Source: Loxodes magnus
Lineage: Eukaryota; Ciliophora; Karyorelictea; Loxodida; Loxodidae
Length of the DNA stretch: 64,000 bases
Direction of reading: 5' to 3'
Assembly (NCBI GenBank): GCA_946699065.1
Contig: CAMPDV010000200.1
Span: forward strand, 124,001 to 188,000
Part shown: piece by piece, positions 1-64,000 of the stretch
How the letters are laid out: each line of letters begins with the position of its first letter
How positions within the stretch are numbered: position 1 is the stretch's first letter
The notes under the pieces: model-generated
What the model was told of the DNA's origin: nothing
What the model saw: the letters and a program-made list of their open reading frames with translations, nothing else
Database searches by the model: none
Translations under genes and position numbers: made by a program

Positions 1-1523
1 TTGCATCACATCTATAAAGTTTTATAATCTGAGAGAGAGCTAATAAGAGTTGTATCATTTTCACTTTTATAGCTCTTAGTTTCTTTAATTTTGGTATAAC
101 TGTTCTAAAATATCTAATTTAACTTCTTAGATTTAAAATAATTTACTTATAATCAATTTTATTAAAGTTCTTAAATAGTCTATATATGTAATAATTATAT
201 TATTCTATGTATTATATCCTTTTGTCTTAATATTTCAATAAATAAGTTACTAATACATCATTTATATTAATTTGCTTATTTTATTTAAAATTTACTATAA
301 TAAACTTAATTTTTATGATATAAGTATTTTTACTCTATAAGATAGTTTTTTAAATATTTTATATCAGCACTAGAAAGAATTCTAACTATAGGAGGATTTT
401 AGAATATCAGCTAAAATTTACTAGACTTTTGTAGATCTTAGAGGTTTTAGATACAACCAAATTGTTTCTTATCAGAACTTATATTATTTTTAAACTAAGT
501 TATAACTAGAAAGCCCTTTTTATTTATTGAAAAGTAAACTCTTTAATTTATTTTTAAGACATACAAGTATTAAATCAAGCTAAATATTATTAGCTTGAAA
601 AATAAAGAATAAATAAGCTCTATAATTCCGATTATTTACTTCTAACATAAAGCTCTTTATAATTTCTATCTAATTCTACATAAAAGCATGCTTAATTTTT
701 AATGTTTAACTAGTAAAGTCTCTTAATAGTTATCTAGATGCCAAATCATTTTTATCTTTTCAATTAATTAAAATAATAATAGACTGTCTATTTTTCCTAA
801 AATAACGTACTTTTTTATTAATGCGTTTTTCATTTTAATATAAATATTTAATTTACAAAGGAAATTACATATAAAGCAAATATTTTAGCCTGGATTTCCT
901 TTTGTTTAATATGGCAATATATAATTCTCTTTTCGTTGCAGCCGATTTAAAGTAATAGTTTTTTATAAAATGGAAAATTCCTCCATAAAATAATAGGTTT
1001 GTTATAAATTTATTTTGGTTAATTTATTCTTCAGATTCTAATAGATTAATACCAAATTATTATTATTTTTCTTTTTTTATTTGAAAATAAACTTATTTTA
1101 TTCATTTTCACATACTACAGAATCACTCTTGTACACCAAAATTTGGCTTTAATATCCTGGACTTTGCATTATAGCAGCTGGATAAAAGGCTAACCTTAAA
1201 AACGCCCTTTTTATTCACTTAGAAGCTTTTAAATCCTTATTTTCTGCTATTTTATCAGTTCAATACAAATTTAATTATATAGATGGAAAAGTAGCATCCA
1301 TTTATTATTTTATTTCTAAAATAATTTTATTTTATTCGATTTCTTAATGATAATAATATTATATTTAAAAGTTAATGTTTTACCTTCTCTTGGACTACCG
1401 GATAGATACCTGCTACAAATTTTTTATGTGGATGAGCACTAAGACGTTCTTTTATGTGTGGTAATTTAATATTATATATTATCTTCAGTTCTTTATAAAA
1501 TTTTCTTTTTATAAACTCTATTT
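1..1523. other. AT-rich stretch, no supported gene
   Basis: This is very AT-rich sequence without a recognisable product. The minus-strand frame near 1380-1560 reads as a short charged peptide in a frame different from the neighbouring coiled-coil gene. It has no family match, and with no reliable stop codons such frames are expected by chance. Otherwise I see only A/T runs. Confidence 0.5.
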
Positions 1524-2783
1524 TCAATTATTCAGAGTTTATTCATGATCCTTCATGTTCTTTATTCTTTTCTTATCTTTAGTTATTTTCAGGCTCAGCA
1601 TTGTCGTAAAATATGGTAAATGAATGGTAATACCAGCTTTTTGATCTATTTTTTCTGAATTTGCTTCTAAGATTTTTCCAATTTCTCTATTCTCTAACGT
1701 AAATTACTATTACTTTTTTTTCTTATTGTTTTTCTAAATCAATCAATTAATTAATTTAATCCCCTTTCTATAGCCATATTTTGTATTGACTAAATTTCTA
1801 TTGTGATTGCTCTTAAGTTACTGTTCTGTTACTAAGTTATTTTAGATAAGCTGAAAACGTAGTATCAATAACACATTATTTTAGCTGTCAATATTTTTTA
1901 TTAATTCTCTTATTTTTTTCACATAATTGTAAATTGCTTCGTCGTATTTTTAGATTATTTATTACATTTTGTCTAGTTTATTTTAGAGTTTTTGGTATTT
2001 TTAATTTTTAGATTTCGAAATCTCTACAGTTTCTATTATTACTTTACCTTCTGATGAAAAGCCATTCTCTTGTTTCTGTTTCTTTTTTAATTTTTTTCGT
2101 CGTTTTTCTCCTTAAATTTATAAGTTAATTCTTCGAGAGTTAAACAGATTACTCCATTTTTTAATTCTTCTTCTGAATCTCAAATACTTGTGAATTAACA
2201 ATAAATTACTGATACCGTTTAATTTTTCTATACCTATTCATCATCTGGTGCTTTATGTTTCTTTTAAATTTTTGGTTTTTATCTTTTTGTTAATTCTTCT
2301 TTTAATATTTTTCAACCGTAATTCATTAAAGAGAAGTTTAGTATCGACTTATTGCTTCTGCAAAATTTATTCCTCTTGTAAAGTATTTTAACTATCTTTT
2401 TCTAACTTAGCAACTTTTATTAAATTATATGTTCATTAAACCATTAATCTTCCATAAAAGCTACTCTTTTCAAATTTGTTTTCAAGATTAATTATAGAAA
2501 AGAAGTTTTTTTTACAAGTTCTATATTATTTGTGAACTTATCATATTTTAAATCTATCATTTTAAATTAAATTTTACTCTTACTCTTTAATTTATTTTTA
2601 GCTTGCTTATAACTATAAGTATTTAAGTTAATTTATTCTGCTTTTTCTACTCTTTACTATTTTAGTTAGCTAATTTATATTAACAACTATTGTTTTAATT
2701 TCTATAAATGTTTCTATTTCTTTCATTCCTAATACTCCAGTATAATCAGGATCTTTTAATTATTACTTTGTCTATTTCTTCAT
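1524..2783 (-). CDS. hypothetical coiled-coil protein (419 aa)
   Basis: I do not recognise this protein. It is a single open frame from ATG (2783-2781) to TGA (1526-1524) when TAA/TAG are Gln and internal TGA is Trp. It needs no intron, and its length is exactly 420 codons. The N-terminus begins MKKQTKQQLKDPDYTG. Much of the rest is Lys/Glu/Gln/Leu-rich with heptad-like spacing, for example a stretch KLEKDSQNTLQEEQ in the middle and KLQNKLDKMQQIIQKYDE towards the C-terminal half, so one or more coiled coils are likely. A run of Lys and Gln follows. There is no signal peptide or membrane segment. Another frame with its own ATG at 2892 looks partly protein-like but does not hold up downstream. 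The main doubt is whether the gene is real, since open frames are cheap in this code. Confidence 0.55.
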
Positions 2784-4558
2784 TAAAGTTACTAGAATTA
2801 AGTTGGATTAATATGCTTTAAAAGTTTTTCTTAAAAGGCTTATATTTTTAAAATTAAAATTAAATTAGTTCCTAGCTTGTTCATTGTTCCATTATACTTT
2901 TTATAATCGAGTGACTTATAAATTACTATCTAAATTAGTAATTTAAAACAAAATTAAAAGTCCAATGTATTTCCATAAGATATCATTTATTAATATTTTT
3001 ATTATTGCTAGAAAAGCAAGAACTTAGCAAATACCACTCTTTTTCTTATAAATAGCCTTCCATATTTAATTAATTATTAATAAGCTAATCCTTTAACTAA
3101 ATGCATAATCCTTTATTCTAAATCTTTATTTTTACTTAGTATTTTAATTTTGCAATTACTCTAAAGCCTATTTAGCATCTATTACGATATAGTTTATTAG
3201 TAATTTTTATTATAAGCATATCCTTTCTTTTCATTAAAATAGGATATTAATAATGTAGTCAATATGCTAAAGTTATTGTTCTATTTAACTATCTTAGTTT
3301 AGATTCTATAAAAGGTATATAAGGTTGATATTTAAACTTCATCTAATCAATTTATCTTTCCTAATACTTTTTATTTGTATTAGCTTGTAAGTTTTCCCTA
3401 TAATTTCATTAATTTTACTATTAATTAAACTTAATGTAGCTAAGAGTGAATAATAGGAATATGTCTAAAAGAGATTCTAGGAAAAAGGTAAAAGTGAAGA
3501 GTTAATGGGCTATAGATCTGATTAAATACAATAAGAAACTACTAACTTGGTTAAATAATGAACTAACTAAGAAATTAAATTATTAAGTATTTAAGCTAAA
3601 AATGAAAATTCTGTTTCTTTGACACTTTACAATAACCTATAGAAATATGCTACTATCTTGCTATATCCTACTTATAATCTCATCTATTCATACTACTATC
3701 AATTCATCTTAAATATACTACATAGTATACTTTAAAGCTATTTTTCAGAATGATAATATTAATCTATAATCAAGCAGAAAGAATTGTGGATATTGGTATA
3801 CAAATATAGCAAGCTAAATAATTCTATTAAACAAAGAAAATTAGTAAGACTTAATGTTCTTAATTAATACCTAAATTACCCTAAAGTTATTAGCATCTAG
3901 AATATTTAATAATAAGTTTTGATATTCTTCTTATAACTTACGTAATCTAGTGATTTTTCACATTAGATTGAAATATTTTAATAATGAAGTATGTTTATAT
4001 TAAGCATTATTTTCTAGAATTAATTAAGGTATACTTTATTCTATAACTTTATCTTCACTATTCCCATTCTTCTTCTTTTTTATTACTTTTCACCATTTTT
4101 ATGTTTACTAAACTAAATTTATGAGAAGCTAATAAAATCTTGCTTAGTTATTTAGAATCTAGATTCTGCATGTAGCTATATTTTATCATATTAGCTTAAT
4201 GATTATTGTTACTGAGACAAAAATTAAATTATCTTTCTTTTTCTTATTAAAAGATTAAGATCTAATGTAATACATTACTATGTTAAATTTATTCTCTCTA
4301 GCTTAATATATGGTTATCAGTTTTTCTTTAACTATACATTTAGTAACTAGTAGGATAGTGATTCCTTAACTTTGTTGCTTATACAAATTTTTATCGCATG
4401 ATCCTTTAATTAGTTTTAAATGTTTTGCATTAAATAATTAAACCAAATAGCTTTTAATATTTTCCTAGTCTACTTTACATAAAATATAACTTTCATATCT
4501 GAACAGTAAGAAAAATATAGAAAGTGATAGTTTAAGCTAAATATAGGGATTAGAAAAT
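2784..4558. other. AT-rich intergenic stretch
   Basis: No gene is supported here. A minus-strand frame starting at 2892 gives a short Gln/Lys-rich peptide but cannot be joined to the gene below it by a plausible intron. The rest is A/T-rich with no RNA gene, repeat array or recognisable domain. Confidence 0.4.
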
Positions 4559-5158
4559 ATGAGAATACTGATATAAGAAAATATATTACATCTCAAGAGA
4601 AAAATTGAGGCTATGTTTATACCTCAAATCCTCAATTAAGATATTGTAGATATTATATCTAAGTATCTTAAACTAGAAATTTAGATAATAAAAGCTATTC
4701 TATTTTACCCATATCTACTCTATAGCTAACTTTAGCTTTCTTACATATAAAATCCTTAAATATAAAATGATATTTTATTAATAAGGAGTTCATAGATAAT
4801 GAAATGAAGTATTAGAAAGATTGATATTAAAGAATTAAAACTAATTAACTAACTCTTTCAGAAGCTTTCCGAAATCCAATTTAGTATATAATAAATAACT
4901 ATGATTATAGATATTTAGAAACCCATAGGAATAAGTATAATCAAATGAAGTAAAGAGTTTCTATTTGCTATTATTTGGTTAGCTTAAAACTGATAACAAT
5001 ATTCTAATTAAGTTACTAATAACTTTATATAGATATAGAGTTAGAGAAAATTGTATAGAGTAATAAAGCTTTATAATATATATTTAAAGGGAAATTTGCT
5101 AATTCTATTAAATATTAAAGTGTAAAGAAATGAGATATCAACTTTAGATCTCTTTTGA
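4559..5158 (+). CDS. possible hypothetical protein (199 aa), weak
   Basis: This frame opens with ATG at 4559 and reaches TGA at 5156-5158, exactly 200 codons. It starts MRILIQENILHLKRKIEAMF and is rich in Ile, Leu, Lys and Gln, with alternating hydrophobic and charged residues in its first 120 positions. I see no domain, signal peptide or family. After about residue 140 a second frame reads equally well, so either an unseen short intron is present or the whole frame is chance. It is reported because it is the only candidate between 2.8 and 6.5 kb. Confidence 0.25.
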
Positions 5159-6523
5159 AATTATTGCTAAGTGATTTAGTTTTTTTTGAGTTATGCAAAT
5201 GCAGCCTGTAATTGAAAATTTAGCTAGATATCTTGCAATTCTACTAATATAATAGTTATAAATATAGATATAAAATACCATTCTGATGAAATTTATAAAA
5301 TCCCAGAAATTTATATTCAAAAGCAGCCTTTCATAACTTAAACGAAACTAAGTTACTATTGCTTATAAATTTTAATTTATATACAATGAGGAAGGAAATG
5401 AAACAATAGATATAATATTATGAGCATGGTGTTTTAGTATTATATACTTAATAGCAATATTATGCTTATTAAATAATATATTTCATTACTTTCGCAAGCA
5501 TAAAATGATATGCACATATCAGTCAACTAATTATTTTGAAATGTTTTGCATATCATTCATCTCTTTCTCCTTGCTTCTATACTTAGTTTTGAGCCTTAAC
5601 GAATATAGTTAATTGGCTTAATTTTAATTTTAGAATTATCTTGGTGTAAATAAATCCGTTGTCTTAGCATTAGACTCTGAGATTTATATTGAAATTATAT
5701 ATTAATATAATCCTTAATAACTAAAATTGATATATATTATTTTATCTATTCATAGCTTTTTTCTTTATTTATTCAAGTCTCTTGCATTTTAAGTTATACC
5801 GATTTAATAATACCTCAGTCAGTTTGAATTTTGACATTATTAGTATTTTCTTTTCTAGCTTGAAGAAAATAAAATCAATTATAAATTAACTACTTCCTTT
5901 ATATCCTCTAGATATAAGCAAACCATTTCTCTTTAAAATCAATACAATAGAATCTAAATGTTTCTTCCAGCTTAAGCTTGATATTTATTTTTAACGCTTG
6001 TAGCTTATTTTGTGATTCAAATTATCTATGAAAGAACAATACAAAAAAACGAAAAAGCTAGTTCTGATTTAATTAAAGAAACATTAGACTTTCTTAAAGT
6101 ATGACAACTAGAAATTTCTTACATTCATTCTTTAAAAATATATTAGGATAATTTTTGCATATATGGTAATTAAGTGTTAAATAGATACCTGATATAAATA
6201 TAAATTTAGTTAGCTACGTAACTTATGATTATTAGCTTTGAAATTAGGTATTTATTAGTATGATTTATAGACTTCTTTTAATGTATTGCTTATGAATTAT
6301 TTTATTCATATTAATTTAATTTATTCGTGCTTTCTTAATATTCTTTTGTGCTTAATATCTATGTTTAGTTGTTTGATATGATTCAGTTTATTCGATAACT
6401 TTATCTTTTATATTTTGAATTATTTTATTGTTTACTTTAGAATTTATTTAAAGTTCTTAGTTTCATTCTTAACTGTAAGATTTAGGTTTTTCATATAAGT
6501 TTAACCCTTAAACTCCTTTATAA
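5159..6523. other. AT-rich intergenic stretch upstream of the beta-helix gene
   Basis: No gene is supported. It is A/T-rich, with scattered short T and A runs. The last few hundred bases must hold the promoter and 5' leader of the large gene starting at 6524, but I see no recognisable regulatory motif. Confidence 0.4.
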
Positions 6524-9500
6524 ATGGATTACCCTTTCTTTATTAGGATTTTGATGATTTGCCTGTCTAAATGAAGCTTAGCTTTCGAAGTTTATGTAAC
6601 TACTCCTGAGATTTTAACTAAATTAGATGTTTCTTATTCTGATGGTAGTCTAGAAAATCCCTTTACATCCCTTACAGAAGCCATTTCCAAATTGGCTTTA
6701 GATTCTGACTCTTAAATCTGAATATCTCCACATAATCATTCTTGAAGTTGTTATCAACAAAAGTTTTGCGATTCTTGTGACTAATGCGAAATTCTACGTG
6801 GAGGTTAGACTAAGAAATCTACAAAAAAGCTAGTGATTCAAAAGTTTTATCTCTGCTCAAAGGATAGGAAATATTAGACGATGTGCCTAAACTACCTTAA
6901 AGAAGCTACTTTGTTTGTCTAAAGCCCTAATCTAAAGCTATAACTAGTAGAAGATACTTTAGTAATAAAAGATTTAGTCATAACAGGAGAGCAGATAGAG
7001 AATGGAAGGCATTGTGACAAGTAAAACTGTAGTGCTTTCATTTAAAATGTTTTGATTAGATCCTAAAACTCCTAGCTTAGTCTTGAAAATGTTGCTATAA
7101 AGAGCTTCATTTTATAGTATGATAATTACATATTAATAGATTCAGGGATAGCTCTGCTTAATAGATTATAGCTACTTGATAATATAGCATATAGTGCTAT
7201 TTTATTGATGAATAATAATGCAACTGTAAGCATAAATTAAAGCTTATTTCTAAGGAACTAAGCAACTGTTATTTAAAGTCTAGGCTAGCAATTATCTATT
7301 TGAGAGTCATAATTTAAGGGTAACTAAGGCTTTAAAGGAAGCTGCATAAATATAAAGGGCACTAGATTGATTATTGAAAACTCCTTATTCTAAGAGAATA
7401 GAGCTTAATGAATAGCTGGAGTCTTATTTGCTAGTTAATCTGACTGCTATTTCTATAATTCTGACTTTATCTAAAACATTGCAGAAAGCTGAGGGGCTGT
7501 GATAGAGTCAGAAGGAAGGTCTAACTATTCAATAATAAACTGCAGCTTTAAAAGAAACAAAGCAAATTATGGAACTATTGACTTTACTAATGACTTCATT
7601 AAAATAATTGATAACAGCACTTTTTATTTTAATGAAGCAGAATATGGGGGAGCTATTGGCTTCTACTTGACATAAGTAGGTGTTGTTTCTAACTCAATTT
7701 TTAGTGGGAATAATGCAATCTATTCAGGAGGGTGTGTTTAGGCAGATTCTTCTTGATGGGATTTACTAATTAATAGCTACTTTTTCTAAAACTAAGCGTA
7801 GTACAGAGCAGGCACCATTTTCTTAGGTTATCAATCTAGTCTTACATAGATTATTGGCTGCAATTTTGAAGAAAATGTAGCTTCTAAAGGAGGAGTTATT
7901 AATTTGTTTGACTTATCTGTAGTATATTCACTTGAAAACTGCATATTCAAACATAATAATGCAACTAGTGGTGGAGTCTTTAGCATGTAAGAAGGCTAAG
8001 ACGAAATACTTTTAACTAATTGCACTTTTATTGACAATTTTGCCCAAAATGGAGGCATTTTTTAGCTGTCTCAAATCATAGTAAGAATAGAAAAATCCCT
8101 GGCAATAGGAAATGAAGCATCTTATGGAGGGGTTCTTAAAGCAGAGTTTTAGTCCAATATAACAATTTAAAATTCAGAATTTTATGAGAATACTGCTTAA
8201 GAAGGGGCTGTTTTTCATATTTAGTAGTCTAATTTATAATTTTACAATATTTAGTGTGCAAACAACTACGCAAAAGACAAAGGAGCAATAGGATTAATGG
8301 AAGTACAAAGTTCCTTTAAATCAGAAAACTCAATCTTTACCAAAGGTATCACAAACGAAGGGTCATTTTTATATGCATAGAACTCTTAATTTCTCATATA
8401 CAACTCAATAATTTCCAATAATATAGCTAAGTCTACTGGAACTATTTACTTATAGACTTCCATTCATTAAAAGTAAAGCGAAATCAAGAACTCTGATATT
8501 TCCAATAATTTTGCTAAGACCTCTACTATCTTCATATACATGAGTTTCTTATCAATATCTAAGGTTAGCTTCCGTTATAATCAGGCCTATGCTCTTACTT
8601 CAGGAATTCTAATTTGAAGCTCTTCAACAGTCGTTGAAGAATCCTTCTTTAAAGGAGCTGCAGAAAATGCTTAATCTTTCATATTAATGGATTTTTAAGC
8701 TTAATTGAAAATAAATAAAACAGATTTCTACAATGGAAATTCCCCTGATTCTAGTGCTATTAAGCTATCTTCGTCTGAAATTAATTTACATTAAGTTAGC
8801 TTTTTAAATATGACCTATTAAAAGGGAAGTGTTATATCAGCTACCTGGTCAACCGTAAGAATCAGAAAAGTGACTTTCTAGTATTGCTTTTCAGAATAGC
8901 AAGGTTCAGTAGTTTATTTGAGAAAGTCTTATCTGCTAATAGAATGAAGCATTATAAGAAACTACGTACAAACTGCTTTGGCTGCTTTTGAGAGTTAACT
9001 TGTCATTGAAGATACGTAGTTTGTTGATGGCTCAAGCAAAGATTCTTTAGGATCTGCTGTTTATTCCTACAACTCAGAAATGAACATTTCATACTGCGTA
9101 TGTTCTGAGCAATACTCTAAATAAGGTTCTTGCTTCTTTATTTATAACGAAGAAGTAAGATATAAGTATATTATTAAGTATAGCTAGTTTAAATTTAATA
9201 TTGCAACTGAAGATGGCGGTGCTGGCTACTGCTATAACGCTAATATTAACTTCAACCATAATCAATTTATTAACAACTCAATTGAAGGGGAAAACTCCTT
9301 AGTTTCTAAAGGAGGTGCCCTAAGACTTATATGTGAGAAATAATAAATCTGCTAGTATAAAATAGAGCATAACATGTTCGAAAACAATACCATAACTAAT
9401 AATGTTAGTGAGGGAGGGGCTATTTCATTCTTAGGTACAGTACCTTAGTTTATTCCTGATCTAAAAAGCTAATAAATATGCTCATTATTTGCAAATAACT

Positions 9501-12100
9501 ATGCTTTTTATGGACAAAATATAGCATCTTTTCCTTACAAGCTAATAAACAACGATACTAATCTAGTGGGAGATGTTTTAGAGCATTGCTGAGAGGAGAG
9601 AAACAAGAGATATTTATTTTCAGTTTATCCTGGAGTTTAGATTACAGAAAAAAGAGTATATATAGTGGATAATTTTAATTAGGTGGTTAAAAGTGATTCT
9701 AATTCAGATGCCATTATTTTTTCTAGCGATACTGATTTGTAAGGAAGATTAAGAATAAAATCAAAGCAAGGAGAATTCTACATTTAAGACATTATCATAA
9801 AAAATAAGCCTTTAATGAAAGTTCACATTCATATCTAAACCAGCGCAATAGATAAAAAAAATCTGATTAGTGATTCGACTATAAGTGACAGTTTGGAAAT
9901 GGAAATTTTAATTAATTAGTGTCTTTAAGGGTCAATATTAGTAAATGGGAATTAATGCGATAATTGTTTATTTGGATTCTACTCTCTAAATATAAGTGAT
10001 AAAGTGTGCTAAGAATGTATGGAAGGAGCGAGGTGTCATGGTGGTAATTTAATTACAATGAAAAAAGGATATTGAAGAAGTGGGTTTGATACAAATATAA
10101 TACACAAATGTCCAAATCTTTAAGTATGTCTTGGGACATTTATCAATCAAAAATTTGTTGATAAATATCTTAATTTAAATGATCCCAATGAACGAGAGGA
10201 TATGAAAGCTAAAGTTAACTGAAAAGGAGACTGCTAAATTGGTCATAAAGGAGTTTTATGTGATGTTTGCGAATAAAATTGATCAAAAAATAGCTTAAAC
10301 AGATGCCAAGTGTGCTTAGATGAAAAAATATCAATTGGAATAGCTACAATAATTTTAATTCTCTTTGTACTTTATATCATATTTTTGGTATGAAGAACCC
10401 TTTAATCAGTACAGAAATCGGAAAACTATAATGGAGTTTTTTTCAAAATCCTTACTAATTACATGCAATTTGCATCACTTATAGGGAATTTTAACTTTAA
10501 GTGGCCTAGTTTGTTTAAGAGATATTTCCAAGTTTTTGAATCTTATGTAGTTATGACCTCAAATATCTTTAACTTCGACTGTATTTAATAATAAGGCGAA
10601 GAAAGATATTATAATAAAGTAATTGGAACTTTAATCGCTCCCTTTTGCATCTTAATATTTGCATTATTAATTTTACTAAGTTGGTCTCTAATAAAAAAAA
10701 GAAGATTTAACAAGCCTGTTTTTGTAACTATCTTGAGTATCTCATTCTTCCAGCTCTACTTCCAAATAGTTTTAATAACCTTAAGTTCATTCAGTTGCTA
10801 TGATATAACACAAAACGTTTCAGTACTAAATGCATACACTGATATAACATGCTGAAGAGGCAAGCATTAGTAGTTTGTAGTAAACTTAGCAATGCCTGGA
10901 TTGATCATATATGGAATCTTTGTTCCTCTTATTGTAAACATCTACCTATATAAGAGAAGGCATATTATAAAATCCCATTAAATTGAATCAAAGTTTGGAT
11001 TTTTAATAATAGGCTATAAAAGCTAATTTTACTACTGAGAGTTTGTAAAGAGCTACCAAAAATTTGCGATATCTTCCGTTTTCATTTTTTTCTAAAATAA
11101 ACCGACAATTCTACAATTTTGGGTCCTGTTTATGATACTGATAATATCACTTTGTCTATAGTTAAAGTACAAGCCATACATTAAGGAAGAACTAAACTAA
11201 CTAGAATTCTTTTGTCTAAGTATATCATCACTTATAGTATACATATCTATATACTTTGAAGTTGATTAGAAGCTTGTAGTAGTGGATATGATCTTATTCG
11301 TCATATTAGTATCAGTAAACTGTTGGTTCGTTTTTTACTGAATTAAGGGGTTAATTCTCTATTCGGGAAATCTAGTTTATAATCAAACAAGTTTGAAGAT
11401 TTACAAGATGCTGTGCCTCAGGAAAAAACTTCACTTAGACTAATTTATAGATCAGTGGGAAAAGTAGGAAAAGATGTATGAACAAAATGACTTTAAAGGG
11501 TAGAAGTTAATGTAACTAAAGAATAAAATCCAGCAACTGATTAATAGAAGATTTTCTAAATAAGCTTTAATTATGCCTTTAGCTTATGAACTAAGAGAGG
11601 AAAATAAACATACTAAGGAGCTAATTCAGAAATTAAAAAATAAACATATCATAAAGCCTTTGAAGTAGCTTGAATGATTGTTTCTGGCAAATAGTAGTCG
11701 TATTGATTTATTCAGATAAAACGCATCGAACTTGATATTTTCTTGAAAGGATTATTGGAATTAAAGAATTAAAAGCTTTTTAGATAAATTAAATGAATAT
11801 GAAAACTACTTTTTAGAGGATACTAATATATAGAAATAGAGTAAATAGCTATAAAGTTAAAAAGTTAAAAAGACTTATAAATTAGATCAACAATTCTCCT
11901 AAGAGTAGTGCGATTAAAAAAGCGATTTAATTTCTTTTGAAGAATATAAAGAAGAAGAAGATGAGCAGTCAGAAAGAATGTGAATTCTTGGAGACTCAGT
12001 AAATGAAAAAGAAAAATTGTACGAAATCTAAAGTAAAGATCAATCAGATAAGTAGCGATAGATTCAAGATAAATATATATTAACATTAAGTAAGCAATGA
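6524..12100 (+). CDS. giant parallel beta-helix / polytopic membrane protein (1858 aa)
   Basis: One unbroken frame of 1859 codons from ATG to the first of two adjacent TGA codons. About twenty internal TGA codons fall where Trp fits, for example KKGYWRSG. Residues 1-21 form a signal peptide. Roughly 200-1000 hold many imperfect repeats of GGA/GGV, Ile-rich strands and N-x-F-x-x-N-x-A elements, the pattern of right-handed parallel beta-helix repeats (Pmp-like) common in ciliate surface proteins. Next is a Cys-rich segment (around 1150-1270) with NQCDNCLFGFYS, CQEC and CDVCEQNW. Several membrane segments follow, from about 1280 to 1630, then a long charged Lys/Gln/Glu cytoplasmic tail. The family is widespread but functionally undefined. 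A surface receptor or adhesion role is inference. No intron was needed across 5.6 kb. Confidence 0.85.
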
Positions 12101-14027
12101 TGATATTGATTTCTTTAACTTTATATATTATATGATTGGCTTTCGAAATTTCTAAAATTATACTTATTAATAAATCATTTATAGCTGCTATATCACTTAC
12201 CTTTCATATAGCTTAAAAAATAAGTTATATACTTAGTTAAATGACTAATATAATATTAATTTAAAGCTAATGCTTACTAGTGTAATTAAGATAATTTCAG
12301 TATTTTAGCAAAACTAAAAATAATTTTTTGCGATAAAACTGAACATCCACTCTTCTCTATCGTTTCAAAAATATATGCTTAGTATTTGGTAAAATTAATC
12401 ATAAGAGATTATATGAAAAAGCTTTTCAAGTTGGCTTTAAATTAAAATGTCTTTGAAAGACAAAAAATAGCTAATATGTATTAAGATATTCCATAATTAG
12501 ATAAATTAAATATATTTAAAATAATTCTATATATCTTCACATTCAGATTGATATATATAGCATATATCTAAAGATATACCTTTTATATTAGAAAAGCAAA
12601 TAGTTGTAATGAAGCTAGTAAGAAATGGAATTTATCGAAAATAATTTCAAATATAAATCAATTAAAAAAAGTTTGAGGATTTATTGACTTAGAATATGTA
12701 AACTTAAACCTGAGAAATACGTTTTTTTCTTAATAGTATTTCTATAAAGCTATACCGTTTGCATTCAGTTATATAATAAATTCATTACAGAGAACATTTT
12801 ATACTTTTGTATAGTGAGTATGAGTCTAATATTTCTTATAATTAGTTTCTTATCTACTAATAAAATGTTTTATTACTATATGCTTTCTCAAAAATTAGCT
12901 TAATCTCTTTTCTTTTTTATAGTCTCATATCAAAATGGAATTAAGTTATTTATATATCCATTCAGTAAAATTTAAGGAAAATTGATTGTCCAGAAATGCT
13001 TAGTCTAAATTATTCCATAATAGATGTGTTTTTAAGATCTTATGTTACCATTACAGTAAAATAAAGAACAGTTTTGAAAATATTTAATTTATTCTTTATA
13101 GTGTAACCATCAACATTGAACATAGATAAATGATATATCCTAAGAAAAACGTATTATCATGTGATTATTCATATCTCTATTTATATATTTATCAATATTT
13201 TAAACTTCGCATAGTCTTCTATCAAGAATGCTCTTCAGCTTTAGTGAATCTTAATACTGTTATGTTCTGTTTTATCAACTTAAAAAGTGAAAAAATATTA
13301 AAGCTTTAATAGATATTTTAGAAGTATCATTATGCTTCAATACTTATTTTTTGTGAGCTTTACTTTACTAATAAATCAGTTTTCATAATACTCTTATTTT
13401 TCTACCAAATGAGATAACAAAAAATGTCCCCTCGGCACTAGTCAAATATTATTAAACTAAAGCAGATCAAAAAATCCTTTCTTGATGTTTTATTATTCCA
13501 CCTTCAAGCATTTGCTACATGATTAATTATATAAATTTATCCATAAAATGACTAATATGAAATAAGGAAAATAGATCTATGTTATATAAATTAAGCTACT
13601 CTAATTTCAATTATTTATGCTTACTATACATTTCAAGCCTCATATAAAACAAGCACTGGTACAAACTGTATCACCATATACTTGCATTAAATCAGCCATT
13701 AATTTCCTTTCAACATACATGATATTCATCATATTCATAAAACTACCCAAATTTTCTGTTTTTATACATTAGCAGATAGATAATATTATAATATTGATAC
13801 TTATCATATTATTAGCGATTCTCACTTTAAGGTATATAAGCAAACTATTTCATCTGATTTAATCTAGTTATTAATACCTTTATCTTTCTATCAAACTCAA
13901 GTAATTTCATAACCCCATACAAACCATTAAAAGCTATCTATTACAATCTTATTTATTAAATAATAGGTATCTTTAATAGCTCTTAAGAATGTGGTTACTT
14001 AAGAATCAAGTTGGTTTATCTATAAGA
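12101..14027. other. AT-rich intergenic stretch
   Basis: No supported gene. A plus-strand frame from about 13,440 to 13,990 is open but has noncoding-like composition (Ile, Tyr, His, Asn, few acidic residues) and no Met-led domain. Small A/T-rich near-repeats occur, but no clear element. Confidence 0.4.
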
Positions 14028-14796
14028 ATGGATATGTAAAACTATACTTATACTGCTTGTAAAAGAGAGGACTAGGTATATTATACAAAGGATTACGATA
14101 ATGTAATGTAAGATTGGTTCTCAATATTTGGGATAAGAATTAATACATTTGATTGAATTTCTTTTAATTATCTAATTTAAAAATCAAGCTTCATAAGAGA
14201 GATAAGGAATTTAATGCTAATATGATATTGAATATTCATATCATATAGATATGTAGTAATAAAATCCGTCTAATTAAAGTGAAGCTTAAAAATTGAAAAC
14301 ACGCTAAATGTAAATAATTCGAAATTTAAAGGAAAGCGTCTTTATTATATTAAGGTAAGAGAGTAAAAGGAAGGGAAGAGTAAATTTGCTTTATTCAGAA
14401 TTTCAAAATTGGATAATTATTATAAAAGACCTAAACTATGGAAAAAGAGTATATGGAGCTATAGATGCTGATGTTATTAATTTGTAAGTTTAATATTGAA
14501 ATATGTAAGTTGACGTAAAATTGAATATCTGTTTGTAAGAAAAGCAAAACATATTTAAGAATTAAGTCATAAAAAAGAAACCAAGTTATGACTTTAAATA
14601 GTTGGAAAGCAAATTAAGTGAAATGAATCTTATATGAACCTTCTTAGAAGTTTTATAGACTTGGCAGTCTTTTTTTAAAGAAACTACTTATAAATTTAGC
14701 AAAATTAAATAAAAATTAAGGAAGTTAAAAATTAGAGTTGAAAGATAAATGAATTAAAGTAGAAAGAAACTAAAAAGCGTTGAAATAGTTATTTAA
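14028..14796 (+). CDS. hypothetical protein with one 19-nt intron (249 aa)
   Basis: The proposed start is ATG 14028 (MDMQNYTYTACKRED). The frame changes at 14380-14398, where a GT..AG segment of 19 nt matching the local intron pattern restores a good frame reading KDLNYGKRVYGAIDADVINL. The spliced length is exactly 250 codons to TAA 14794-14796. I do not recognise the family. It is mixed alpha/beta-looking, then basic and helical at the C-terminus (KIKQKLRKLKIRVERQMNQ). There is no in-frame TGA between the domain and the downstream Sec61 gene 39 bp away, and the frame would run straight into it, so a TAA must end this protein. Start, function and the intron are moderately sure at best. Confidence 0.5.
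14380..14398 (+). other. tentative 19-nt intron
   Basis: The segment GTAAATTTGCTTTATTCAG has the GTAA..TTCAG form of the firmer introns in this window and joins two frames that each look coding. The host gene is unrecognised, so this one is less secure than those in ZFAND2, Dsc3 or the RND gene. Confidence 0.5.
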
Positions 14797-14835
14797 ACTG
14801 TTGCTTTATATAACAAATTTTTATTTTTGTTAAAA

Positions 14836-16263
14836 ATGTCAGAGAAAGTCAGGTTCATAACCTTAATAAGGCCTGCACTGTGTATTCTACCTGAAGTAGA
14901 CACACCTGATCGCAAAATTTCATTCAGGAATAAGATTTTATGGACTGCAATTACTCTTTTCATCTTTCTTGTTTGCTGCTAAATACCTCTCTACGGTATT
15001 CATACTTAGTCTACTGGAGATCCTTTTTACTGGATGAGAGTTATTCTTGCAAGCAATCGTGGTACTCTTATGGAACTCGGAATTAGTCCAATTGTCACAT
15101 CAGGAATGGTTATGCAGTTACTTGCTGGAAGCAAAATAATAGATGTAGATTAAACTCTTAAAGAAGACAGAGCGCTTTTCAACGGTGCCTAGAAACTATT
15201 TGGTATGCTCATTACACTTGGAGAAGCTGTAGCATACGTAATGAGTGGAATGTACGGAGATGTCAACGTAATTGGTGCTGGCACTGCATTATTGATAATT
15301 TCACAATTGTTTGTTGCTGGAATCATCGTCATTATTTTGGATGAGTTCTTGCAAAAAGGCTATGGACTTGGTAGCGGCATTTCACTATTTATAGCTACTA
15401 ATATTTGTGAAAATATTGTATGGAGAGCGTTTAGCCCAACTACAATAAGTACAGGCAGAGGAACTGAGTTCGAAGGCGCAGTTCTCGCACTTTTCCACTT
15501 ATTAGTTGTGAGACCAAATAAAGCAACAGCAATTTAGGAAGCCTTTTATAGATCACACGCTCCAAATATTACAAACCTTTTGGCCACAGTTCTAGTGTTT
15601 CTAATAGTAATTTACTTCCAGGGATTCAAAGTTGATTTACCAGTAAGATCCTAAAAAGTTAGGGGATAATAAGGAACGTATCCAATTAGACTTTTCTACA
15701 CTTCTAACATTCCCATCATTCTACAAACTGCTCTCGTTTCCAATTTATATTTCTTCAGCTAAATTCTTTACAAGCGTTACAAGACTAACTTCTTAATCAA
15801 CTTGTTAGGGCAATGGCAAGATATTGATATGTCAGGCTAGAGTGTTCCAGTTGGAGGGTTGGCCTACTACATAAGTCCGCCCAGAGAACTGGCTGAGGTG
15901 TTTGCTGATCCTTTCCATGCCCTATTCTATATATCATTCGTTCTAATTTCATGTGCTCTCTTCTCAAAAACATGGATCGAAGTTTCCGGTTCTTCGGCTA
16001 AAGATGTAGCCAAATAATTGAGAGATTAACAAATGTTCCTTCACGGGCATAGACAACATTCCATGGTCAAAGAACTAAATCGTTATATTCCAAACGCAGC
16101 GGCTTTTGGTGGAATGTGTATCGGAATGCTTACAATCATTGCAGATTTCATGGGAGCTATTGGAAGTGGTACAGGAATTCTTCTAGCAGTGACAATTATT
16201 TACTAGTATTTCGAAGCTGCGAGCAAAGAGAAGTACGAGAGTATGGGACTATTTACCCTATGA
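14836..16263 (+). CDS. SEC61A: Sec61 alpha subunit, protein-conducting channel of the ER (475 aa)
   Basis: Sec61-alpha is the pore of the ER translocon, passing or inserting nascent secretory and membrane proteins. The product is 475 aa, the same as the family norm (about 476), in a single frame without introns. It starts [21 protein letters not shown]. Ten hydrophobic segments follow. Family landmarks include the plug and TM2 region ([20 protein letters not shown]), [20 protein letters not shown], and [17 protein letters not shown] with basic cytosolic loops. The C-terminus, [10 protein letters not shown] then TGA, aligns with the usual short SMG.LLF ending, which shows TGA acting as stop here. 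Internal TAA/TAG codons are read as Gln. The ATG lies 39 bp after the proposed TAA of the upstream gene. Confidence 0.97.
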
Positions 16264-16693
16264 TTACAATTACTTTTAATTTTAAACTTTCAGAAATAAA
16301 CTAAACTCTTTGATGATTCTACCTTCATCTATACCCATTAACATACACTTTAACTTTGTAATCTACTATCTACTGTTTTCTCTTCTAAGTAGCTAGAACA
16401 TATAAAAATCAGGCTATAAAATAAGTATTATAATTTTGATTCCTTTTGATGTTAATAAGAAAGGGAATATTAATTTGTATTTCAAGATTAATTATAAAGC
16501 ATATGTAAAACAAACTGGTATAGATCCACCAAATAATCAATGACTTATTCTTTAAACATTTAATCAGTTATTGACTACTTAATGTATGATTACTTACTAG
16601 CATACTATTTGTATGCAGTCGAAGGAGGAATGATATGTTTAACTTTGATTTGAATTTGGAGTTCGAAAATTAAAAATTAAAGAAATATGTCAG
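16264..16693. other. convergent intergenic spacer (430 bp)
   Basis: It lies between the 3' end of Sec61 (plus) and of the ZFAND2 gene (minus), so it contains both 3' ends. It is A/T-rich. No gene or terminator hairpin is evident. Confidence 0.5.
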
Positions 16694-17183
16694 TTAATGT
16701 TGGAATTCTAAATGTAACATTAGTTCTGTTGTCCCTGCCACTTCTAAGCCACAAGTAGGGCACTTTTTGGTGAATTTCTCTTATTCATTTTTTAGTACTG
16801 CACATATATGTTAATGTCGATGTCTGTATGATAAATTACTTTATGCATACCAGCTCAAAGCATGTCTAGCATTATGTTGCTGTTACTTTAGTTAATTTCT
16901 ATTTACAAATATTGCATTTTTCAAAGGATTTCTTAATACAATCACCTGATAATTCATGCTGCTCAAATATCAACTCAACAACATCTCCTTATTAATATTT
17001 TAAGCTCTTCTCACACATAGGGCAAACTATAGCTTTTGCACCTTCTAAACTACATCCATGACTTTCAGGAGTTCTATGATCAAGACAAAACACTTGGAAA
17101 CATATAGCGCATTAGAAAGGAAGAAAATCTTGCTACTTGCAAGTAGATAGAGAACATCTAGCTCCTACATCAAGAAATTCCAT
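16694..17183 (-). CDS. ZFAND2: AN1-type zinc finger protein, ZFAND2 (AIRAP) family (157 aa)
   Basis: Two AN1 zinc fingers are present, then a C2H2-like finger. Finger 1 starts at residue 1 (MEFLDVGARCSLSTCKQQ; human ZFAND2A starts MEFPDLGKHCSEKTCKQ), with CAICFQVFCLDHRTPESHGC. Finger 2 is CNICKQ..CQTCFELVCIKHRHQHIC. The C-terminal finger is CPTCGLEVAGTTELMLHLEF followed by QH. ZFAND2 proteins are proteasome/p97-associated factors in protein quality control, induced by arsenite in animals. The finger-2 frame is correct only after removing a 16-nt intron at 16824-16839, which gives 158 codons. The stop is TAA 16696-16694, and the next in-frame TGA is about 100 noncoding-looking codons later. 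The ubiquitin-interacting motifs of the longer ZFAND2B form are absent. Confidence 0.95.
16824..16839 (-). other. 16-nt spliceosomal intron in ZFAND2
   Basis: The sequence on the minus strand is GTAATTTATCATACAG. Removing it turns a broken AN1 finger into CFELVCIKHRHQHIC with every zinc ligand in place. This is the most compelling evidence for ultrashort introns in this window. Confidence 0.93.
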
Positions 17184-18092
17184 TAGATAGTTTTATGAAA
17201 GATTTAGATCTAATTAATATATTTAAACATGATATACCAAAAATCATCAAAACCACATAGTGACATGCTGTCTTTTCTAGTCATACATATTATTCTATAA
17301 TATAATCCTTATATTTAGAGTCCAAATCATAATTTAATATTCAAATTAGGAAGGAATCTTCACTTTTATTATAACGTCTTTATATAAAATAATTTTATAG
17401 TCCAACTTTAATTTTCATCGCCTAGTATTTATTTGGACTTAACAATTATCAATCATACTCGTATAGTATATGGTCAAAACAAACGAGTTGTAAGATATTG
17501 TATAAATAGATTCTTGCATGATACATATGCTTTTTAATTGAGAGATTTTTTCTTTTAATACATTTGAATATACTTTTAATTATCAAGCTTTAGGCTAAAT
17601 TTATATACCATATATAAATATTAGGCTTAATTTTGAAACTCATAATATTAATCTATGTAGCTTGCTGCTTTATATCCCTTATAGTCTGATAGTGATAACA
17701 AAGTAAAAATTCGATGCTTATGCTTGATATATTTAGTTAGAAATTCTAGCTTATTATATGCTAATAGCTATGTAGCTCACTTTGCTTATATATTGCATCT
17801 TTAGTCTACTATTAGATTAAAGTATTTAAGTTAGTTAGTTTAACTAAATGCTAGTAAATGCTTTTATAAGGAGATTAAAATAGCTTGAGCTTTTTGATGG
17901 GATAATTAAAAGACCTTTCAATTTATGTTCTTTTAATTAGACATGTACTAGTTTAAAAATTTTTCTAGGAGTCTCAGTTTATAAATAATAGGAATTTAGC
18001 ATTACAGAGAAATGAGAATGGATTTAGGTTTTTGAGCTATAGATATAAATGATTGATAAAGTCAGATTGGTAATGAAGTAATGGACAATAGA
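17184..18092. other. AT-rich intergenic stretch
   Basis: About 0.9 kb between the ZFAND2 start and the PTEN stop (both minus), so it holds the ZFAND2 promoter and the PTEN 3' end. No gene or structured RNA is evident. Confidence 0.5.
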
Positions 18093-19484
<1,392 letters not shown>

Positions 19485-20133
19485 TTTTATTTTATCATCT
19501 CTTGCAATTTTTAGAAAATCTCAGATAAGTTTGCATGTCTTCAAAACAAGAAAAATTAACATCAGAAGTATAAAGCTTGTAATAAGAATGACTCATGACT
19601 TTAGTGCTAATACAATCTAGTAAATTCATTAAAAGTAAGTGATAAGGAGTATGGTGAATAAGTGAAGTACTTTGCTTTATTATATAGCTAGAAGAGAAGT
19701 AGAAAACTGAACGACAAACAAAGCTATTAAATAGCATTCAAAATTTATCTTTGCTTAAGTGATGAAAATGCAAATTCATTAGTATCTTCGATATTACTTT
19801 AAGTACCTACTTCTTTTATTATTCTTTAAGCTTAATAGGACTTAATGAAGATAAAGCAAAGACAGAGACCATATAATCTTTTTTTAATTAAAGGAACTTC
19901 TTACATTATTATATTTTCGATATTATATACACATGCTGGGTTCATCCTAATTTTGTGAGCTTATGATCGATTTTCTTAGAAGTAGAATTGAAAAAATGAT
20001 TATTCTTATAACGTTAACTTGAGAAGACTTGAGATATTTTTATCTTCATAGTATTTTTATTTTTTAATTTTTAGCATAAAGTTTAAAAGATAAGTAAATA
20101 TGCTAAAAGTTATAAAAGTAGAGTTCAACTATT
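19485..20133. other. intergenic stretch between PTEN and the RND gene
   Basis: About 650 bp. Short frames exist on both strands (an 80-codon minus frame at 19495-19737 and a plus frame from about 19,590) but neither has a domain or coding-like composition. It must contain the PTEN promoter and the 3' end of the RND transporter gene. Confidence 0.45.
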
Positions 20134-23100
20134 TCAACTCTTTGGCGTTTCCTTCTTTTCAAATAGTGCATCTTCTTTAGATGGATTTTCTATTATATTT
20201 TCAGCTCCTTTGAAAACATCAGTTTGCTAAATTTTTGGTTACTGGCTTTAACTTTGAGATATCTCTTTTTGCTCTTCATTACTTATCTTCTATGTAATTT
20301 AGTCTTAATTCTGCATGCTCTTCTTGCTATCTAAATTCTAGAAATTTTGATACTACTATTATGTTTGACTTTGTTCCATTTTAGATTCATTATTTGATTA
20401 TTTCATATCTATTTCCTCGATTCCATCATTTTATATCTCCTAAACATTAAATTCCTCCATTTTAGATTGCTAATTGTCCTTTACCTCAGTAACTCCTTAT
20501 TTTTGATTTTTATCATTTTGTGAATTCTATTTTTCTAAAGTATATTATTATCCCACTACATTTTAACCTTAAGCCTCACTTACATTAGCTCCTTTCATCT
20601 AGATCTAAGGATTTAATCCATTAGAAAACTCTTAAACTGCATATACTTCCTATAGCACTTCGGTATCAATTTTACTGTCCTTCTCGTTCTTTCCAACGGT
20701 TATTGATTTTCCTTAGTTTGTAGTAAAATTCTCATTATCTTCTCTTGCTGTCTACTTATCGAAATTCTAATCATTTGGTACTTTTTCATAGTCGTCTGGA
20801 GCTATTTTTTTCTCTCTCATACTCTATGATTTTTTATAATCTTTAGGATGAGTACATTCACATAAAGTAAGTACAGAGCATAAGAAGAAATAGGCATAGA
20901 GGAAAGAATATAAGTATATGAAAATGTGAATGCCAGCAAATATACGGAATACGTAGGTTTATGCCTTGAAGATAGGAATTAAAGCGGCGGAAGATATTAA
21001 GAGATGGAAGAAGGTAGCAGATGCATAGCGCTAATAGACGTTGATAACTCGCTCAGTGTTAGTAAAACCAGAACATTTGATATTATACGCAGCCTGCATA
21101 AAATACTTACATAGAAACTGTAAGAAATTGACCAAGGAATGGCTACTATAACTTAGCAAAAGAAGAAATAGTTCAAACCTTTATGAGCTTCGAAAGTATA
21201 GGTTACACTTGCAAAAGCTGCAATGAAACTTAAAACGTATGTGGAAGCTGTCACTATTCCTATTAATGGATTTGCTATCAAAAAAACAGTAGTTACACAT
21301 GCAATTGTTACGCATGCTTTAAGTATGTTTGCAGCTGAATCATTTTCATCATAAGAATATAAATGAGACATTAAGCCTAAAGGTTTCTGCATTAAAAATT
21401 ACTGAGAATACGTAAAAATCTTTGCCAAAAATTTTATCTGCAATGTCTTTGACTTTCTCTACTGATCTTCAATCATCCTTTGCTTCTGAGTGCATCTAAA
21501 ATCGTACTAAAATACCAGCATCATAAATAGCAGGAAATCCTTTTGAATCATCATAGCGCCATTTTATAGCCATAGCTGTTTACTGGGCCAATGGAAAGCC
21601 GAGCCACCATTAGTTTGCACATAAATCATAATATAACTCAGGTATGGTTGGAGTTCCAGTACTCATATCCATTTAGATAGTAGTTCCACCAGCTTTGCAG
21701 TTACCATTTTTAACGTATTACCAAAAAGAAGCATAAAAGCTAAGATATTTCATATCATAGAACAAGCCACAATTTCTACATGTAAACACTTCATTCTAGA
21801 ACTAAATGATCTTGGCTTAAAATTTTGGAGCCTTAAAGTTAGTTTCAGAAAACCAGAAGCCTACTGCGAATCCATTCCTGATTTTGTTTTCTTGGATACC
21901 TATCACTTCAGTATAATAGTCATCATCTGGGAAACTCCAAGTTCCCTTCAAGTCTATTCTAGTATCTTCTCCAAATGGAAGTTCTAATGAGATTCCAAAA
22001 AGTGCTGCAAGCAGGCAAATCCATAAAACCTTGAAAGGCCATGAAGCTGCAATTACTCCAAATTTTCTAAAAAGTTGTGAAAATATGCTGATGTCTCCAG
22101 AGCTAATTTTCTCTTAGAACTAATTATCAAAGCAAGGCTTTTTACAGAACATACCAGTACACCCAGTTAATTACGTATTTTCGTTTCTTCTTGCTTCTAT
22201 TGAGAAATAAGAACCTAGTATTAGCAACATATTAATAGCTTTAAAAATTGAGATCACAGCGATGTTCACAATAAATGACTTTAATCCTCCAATATCAACA
22301 AAGGCACTTGAAATCATGAAACAGAGAAATATTATACAGTTAGAATAGAACAGTGCAACTCCTTAATGCTTAAAGAGTTTCATTATGTGTCTTTATGATG
22401 TGTATTTGCCTTATTTTCTCAAAAATTTTTCATAGTAAGAAAACCCTGCCATCAACTAGTATGTATCATGCTGACCTAATAAAATTTCTGTGAAAAACAA
22501 CGTTGGACAATATGCCATTCACTTTATATCTGCATAGCATAAAAGACCGAGACCTTCAATTACGGCGCATACAATACTAAAAGTTCCTAAGCAAACTGAT
22601 AGAATTCTTCCGAAAAAAGGATAAAAAAACAAAGACCCAAGTGTAGCGCCTCCAAGAACTGTTATAATTACTCCAGCAACATATAAAGCAAAATCATCTT
22701 TAGCGTAATCCTCTAGAGTTCTAGATGGCCCATCCCATGTAAATGCATAAACGTTTACGTATTACGAAGAGAAACTAAATTCTTCTGCAAATTCTTCAAG
22801 TTTTTCCTCGTAGTCTTAGAGAATATCTTCGTAATCATCATCATTCCTTAGAAGTAACTCTCAAACAGTTCCTTTAGCTTCATTTATGTTATTACGTCCT
22901 GAGCTATAGTTCAATGCTACTCTATCAGGTTTTGTTGTTTTACTTCCAAATATTACATGAGGGAAAATGTAGCCATAAACTCCAGTTTGCTAGAACTTCT
23001 TCATATAAAGAGGTGGTATTCCAGAATTTATCCTATCAACTATTTATTATGTTGTATTCATCGTCATTAGGTCACTTCCTGTTTGAGTCATGAACATCGA

Positions 23101-23616
23101 CATCACCTAAGTTGATTATACACAAGAATAGGCGTTATAAGGGAAATAACACAAATCCAAGTAAGAAAAGTTTTTTCCATCGCGATTTATTAAGAACGAA
23201 GGCTTTTGCTACGCCGAACCCATAACAGCTTACATAAACTGAGCTATTTCTAGTAAATGCATTTTCCTAATCACATTCGTGTTGTTCTTATCCATAAAGA
23301 AAATTAAACTGTTTCTCCATGGTTAATCAAAATTATCCTCGTATTTGTCCCTTCCTTTCTCAATAAAACTATCTTCATCTACAAATTGCTTATCCTTATC
23401 CTCAACATCAATTAATTGTAATCCAGTTGAAAAAGCTATAGTGCAAATAATCACCAAAATAGGCATCAATATATATTATTTATGCACAAGTTTTCCAAGA
23501 GCCTTGAAAGCTCGATTTATACACTTGTCATATCTATATAAAAGATTACTTGAAAAAGGAGCGTGCAAATATCGATTACTTCTAATCTGACATTTAATTA
23601 TCGTTTCAGATTTCAT
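20134..23616 (-). CDS. RND-superfamily transporter with sterol-sensing-like domain, Patched/Dispatched type (1149 aa)
   Basis: The protein has the two-fold RND layout. A short N-terminus and TM1 (LVHKQYILMPILVIICTIAF) are followed by a large extracytosolic domain, then a five-helix sterol-sensing-like block from about residue 300. That block has the acidic TM4 position seen in LLGQHDTYQLMAGF. A second extracytosolic domain with Cys (TCRNCGLFYDMKYLSFYASF) follows, then a second helix block (NPLIGIVTASTYVLSFIAAF). The last 230 or so residues are a disordered Gln/Asn/Glu/Lys-rich cytoplasmic tail. Such proteins export or move lipids and sterols. The substrate is unknown. Two introns, 16 nt (21387-21402) and 17 nt (21094-21110), restore the frame, giving exactly 1150 codons to TGA 20136-20134. 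In the second block the expected acidic TM10 residue is not evident around IVAIPWSISYS. Exact subfamily is uncertain. Confidence 0.88.
21094..21110 (-). other. 17-nt intron in RND transporter gene
   Basis: The minus-strand sequence is GTAAGTATTTTATGCAG. Removing it continues the last membrane segments (ISYSFYAAYNIKCSGF) into further helices, a tail and a TGA stop. Confidence 0.88.
21387..21402 (-). other. 16-nt intron in RND transporter gene
   Basis: The minus-strand sequence is GTAATTTTTAATGCAG. It separates KIFGKDFYVFS from KPLGLMSHLYSYDEN and corrects the frame into the second membrane block. A longer 25-nt alternative sharing the same 3' end exists, but the 16-nt form fits the local pattern. 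Confidence 0.88.
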
Positions 23617-25696
23617 CGAAATTTAAAACGTTTGCAACTTACAAAATTACTTAAAATTAAAATGTATAAATGAATTAAATTTATTCTGACATGTTTAAAT
23701 CTACAATCCTTGTGACTCTATCTTGTTATATATTTCTATGGTTGTCTCATATTAATATGAAGAGAGCTTTCATTAATGATATAGTAATGATTACAACCAT
23801 TTTATAACTGTGACGCTGTTGTATCTTATTTACAGTTTTTTAAGCTATTGTAAAACTCTTTTTTAGAAGAGATTTTTAAATTCTCATATTTGAATAAAAA
23901 ATCATATTGACATATTCTTGCTTTCCTTTAAAACAACATTCGTATAACCATGATCATGCTTAGAGTAGAAAAATATTGTTAAAATAGTTTTACTTTAAAA
24001 CCTAAAATCCTTATTTACAGATTCTTGCTCTGAATAGTTCGTGATATTACATCCACTTAGTATCTATCCTTAGTTAGCAAGGCATCTTTTAAACTAGTTA
24101 ATGTATATCTACTCTATCAAGATGGCGCATAAAAATAATCTATGCTTTCTATACCTGATTCCTATTTCTTACTATATAATATATAGTAAGGATGTAAAAA
24201 CTATCTACATCTAAAGTCAAATAGGTACAAACATAGTTATGAAAAATTAAGTTACATTCTAAAAAATGAGGACTAAAGAAATAGGGATCTAATATCAATA
24301 GTGCTGATAGTAGCAATTATATAGTTAAAGTGAGATATTTAAATAAGCAAATTTTGAAGTTACAGTTTCAATTTTAGTTTATTGAAATATAAAAATTTAG
24401 ATGATTAATAAGAAACTAATTTCTTATAGCCAGAAGAAGGATTTTTTATGAAGTAGAGTAGTTTTAATTTTCTAAAATTGTTTATACTTTTTAGCATTGG
24501 GTATTTAAGAAAAGAGATTAAGTAAAATGTACTCCTACTTCTTATCTTTTAAGTAGTTATTAAGTGACTGAATTGCTGATTTTTGTTAATTTTTATTTAA
24601 TCTCTAAGAGTAACATGATCTTGGTTTGATGTTTTCTATTGTATACTAATGGAGTTTATTTTATTTTTTTCACCCTGATTAAAAAATAAAAAAGTGGATT
24701 TAATAAATCTTGCGAATTGCTTATATAGAAACTATTGTTCTAAGATATAAACCCTTAAAGTTAGAGTTTTAATTTCATATAATTTATAACTTACTCCTCT
24801 CTTTTATATCTAATTATATACTATTCAAACCTATCATCACTTTATTTTATTAGTTTCGCTAAAGCTATATGGTATAGATTTTTAGTATCTAATATTAATT
24901 ATTTTGCTGGTATGACTTAACATCCTCCTACACCTCCTAAACCTTCTTACTCTTCATCTTATATATGAACTGTATTACTTATATGCAACTATTTATAAAT
25001 TACACTCAATAATTAAGTCAACATCGCTTATACTGATTTCTTAAGGTAGAGTACTAGGATTAATTGAGCAGGATAATACAATAAAATTATGAGAAATGGA
25101 TAGATTAGAAAATACTAGTTTAAAGCTAAACTAGCTGTTATATGCATTGATCTCTTTGCTAACCAATATATAGCTTCTTTATCCTTTAAAAAGCAAAGAA
25201 TTGGACCAAAATTTTAGACTGATAGGCTAATTTTAATAGATATTTGATTATATCTTTTATAAGTAATAATTATAGAAAGAAAGTGAAGCATCCAGTTTTA
25301 CTTTGGTGAACTATTCTCTCCTATCTTAATCTCTTTAAAAGCTACTTAGTTTTAGTATATAAGACTGCTTCTCCCTATTCCATTAAAGCTCGTAAAATAT
25401 ATTCATATTTTCTTAAATAGGTTTCATTTCATTAAAAAACACTGAAGATCTAAATCTTTCAGCATGTAAAAGTATGATAATTGGAAGGAAATAAGAGGGT
25501 AATCAAGCAAATTATACGTATATAGTAACTTAATGATTATATCCGTTACTTAGATATTACTTGCACTTTCTATCTCACTTACCTTTATAAAAGTATATCC
25601 TCTATTTCCTTTTGGCGACGCTTTAAGGTAGAATATTTTAACACTATCTTAGGTATTAATTTCAGACACTTATTGGAAAAGTAGTTTTATTTGGAG
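23617..25696. other. AT-rich intergenic stretch, 2.1 kb
   Basis: The RND gene promoter should lie at its left end. The last 150 bases before 25697 read in frame with the weak plus ORF there and may be its 5' coding part. Elsewhere I see no gene, RNA or repeat array. Confidence 0.4.
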
Positions 25697-26056
25697 ATGG
25701 ATTTTACTGATATGCTAAGTAACTTGAGTTTAGTAAGGTTTAATTTGGTTTATCAAAAGAGTGCTTTATAGAATATAGGAATAGAGGAAAAATATGAGAG
25801 TTAGGAAGTAATAAATTGAGGTTGAAAGATATAGCAGGCAAATTATGGGAGTTTAGCATAGAAATTAAAGTTAACAATGTAAGATAAACCATTTCATACC
25901 CTTATCTTATAAAGAGAGTCTGAATTATTATTGGATTCGTTAATATAATATATTTGAATAGTCAAATTAATAGGAAAAACAATCAAAGTTTCATCATTGA
26001 ATGGGATAATAAAAGCTTTAGAATTAGTAATTGAACTTAATATTAAATATATCTGA
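25697..26056 (+). CDS. possible small hypothetical protein (119 aa or longer), weak
   Basis: The frame from ATG 25697 (MDFTDMLSNLSLVRFNLVYQ) to tandem TGA TGA at 26054-26059 is 120 codons including the first TGA. It has balanced Glu/Lys and Leu-rich helices, and the frame looks coding upstream for some 40 more codons, so the true start may lie before 25,570. No family was recognised. It converges on the CLC gene, whose stop is 112 bp away. The double TGA resembles the end of the beta-helix gene. Confidence 0.35.
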
Positions 26057-26167
26057 TGAACTTAAGATAATAAGTTCAATCAAATAACATGATAGTTTAT
26101 GTGTATGGATGATTAAAGACTGTAGTGAGAATTTTTTAAATGTTATAATTGAAATTTACACTGAATT

Positions 26168-28450
26168 TCAGTACTCAAAGCTGATGTTTTCATTTGAAGC
26201 CCGAGTTGCATAATAAATGGATCTATTAAGCTTCATGCCCATTTTCTTTTCAACTGCACGTTTTGTTAGATCATGCCTGGTAATAATACCAACAACATCT
26301 CCATTTTTATTTATAATCGGTAGAGACCTTAAACCAGTAGTTCTAAACAGAGTATAAGCTTTAGCTAGACCTGTAATTTCGAAGACTGCTAAAGCTGACT
26401 AATCTGTATCGTTCTTCAGATTAATCGAGCACTCCATATCTTCAATTGTCAAGTTTAAATCTTCTAAAGTTGGAAAAAGAGGATAAATATGAGCTATTTC
26501 TGATCAGCTAAGGGTGTTTTATTCCTTTTCAATAAACTATTTCTTTTATAAAATAAGGATGAGTTAATATCGTCGTATCATACCTATGAACTTAGTGCTT
26601 TCTTCTATTACTGGAAAGCAGTTATGGGAGTAATTTGTAAGAATCTACATTAGATTCTAAACTCTAATGATCATTGGAAGTGTGATTACAGGAGAGGCCA
26701 TTATATCTCTTACTTCTACTAATTAATACTCTCTAGGCTCTAAGTGATCTAAAAAAGGGTAGCCTTTTAAAGGGATTAATGTTTCATACAATCCCTTATT
26801 GAAAAGGTTTCCCACCTATCTAGCTGCTATTAAAGTTAGCATAATAGGTAGGCCATATTGTATATTACCAGTTGCTTCAATGAGCATTACAGTCAAACTT
26901 ATAGTGTTTCTGGACATACCACCAAGAAGAGCAGTTGCTCCTATTAGAGCATAAACTCCTCTTTCTAAATTTTTATTAAATATCCCATCTAGAAATTTTC
27001 CAACCATCCTGCCAAAAGCCGCTCCAGCATATAAATTTGGAACAAAAAGACCACCTGGAACACCAATACCACTGGTTCAGCAAGCAAGAGCATAATAAAC
27101 ACCAAAAAAGCTAATAAGACTGGAATATGGATAGTCTCACATTGTGTCGCATTATTCTGGACTCTTATGATGAAAAAGTGATTTGATTCCATCTTCACTA
27201 GTATCGAAGAAAAGATTTGCCGTAGGACTAAAGTAACCATCTTTACAGTAGAACTAAATCTATTCTCCTACATCATCATAGCATTCTTCCTATCTTTTCT
27301 TATCCTTTTCATCTTCTTTATAATACTTTTCAGTGCACTCATCTATATAATAAGGTATAATGAAACTTAGAGAGGAAACTACTAAAGCTACAAAAATAAC
27401 CTCAAAGAAACGACGGCATTTTGTTGCTACGTATTTTTGCCTAAATCTTTGGAATAATGAGTTAGTCTTGTTGAAAATAGCTCCGAATATACCCCCACAT
27501 ACTCCAATTAAAATAAAGAAGGAAATCTCTCAAATATTGTAATTACTAACTTCATCAAAGTCACCAAAAGAAAGTAAACCAGGAGAACTTAATTTGCCTC
27601 AAGAAACTGAATCATCAATAGCTGAAATGAAGAAATTAACAGTCGTTGTTCCTATAATTGCAGCGAAAAATGTCTTTCACATAAGCTCGACGTTTAAATG
27701 AGAAACTCCCTCTTCTAATGCGAATAATACACCACCAATAGGAGCTCCAAAAGCAGTAGCAATACCAGAAGCAGCACCTGCAGCCATAAATTCAGATTTA
27801 ACTTTATCGTTCCTAAAGAGCTGAACGATAGGATTATTAAAGTCAAACATAAAAGTTTATTTAGAAACTGTACCTATTTCAGCGCCAATAGCAGAACCAA
27901 TATGAACCATTGGTCCTTCTTTACCAACAGGAAGTCCACCAGAAATACTGAAAATTAGTCCAATTGATTTGCTAATCATCGTCTTTATATTTGTAATTCC
28001 TGGTACTTAAATACCATTCAGAACACTTTTAATTTCAGGAATTCCTGAACTAGCAGACTAAGGGCAGAAAAAAGTAGTGATAATACCAGCTATTGATACT
28101 ATCGCAGTACTAGTAAGTGTGAAATACAAAAAGCAAGGAAGGAATTACCCATCAGTTTTCTCAATAATATCATCAGCTAAATTAAACTTAGTATCACTAA
28201 TAGCTCTTGACCCTAAGTCAATCAAAAACCCAACACCTCCTGTAATTAGCCCTATAAAAAAAAGTAATATCCAACTATAAAAATCCACTTTCTTTCACTA
28301 TTACGCTGTAACTTTCAAAATGTAATTAAGATAAGATCTGCTATATGTAATATTATAGTTAGTAGACTCAAAAGACTTCTTTTCTATTCATGTAGGTAAC
28401 AAATTTAAAGAAGATACACTAGTAGCTACCTATATTTGAAGATTTTCCAT
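26168..28450 (-). CDS. CLC-family chloride channel with CBS pair (760 aa)
   Basis: CLC proteins are dimeric chloride channels or chloride/proton exchangers. All selectivity motifs are present in order: SSGIPEIK (usual GSGIPE), [16 protein letters not shown] with the gating glutamate, [15 protein letters not shown], and [20 protein letters not shown] cytosolic pair of CBS domains follows ([35 protein letters not shown]). At the position aligned with the proton glutamate of exchangers such as CLC-7 (RRDTEKRDF) this protein has RNDKVKSEF, so Val. This favours a passive channel, by inference. Several internal TGA codons read as Trp (ELMWKTFF, NIWEISFF, ACWTSGIG). It is a single frame of 761 codons, with stop TGA 26170-26168 just after ISFEY. 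The cytosolic loop between membrane halves is unusually rich in Glu/Lys/Asp. Confidence 0.96.
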
Positions 28451-28676
28451 TATAATAATAAAGATTTTTTAAATGTACATTAACATTAAATCACTCTATG
28501 CTAAATATGTCAGTTAATGATTTATTTGCAACATAACATTTAATTATTACTTTTGATTTTCAGCTTTAGTTGAGTTTTATAGTTATGGCTTAGTTTGATA
28601 AAAACTAGACTGATATTTTAGCTGCTTTTATACTTAAAAATTACAATTAAACAAAAAAGTAACTCTTTTGCTGTTG

Positions 28677-29854
28677 TCAGGTATTTTGTGTTGTGCTTTG
28701 CTTTAACTTTCTTAATTTGCTACTGATGTAAATTGCGTTTCTTCTGTTTTCCCAATTCAAAGCTCGAAGTATTTTCATATTTAGATTCTTGATACAGTTT
28801 ATCTAACTAATGTCAAAGCTTCTCATTCAATAGTCTTTTTAAGCTTGATCAAGAAAGTTTAAAGAGGATGAAAAGTTGATTTTAAAGTATTCTATCAGCG
28901 CACAGGCATATCAATACCTGAGAGCATAGTTAAGGTAATTCTCAGTTGGTTTTATTGTAGTAAACAAATAAAAAATTTATCCTTTTTCTTGAATTCAACT
29001 TATACCATTCTGTACTAAGCAATGTGATATCACTTGCTCACATATCGCACCTCCACTCATTCTATTTAAATCCAAAGATTTTTATGACCATTCTTAAGAT
29101 TCTTGATACCTACCTAGATCATTAAGAATCATAGCCTTAAAAGAGTAAACCTAGTATTTCAGTAACTTGATATTATCAACATTTATATGACTAATGAATT
29201 ATAAAGCTTCTATTTTTTGGTTGTTTAAGTAAAAGCATTCTGCTAGTTAGAAATATATAAAACCTAAAGTTAACTCATTTTGGTTCTCCCTTGCCTCCAT
29301 AAACATCTACTATGCCTCTAATATTCTACCACATTTATAATACACTCTCGCTCTAATTAACTTAAGCCTATTTAGCTAAATCAAACCTTTATCAATCAAA
29401 ACTTGTATCGTCGCTATTGCTACTTCCAACTCTCCAACTCTCGCTAGTTCCAAGCTCATTTCTTGCAGATTTTAGGCAAAAGTTTGTGGATCAGATTTAA
29501 TTTTTTACAGAAGAGAGTTGAGTTAATAAAAGTCCTCTTAAGAATAGAGAAGAATAGACTTAGGTTCAAGAAAGTAATCAAGAGAGATCAAAAACTGATT
29601 TTACTACTAGACTTTGTTCTCCATTTTAATCTCTAAATACCTACTAACCACTTGGCATATGAAGTAAGGATCTTCTTTACTATGATATGATTAAATCAAA
29701 GTAACCTTTAAATATTAAGCAGGATAAGGATAGTAGAAATATTAGATTAATACTAATGTATATAACTTAACTTCTGCTTTATATTAGCAGCTTTTAAAGC
29801 ATCAAAGGAAGAGAGAAAAGTTGAAGATTTAGGTATTAAGTGAAAAATTGGCAT
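28677..29854 (-). CDS. TPR-like helical-repeat protein (about 383 aa; N-terminus tentative)
   Basis: From about residue 60 onward the frame is clearly a helical-repeat protein. Paired helices of TPR size run through ELARVGELEVAIATIQVLID, RARVYYKCGRILEAQQMFME, GFIYFQLAECFYLNNQKIEA and FKAMILNDLGRYQESQEWSQ, to a basic C-terminus and TGA 28679-28677. TPR domains are protein-interaction scaffolds. The partner is unknown, and an APC5-like or other complex subunit is only a guess. The N-terminus is in another frame beginning MPIFHLIPKSSTFLSSFDAL at 29854. A 26-nt GT..AG segment at 29680-29705 joins it in phase (384 codons). Without it the open frame extends to an ATG at 30215, but that part looks poor. 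Confidence 0.65.
29680..29705 (-). other. tentative 26-nt intron in the TPR gene
   Basis: A GT..AG segment of 26 nt. Splicing it would connect ILILLNIQ to SKEDPYFICQ in frame. It is longer than the 16-19 nt introns elsewhere in the window and rests only on frame quality, so it is tentative. Confidence 0.35.
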
Positions 29855-30215
29855 TATTGGTGTAGTTAGATTTCGTAGCTTTTCAGTTAAGCCTTAATAT
29901 ATCCACTCTTCTTACCTAAAAATCTTAAAAATCAGTCCATATTAGCTTAATAAACTGAAAGGCACACAAACTAAATATAAAGAACATTCTAGAGTTAAAA
30001 AATCTGAAAGTGATAAAGGATAGCTTTGATAAAGATAATTCCTTTCACTCTTTAAGATTACAAATCGTTTAAATTTACTATAGCCTTTATCAAATCTCTT
30101 TTACTTTAATCGAAAGAGAATAGGAAGTAAGATAAAATACAATTGCTGCTCAATAAGATAAATATTAGGCTAGTTTCTAGCAATATTTTAGTTTAGTTCA
30201 AAACTCCAATAGCAT

Positions 30216-30910
30216 CGGATTTTAGTTACTAAATAAATATATTTTTAGCAGTTTCAGTCTGAAGAATATATAATTTAATTTAATGAAGGATAATAGATGA
30301 GATACTATGATAATTAGTATTTTAATGTTTAAAATATTCATGTATATATGAAGAAAGATTGATGGAAAGTAGTTCTATATTTATCAATCAGATCTAAACT
30401 AAAGCCGTTATAAGTATCTCTGTTAAAAGAGGAGTTTCTTTTTATTTTTCATTAGTTGAGTCTTCCACTAATTTTTTACTCTTACTATTTGTATAAAAAT
30501 AGGTTAGCAATCTTAGCTAAAGATTAAAGTAAATAGATTTACTTAATGAGATTTCATGTTTAAAGCAAATGATAAAGGATCTAGCAATGATAAAGGATCT
30601 AGCAATGATGAACTAAATTAGTTTTGTTCATTACTTTTTATTAATTTTGACTTTATTCTACTATTGATAGGATAATCCTTTTAGTATTATAAAACCATAA
30701 GCTTCCAGGCTTCGATTTTTTTTCACTAATAAAGAAATTAAAGTTCCTCCTATTTGAAATTATGTGATTTCTTAATTTTTAAGAGGTATTGAAGTCTTAT
30801 TTTGTATCATAGTATAAAAAATTTCATACTAGATTCTGAGAAATATTAATTATTTTATTTTTAGGATAATCGTGCGAAATATTGAAACGAAGCTGTCGTC
30901 AATTAAAATA
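30216..30910. other. intergenic stretch with a short tandem repeat
   Basis: About 0.7 kb between two minus genes. Apart from an 18-bp unit repeated about 2.3 times near 30,570-30,610, I see nothing distinctive. Confidence 0.45.
30568..30609 (+). repeat. 18-bp tandem repeat, about 2.3 copies
   Basis: The unit AATGATAAAGGATCTAGC occurs twice in full (30568-30585 and 30586-30603), followed by a partial copy AATGAT. The copies are identical. It lies outside any gene model. Confidence 0.9.
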
Positions 30911-32219
30911 TCAGCTTATAAACACCTAAATTTACACTTTATCTGTCCTTTCAAATAACTTCTTGAGTTATATTTTGAATTAGTTTTATAATAAATCTTT
31001 GGCTGCTAAACTAAATAGTCTGAATTGCTAATGAATGTCTACTATTACATGAAAAGGTATTTTTTATATTAAGAGAGCAGGTTTCACGTTAGAAGTTGCT
31101 AAAAGCCAGATTCTCACTTAAATATCCCTTTCAATGTTGGTTCTTATTTCATAATTTACCTTTTTTGGTTTCCGTGACTCTGATTTAAGCCTTTCCCGGT
31201 TTTTTAGCTCTGTTAACTTGAATTTGAATAGTTTAACTCCATCTCCTAAAAATGAGTTTAGAACTACATATCCTTAAAATCTACCATTCTGACAACATAA
31301 CTCCAATCTCTCGTTCATTCAAGTTATTTTCACCAAATGAAATTCAAAGCTTTCTCCCTTTATCAATTTCATTCTCTTAATTCATATAAAATCCTTTAGA
31401 TCGCACTATTTTTCAAGATTCTGTACAAAGAAAAGTAATTTTATAATAAATTTTCGCTTTAAAATTAAATCCACAGTCTTAATCATTTGAAGTAACTATC
31501 TTCATTACTAGTTTGTAGCTACTTTTCTTCACTTTATTCTATCAATTCCTTTTGAAGTAAAAAGATGAAATTCTGCTTATTATTTATAAGAATTTGCCTT
31601 TATATTCAATTTATCATCCTAATTCTTCAGTACCTTTATTTTACATCCTTTTCAGTTCATACTACAAGTGAACATTCAGGATAAATATCTATCACCTACT
31701 GTTTCTATTGCTTTAGATAATGAAATTAGCTTCAAGTAATAAAGATTAATTCTATCAGATTGGTCAAAATGTTAGTTTCCGATTATTAGACTTAACTTAT
31801 AATGATGCTTTAAATATTAAAGTAGAAGCATACTTTTTGAATCTACTCTAAGTATTCTAGCTTATTGCTATTCTTATCATAGTTAACCTTTAATGAAATC
31901 TTAATTTTTCCTTCTCATTTTTAGCTTTAAAAGTCGCAAAATTTAAGTTATCATACTTAGCTATTTCTAGTATAGACTTGAAATCTTTAAGATTGGTTAC
32001 TTCAACTCTTTCATTCTACCCCTGATTGTATCTCTAACCTCTTTGAAGATTCTATAATATTTAAAGCTAAAAGTATTAAAAACTTAGACAGTGTTTAATA
32101 TAATTGATCACTGCTCTAAGTCCCTTTAATACTTTAATACCTTAAAATATAAGATTGATATAAAGAGTTTGATAATTAGTCTTGTATAGTAGAATAGAGG
32201 TATATTAATTATATTGCAT
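30911..32219 (-). CDS. hypothetical protein, exon structure unresolved (about 370-430 aa)
   Basis: I do not recognise this protein. The most continuous frame ends at TGA 30913-30911 and includes NGRFQGYVVLNSFLGDGVKL and ERLKSESRKPKKVNYEIRTN near the C-terminus, then DIHQQFRLFSLAAKDLLQNQ. An in-frame Met lies at 32014. Coding-like sequence continues upstream, and a Met at 32219 in another frame can be joined by a possible 25-nt GT..AG segment (32116-32140). In the middle (about 31,150-31,450) a different frame, including DCGFNFKAKIYYKITFLCTE and ISFGENNLNEREIG, looks as good or better, so further short introns are probable. The existence of a minus gene here is fairly likely; its exact protein is not known. 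Confidence 0.5.
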
Positions 32220-32664
32220 TGGCTAATGTATCAAATCAGGATAATTGATGAGCTTTCTATTTATTAATAAAGATATAATTTATTAAGCTTTTTGTTGAGT
32301 ATCACTATAAGAATAACTAGTAGATGTATGCTATTATTTTATATAGACTAGTAAGAAGAAAAATTGATTAGGTTGTAAGAACATTTCTTTTAGAGGCAGA
32401 AGAGATAATAGAAATTTGAATGTTTGAGCGCTAAGAAATATTTTGGGTTAAAGGTGTAAAGAGATTTAAGTTATGAGAGTTAGTTATAATACTTCTAAGT
32501 AGCTTAGAATACTATATAACGTATGATTGCTTATTAATATGAATACTCTGTTGAAGTTAATGGATTAATATCTTCATACTATAATTAAGACTTTAATTTA
32601 TGATATTATGACAATATAAAAGTTATGAGATATAAATTAAAGCAGATGTTTTAATAAGCTCATT
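32220..32664. other. AT-rich spacer (445 bp)
   Basis: It lies between two minus-strand genes. I see no gene, repeat or RNA in it. Confidence 0.5.
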
Positions 32665-35600
32665 TCATACATTTATATATTTCGCTTTTGCTAGATATCC
32701 TATTCCTATGTGTTTAGCGATCTCATTGATAATTACATTCATTTTTGAAATACTCTAAATTGAAGTTGTAAACTTGTCTTCGTTATATAGTTGTTGCATG
32801 AGCTTTATCAAACGAGGTTTATTTTAGTTACTAATCACTAAGCTTCTTGACTAAATGTTCCTTTGCTTACCAAATAATTTATTTTCTAGTTGGCAAATAG
32901 TAGCATCATTTTAATAAGGATGGGTAAGTTTAGTTTGTTGTAGAATAGTGATAGCTTTATAGGATAACACTGAGTCATCTTCATTTGCTTGCTAACCCAA
33001 CAAAACTAGCATCGTTCTGAGTAATACTATATCTTTTTACTGCTATATCATCTTTTTCGACTTAACCAATGTATTCAGCATTTTTTATCCTTCTAAGAAA
33101 CTCTGAACAGCATTCTAAGAAGGAGTAAAATCATCTAGCATATTTATTGGCTTAATCTAAATAACCAAGCCTAGCCTTTATTTTTCCTATTTATATATCT
33201 ACTTTACTTCAGTTATGTCTTCGAAATACTTCATCCCTAAAAAGTCAACAAATTTAATCAGAGGAATTCCTCCTATTTCTAGCATTTTGCCGATAATATC
33301 TTTTTTCAATTTTCCTTACATCAAGTATATTTTATATACCTAAGGATCTTAAACACCGTTAATTGCCTAAAATGACTATTGAGAGCTTCTTAAATCACCT
33401 TCTAATCTACTTGAACTTCTCTTATGACTTCATTCTTTCGTTGGAGATGTCGATCTAGGTCGGAAAGGTTAATTTCTGTCTTCTAATTTGAGTAGTTAAT
33501 TCATAAAATGATCAAGTCTACTGTTGCATCTTTTTTGTATATTGCTTTCTATATCAAATGATCGCTAAGATAACTAATTGTTTGATTCTAACTTGTAAGC
33601 TGATTTTGATCGTTTTTGTTTAGGTTTTACTAACTAGGTCTACTCTTCATTTGATGTTCTAGATTTAGATCGATCTTAAATTACATCTATGAACTTAACA
33701 TTCAGCAGTTATGGATCTTAAAGCATTTACATAACCTTACCCATATAACTTTTATCAGCCACTCCCTTTCCAACATTTACCAGACTTTATATCTTTATTA
33801 GCTTAAACCGAACATCATCAAAAGAGCTCATTTTTAGAGGGTTTCCAACTTTTCCTAATTACCTAAAAAAGTTCGTTAATTGAGGGCTTTTCTTTTGCTT
33901 GCTGTTCTCCTCAAACTTGTCTTTTGAAAAGCTTTCTTTTAAAATTACATTGTACAACAAAAAGGATGTTTAACTAGCGAAGGTTCAATCTTATTGTACT
34001 TGCATTTGGAAAATTTTAGCTTAGATATACTTTTCGCGTATTTGAGAGTAATTAAACAAAATATCTCCAGTGAATTCTATAACTAGAGTGAGAGGCTTGG
34101 TGCAGGCTAAAACAATTTTCTTATAGAAGCTTGCTTCTTTTGCTATTTTAATCTTCAATAGTCTTTATTCCTCCTATTTCTTTTTTATCTCCTCTTATCT
34201 TAGTTGATCTGCTTACCAAAATGCTAAATTCGGTAGAGTCGACATTCTTGCAGTTGCTTTGATTTTTACTTGAGAATCTAGACCACTTTTCTTCAGAATC
34301 ACCGATTTCCTTGCTTAAAGTTTTTATCTCATTTCTTAGATTTTTAGTTTTCTTTCTTTCTACTCCTTTTCTTAGAGTTTTCTTAGTAGTTCCTCTTTCC
34401 AATCTTACTGTTAACTCTTTTTCTAAATTGCGAATTTCTTGTTTCTGTTCAGAACTTTGTCTCTAAAAGTTTTATTTATCACCATTTTTTCCTTCAATAT
34501 GTCTTAGCTATTTAATTTTACGTTGTTACTAATTTTTTGGTTAGTCTTGTTCTTTTCTTTCGATATGTTCCTCTTTTTCTTTTCTTCAATTGCTTCTAAT
34601 TAAGCGTTTAACTTAGGAGTTCACAAGGGTAATCTAATTCCGTTTTCATTCTCTTCTTCTTCTTCAGCATTTATACATTCATCTTCATTATTCTAAACTT
34701 CTAGTAGTACAGGCTGTATATTTTAATTAAGAATGGACAAAGATTTATTCTTTTAATGCAGATTTTGCTTCGAACCCGATTGTTTCTTAAGAGCACTTTC
34801 CTAATTACTATTCTTTCTCTTTCCCGATTTAGCTCTCAATGATCTCCCTTTATTATTCTCTCTCTTATCTGACTAATTTTCATCAGTTCCTTTTAAATCC
34901 TAAACCTTCTTATCCCTTCAATGTAAAAACTTATTCTTGAAGTTAATAAATGGAGTGGATGATATATTTTGAATGTTAGCAGCTGAGTTCAATTTTGACT
35001 AGTTGAATAAATATTCATTAGGTTCTGTTGAAAGTGATCGAAAATAGTCTTTGTGTTCTCCTATTTTACTCTCATTAGTGTACAAATAATCTTCCTATGT
35101 TTGTGTCTGAGTTTCCATATTTTCTTTGTTATACTCTATTTATCTATCTGTACATATATAATCCAGCTTTTCATATATCTAGTTGTTGTTTTAGGATTGG
35201 AATGGCTTTTATATTTCAATGATTGATTCCAGTCCATTTTCGTTTTCCTGAGTATAAAAAATATTTTAATCTTAAAGATCTTAATCAAGCGTAACTTGAG
35301 TCTGCTGATAATCTTTAGGAGAGACTGATCTGCTTTTTACCGCCCTTAGTTTATTTGATTTCTTTTTACCCTTTTTAACTCCTTACTTTGTCTTCCTCCT
35401 TTCCTAATTTTAATTTTTGTTTTCTAATTAATTTTATAAAAGAGAGCAAGAAAATGTTTTGTTATGTCCTATTTATTTCTAGATTTAAGATTTATTATTA
35501 AGGGAGTCTTTCTGCTATCTTTCTTAATAGCCAAATGTATTTTTAAGCCTTAGCAAATCCTCTTTTTACTGTATAGTTTACTCTTGCTACAGTTAATAAA

Positions 35601-36226
35601 ACTTTTCCTATTTTTTCAGTCATTCGAGTTTCTTATTTATGCTTTCCAGGTTTAGATCCTCTGCTTCTTGCTTTTAGATTTAGCCATTTGCAGGTTGAAG
35701 TAAATCCTTCTTCTTTAATGTTTAGTAAGACGTTATAAATTTATTCATTACCATCTACCTAACTGACTCCTTATTCTAATCTTACAGATTCATTTACACT
35801 TTGCCTAGCTATTTGCTGTTATTATAGTTAATCAATTACGGTGTTAAGCTTCTATTATTTGAGAGTATTTCCGAAAGCTGTCTTTTCTTAAAATGGTCCT
35901 TTATATCCTATTTTTTTCCATCCTTGCTAGTCTTACTCTTCTCTGTACTTAACTAGGTTAGAAGATAATCAGCTATTTACTATACAACTTCTTCAGAATT
36001 TTGACTCGATTCTTAGCCCTCCTTTTCCTTCATCACTATATATAACATTATTACCATTTCCAATCCTAACTTTCAGCTCTTGCACTTACTCTTAGTTTTA
36101 GCCATCTACTAGTACATGCAAATTTTCTTACACAAACTACCATAAAGATTGTGGCAACTTAACTTGAAAATATTGAGAAACTTAAGCTTCAAGTTTGTAT
36201 AACTATCTTTCAGCCTTTTGTTCCAT
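32665..36226 (-). CDS. large charged coiled-coil protein (1180 aa)
   Basis: The family is not recognised. It starts MEQKAERQLYKLEAQVSQYF and has one 19-nt intron (36036-36054). It then holds a single frame to TGA 32667-32665, 1181 codons in total. Residues about 60-520 are hydrophilic and Gln/Lys/Ser/Asn-rich, probably disordered, with basic patches (KTKQGVKKGKKKSNKL). A long predicted coiled coil follows (DWKEELLRKLQEKEQKERKL; EEIKKKQEEQRLLKIKIA). A compact globular-looking region comes next (KPLTLVIEFTGDILFNYSQI), then a Ser/Arg-rich linker (RSKSRTSNEEQ, RPRSTSPTKE) with many potential phosphosites. An alpha-helical C-terminal region closes the protein (EIGGIPLIKFVDFLGMKYFE). This is a scaffold-like architecture, as in many ciliate cytoskeletal proteins, but the function is unknown. 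Confidence 0.8.
36036..36054 (-). other. 19-nt intron
   Basis: The minus-strand sequence is GTAATAATGTTATATATAG. Its removal joins KVRIGN to VMKEKEGQESSQNSEEVVQQ and puts about 1,100 downstream codons in one frame, ending at TGA. Confidence 0.85.
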
Positions 36227-36870
36227 TTTATAAAAACGATTACACATTAGAAGAAAAATAATACATTTTAACTGTAATCAAAAGAGAAGAAACAGTGATA
36301 CTGATTTTATATGCCACTAGCTAATGTAGAGCTGTATTTATATTACAGTTGCTTAGTGAGTATGTGAAGAGAACGAGCTAAGAGGTATTAGCTGATATAC
36401 TTACGATAAATATAAGCTCATGTGATCTAGACTCACCTACTGCTTAGGATTTATAGAATTCTAATTAGGAATCAATTTTCAATTATTGCTTAGATTCCAA
36501 TTTCCATGGGAAATAGATTCAATAATCTCCTCATCTCATATATGGAGATTTTTCAAAGTTTAAATACTCACTGCCTTAATATAAAATGATACACTACTTC
36601 ATATATTACAATAATCAAGCCTTAAGCAAGGATGATATCACTTAAATTAGACAGGCATAATGATCTCAAATATATTAATCTACTACATTAAGTATAACTG
36701 ATTATTACAGTCTACCATTCTTTTTTTTGACTATTCAATATATATGAAACTAGCAGTATATATTGGTATTATTTACATTAAGAGCTTCCTCTAATTTCTT
36801 ATTAACTCAAGTTAAAAGTATTATGGTTTATGGATGCTTAAATAGTTGACTAGAAAGGTTAAATTTAATT

Positions 36871-38040
36871 TTAAAAGCCTTTGCTTTGAATTATAGATTG
36901 TGGTTTTATACAAGCATGTCTAAACTGTTTAGTTTTTAGCTTTAATTTCCCTTTTTTATTGATTAAATGACTTATAAATTTCTCAATTCATAACTTGAGA
37001 GAATTCAAGATCGACTAACTACCCATTAATATTTACTCCTTCACAATTTTACTATAAACCTCTTAATCATACAACAAATACTATTTCAATAAATCAAAAG
37101 TCCTATTTACTAGCCTCAGTATACATAGCAATAGATTACAAAAATATGATATAATATAAGCTTGAAATGCATTATTAATATCTCCTCTTATTAGCTATTT
37201 TTTATTAACTAGTTAACATTTTTTTAATGACTGCTTACTTACTAACTTTCTTTGCTATATTAGAATATCTCTTTTGCATACCTATTTTCTTACTTTATGT
37301 TTGATTATTCACTTTCATATCACAAACTTATGTATTCAATTTTTTAAATTTCAGCTATATTTTTAAATAAAGGCTTGTTTATATCTGTATTCTGAAATTG
37401 AAAACTATTTAAGACTGAATTTTTATTAGTTAGAATATCAAAAAAATCCTTAAACTGCCAAAGTGAAAAAGTTACTTATTTGTGGCCTTTATATTTCCTT
37501 TTCCAATCCTTTATATTTTTTTTACCTCTACATATTCACTAAGCACCCTTCTTTACTTCTAATTAGACTATTATATAGAAGAAGCATCAATTACTTTCCA
37601 ACATTTTGGATTCAATAGTTAGTGACATTAGCAGAATCTAAAGCAAGTCTTAACCTATTTACTTATAGCTTAAGCTTAAAATTAATTCTTCTTACCACTT
37701 ACCACTTAATCTTCCTTCTTACCAGCTTTAGTTCTGAAATTTTATCAGCTAGTCTTTACTCTTATTGCTCTACAAGCTGAATATTAAAGATATTACTTCA
37801 GTTTATTATAAAAAGCCAAATATAGATTAAAGCCAAGTTTATAGTGATTTGGCAAGGAAATCTTTCTATTTTCTTACTAATGATACTTTAATAATCTAAA
37901 GCTAAACGTTAGTAACTAGAGACTGCTTACTCCCCGTTTTTAGTTCCTAATTTTAATGTTTTGATTATTCCTATATTTTCATACTAAAAGCCATATATCA
38001 AGTTTATTGACGATAGTAAGATTGATAATCTTAAAAGCAT
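36871..38040 (-). CDS. possible hypothetical basic protein (389 aa), weak
   Basis: This frame begins with ATG 38040 (MLLRLSILLSSINLIYGFQY, which could be a signal peptide) and stays coherent to TAA 36873-36871, after which composition turns noncoding-like. It is rich in Lys, Arg, Leu and Gln with few acidic residues, for example RRKIKWQVVRRINFKLKLQV and LRLALDSANVTNYWIQNVGK. No in-frame TGA follows for about 300 nt. An alternative Met lies at 38082. No domain is recognised. The frame could be chance, since open frames are cheap in this code. Confidence 0.35.
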
Positions 38041-38267
38041 TTATTGTCTTATTTTTGTTATCAGCTAACATATAATCGACATCCTAGACTTCACTTCTTT
38101 GTGTAATTCATATCGTTAAAGAAAAAATGAAACAGTATAAAAAGGAGTGCTTAATGGGATATTAGATGTATGATGATGTTGTTTGAAGTGTTATATATGT
38201 ATAGGTGACTTTCAAAGATAAGCATTAAGCGTATTTATATTAAAATGATAATGTAAATTTAAGTATT

Positions 38268-41200
38268 TCAAATAAGTAGTAGAAAAACAGAAGCTACTGC
38301 AGGCAAAACACTTCCAAATGATTTAGTCTTATTTTGCTCGTGAATGCTAGAATCTTTTAAAGTTTGTACTGGACTTTTTAAAAATATTTTTGCCTCCTAG
38401 GTTTGTCGAGGATTTTTGGGGTCGTCATTTATTCCTGTTACATAAACACTGTAAAAACTACTTGGCTGTAGATTTCCAATTGTTACTGTTTGTTGCTCAT
38501 ATGCTTATGTTTTGACTGAAACTAGGTATTTTGTATCTGGTTAATTGTAAGCATTTAGTCCTCTAACCATTTAATAACTAGTCGCTACATTTTCGTCAGT
38601 TTCGTTCGAAATTTTAATCCATATCTCCCCATTTTCAGAAATACTCGTCTCTACGGTAATTTCTCTCTCTGTTCCTGACGCATTTACATAGTTTACTTCA
38701 GGTGCTACGTTTTTTAAAATTTATACATCAATATGATCAGCTATTTGCATACTAGGAGGAAGAGCTTTATTAATATTTTCTTTAGTAAGCAGGTCTTCTG
38801 CTAATTAGTCTGGAGGAACTCTTTCTTATTTACGATCACTAAACAAAACAACTTCCCAATCCTTCTTGTTCTATAATCTTCTTAGCAATGTAGCATTTGA
38901 TTCAACTGGATTGTAGACCATAAAGAACTCTTTTGGATAAGTTGTCATATCAGAAAGTGCTTAAAATAGTGTAGTCTCTATTGAACTTTATGACTAGGAT
39001 ATTTCAAAGTTCATCTAAAGAATTACTGAATCTTGCATTTCTTGAGTTGTGAAGTTCAAAACTGTGCAGTCTGTGTCATCATCTGTTCGATTTGTACCAT
39101 AAAATGGCTCAATCCATATATCAATACTGTATGGTGTCTCTGCTTCTAATCCTGAGAAATGTATAGTTCCTTTCTAATCATTTGCACAAACTATTTTACC
39201 ATTATTAATTAATGGCTCGGTTATCGTATCTGCTTTTGCTTGTCCCATCTTAACACCAGGAGTTCCTTGTACTACAAGGCCATAATAGATAATACTAGGA
39301 GTGTCAGCTGCGATTTGCATGGTAATTTCTTAGCGTCCTCTTAGCAAAATTTAGCTAGCTGCTACTTTAGGAAGTTCATAGATAAGCAACCCTGAAATAT
39401 AAAAAATTACTAGTAATAGTGATTTCCCTTTAGTTAGTCTCCAATACAAACATATTAGTTTTGTCTATTAGTTCGTAAGTTATCGTTATTGTGTTAATTG
39501 TGTCTGGAAGTGTTACTGTTCCATTTCCTACCTCTTCAACATCAATCTAACTTGATGATTGGATTACTGATACTACATATGTCCCAACAGAAACCCCTTT
39601 TCCAATAGTAATTTACGAAGGTTCTACTGAGCTGTATTAATCAGCTTTGATTTGCACTGTAGCTTAGTATGTAGTCTGTTGACCTATCCAGATTTTAATA
39701 GGTACAGTTGATGAACCTGGATATAAGTAATGAGGAGGATCTACATAGATTGTCATTTAAATAGGAGCTAAAACTTCTAAAGTTGCAAAAGGAGCTTCCG
39801 TATACTCATCTACTCCGTCTCCTCCTGATTTTTTCCATTCTATAGAGTAAACACCTTAAGCAGTATTGGGATCAATCATGAATATGAATTGCCTTTTAGT
39901 TTCTCCATAATACAGAGGAACAGGATTTGGAACTATTTATATTCCATTTACTCCAAGCAAGGATTTGATGACTGGTATAAAAGACATATTACATCGAGCA
40001 GGCTAGTAAGAAGTTCCAGTTCTCATGTAATAAACTTTGCTGTACATACCTACGTTTGCAGTAAGATGAGAGTATTAATTGTCTACTATTAATGACTGAG
40101 TAGCCATATCAAAGTAAATGCTGTCTATTCCTTAAACTACTGCATATGAAGCTGATAAAAATGTATTAGAGGATCTTTATAGAACCCCTAGATCTATTGG
40201 GAAGCCATATCCTGTTAAAGTTGGATTTTGCATGCTGAATGTAAAGGTGAAAGGTTAATCTGTTGTAACTGCTATATTTGAAGGTAATTATGCATAGAGT
40301 AAGCCTGGAGCTCTGTTTTTGCACTTAAAAACAGCTGTAGTTAAGCTTGAGCTGCAGTCAAAAAGAGAATTATCTCCAATTAGCTGCTCTTAATAGCCTT
40401 ATAGAGGAAGGTAGACAATAATATCCACAGTGTTTTCAATTATAGAAGCTTCACTGAGTAATGTAAACTTATAGCTTGTTTTCGTCTTTATTGTGTCATC
40501 CAATTCCACTGATATTAGTTATAAGATCTTAGGACTAGGAGCGATTGTTACACTGAATACTTAGGAGGAGTGATTAAGTTGGGCTTCGTTAGACATCACT
40601 CCTACTCTAAAGACGTTATAAGAGCCAGCAGCAGGATTCAAAATTCCTGTTACAGCTATCCAAAAGTCTTAGGAAGCAGCCTAATGATTTAAGATCTTGA
40701 TGTAGTTGTAAGTGAAAGAGCATTCTATCATTGTACTTGCAAGGGCTGATAAACTTGAGTAGCACTAAAAATTCTGGCTCATCAAATCAAATTCATTTGG
40801 GAACCAAACAGCGAGAGTATCACTTGCAGTAAATGAGTTCTTAAACGAAACTGAGAAGTTATAAACAGCCACCACACCTTCATTTTGAGGCCATAGATTC
40901 AAAGCAACAGTGAATGCATTTGCAGGGCCCTAACTCATAAAAATATCTGATTTGTTACTAGTTGAAACAAAATCGTTCGTGATAACATCCAACCACTTGG
41001 ATTAGATTTGAACTGGCTAGTTTTAAATTTCTGGAGTTTGAACATTAGGTACTCTAAGTGAGCAAACACTACCCGTTTCAATTAGCTCATCAGTTACAAT
41101 AATAATAGCATTTCCATTTCCTTTGCATGATGAGTATTCCTAATTGAAGAAGCAATTATCTCTTGATACTGAATTTAAGCTCCATGGGAAGTTTATAGTT

Positions 41201-44200
41201 ACTTCACTTTGCGTAGGAATGCTTACTTAAGGTATGAAATCTAGGTAAAATTCAGATGGTTACTAAGCATTATTAGGAATGAAGTTCACATAATTGACTA
41301 TCATTTCTCCTTAGGTCAAACTTTTCTCCACTTTGAAAGTTACAGTTGAAGCAAGGTCATCAATTTTAAATGCAATGTTTAAATAATATGAGAAGCATGA
41401 AAAAGGAGCTGTCTCCGTTTCTTAATCTTATAGATCAGGATTTCTAATAGAAAGTAAGGTTAAATCAAGATTTCCTTGAGGAATTCCGTTAGCTCCCATA
41501 ATTGTGAAGACGTTTCCAGATTTATTACATAAGTAGGTGAAAGTATTTTCAAAGCACATTGCATAATTTAATTTATATGAATTAGGGAAAGTTAATTGAA
41601 TAGCTCCTCCATAAGGTATAATATGCTATGTAACTATTTAAATGCTGTACATGACATCAGGGGATCTAACATGATCATTAATAGCTGAGATTGATAGAGT
41701 CAATGAACCTTTCTTAATATCAGTCGGCATTACGGTTTCAGAATAATCATAATAAGGACCTTGTTTTCAAGCACTATAGTGTGCACTTATTCAATTCCTA
41801 GCAGTCAATCCTGAAGCAACTTCATTACTAACACCTCTTACTACAAACTAATTTGTCTAGTCATTTACCAGGTCACTATCATGTAACAGCTAAACCTCTA
41901 AAGCGTTATAATTACCAAACAGATAAACCTTCGAAGGTAATTTTATCCCATTTCTTTCGACTGTAGTTTTAGAACTAATTGAATAAGAGTTTGGTATAAG
42001 GAATAAGATGTAGTTTCCAGCAATAGTGTCATTTGTCTAATTTATATCCGGCGAAATGGAACTTTCTAAGTTAATAAAAAAGCCACTATCTTCTTATACT
42101 GTCAGTGAAAAGTTAGCTGGATTTCTAGTTGGTATAGAGTTAGTCTTCCATGCTGATACTACATTTAAAGAGTCTACATCCACTTTTAAATTTCCTTTGA
42201 GCAGCATATATAAAACGTTATTCTTTAGGAATTCAATACTTGCTATTATATCTTTGTTCGTTGAAGGATTCAATCCCAATACTGTTATATAAATAGTAGT
42301 ATCTATAGCCACAGTTTTAAATCCAGATACTCTAAATAAGTCATAACCGCTACTATATGCAGAATTCCATTTAACACTTGTGTCTCCACTTTTATAAAAG
42401 TTACAAGAAACAGTTCCTGTTGATATAATTAAATTTTGAGCAACACATCCCACAGCTCCTGAAGCTGACATACCTAAGAAGTTATAAGTGCTTTCAAAAT
42501 AAAAGCTTATATAGTAAGATTCCCCTGTGCTTGGTTTTAGTTCTATGGGCGTAGTAACCACTAAATCAGTTATAGCATAGACATTCATATTGTTAGCATG
42601 TAGGTTCACATAGTTATTCCCATTATTTACAAGTAGGTCATTATTATTCTACACAGTAAGTGGAACTTCGTAAGAGCTATAGAATTTAGTGTTTTTACTT
42701 TCTTGCCATTATAAGTTCATTTCATAGATAGCATCTAAACCTCTTGTTACATAAGGATTTTAGAAACCTCTTAACTAAGAATTGAATTCCAACACATAAT
42801 TATTTCCTTTATAAATTGTTTTTTCGAGTTCAAGTGTTAAGACTTATGATGAAAATGAGCATTTTGAAGCACCTATTGTTGTTACAAGAATTCCATCAAT
42901 TTTGCACTCAATTTTGGAAGTTTCATTTTCAAGTGATTCCCATTTATAAATTGTATCTAGTTTAGAATTAGGGAAGTATATGATAAGGATAACCTAATTG
43001 CCTGTTGTAAACTCGATATTACTTGGGACCTAGAATTTCAGCTATATTGCTCCTTAGTCAAAAGTCTCCCAGTCATTTTTATGAACAGTATTAGATAAAT
43101 GGTTAAATTCCGTTATCGTAAACTTGCTATAGCTCTATGGAGTGATACTTTTGATACCCTTATCAACTTGAACTGACAAACTGTTTTTTGTTATTACTGT
43201 GACATTGAAATTAGTCGAGGGAATCGTTAGCTTAATCAATACTTCTACCTTTGATTGAGCAGCTAATTTATCTGAAAAGGAGGATAAAGTTAAAACTGAT
43301 GATCCATCGGTGGGAATTGGTAAAGCTGCGATAGAGGTTTTGATATAAGTGGAAGAAGCGATTTTTGCTCCAAAATCTATCTATATTGATCCAGTTTTTT
43401 CGATCATATTAGTTATGGTGAACTTAAGACGACAGTAAACTTCATTCCCTATAGAAAGAGCTCCCCATTCAGGCTCTAGTGTTATAGTTGAAACTTTATT
43501 TACGCTAATAATAGGATTTCCATACGATCCTAAGTCAATTAAAGCTCTGGAATTACTGTAAAGTGTAGCAACCTAGAAACTAAAGGTGCCAGCAGAAGCT
43601 TCAAAGGCTGGATTTACAAGAGATTATAATTATAGTCTAATAAATCTATCAGCAGGTAAATTTTCAGATAACCCTTGAATATATATGCATTAAGGCTCAT
43701 TATCATAGATAATGCCAGTCAAAGCTCCTTTAATAGCAAGGTTATCACTATCGTACTACATTGACTTTACTGCAACAGTACTAGTAAATTAATAGGATGA
43801 TGGTATTCTTATCCTTATCCAGCTTCCTGCTTTAAGAGGAGTTACTATCTTAAAATTGAAAATATAAGTATAGACATTTCCTGCTAAAATAATGGAATCA
43901 GATGTTACGGTAAACGATTTTATTGTTTTTGGCTCATCGGCAATACCAATGGACCCTATATTAAGATTCTAGTCAAGAATTCTTTTTCCATCTCCATTTG
44001 ATGTTCTGATAGCAAAAGGTCCAGTTCCTCCAGAAGAGCTAGGATTTTTAACTCCATACAAAGTAACCTTAAAGAAGCTTTTAGTGTTCGGATTTAATTC
44101 AATACTGGTTTTAATAGTCACTTCCTTCCCCGATAAAGAACAAGTACTTTGTACATCTTCAATTTTACAGGAGATACCAGCATCAAGAGTGTACTAAGAA

Positions 44201-44391
44201 GGAAATTCAATCATAACCTACCCTCCAACACTAACAGTGGATGAAGGTTGGATATAAAACTCATACATAACGTTCTGGATATTTGCATTAGCGTTATCCA
44301 CAAAAATAGGTTCTTACATATCTTCGTTCAAGATAATTTCCCGCTAGCATAGGACAGTAATCAAAAATAAAGGTAATAGAAGTTTCTGCAT
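38268..44391 (-). CDS. very large secreted repeat protein, probably surface-anchored (2034 aa)
   Basis: A signal peptide opens the protein (MQKLLLPLFLITVLCQREII). About 1,900 residues of repeated all-beta modules follow. They are Ser/Thr/Asn/Pro-rich, and each repeats a pattern like QVMIEFPSQYTLDAGISCKI then a Cys-containing strand and a turn such as ELNPNTKSFFKVTLYGVKNP. This is typical of Ig-like or E-set beta-sandwich arrays. Near the C-terminus is a fibronectin-III-like segment (TVTIGNLQPSSFYSVYVTGI). The protein ends in a Ser/Lys spacer and a short hydrophobic tail (SVLPAVASVFLLLI) directly before TGA, resembling a GPI-anchor signal. One 19-nt intron (39392-39410) is needed, giving 2,035 codons. 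A cell-surface or pellicle coat role is inference. No named family was identified. Confidence 0.85.
39392..39410 (-). other. 19-nt intron in the surface-protein gene
   Basis: The minus-strand sequence is GTAATTTTTTATATTTCAG. It restores frame between NQREITIT and RLLIYELPKVAASQ. Confidence 0.88.
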
Positions 44392-45211
44392 TTTATTATA
44401 ATTGCTTGAAAAAATTGTTAAAGTATGAAAATAAATTAATTGTTTAAACCTCTTCTTACTTTATTTTCCTACCCTATATTTTCTTATGTTCTTTTATACT
44501 TTTTAACCCTTTTTTCCTATATGTGCTACCTGCTTTTATACCATTTATTCCTATTAAGTTTCCTTCTGTCTTTTTAGTATGTTTGGTGGTTGAGTTTTGG
44601 GTATAATGGAGAATATGAGAGTGTAAGGGAAGGTATGGAAGGAGATGTAGTATTTAGAAGGAATAGATGAAGGGATATAGTTTGGGGATTTGAAATGCAA
44701 TACGTTAACCTAGCACTTTAGGTCCTAGAAGTGATATAAGATAGACATAATAGAAGTAAATATTAATCTTATAAGTTAATATCTGCTATATTAGGAATGT
44801 TTACGAATAGTGACATGTAACTAATGGTTAATATCTATATCTATATGTTATTTGCTTAAAAACTATATTACAGATCTATATGATAAGTAGGAAATCAAGT
44901 GCTGGTAGAATAGAGATGAGTTTATAGATAAGGAGGAATGTAATGTTGAGTTGAGTTTGCTATGTTTACAGCTTTGTGTTGCTGTTTGCTTTAAAGGGAG
45001 TTTATTAAGTTGTATTGGTGAGTCTAAGAGTAACTGTAAGGTTGGAAAATAAAAGTGTGAGAGTTAAGTGATGAGAGTAAAAGAAAAATCATACACTATT
45101 TTTGTTATTATTTGGGTAGGTAAATTCACTTAAAATGTTCCTTAATCTTGACTTAAATTTTGAAGGATTAGTCTTTAGTGATTTAAAGAGCTAATAGTGA
45201 ACTATTTTAAA
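44392..45211. other. divergent intergenic region
   Basis: It lies between the divergent starts of the surface-protein gene (minus) and Dsc3 (plus), so it should contain both promoters. It is A/T-rich with G-rich patches around 44,590-44,690. No motif is recognised. Confidence 0.5.
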
Positions 45212-46246
45212 ATGAGTGATATAATAAAGCACGAAAAAATCAAGAAGAGTAGACTTGAAGATGAAATGTCATCAGCAACTATAACGGACATAATGCCTGA
45301 GAAAACAGGTTGTTCTACAACTGTTACAATAGAAGTGAGATTTGCTGATGGATAGGTGAGGAAAGGAGATGTGGATGTGAAGAAGGATTAAATTTCTGAT
45401 TTAAAGAATATAATTTTCAAAAACGAACTAGTTGAGGGTATGGAATGCTAACTTATCTATCTTGGAAAATTTCTTAATGATTAAGTAAAAATTTCTGAGC
45501 TTAGTAATAATTTCACGTTCAGATGGTATTGAAGAAGGATTGTGTATGCATGGCAGAATAAAGTAAAAGCCTCCTCCGTAGGATAATGAGCCAGTAATTT
45601 TTTAAAACAGATTAAGAAGAAAAAAGATTAAGAAGGTTTCAATAAGTTGGTGAATTCAGGTTTTTCGCTTGAAGAAATTGAGTTAATGCGGTTGTAGTTT
45701 CACGGAAATAGATAATATAATTCAGATTCTGAAAGAGCATAAAGAGAGCAGGAATGACTAGATGGAAACTAAAATGTAGCTAACTTAAGAGATATTAACT
45801 TCAATATAAGCGACTAAAGTAACTAGAGTTCGAATAATCAGCATTTAGATCAAGCAAGACAGCTAAGAGAAGATTCTTTAGAAATAAAATACTGCATTTC
45901 AGGCTGTTTTGTCGGCCTTTTCTTTTCACTTTTTGCAGTTTTTTTCGTAAGTTTGACAAATTTAGTTTTTTTGCTGTCATTTAAACTACAGTTGGAAGAA
46001 AGGAATTCTGATGGGTATCATTACTTCAATAATGGTTTTGCTCATTACGTGTCATTTTCTTCTAACTTAATGTTAATTCATTTATTATTTAGTAGTTTAC
46101 TGTTCTTGTCTGCACTTATGAACTAATGCATCCCCTGTCTTGCATGATGCAATAGCTTTAAGTTTTGAATTGTTTTCTTGTCAGCTTTTCTTTTAAACCC
46201 CCAACTAACCAAAATAATAGCAGCAGCTGTATAAGAACTGACCTGA
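45212..46246 (+). CDS. DSC3: Dsc E3 ligase complex subunit 3-like protein (332 aa)
   Basis: Dsc3/TMUB-type proteins carry an N-terminal ubiquitin-like fold and C-terminal membrane helices. In fungi Dsc3 is part of the Golgi/endosome Dsc ubiquitin ligase that clears or activates membrane proteins. Here residues 30-110 form the ubiquitin-like domain (TVTIEVRFADGQVRKGDVDV, QLIYLGKFLNDQVKISELNG). The hallmark DUF2407 C-terminal motif EGFNKLVNSGFSLEEIELMR, then LQFHG and REQEWLDGN, is clear. Two or three membrane segments follow. Two introns, 19 nt (45504-45522) and 17 nt (45594-45610), are needed; removing both yields ISELNGIEEGLCMHGRIK, a proper ubiquitin-like C-terminal strand, and exactly 333 codons to TGA 46244-46246. 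A TAA four codons earlier is an alternative stop. Confidence 0.9.
45504..45522 (+). other. 19-nt intron in Dsc3
   Basis: GTAATAATTTCACGTTCAG. Splicing joins KISEL to NGIEEGLCMHG within the ubiquitin-like domain. Confidence 0.9.
45594..45610 (+). other. 17-nt intron in Dsc3
   Basis: GTAATTTTTTAAAACAG. Splicing joins PPPQDNEP to IKKKKDQEGFNKL and enters the DUF2407 motif in frame. Confidence 0.9.
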
Positions 46247-46978
46247 AAATCCTCCAGCTAAGGGAACCATAAACATCAGATTCCAAAAAGAGATGAATGG
46301 ATTGCTAAAGTTAGTATACTTCATTTCTTATCTTCACTCTTCTCTAGTCATCAGACATACAGAGTATCAATACTTGACTCTCTCTACATACAATCTATTA
46401 GTAACACTGAAAACTGAATCGTTAGGTTTCCAGTAATCAGGTAGAAGAGGCATATCCCTCCTAATAAGCTCTTCTTTAAACTTGATATTTTCCATTAATA
46501 AGCTAAATAAACTGTAACTAAGTTTTCCCTATTACAGGTAGACAGATATACACATACATAAGATGTAATATAGCAAGCTATAGCGAAATATCATACCCAT
46601 ATGCTTTATATTCTTCTGAATGCTAATTAATAGAACTTAGTGAGAAGTGAGAGAAGAGTTTTCTGGTAAATACTGATCAAAAGTTACTTCAGGTAACAAG
46701 ATCAAATCATCCAGAGAGTCATACTATGGTTAGTATATACAATGATATCCTTCTAGTTCTATCCTTAAATACTAACCAGTAGGATATTACTAATAGTGTA
46801 TTGTAACTAGAAAATGACATCTTTTGCTTAACAAAAAGATACCTAAGAAATACCTAGTCAAGCTATTTTTGAAAAAGCGTTGTTGAATGTTGATACTTTT
46901 CGTAATAGGAGATAAAAAGCTAACCTTGTTAAGAGCTGGATGTAGTATAGCAAATGCTAAAACTTCAATGGAGTGCTA
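46247..46978. other. intergenic stretch (0.7 kb)
   Basis: It lies between Dsc3 and the large helix-turn-helix gene, both plus. No gene or structured element is recognised. Confidence 0.45.
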
Positions 46979-49900
46979 ATGAAGAATATCTAGCATAGTC
47001 TGAGGTAACGATCTATTAAATGGGTTTCAGAAAAGCAAGGTATTTCTCCTCTACTACTCACTCATATTCAACTTATAGGACAGAAATAGGAAAATAACAA
47101 GCTTTGCTAGTTAGCATTCAGAAAGATCATATTCGATTTCATGGAAATCGATTGCAAAGGAGAAAGGAAAGAAACATTATTTCTCTTGTAGTAAATCATG
47201 GAAAAATAAATTTTTAGAAGCTGCCAGTAGCTTTGGAAGGCGATTAAGGAGGCAAAGGAAAATCTTACAAAGATAATTTAGTAAAATAACCTTTCAAACT
47301 TCTTGAAGTAAGCATATTATGATATCTTAAGCGAATAGTCGTACAAATAATTTGAGAAGTGTGTTGTGAAAGTGGAAGAGGAGGAATCGTAATCTAAATA
47401 GGAGGTAAATGTGAGTGAGTTGAAAAAAATAAATAAAGCTTTGATACGTTGAAAGCAAAAGTTAAAGGATTTCGAAAGTGATGGCTAATTATGGGAGAAA
47501 GAATAAGAAACAGCTAAATAAAAGTTGAGCGAATTACTTTAAGAGTGAGTAATGTAAGGAAATATCTCATGTCACTTCTACCATATTTTAGGAATATCTT
47601 CTTAGATATTCTAGGAAAAATATTCGAAGTTTGCTCCAGATGTGCTTGAAGCAATTAATTTTAGAGTAAGAGGAGAGAGATGCTCTATATAGCAGAGTAG
47701 TGAGCTACTTAAAAGGTTTAGAGAAGTCTAAATAAAACTTAACTAGCAAAGATAAATGAATCCTAAGAATTGAGCTTCCAAATCTCAAGAAACACGAGAT
47801 AAGGTTATAGACTTCCTTGAACAATGACAATAGAAAAATAAATCAGTTAATTAAGCTCTTAAGCTTTTAAGCATATAAAAGACAGTTCTAAGAGGTTGAG
47901 CTACTAAGGATTTAAGGGCAAGGAAGATTTATAAAAGCATGCAAAAAAAATTTTGCATGTAGATAACTCTTAGAGATTAATGAAGCTTGGAATAAAAGGG
48001 TCAATGTATAAAAAACTGTTTGAATGAGTTTAAAAAATAAGGCAAATAAATAGCATGAAATTAGCCTTTAGCCTAAACTGTCTACTAGTTTATACTAGAA
48101 TGGAAAGCATCAGGAGGAAGTACATAAGAAGCTATAAAGAGTTATGGGATTGATATTAGCATGTAGACACTAAAATACTATGCGAATAAGGCTACAAAAG
48201 AAAAGAAGAAAAAAGGAAAGCATCGTGTTCATGTTTATTAAAACTCAAAAGGATATTTAGAGAGAGAATAAATAGTGAGAGAAATGCTTAAAGAAGGAAG
48301 AAATATTTAAGAGATATCATAGGCAGTTTAGTTAACTCCTATTGGGTTACTAGGATGAATATATGGGCACTAGAATAGATAATTAAAGGAAGAACTCCTT
48401 GAGTTAAAAGTAGAAAAGTTAGGAAGATATCGAAGATAGTGTCTGACTAACCATGAAAGCAAAGAAGGCAGAAATATAGATAGAGATTTAAATCAAGAGA
48501 TTCAATATAACCGTCTTAGCGAAAAAATCGAAGATAATACGTCTTCAAATCAAAAGACAGGCAAATTGTTAACAGAAAGCTTAAAGATGTAAAAGCAAAT
48601 AAAGGATAAGAAGAATGCTTACTAGATATACAAATGCCAGTACTAGGACTTCATCTAAGAACTGAATATTAAGCTTAATAGAGTTAACATAATTTAAAAG
48701 CAGAATAGAATGTTGCAACTTGACTAAAGGTCTCTTATTAATATTAACATATTCAAAAACATTAATTTAGGCTAACTAGAAAGAACTCAAGCTTTCTCAC
48801 AAGCATTAAATGAAAAAGTAATATCATGAAAGGATATGGAAAAGCATAAGACGGTTTTTGAATTCTATGATCAGTATTAAAAGTTGAAAAATATCCTCAG
48901 CTCTCCTCGTTTCCTGGAAAGAGAGTAAGGATTTGGTATTTTTCATAGTGATTAAAATTATTTCATAAATGCATTTGCTAGAAAGCTATCAAAGAAGCAG
49001 ATCAATTGAATAACGACTTTAGATAAGAGGAATATTATATTTAAGCATTTCCCTCTTTATAGGAGTGATATGGTTGATCTTAAATAGATTAATAGTTATT
49101 CGGTAATTCTTAAAATAAGGAAAATATTTAATAGTCTTTAGTTGGAAGATATGGAAAGAGGGATTGAAAGGGAAGCTACTTAATAAAGATCGAATCGTCA
49201 TACGAGGGATGCTTAGGTATCAAAAGATTTAGAACGAGGTTCTTCTTTAACCTTTGAAGAGAAGAGCAAATATACTTACAAAACTGAAGAGAGATAAGTA
49301 GAAAAGTAGAATCTTGAATTAAATAAATCGAAGGATCAAATAAATCCACGAAGATGGTTGTAAGAAAGTATAAAGATACTGAAGGGAAATAATACACATG
49401 AAGAGAAAAGACTAGCTATGATTGTAAAGCAGGTTAGATAGTAATTCAAACTGATTGCAAAAGCAAAAGGAAAATATTGGAATCAATTTGACATCTCAAA
49501 GGATGTAAGCAAATAAGTTCTGCATGAGATTGCAAAGTTTCTCGTGGATGTCAAATCTAAGGGAATAAACCTTCTCAAGATACTTCATTCCCTTAAATGT
49601 GCAAAAGTAAAGGACTTAGCGATCATATAATCTTATCAAAACTAAATAGGAAAGCATTAGGACCTAATTAGCAAGATAAGAGCATATTATGAACAAAAAG
49701 ACAGAATAAGGAAGTTTAAATAAGCATTTGCACGTAATGTGAACCATATAGCAGCTGTTAGAAAATTAGGCTTGACATTTTAATAGTTAGAACAATATAA
49801 GAACAGAGCTTTGAGCGTATATGAATGAATGTAGAAGTAAGTTTCAGGAAATGAAATAATAATCTAGATGCTTGAAAAATGCTAGTTCTTTGAACTTCTA

Positions 49901-52354
49901 TTTCTTTTTTAAAATCTACAAAACACTAAAATGATTAGGAGAGAGCATATGATCAAGAAATGAATACAGAGTAACGAAACTTTCATCAGTTAAATAAAGG
50001 ATAAAGCATTACATCATTTATTGAAGCAGTACTAGGACAATTAATACCTGTTTAAACTGTTTGATTTAGATGAAAGTTAGAAGCAACGGATAGAGTAGAA
50101 GTTTCTTAAATATCAAAACTTATAAAGAGAATTACAGGAAAATAGTCTTGAGCAAGCTCTCATAACTGATTCATTCCATGAAAGTGTATTTATTCAAGAC
50201 TTCAATAAGAAAACTTAAAATTAACAAAATCACTAGAATAATGAAGACCTCGCTATTTTAGACTCAGCAGATTACAAGACTTTTAAGGAAAACAAAATAT
50301 ACATTAAATAGGTTCTAAAAAGCCTCTGAGAATATCCAAACAGGACATACCAAAGCTGCCTCAATTTCATTTACTTCTATAATGAAAATAAAAGTGAGAT
50401 GAACGTGATTGAAAATATATACCTTCTTAAATAATATTTCAAGCATATTAGTAATAAGAACAAATACAGGTGAAATATGTAAATATTAGATATCTTAAGA
50501 AGCGCCTTTCATTAGTTCTATACTTTATATCCTAACATGATAAACTTTGTGAAATATACGCTTGATTTTCCTGTTATCTCATATTAACCAATATGGACTA
50601 CGGAGTAAGAAGGACGAGGAATTAGTTTAGATAATGAAAGATTGACATTCCATGGCAACAAATTCTGGAGCTCATTAGATTTCTTCCAATTCTATCAAAA
50701 TAAAGAGAAAACACGGTTGCTATATTAAAGGATAGAAGATTAGATTTAATAAGAAAAGGGTAAGTCTGGCAGTTGATAGAGTGAGGTACAATTCGTGGAG
50801 ATATTAAGAGAGGAATTAATCCAAAGTAGATTCATAGAATGCGCTTATCTGGTTAAAAAGTGGATTGATAATAAACTAAACCAATAATTTAGCTTAAAAG
50901 CGATTATCTAAACAATAGAACTCAGCGAACTCATATGAGATATAAAAGAGATTTGAAAACAGTAATAGTGAAGTTCTGAGACTTTATTTGATTTTATCTG
51001 CTCAAAGAAAAAGTGATTGGATTTGAAGAAGTAGGATAAGAACTTGGAAACGATATTTTAAAACTAAAGCTAAAAATTGGAATGGAGAGATGAATATTAC
51101 GTGATATATATCTAATAGTTGCTTTAAAACCTGGAAAATGGGTTCTAAAATTTTAGGATCAAGAACGTAGAAAATAGTAACTTATTGGAATTAGAAGAGG
51201 AAATAGGTAAATTAAGAAAAATCTTAGAATGTAGTAAGAATGAGTAGCTTTAAAGCCATTTACCATTTTCAGTAAGAATTACAAAGAATGACAAAGAAAA
51301 CTGTCAATAGATGAAGAAAGGAGATACAATTCCAAATTAGGTTTCAAAACAGAAAGAAACGAATATTAATAAGGAAGTGAAAGCTTGAGTAAAAGGAAAT
51401 TGAATTGAAGATTGCAAAGGAGAAGATCATAATAGCTCTGGTTTGAATAAGGGAATAAGAATAAATAAAAATGATACTAAAATCAATTAAGATAGAAAAA
51501 TAAAGAAGACTCTTAAACTAAGCTTTAGCACTACATAGTGCTAATAACAAGGAGAAAGTAATTAGAATATAATTACTATTCAAGATACAGATGAAGAAAA
51601 TCTGGAAGAACTAAACTTAATTGAAAGAAGGATTTAAAGCCAAAACAGTTCAAATTTGAATCAGCAAATTTTTAATACACTTAGCAAATAATCTGGATCG
51701 GATAAAACCTAATAGGGGGAATAAAGGAATTAAGAGGATAAATCTTAATTATTTAAAGTAGTAAAAATCATATAAAGATACTAGAACGACAAAATTTAAA
51801 GTTAATAAGATAGTTAATAGAATAAAAGCATAAAGTAGCTTAGTATAAGATTAGAGTAGAATATAAAGAAACAAAAATAAGAAAGCAAAAACGAAAAAAA
51901 TTTCGATCAAAATTATCCACTAAAATTTCCTTAAGCCCAAGGAGAAGCAAATAAAGAGACTATTAACAGAAATTTTATTTACATAGACTGCGATTCAGAT
52001 GAGGAGATTAACTAAAATTTAGATCGTCAGATGCCAAGAGAAATGGAAAAAGAATGTAAGAAGCAAAAGAATAAAATAGGAGGAGATAAAAGCATATAAA
52101 AAAAATATCCTTTAAATGCAGATTATGAGAGTAAACTCCAATGATTTAAGATAGAAATATCTTTACTAAAAACCAAGCAGTATCAAGTAGAACATTAAAA
52201 GCCACTATTTGATTATTTGAAATCCTTTCTATTAGAAACAGCAAAATAAGGAAGAAACTAGAAGGAAGTACTTAATAATATTGGGATAGAGGAGAGAGAC
52301 TTAGCAGAAATATCTAAGCATTATTCTAATATTGGTAAATTTCTGGTTTAATGA
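46979..52354 (+). CDS. large unrecognised protein with helix-turn-helix-like segments (1791 aa)
   Basis: A single intronless frame of exactly 1,792 codons runs from ATG 46979 (MKNIQHSLRQRSIKWVSEKQ) to TGA 52352-52354. I do not recognise the family. Around residues 360-460 two consecutive helix-turn-helix-like segments stand out: WKASGGSTQEAIKSYGIDIS followed by a Lys-rich stretch (KEKKKKGKHR), then REQIVREMLKEGRNIQEISQ and AVQLTPIGLLGWIYGH. These resemble homeodomain-like or transposase-type DNA-binding helices. The middle (about 500-1300) is long and mostly alpha-helical. The last 450 residues are low-complexity Gln/Lys/Glu/Asn with acidic patches (QDTDEENLEELN, YIDCDSDEEINQ). No catalytic triad, zinc-finger or ATPase motif was seen. 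It could be a DNA-binding or domesticated factor; this is inference. Confidence 0.8.
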
Positions 52355-52383
52355 TTTTAATTCATTTCATGCTTATTAACTAA

Positions 52384-53352
52384 ATGCATCGTTTTTCGTG
52401 TCTTAAAAATTACTCAAGCATTTAAAGTTAAATCTAGTAAGCAGGCGTGGTGATTATTACTAAGCCACATAATGATACTCTATATGATTATTAAACGTTG
52501 CTATGTAAAAGGAAAGATAGGGGATCTTATCCAGGAGAGTGGGTATTTCCTGGTGGTAAAATTGAAGAATAGGATATTATTAGATAGCAAGCAGGAATCG
52601 ATTTTGAAATGACTCAAAGTACTTAGCTGTGGTAAGAACTCAATCATACCAATCTCAAACTTACAGCTATAAGAGAAACTCTTGAGGAAACTAATTTGTT
52701 ATGTGAAAGGCATGAAATTAAGGACAGAGCTGGATAGATTGCTTCGCTTGTGTTAAGTAAGAAAATTACTGCGCAAGATTTAGTGAAGTCAATAGATTTC
52801 ACGAGCTTGAATTTTATGGCTCGGTATATAACTCCTGAATATAAAAAAAGAAGGTATGATACAAGCTTCTATCTTTATACCTCATAAAGAGATGCCTTAA
52901 TTGTTGATTTGAATACAGAGGAAATGACTAAGTTTGAGTGGAAAACTCCATTGCAGTGACTACAAGAGTATTTATAAAATTACATTGTGATTCCTCCTCC
53001 TCTCATCCATTTGCTTTACTAGATGGCTCATTATAATACCTTTAAGAGCTTAAAAAAAGCAGCCATAGATAACGAAAGCGTTTTGAAATCAGTTCCAATG
53101 ATGGCTTAGAAGAAAGAAGCCTTTGATAGCAAATATTCTCAGTACAGTATAAATACAATATTTCCTGGTGATAAAAGACATCAATTTCCTGCTCCAGGCG
53201 ATTAGAAGGGCGTTCATGAATTTTTATCTGGGGATAACTGTTTCGACATTAAGATAAGTGACAACATTAAAGTACTATAGAACTTTAGTAACTTCAAGGT
53301 ACTTATAAAGAACGATGTAGGTGCCTAGAAGTTGGAGTTAGTGAAGAGATGA
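52384..53352 (+). CDS. NUDT19: NUDT19-like Nudix hydrolase (322 aa)
   Basis: Nudix enzymes cleave nucleoside diphosphates linked to another moiety. NUDT19 proteins act on CoA and acyl-CoA in mitochondria or peroxisomes. The Nudix box is present but split: GEWVFPGGKIEE, an insertion of about 34 residues, then TAIRETLEETNLL with the REx2EE core. A long insertion at this place is characteristic of NUDT19. Upstream is GVVIITKPHNDTL, with the core strand LLCKRKDRGSYPG. The C-terminal half includes YDTSFYLYTSQRDALI, EMTKFEWKTPLQW and IPPPLIHLLYQM. No C-terminal peroxisomal tripeptide is seen. The N-terminus (MHRFSCLKNY) could be a short mitochondrial presequence. It is a single frame of 323 codons with stop TGA then TAA. 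The ATG lies only 29 bp after the upstream gene's TGA. Confidence 0.92.
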
Positions 53353-54411
53353 TAATATTAATTTGTTTGCATTAACAACATTAAATGAGTAACTGTACTT
53401 CAAAATAATTGCTAAAGCTCTCATCCGTAATAAAATATTAACTACAAGTAATTACTGAAGAGACGTAAATTGACTAACTTCTATGTTGATAGCTATTAAA
53501 ATATTAAGATATTTGTTCTTTGCGTTTCTATAATATTTTTTGCATAATTGCTATTCTGAAAATTGGAATTCCCTTTTCAAATTTTTAAGGGTAAATTTAT
53601 TCATTTGCATAGAGTAAAAAAATTCAGCTATGATACTAAGTATAAGTTGGAGGAAACTGTTATTGGCTATGTTTTATTGGTAAAAAGTTATAGTACAGAC
53701 GCTATTTATTTAAGCTAATCCATGTTAACTGTTTATTTTTCGCGAAGCTAAATGGTTTAACCATTCTAGTTATTCTAAGTGAGATGCATAACGGAGATGA
53801 TGAGTACTATTTATAGAATTAAATCAAGCATATCTACTTAGTGATGTTGAGTATTATAGACTACTTATTAAAGAAAAAGCCATAAGTATAAATAAATAGC
53901 AGAAGATACATGCTATGACTTGATCTTTTTAGCTGTAGTGGTCACTTCCTAGTATATCATGATTTTTATATCTATCTTTCTGTAAGCATTAACTTTTAGC
54001 ATATGCTAATCAAGTTCGCTCATAAGAGTAAGAAAATCTGTCACATCTAAGATTATCGATAGACTTATACTTAGAACATATTAAATACCCATGTCCTATA
54101 AATCAACGATATAGTTTAATAATATATTTTATTTGGATTTTTCATTCGAAATCCTATCAATTTACTATGCATGAATAAAAGTGGGTATTTAATGATACTA
54201 TCATCAGAAGATGATACTGGAAATAATTCCTCCAAAAGATTAAGCACTCTTAAATAAAGTTAGACAATGAATAGCTCTATGCCTGCTAAATTTGCAAGGA
54301 GTTAGTAGCTAACAGAAGATCTTAGGGTTATTAATCAATTTATTAAAATTAGTTTAAAGCGCTTAATATCAAATCAGATTCTAAATTAAAATAAACAGTT
54401 TTAAACCTTTT
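53353..54411. other. AT-rich convergent intergenic stretch
   Basis: About 1.06 kb between the 3' ends of the Nudix gene (plus) and the Myb gene (minus). No gene, RNA or repeat recognised. Confidence 0.45.
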
Positions 54412-55296
54412 TCAGTTAATTTTCTTGTTATTGCTGTTAAATTGAAAATTATAAAAACTCGCATTTTTGAAATACTCGCTTGGAGTGGCTGGGAACTAGA
54501 AGTAGCTTTAACTGCGGGGTGTCATGTATATCATACTTGATGGAGTTGGAATCTGTAATGAATTTCCGTTTAATGGAGAAAGAATCATTGCTAGTTGTGA
54601 GTTTGGAGATATTAGATCAAATTAGAGTGGTTTCTGTTATATAGGTTGGATGTTATTTTCTGGCTCAATCTCAGGTTTTGGTGTAACGATTATAAATTCT
54701 TCTTCATTTTTAATTTCAAAATTTTTAAATGCTCTAGATGCTGAATCTATATTTAATAATCCATCAGATCTATTCTCATTCTCTTTCTCAATCTAACCTT
54801 ATTTTTCCTCTTCATTTTTCTCTATTTTAACAATCTGTTGCTCCATTCCAGTTTTATCCATAAAATTGAATTACAAATCTTATACAGTTTACTATTTCTT
54901 TTGTTATCTTGCCTCTTTCATTTTAAGTTTTTTCTCTTAAATTCTAATTTCTTTTCTTATCCTTCTTTCTATTATCCTCTTCTAAGCATTGTATTTATTT
55001 TTTGCGTCCATTGGAGATCTACCGGGTAGGTACACACTAATTGCTTTCCATTTATTTCCTAATATTTTTTGTTTCTCGAATAAGATTTTGTATTCTTCTT
55101 CAGTCCATGCTTCCTTATTTACTTTATTGTCAAGATGATTCAGTCATCTTTCTCTGCACATCTTACTAGTTCTATCTCTTATACCGAATTTTTCATACAA
55201 ATTCCTCGCTATAAACTTTCACTTATTTCCATATATCTCATAAAGCTTCAATATTGCTTAATCCTCCTTTTCAGTCCAAGGATTTCTTTTTTCCAT
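54412..55296 (-). CDS. R2R3-type Myb DNA-binding protein (294 aa)
   Basis: Two Myb repeats lie at the very N-terminus. Repeat one begins RNPWTEKEDQAILKLYEIYG and ends CRERWLNHLDNKV (Trp coded by TGA). Repeat two begins KEAWTEEEYKILFEKQK and continues GNKWKAISVYLPGRSPMDAK followed by NKY. The spaced tryptophans and the SKMCRERW recognition helix are those of R2R3 Myb factors, which bind DNA as transcription or cell-cycle regulators. A basic helical linker follows, then a Glu/Gln-rich acidic region. The Pro/Ser/Thr-rich tail has repeated S/TP sites (SPNSQLAMILSPLNG, PATPSEYF), plausible kinase targets and an activation domain. It is a single frame of 295 codons with stop TGA 54414-54412. Target genes are unknown. 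Confidence 0.93.
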
Positions 55297-55928
55297 ATTG
55301 TTATTATAAAGCATGAAACTTAATTTTCTTTTAAATTAGATTTTAAATATTTTACTTTTGGTCCCTAATTTTTATAACTTACTTACTTCAAGTTATATAA
55401 TTAGCTCTTTGATACTCTTACACATTTGGAGTCTCTTTACCATGTGAACTATTATTTCATTTTTAATATAATTACCTATTCATAATTCATTTGAGCTTTG
55501 CTATGATATAGCCATTGGGAATGGAAAAAGGTATGTTACTCTAAGTTGAAGGTAAGGGAGTAACTATATGATGGTTTAGTATATAAGTATATACATTCGC
55601 TAGTCTTTAGATAGACTACTTTGGGTGTAGTATATAGTCACAGCCCATAATGGAGGGGCTCTATATTACTATTCCCAATTTACAACTTTCATGTCACTTG
55701 TTTTCAAACTAAAAGAAGCCTCTATATCGATAGCCATTCTTATATATATAAACAATAAGCATCTAAAGCAATGGTAGAAAGCAATACCATTACACTTGAT
55801 GACACATATAGTGGCACATAAGTATAAGATAACGTGATTAATCTATATAGGATAGTTAGTAAAGAACATAAAGATAAAAGATAGATTTAAACTGTAAAAA
55901 GTAATATTCTGTTGCTTATTAAATTATC
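55297..55928. other. divergent intergenic region
   Basis: It lies between the divergent starts of the Myb gene (minus) and the axonemal-domain gene (plus), so it should carry both promoters. It is A/T-rich, with no recognised motif. Confidence 0.5.
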
Positions 55929-58900
55929 ATGCTAAACGCTTAAGTTAAATTACCAACTATCACTCGCGTTATTCTAACCCCAACTCCTAGCTAACCTTAT
56001 GAAGGAAAGTAGATTCAGACTTCCTAACCTAAAAGCACTAGATCGAGCTCGGTGAAAATTGATTTCAGAAATTAAGGGTTTTTGACGAGTAAACCTTATA
56101 CTTCTGAGTATATCGAAGAGGAGTAGCTTGAAGATGTGTTTAAGTTAAAAATGAACTAAAGATAGAGAAATAACGCGCAGCTACTTAATGAGTTAGTTAG
56201 TACTTCTAAAATTCCAACCAGCTTATCAAAAAGCAACCAAACACAATCCTAGAATTTGAACATATCAAGAGATATAAGTCATTTACTAGACAGCGTAGTT
56301 AAACAGAAGAAAGATAACGTTTTACTACCTCTAATGAAGAACTAGCCAGTTAATCCAAATAATTCTCAGAGTGAGGACGAAGATTTTGAATAGAAGTATA
56401 AGAAACATAGTAGGTTGAGCCTAACTAAGTAATCAAATCCCAAAAATTCGATTTCTAAAGAAGAGAATAAATAAGAAGCATCTCTGAGCAAAGTGACTTA
56501 TAACCTAAGTTTAGTCAAAGATAATTCCAGGATACAAACTTCGTAGATCTAAAACGAAATTAAAAGCATCATTCATGCTATTCCAGAGGATAAAGTTAGT
56601 TTACAACAGATTAATTAATACCAGTATGAGTGTGAGAGCATAATCAAGCCTAAAATTAATAACGTCTGAGAAAGTTAATCTGCTAACTAAAAAAGCACAT
56701 CAAGTCAGAAAAAAAAGAGCCAATGTTAGGAAGATTTCAAGTAAGGTTCTTCAATATTCTCAATAAAAACGCCTGTAAACAAATGGTCCTTGGATAGCTT
56801 ATAGCACAAGAGCGATAGCTTGCTTAACATTGAGTAACTTAAATCAAAAATATCTTAAGAGCATGTAACACTATTCAAAAGGAAAGTCATTAAGAACTTA
56901 CTTAATAGTGGCATGTTCTCATAGTTCGTCATGCTATAAAATGAAAAATATTACCCTGATTTCAGTAAAATGATACAGAAAAAGCAAGATTTAGGTCTTC
57001 CATCAGGAAGGAAAGAAGTCGAACTACTGAGAGAGTGGATGGATGACATGCTTTTTAAGTATGTTTACGATGAGAACATCATAAGTCAGATAATTAACTA
57101 AGATAATAAAGAAGAAAAAATAAGAATCAATGCAAATTAAAATACCCAGCTTCTCAGCAAAATCGAAGCACTTTAAGTAATAATGGATATTAGCTTTGAA
57201 GAACTTGTTCGTTAGGTTAAGGTTTAATGCTTTGATAGAGGTGACTTGATCGAGAAACTATGGAATTGTCATATGTTCTTAGCATAGAAAATATAGAAGC
57301 AAATATCTAATAAAGATAAGTAACTCCAAAAGAAGGAAAGATGATTACAAGAAGAGCTTGAAAGACTGAAACCATTACAAGAAATTTATCCTTTATTGAT
57401 GTCAATATAATAGAGGCATAAGGAAAACCCAGAGTAGATACTAAAGAACTACGAAAAATCGAAAGAGGTCTTCTAGATGTGCGAGCGAATGGAAAAGAAA
57501 ATCTAAAAAATCAAACAAGTTAATTAAGCTTTTTAGAATGATATCATCAAGAAAAAGTTTAGAATAGAATAACTACAGAAATATCTTGAGCAAGTATTAA
57601 ACATTAACCAAAGTAACGTCTAAAAGAGACTGGATCATTATTAAAAGCACCTATAAAAGTACAATTTCATCACTGAAGAGGATGAATAATACCTATATAC
57701 GGTTGAGTAAGTAATTTGCAAAATGTCGTATTTAGACCCTGCAAAATAGGAGGATGATTTTTTTCAAACAACATCAATCGATGAAAACGAACTTATGGAA
57801 AATCTAGATTTTAAGGTAGAATCGTATGAGCAGTATGAATAAATGTAAGCTTAAGAAAATTAAAATACTGTAGTTGAGTAAACTTAATAGGTATTTAAGT
57901 AATAGAGACCAGAATGAATGGAGTCGTAGTTTAAGTAGTATCTACTAAGTAAAATAGGAGAGGAAGAATGGCTACATTTATAGCTGTATACGGTCAATAA
58001 ACTAGAGGAGATATTTTAAGACAAAGTGATTTATTTGGAATAAGAAGAAATGAAGAATATTACCTTTTTAACTGAGCCTAACAATATTGTTGAGCAAGGA
58101 TATATATTATAGTAGATGCTGAACAAACAATGTGTAGATGCTGAGATGTAATACGACTAAAAACTAGCGAGTAAGTTTAGAAAGCAGCAGAACGCTAAAA
58201 AGCCAAAATCCAAGCAGGAAAATATCGTGGAGGCTGTACCTATGAGCTAGATAGAGCAATAGGTTTGGAAATAAAATTTTGAAAAACTCCTGGTTGATTT
58301 GAAGCCTTTTCCAACATAACAAGAGCATCTTTGCAAGTATCTAACTAACTTTCAACAACTATAACATATAAACTTAGAAGAAACGATTAAAGAGATATGC
58401 ACTGAGATGTTTTAAAGCGTGACTACATAGACTTGAACTGATTAATAGCTATAATCAATTTTATAAGAATAGCAGGAGAAGAACTTAGAAGATTAATTAG
58501 ATTTTAAAGGCCGTTCGTAAACCAAGAAGAACAGTTATGGTTTTTAAATCAAGGAAAATGTAAGTGAGCTATTCTAAAGGCTTTGCTATTTAGAAAAGAA
58601 GAATAAACTGTAAGTCATAATGCAGAAATGATGTCTTAGAAGATGGTGATTTTGTTAAAACAGCGCTTAATTTGAGATCATCATTAGAAAGAGTGTCCCA
58701 GAGATTTTCACACATGAAGTAGCAAAAAGTGGAAGTCAAGTAAGATAGAGAACAGCAAACTGATTTAAATAATGATGCTCTTGTTCTTGGTATTCTCAAT
58801 AAGCTTGAATCTCTTGGGTAAGGATAACTTTAAATTAGTGATCCTCGAGACTAAGAGGAAAATCTAAAGGAAAAGAAGATACTAGATGAGTTTGAGGAAA

Positions 58901-60187
58901 GATATCAATAATTCTTAAAAGAGAGAAACTAGAAACCATCAGAAACCTAAAAGACGAAAAATCAAAGACCCAAGAATTCGTAGTAGATATAAAATGGCTA
59001 AGCTAAGGAAAATATTAAAGCTAATGCTAGAGTAGAAACCAATTAGAAGGCAAAGTAGAATAATGTTGTTAAAAAGAAATCAAAATCACCATAGAAGTAG
59101 CAATAGTAAAGACATACCTAAGTGATTCCTTAAGAACATATAGAGAAAATTTAGAAAGATCGAATAAATACTTAGAAAGCAGCAATTACATCTTAGACAT
59201 TTTCAACAACAGAGTCAGCAAAAAAATGTACAGTAATACAAGAATTCAATATAGGCAAGTGGAAAAAATCCAAAAAGGCACCTCATTAGTGCATTGAGCT
59301 ACTCATAAAAATCTAAAATTAAATTCAGCAACCTAATTTTAAGCTTGTCTGCAAGATGAGGTTGAGCGCCTTACTGAAGTTAATCAACGGTATATATGAA
59401 GACAAGCTTCAAACTACTAATGAAGCTCAGCAAAAAAGTCACTTATTTGAGTACTTATATGACAATTTACTGGTAAGTTCAATTTACTTGTAGCATAAAT
59501 ATGGAATGAAGAACATTTCAGATAACAAATACACTGAAACCATCTATGCTGTTATGTTTTACATCACTCAGTCAAAACGAGTAACGAACTTTCTAAAGTT
59601 CCTTAACATTACACCTGAATACAGCTTTTCGTAGGAAGAACTGAACTTCTATATGCAAGCTAACGAATATTTGAAAACATGTGCATTAGGATTTAACATT
59701 GCGAACGATGAAGGAGCGGCAATTTAGTGAATTTCTTTAGAACGAGCATAACACTGCATTTAATACTTCTTTCAAGATAAACTTAATGCATTAGAGACTG
59801 AAGAACTAAATAAAGAGGTATTTTATAATTCAGATTGAAAAATAAGTAGATAGAAAGTTAAAAGGAATTCAGAGGATTGACAAGGAAAATTTCTTAGAAA
59901 ACTGTATCTAATATTTCCAAAAAGTGAGGCGAAAGATATACTAGAAAGTAAAGGATATGCTCCCTCAGAAAGATTAGCTTGATTTAAATCTTAGTATTTC
60001 ACTTGAAAACTTCTATACTAAAGAAGAAATTCTAACTGTCATCAGTAAAATGTAGTTAGAAGTATCTTAAGAGAAATTTGAGTTTTATTGGAATGAGAAA
60101 AAAGAAGGGGAGGAAGATTGTATTAATCTAGAGGCGTTTTTAGTGATGTTAATAAATCTTAAGATATTCGATCTAACTGTGGAATGA
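55929..60187 (+). CDS. axonemal dynein light chain domain-containing protein (1408 aa)
   Basis: A coiled-coil protein with a motif typical of the axonemal dynein light chain domain: SFEELVRQVKVQCFDRGDLI at about residue 430, matching the ELIRQVT..C.ERG.LL signature of DNALI1/p28, followed by a long helix. The AXDND1 family has this domain in a large protein, so an inner-arm or other axonemal role is likely. The N-terminal 300 residues are disordered and Ser/Gln-rich. Two helical regions follow the signature, then a low-complexity Lys/Gln linker around 950-1050. The folded helical C-terminus includes LSALLKLINGIYEDKLQ and EEDCINLEAFLVML. Introns of 16 nt at 58610-58625 and 59818-59833 are required; the spliced length is exactly 1,409 codons, ending at TGA 60185-60187. 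AXDND1 orthology is likely but not certain. Confidence 0.8.
58610..58625 (+). other. 16-nt intron
   Basis: GTAAGTCATAATGCAG. Removal joins YLEKKNKL to NDVLEDGDFVKTALNLRSSL and keeps the frame for the following 400 codons. Confidence 0.88.
59818..59833 (+). other. 16-nt intron
   Basis: GTATTTTATAATTCAG. Removal joins LETEELNKE to IEKQVDRKLKGIQ and leads to the TGA stop in frame. Confidence 0.88.
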
Positions 60188-60636
60188 CATTTCTTTTATT
60201 TGATTATAATTCCATAAATAACTGCCTGAAGTAATAGAAAGTGTAATATTGTATTTATACATATTCAATCTATTAACTATTTTGATTTCATGAAAAGAAG
60301 AACCAAATTTTTTATTTGCTAGGATCACATTTCCAAAAACAGATGTTCACAGTCTTTAATAAAGACTTGACAGTATCTTCCAATATGCTCTATTAAGTTA
60401 GCTAACTTTTCTCCTTCATATTATCAATCAAAAAGTTACTGTATTCACTCTATTCTATAAAATGCTTTACTTAACGTTTGTTTATTTAAATCTGGTATGA
60501 TAATAAGATGAAACGTATTTACTAGTTTTGATATGAATTTACTAATTAAAATAGACTTTTTAAGATTGTATGTACCATTGGTTAGTTTGTTTTATCAGAT
60601 TGAAGTTCAACGTAGAAATTTTAATAAACTAAAATA
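60188..60636. other. AT-rich spacer (450 bp)
   Basis: It lies between two plus-strand genes and should carry the SPFH gene promoter. Nothing else is seen. Confidence 0.5.
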
Positions 60637-61605
60637 ATGTCATTAGGCAAAGTCGCGGAGATAGAGATGGCAGAGTCAAATTTCCCTAAACATTAAAAAG
60701 CTGAACATGATGATGAGAGAAAAGTGGAGATTAAAGAAGTGCAGTATGAAGGAATGCATGATTAAGGTGATGGATTGGGAAGTTGTTACAAGTGTCTTCT
60801 AAAATGTTGTGGTGAGATAGCTTGTAAGATATGCTGTATACCTTGTGCGTGGAGAAAACTTGGACCAGTTAAGATAATTTAAGAAGGTTTTGTTGGCATT
60901 TTAACGGAATATGGAGCTTATTCGAAGGTGTAAATGCCTGGTTTATATGTTTTCAATCCTTGCATACATAAATACATAGATATCGACCTAAGAGTAGTTA
61001 CATAAGATGTAGAAGCTCAAAACTTGGTAACTGGAGACAGTGTCACTATTAAAATCGATGCTGTTGTTTACTGGAGAATTTTCAATCCAGTTCTTGCTGC
61101 TTTCTAGGTTAATAATATACTCAATGCAATGTCTAACTTAACTCAAGGAACAATGAAGAATGTGATAGCAGGAAATAAACTATAGGATATTTTAAGTGGA
61201 ACCGTTAATCTTGATGCATAACTTAAAAATATTATCGATAAGAAATCTGATCCATGGGGAGTTGATGTAATTGGAGTTGATATTAAAATGATTTGACTTC
61301 CTGAATCTATGTAGAGAATGATGGCTATCACAGCTGAATCTTAAAAAGAAAGAGAAGCAAAAGTAATTCAAGCAGAAGGTAACAGAGACGCCGCTGTTAT
61401 AATGAAGCAGGCTGCTGATGAAATGAACAAAAATCCACTTTCCTTATAACTCCAATATTTCGAAGTATTGAAAGAGATAGCTACTGAGAAAAAAAGTACA
61501 TTTGTTTTACCTGATTCTATTTGGAACATGAGTGCTGCATTTACGCCTTCTAAAGAAACCTTAGAAAAATTGAACTTTCAACCATAGTATCAAAAGTTTG
61601 ATTGA
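60637..61605 (+). CDS. stomatin/SPFH-domain membrane protein (322 aa)
   Basis: SPFH proteins oligomerise on the inner face of membranes and organise lipid microdomains or regulate channels. After an acidic N-terminus come a Cys-rich stretch (CYKCLLKCCGEIACKICCIP), probably palmitoylated and membrane-inserted in place of the usual hairpin, and the SPFH core. The core runs through IIQEGFVGILTEYGAYSKVQ, MPGLYVFNP, DLRVVTQDVEAQNLVTGDSV, VVYWRIFNP, GVDVIGVDIKMIWLPESMQR (Trp coded by TGA) and ITAESQKEREAKVIQAEGNR. The last is the conserved helix after the domain. It is most like the slipin/stomatin branch. The frame is 323 codons, ending at TGA 61603-61605 after NFQPQYQKFD. If that TGA were read as Trp, a short hydrophobic tail would follow, so the C-terminus has slight doubt. 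Confidence 0.93.
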
Positions 61606-61978
61606 TTCATCGAATACTTAATACATCAGTTATATTCATTTTTATTCATATTGCTAAAGAAACTGATATATATATAAAGTACCACTATAAAAAGCTAATT
61701 TAAGTTAAATCAAAACTATTCTTGCATTATTTAATCAATTGAAAGTAAAATGCTAAATTATAGTATAGGGATTTTATATATGGTAGATGAAAGGAGACAT
61801 AGCAAATAGATAGCACTATAATTAAGTATAACTTGATATTTCTTGTAATCGAATGTCAAAGTTATGAAAATACCCAGCATGGGTAGTAATGTAAGCATAA
61901 CATTTAATACGTTATATGTAGGTTAATTCGCTTATATAGTTAAAAGCATTTTATTAGAAATTTGTTAAAGGATAAAAG
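61606..61978. other. convergent spacer (about 370 bp)
   Basis: It lies between the SPFH gene end (plus) and the Cys-rich protein end (minus). If TAA 61981-61979 is not the stop of the latter, its frame would continue to TGA 61858-61856 inside this spacer. Confidence 0.5.
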
Positions 61979-62809
61979 TTAAAACTGAGCATAATAAAAT
62001 TCTTTCTAGTCAACCTTTGCTTTATTTTCAATGCTGATCATGATATTCTTTAGTATATTCTGACTACAGTCTAGCTTATATTTAAAAATTATGGCAACTG
62101 TAATGAAAATGAGAATTAGAAATCAAAGGTTTATGGTACTGATGTTGTCATTGGGATGTTAACCTTTAATTTCTGTTTGCTAAGATGAAGAAGGTATGCT
62201 AGTCAAGACTATTGCCTTAGTAATTCCATTACAATAAATTTCTTGACAATATGCATAGCAACTGTTGTTAATACCATAGCCAAGCTCAATACAGACTTTT
62301 CTACAATTATCTAGACAGATTTCTTTCACTTACGTCTAGTTTTCTAGCATCATTTTTCTAATTTGGTTATAATCAAGATTTGCCGATGTTTATATCTAAG
62401 ACTTCAGCTTGAATTCGGTTTTGTTGTCGTTAAGCATTTTCTAACTGAATTAAGAAATGCACTAATATTTGCACTCTGGATCACTATTCAATATGCAGCT
62501 TTGCAGACATTCCTCAGATGATAATGCGGTTTCTTCTTCTAAATCCATTAAGTAAAAAAATCTTCGAATGTCCTATAGAGGAATTTCCTTTAATCTGTAG
62601 TTGTCAGTCATTTTAGATGGACGCTAGTCAATATTGCATAAAATTATGCAGCAGGTCTCTTATAGTTCCAGAGGTACATTATAATGACAAATTTCCTGAC
62701 ATCTGTTGTTCGTTTATCTTCCAGATTAATTCACCAAGCTATGAAATTAAGGAGACTGAGTATTTATCTGGAAAATACTTGAAATAATAAGCAAAATAAA
62801 GTATCTCAT
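61979..62809 (-). CDS. secreted Cys-rich single-pass membrane protein (276 aa)
   Basis: The family is not recognised. A clear signal peptide opens it (MRYFILLIISSIFQINTQ). An extracellular part follows with regularly spaced cysteines in three clusters: CQEICHYNVPLELQETCCII then LC, the set ECLQSC..CKYQC, and CLDNCRKVCIELGYGINNSC then YAYCQEIYC. This suggests several disulphide-bonded modules of the CxxxC type. One membrane helix (LWFLILIFITVAIIFKYKL) and a short basic cytoplasmic tail follow. The frame is 277 codons to TAA 61981-61979. An in-frame TGA 41 codons further on is the alternative stop but gives a noncoding-looking tail. It is probably a cell-surface protein. No partner is known. 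Confidence 0.75.
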
Positions 62810-63299
62810 TTTATTTAATTAGGCTGTTTTACAGAATCTAATGCAATTCTATATCATTTATTTAGAGATAAGATGAAAGTATATTTTATTGGTTTCTTTA
62901 AATATGAGCGTTTGATTTATGGATGCAAGGATGCTTATCAACGGATATTTATGAATATAGTAAGTGAGGATATGGAAATGAGAGATGTGTAGTGAGGTTT
63001 TTAGTGGAAGGAGTGGAAATGTTTGAAAGTAATATAGTGATAGTTGCTTGAAGTTCTGTTTATATATATAATGGTAGTAAAACATCTAGCTGATATTCCC
63101 ATTATTTGCATTAACATTCATAATCTTTAATGAAAAATCATGTTTAATAAGGTTAGCTAATTGAGTATTATATGTGAAGTATGTTTAGAAATTGTGACTA
63201 GATTATGCGTATTTTAGCAAAGTGAATATAAAATATGATGACGTAATAAAATGATGATTATAACTAAATTATTAGTGTGACTTATAATATTTTACATTA
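62810..63299. other. AT-rich spacer (490 bp)
   Basis: It lies between two minus-strand genes, holding the promoter of the Cys-rich protein and the 3' end of the nuclease. Short A/T runs only. Confidence 0.5.
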
Positions 63300-64000
63300 T
63301 TAAGTGCTTAATTTGAATTTTCCACAAATTGAAAAATGATCGCTAGGAAAACATTTATTTGGACAGCATGGGAAGTTCCATAGAATGCTTTCTGTTGTCA
63401 TTTCGAGTACCTTTGTCAGTTTTAATTTTTGAAGTTCGTAGAAAATGAAATCCATTGTGCCTATTACACGATCTTAGTAATGAGTTACTTTTGGTTCTCC
63501 TGTATCTCCTTCATTCTTGCTATTTCTGGCATATGCACTTTTGAAGCTTAACTAATGTGATATTATACTTTAGTTATTTCCATCATTTTTGAACTTTATT
63601 CTGAACGTTGATTAGTCTTGATCTAGGACTATTTAAATGCTTCCCAGCATATTTCTTCACTTTCTATCATAGAAATTGAGTGCCTTAACTTTAGGTTTTA
63701 CTCATTTTTTTGTAGTCTCAGAGAGTTCCCTTTTATTACATAAACTTCTGTTACTTATCTTTTCTGCTGTGAGATATTCAAGTTACAAACTTTTCTATAC
63801 TACAAATGAGTAAAGCGAACTATTGGGTATGAAGTTAAAATCTCCAGTCAGAATAACTTCACTGATGCTATGCTTTTATTTAATAATGTCTATAGTCTTG
63901 AGTAAGGAGTATAGTTAAGCTAGTTAAATTTCTCCTCTTTTTAGATTGAAAAGTAGATGTGTAGTAACTATCATGATATTTACAGAGAAGAAGTTGAGTA
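63300..64000 (-). CDS. ANGEL/CCR4-type endonuclease-exonuclease-phosphatase, C-terminal part (partial)
   Basis: The frame enters from beyond the window edge, so the N-terminus is missing. The visible 232 residues match the second half of the ANGEL branch of CCR4-type nucleases. They include VTTHLLFNLKRGEIQLAQLY, the catalytic VILTGDFNFIPNSSLYSF, TMDFIFYE, and the final catalytic FPSDHFSICGKF. ANGEL proteins act on RNA ends; ANGEL2, for example, is a 2',3'-cyclic phosphatase, and others bind the cap-binding factor eIF4E. The specific activity here is not known. A charged insertion of about 100 residues lies between the two catalytic motifs, as in other family members. It ends at TAA TAA (63302-63300, then 63299-63297), and the next in-frame TGA is about 50 codons on with noncoding-like sequence. 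Confidence 0.92.

Follow-up and report, generated by a model that had tools for sequence, protein, structure and literature searches.

The window, meaning the whole of the 64,000 nucleotides of Loxodes magnus DNA analysed here (assembly GCA_946699065.1, contig CAMPDV010000200.1, positions 124,001 to 188,000 of the forward strand), contains on both strands the genes and domains collected in Table 1. The regions to be scanned were picked by self-trained codon statistics that ignored TAA, TAG, and TGA, and for each region Pfam was run over the three frames of one selected strand. With stops masked, the scans returned SecY (2e-69, plus its plug domain), Voltage_CLC (5e-80, with CBS), Band_7 (3e-32), and Myb (1e-17); DSPc, at 1e-6 and 28.6 bits, fell below its cut-off of 33.5 bits. 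Alignments to PDB entries were obtained for Sec61, CLC, stomatin, Myb, and PTEN, and it is on the PDB search (E 4e-47) that the identity of the PTEN-like gene rests, its significant alignment spanning only positions 75-269 of the query.

Table 1. Genes and domains in the window, with the evidence for each and the TGAs that bear on its reading.
Feature	Positions	Strand	Evidence and codons
Long beta-helix-like (term of the original prediction) membrane protein gene	6524..11677	+	17 TGA before 11675, next at 11675; numerous TAA/TAG; homology does not fix the 3' end
Sec61 alpha	14836..16263	+	E 8.7e-216 to Sec61 alpha isoform 1 (8b6l); stop TGA 16261-16263
PTEN-like phosphatase	18127..19310	-	TAA/TAG inside; stop TGA 18129-18127 only if a putative 17-nt GT..AG intron is removed; 5' end not fixed
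CLC chloride channel/antiporter with CBS domains	26168..28249	-	Six sense TGA; stop TGA 26170-26168; 5' end not fixed
Dsc3 C-terminal domain (Dsc3_C)	45635..45958	+	PF13373, E 1.3e-5, 25.8 bits against a cut-off of 25
NUDIX-domain gene	52300..53352	+	PF00293, E 4.1e-4, 20.8 bits against a cut-off of 21.1; apparent stop TGA 53350-53352
Myb two-repeat gene	54412..55296	-	Sense TGA 55221-55219 and 55146-55144 (the latter on a conserved Trp); apparent stop 54414-54412
Stomatin-like Band 7 protein	60637..61605	+	Sense TGA 61294-61296 (Lys in stomatin); stop TGA 61603-61605; TAG six codons earlier

The families named in the original prediction were thus recovered in part: Sec61, CLC, PTEN, Myb, and Dsc3 were matched, and NUDIX came just under its cut-off, with no match in the PDB search. 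Neither RND nor ANGEL gave a Pfam match in the scanned regions and strands, and the RND stretch was also without a PDB match. As the Pfam scans were confined to chosen regions and strands, matches to ANGEL and other families may have escaped them.

The long gene at 6524 has no Pfam family over the cut-off. About twenty in-frame TGAs had been noted in it by the original prediction, which agrees with the 19 found when the frame from 6524 is followed to 11950. With codon statistics trained outside the gene, its own frame outscored the other five on both sides of 10 of these 19 TGAs; the corresponding figures for the other two forward frames at this locus were 0 of 28 and 3 of 55. The coding signal is weak at both ends and, since it fails there, the limits of the gene are less certain than its core.

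The standard code hides the genes of the window, and annotation by it loses most of them. By that code the longest stop-to-stop stretch has 196 codons; it becomes 1302 codons when TAA and TAG are sense. Stop-free length was nevertheless dropped as a proof: AT-rich DNA lengthens frames once TAA is sense, and the gain does not suffice alone because it is partly expected at 29% GC.

Codon meanings in masked alignments

In the alignments, TAA, TAG, and TGA were all masked as X, so that no codon meaning was assumed in advance. Columns were tabulated from one alignment per gene for seven genes, namely the five of the window that align to PDB entries (Sec61, CLC, stomatin, Myb, and the PTEN-like gene) and two from elsewhere in the genome (thioredoxin reductase, TrxR, and eRF1), the genome searched being 705,730,643 bases in 7843 contigs. 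Query rows and DNA were in agreement for 7 of the 7 genes. Gln stands opposite TAA or TAG in 26 of 78 columns (p 6e-24), which divide into 18 of 48 for TAA (2 gaps dropped) and 8 of 30 for TAG (3 gaps dropped); Trp stands opposite TGA in 5 of 12 (p 4e-9), in CLC, Myb, and TrxR. The backgrounds, taken from the 2398 columns at other codons, are 2.2% for Gln and 0.5% for Trp. When the five window genes are taken alone, the counts are 14 of 43 (4 gaps dropped) for Gln and 3 of 9 for Trp. Summed BLOSUM62 scores favour the same residues: Q for TAA (42.5 bits, next E at 16.5), Q for TAG (13.0 bits, next E at 4.5), and W for TGA (19.0 bits, next Y at -1.5). TAA and TAG therefore mean Gln and TGA means Trp, as had been read from the sequence.

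Ordinary codons provide a scale for these figures, Gln being found at 14 of 37 CAA/CAG columns and Trp at 13 of 18 TGG columns (seven genes). Since the Gln rate at TAA and TAG resembles that at CAA and CAG, TAA and TAG act like genuine Gln codons. In the aligned part of Sec61 there are 13 TAA/TAG, with Gln in 7 of the 13 masked columns, and no TGA inside; for this family, what had been claimed was recovered for TAA and TAG in frame but not for TGA. TGA is sparse in the most conserved genes, with 0 inside Sec61 and 0 in either copy of eRF1.

The Trp-matching TGAs are two in CLC, one in Myb, and two in TrxR. Those of CLC (27679-27677 and 27079-27077) are the two that had been singled out from the sequence, within ELMWKTFF and ACWTSGIG, and both are Trp in three homologues; the remaining four TGAs of this gene fall on A, Q, G, and L. 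Together with K in stomatin, R in Myb, and C in TrxR, these make up the 7 of 12 TGA columns that are not Trp. The Myb TGA on the R column adjoins a one-residue insert that is Trp, and the C column of TrxR is the selenocysteine site, which is Cys in the PDB entry used. The TGA sample is small, and most of its columns are non-Trp in the homologue chosen.

These seven columns speak for decaying genes (pseudogenes) with chance stops in a near-standard code. Against this reading, Gln occurs at TAA/TAG about as often as at CAA/CAG, and the core genes eRF1, Sec61, SepSecS, and TrxR stay highly similar to their counterparts in other eukaryotes despite 13 to 26 in-frame TAA/TAG each. A many-copy tRNA with a UUA anticodon exists, moreover (see below), and the probability left to decay is practically negligible.

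A code of the Tetrahymena/Paramecium type (NCBI table 6), with TAA and TAG as Gln and TGA as stop only, would make artefacts of the frames that hold TGA, and the lack of TGA inside Sec61 and both eRF1 genes is in its favour. It leaves unexplained the TGAs on conserved Trp in CLC (2), Myb (1), and TrxR (2), the coding signal that continues past 10 of the 19 TGAs in the gene at 6524, and a tRNA-Trp whose 4-bp stem is linked to UGA reading (PMC13092985), all of which make this code extremely unlikely here.

Gene ends and the stop codon

Gene ends were tested by reading on from the last aligned residue to the first in-frame TGA, a search that was aimed at TGA. This codon lies 7 codons beyond the last aligned residue in Sec61 and 26 codons beyond it in CLC, with no intervening TAA or TAG in either gene. 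In stomatin, the distance is 28 codons, with one TAG between; in Myb, it is 188 codons, with twelve TAA/TAG between, and the Myb end is loosely anchored because of that distance. G+C drops past the ends of all four genes. Counting from the conserved end, TGA is met before any TAA or TAG in Sec61, CLC, eRF1 (2 of 2), and full-length TrxR (5 of 5). Because the ends of these genes fit TGA, the codon is taken as both Trp and stop; UGA as stop fits the gene ends examined, which are a small sample.

The PTEN-like gene requires an additional step. Its unspliced frame runs on beyond 18149 for 169 codons that include no TGA, the significant alignment having stopped earlier, at query position 269. Removal of a 17-nt GT..AG stretch (18164-18148) leads to the TGA at 18129. 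Seven of nine candidate GT..AG stretches reach a nearby TGA; the one of 17 nt was chosen because this is the published modal length of introns (PMC11441545). A TAA as the stop of this gene was set aside in favour of this putative, and unproven, intron.

Another possibility is a code of the Condylostoma type (NCBI table 28), in which the three codons are sense and all of them terminate. All three are sense here, the PTEN-like gene read without splicing meets a TAA where composition falls and then no TGA until long after, and the TAG of stomatin precedes its TGA closely; each of these would suit such a code. What argues against it is that TGA comes first past the conserved end in Sec61, CLC, eRF1, and TrxR, that the assumed 17-nt intron (one of several candidates) brings the PTEN-like gene to a TGA, that the eRF1 motif is that of Loxodes, described as UGA-only, and that the code of L. 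magnus was published with UGA as its sole stop. A Condylostoma-type code is accordingly held to be very unlikely.

The code of this Loxodes magnus DNA is almost certainly the karyorelict one, NCBI table 27, in keeping with the karyorelict-type code named in the original prediction. Table 27 was published for L. magnus with UAA and UAG as Gln and with UGA as the only stop and as Trp when far from the poly(A) tail (PMC11441545), so that the use of UAA, UAG, and UGA is not in itself new. No gene end at TAA or TAG was established among the few ends searched for TGA, and stomatin, Myb, and the PTEN-like gene leave room for one. Given the TAG of stomatin, the TAA and TAG codons of Myb, and the assumed intron of the PTEN-like gene, support for UGA as the sole stop comes chiefly from that publication (PMC11441545), according to which UAA and UAG would never terminate. 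The prediction that all three codons are sense is correct as far as it goes, but the codons are unequal: by the published code only UGA is ambiguous, being either Trp or stop, and TAA and TAG were met here as sense codons alone.

No difference was found from the karyorelict code as described for Loxodes magnus (PMC11441545) and Parduczia sp. (PMC4967479), where UAA and UAG are likewise Gln and UGA is Trp or stop. Condylostoma magnum has the same three sense codons, context-dependent stops, and UGA as selenocysteine also (PMC4967479), as well as a tRNA-Trp with a 4-bp stem (PMC13092985); it differs in that UAA and UAG also terminate there (PMC4967479), whereas no TAA or TAG end was established here. 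Blastocrithidia nonstop resembles L. magnus in its three sense codons, its 4-bp-stem tRNA-Trp(CCA), and the doubling of one codon as stop, but there UAR is Glu and the stop is UAA (PMC12153298). Amoebophrya ex Karlodinium also uses all three as sense codons (PMC6394959) and, with Blastocrithidia (PMC12153298), shows that it was too narrow to reserve such codes for Condylostoma and the karyorelicts.

tRNAs and the release factor

A single pattern that allowed for the four anticodons UUA, CUA, CCA, and UCA found 128 places in the genome. Among the places listed, all but two belong to a single tRNA-Trp(CCA) in tandem arrays. At one locus with 8 copies (L010), ARAGORN leaves 27:43 unpaired as A.C, which gives a 4-bp anticodon stem, and C43 is present in all but two of the places listed, another base being found at 43 in L009 (which has no tRNA call) and L053. 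The candidate reader of UGA is an ordinary tRNA-Trp(CCA) with a shortened anticodon stem; a tRNA-Trp with a 4-bp stem has been linked to UGA reading and was already identified in Loxodes (PMC13092985). The pattern search, which can miss unusual tRNAs, found no tRNA-Trp with the anticodon UCA. One apparent candidate of this kind, a single sequence in 24 of 24 places, turned out to be the antisense of tRNA-Thr(UGU) in the three loci examined.

For UAA and UAG, a pattern based on the D-arm gave 191 places, compared with 1 for the reversed control, and nearly all those listed have the anticodon UUA. Three of three fetched copies fold as tRNA. This tRNA is identical at 60 of 72 positions to human tRNA-Gln and at 43 to human tRNA-Glu, and it equals four other tRNAs of the same genome at 34-44 positions. 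It would be a tRNA-Gln that reads UAA directly and UAG probably by wobble; no CUA tRNA was identified among the places listed by the anticodon patterns. A strict UUA/CUA search gave 6 places, of which 4 were examined: three have no tRNA at the match, and the fourth is a tRNA-Arg(UCU) read in a shifted register. Wider UUA/CUA patterns were swamped by apparent Lys(UUU) and Arg(UCU) tRNAs. Of the tRNAs that the original prediction had called for, the many-copy tRNA-Gln(UUA) was obtained, and the tRNA-Trp(CCA) is the candidate for UGA.

The best match to the eRF1 domain (L062) was set aside as the release factor in favour of L063 and L064, which are the eRF1 genes. Both have RA-TAA-NIKS, that is, RAQNIKS with TAA as Gln, together with FLCENTF and Ala70. 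The same combination, RAQNIKS, FLCENTF, and Ala70, is entered for the eRF1 of Loxodes striatus, and the Loxodes motif is described as UGA-only (PMC4695839).

A mechanism consistent with these components may be proposed. The many-copy tRNA-Gln with its UUA anticodon would read UAA and UAG as Gln. Deep inside a message, UGA would be read as Trp by the tRNA-Trp(CCA) with an A27.C43 mismatch and a 4-bp anticodon stem; close to the poly(A) tail, this tRNA would lose out to an eRF1 modified to recognise UGA alone. UGA would have a third meaning, selenocysteine, in at least one gene family.

UGA and selenocysteine

Both tRNA-Sec and SepSecS are present in the genome. The Rfam family for tRNA-Sec has three places over the cut-off (63.5-73.9 bits), all of them called tRNA-Sec(UCA) by ARAGORN; there were 50 other matches below the cut-off, one of which was examined and proved to be a tRNA-Ser. 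SepSecS was matched with an E of 1.9e-104, and its own frame holds TGA, TAG, and TAA, which argues against a contaminant. The SepSecS family also passes the cut-off in 3 of 14 control genomes, including Bacillus subtilis, and for this reason the match is not specific alone.

There were 10 matches to the TrxR family, five of them full-length (L065-L069); L065 and L067, at 99.7% identity, may represent a single gene. Only these five were read to the C-terminus; a further match (L070) had no gene in the frame printed, and four were left out. All five full-length copies end in GC-TGA-G-TGA, the first TGA being at the place of the catalytic selenocysteine. All five also have TGA at 407 and 397 codons before the selenocysteine codon, and in the alignment of L066 these two are Trp in TrxR2 (PDB 1zdl). 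Internal TGAs that would be Trp number two to four per copy; in L069 all four Trp candidates are TGA, and TGG is absent.

GUGA is found 40-42 nt past the selenocysteine codon in five of five copies and is followed in four of them by a hairpin, in which two pairs are kept through changes on both sides. Its folding energy is 1.1-2.1 standard deviations better than that of shuffles, and the Rfam search for SECIS gave no match up to E 10. Because the folding scores are modest and Rfam has no match, this SECIS is a candidate only, through which selenocysteine might be inserted.

It is thus highly likely that in L. magnus, in all five full-length TrxR copies, UGA stands in one reading frame for Trp, for selenocysteine at the last-but-one codon before the stop, and for the stop itself two codons later. 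UGA as selenocysteine, very probable here, adds to the published code. The choice between Trp and selenocysteine must depend on position near the end of the message, because the UGAs far from it must escape the 3' selenocysteine signal. In Euplotes, UGA is Cys and selenocysteine within one gene, with selenocysteine on the 3' side; the difference is that Cys takes the place of Trp and that UGA does not serve as a stop there. A position rule of this type is already known for mammalian TR1 (PMC3737529). UGA 'triality' was published for Condylostoma magnum and Parduczia sp. by Swart et al. 2016 (PMC4967479). Among the open-access papers listed by the searches, a set that lacks the 2022 karyorelict paper, none reported it for Loxodes, and selenocysteine goes unmentioned in the L. 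magnus main text (PMC11441545). The particular interest of TrxR is that several paralogues each combine UGAs for Trp, selenocysteine, and stop, the last two only two codons apart; it offers a natural case of how ribosomes could assign three meanings to one codon within a single message.

Selenocysteine residues will be missed by gene models in which UGA can be nothing but Trp or stop. The gene finder used for L. magnus forbids UGA at 21 nt or less before the stop (PMC11441545) and would be expected to cut TrxR at its selenocysteine. In all five copies, there is another in-frame TGA three codons past the stop.

UGA in the thioredoxin reductase and eRF1 genes

In each of the five full-length thioredoxin reductase copies found elsewhere in the Loxodes magnus genome (L065, L066, L067, L068, and L069, of which L065 and L067 are possibly one gene), a single reading frame very probably uses UGA for tryptophan, for selenocysteine, and as stop, judging from the sequences. 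TGG is absent from the L069 copy. In all five copies, an additional in-frame TGA lies three codons past the stop.

Two copies of the gene for the release factor eRF1, L063 and L064, lie about 35 kb apart on contig C196; they contain 20 and 21 in-frame TAA/TAG codons, respectively, and no internal TGA, and both end at TGA. Shortly past this stop, there are two further in-frame TGAs in L063 and one in L064.

tRNA genes and the long frame of the window

In addition to its array, the UUA tRNA, a candidate tRNA-Gln reading UAA, has numerous dispersed copies among the matches listed, and tRNA-Thr(UGU) has more copies on contigs besides C336.

Coordinates of the tRNA arrays and of the long frame
Feature	Location	Strand	Unit	Basis
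tRNA-Trp(CCA) tandem array (candidate UGA reader)	C67, ~482-491 kb		~187 nt	pattern search, among matches listed
tRNA-Trp(CCA) tandem array	C148, ~155-169 kb		~241 nt	pattern search, among matches listed
UUA tRNA tandem array	C214, ~232-238 kb		~275 nt	pattern search, among matches listed
tRNA-Thr(UGU) array	C336, ~99-123 kb		~2634 nt	
Very long frame	window 38286-45699	-		frame length, codon statistics

The very long frame comprises 1302 codons without TGA and 796 further codons with the frame unchanged, and its codon statistics are strongly coding as far as 44326. Pfam and PDB searches of the scanned stretches returned no matches; the RND gene of the original prediction may be located here. 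At window positions 1-6000, codon statistics give a weak coding signal, and the GC content is 22%, versus ~30% in the remainder of the window.
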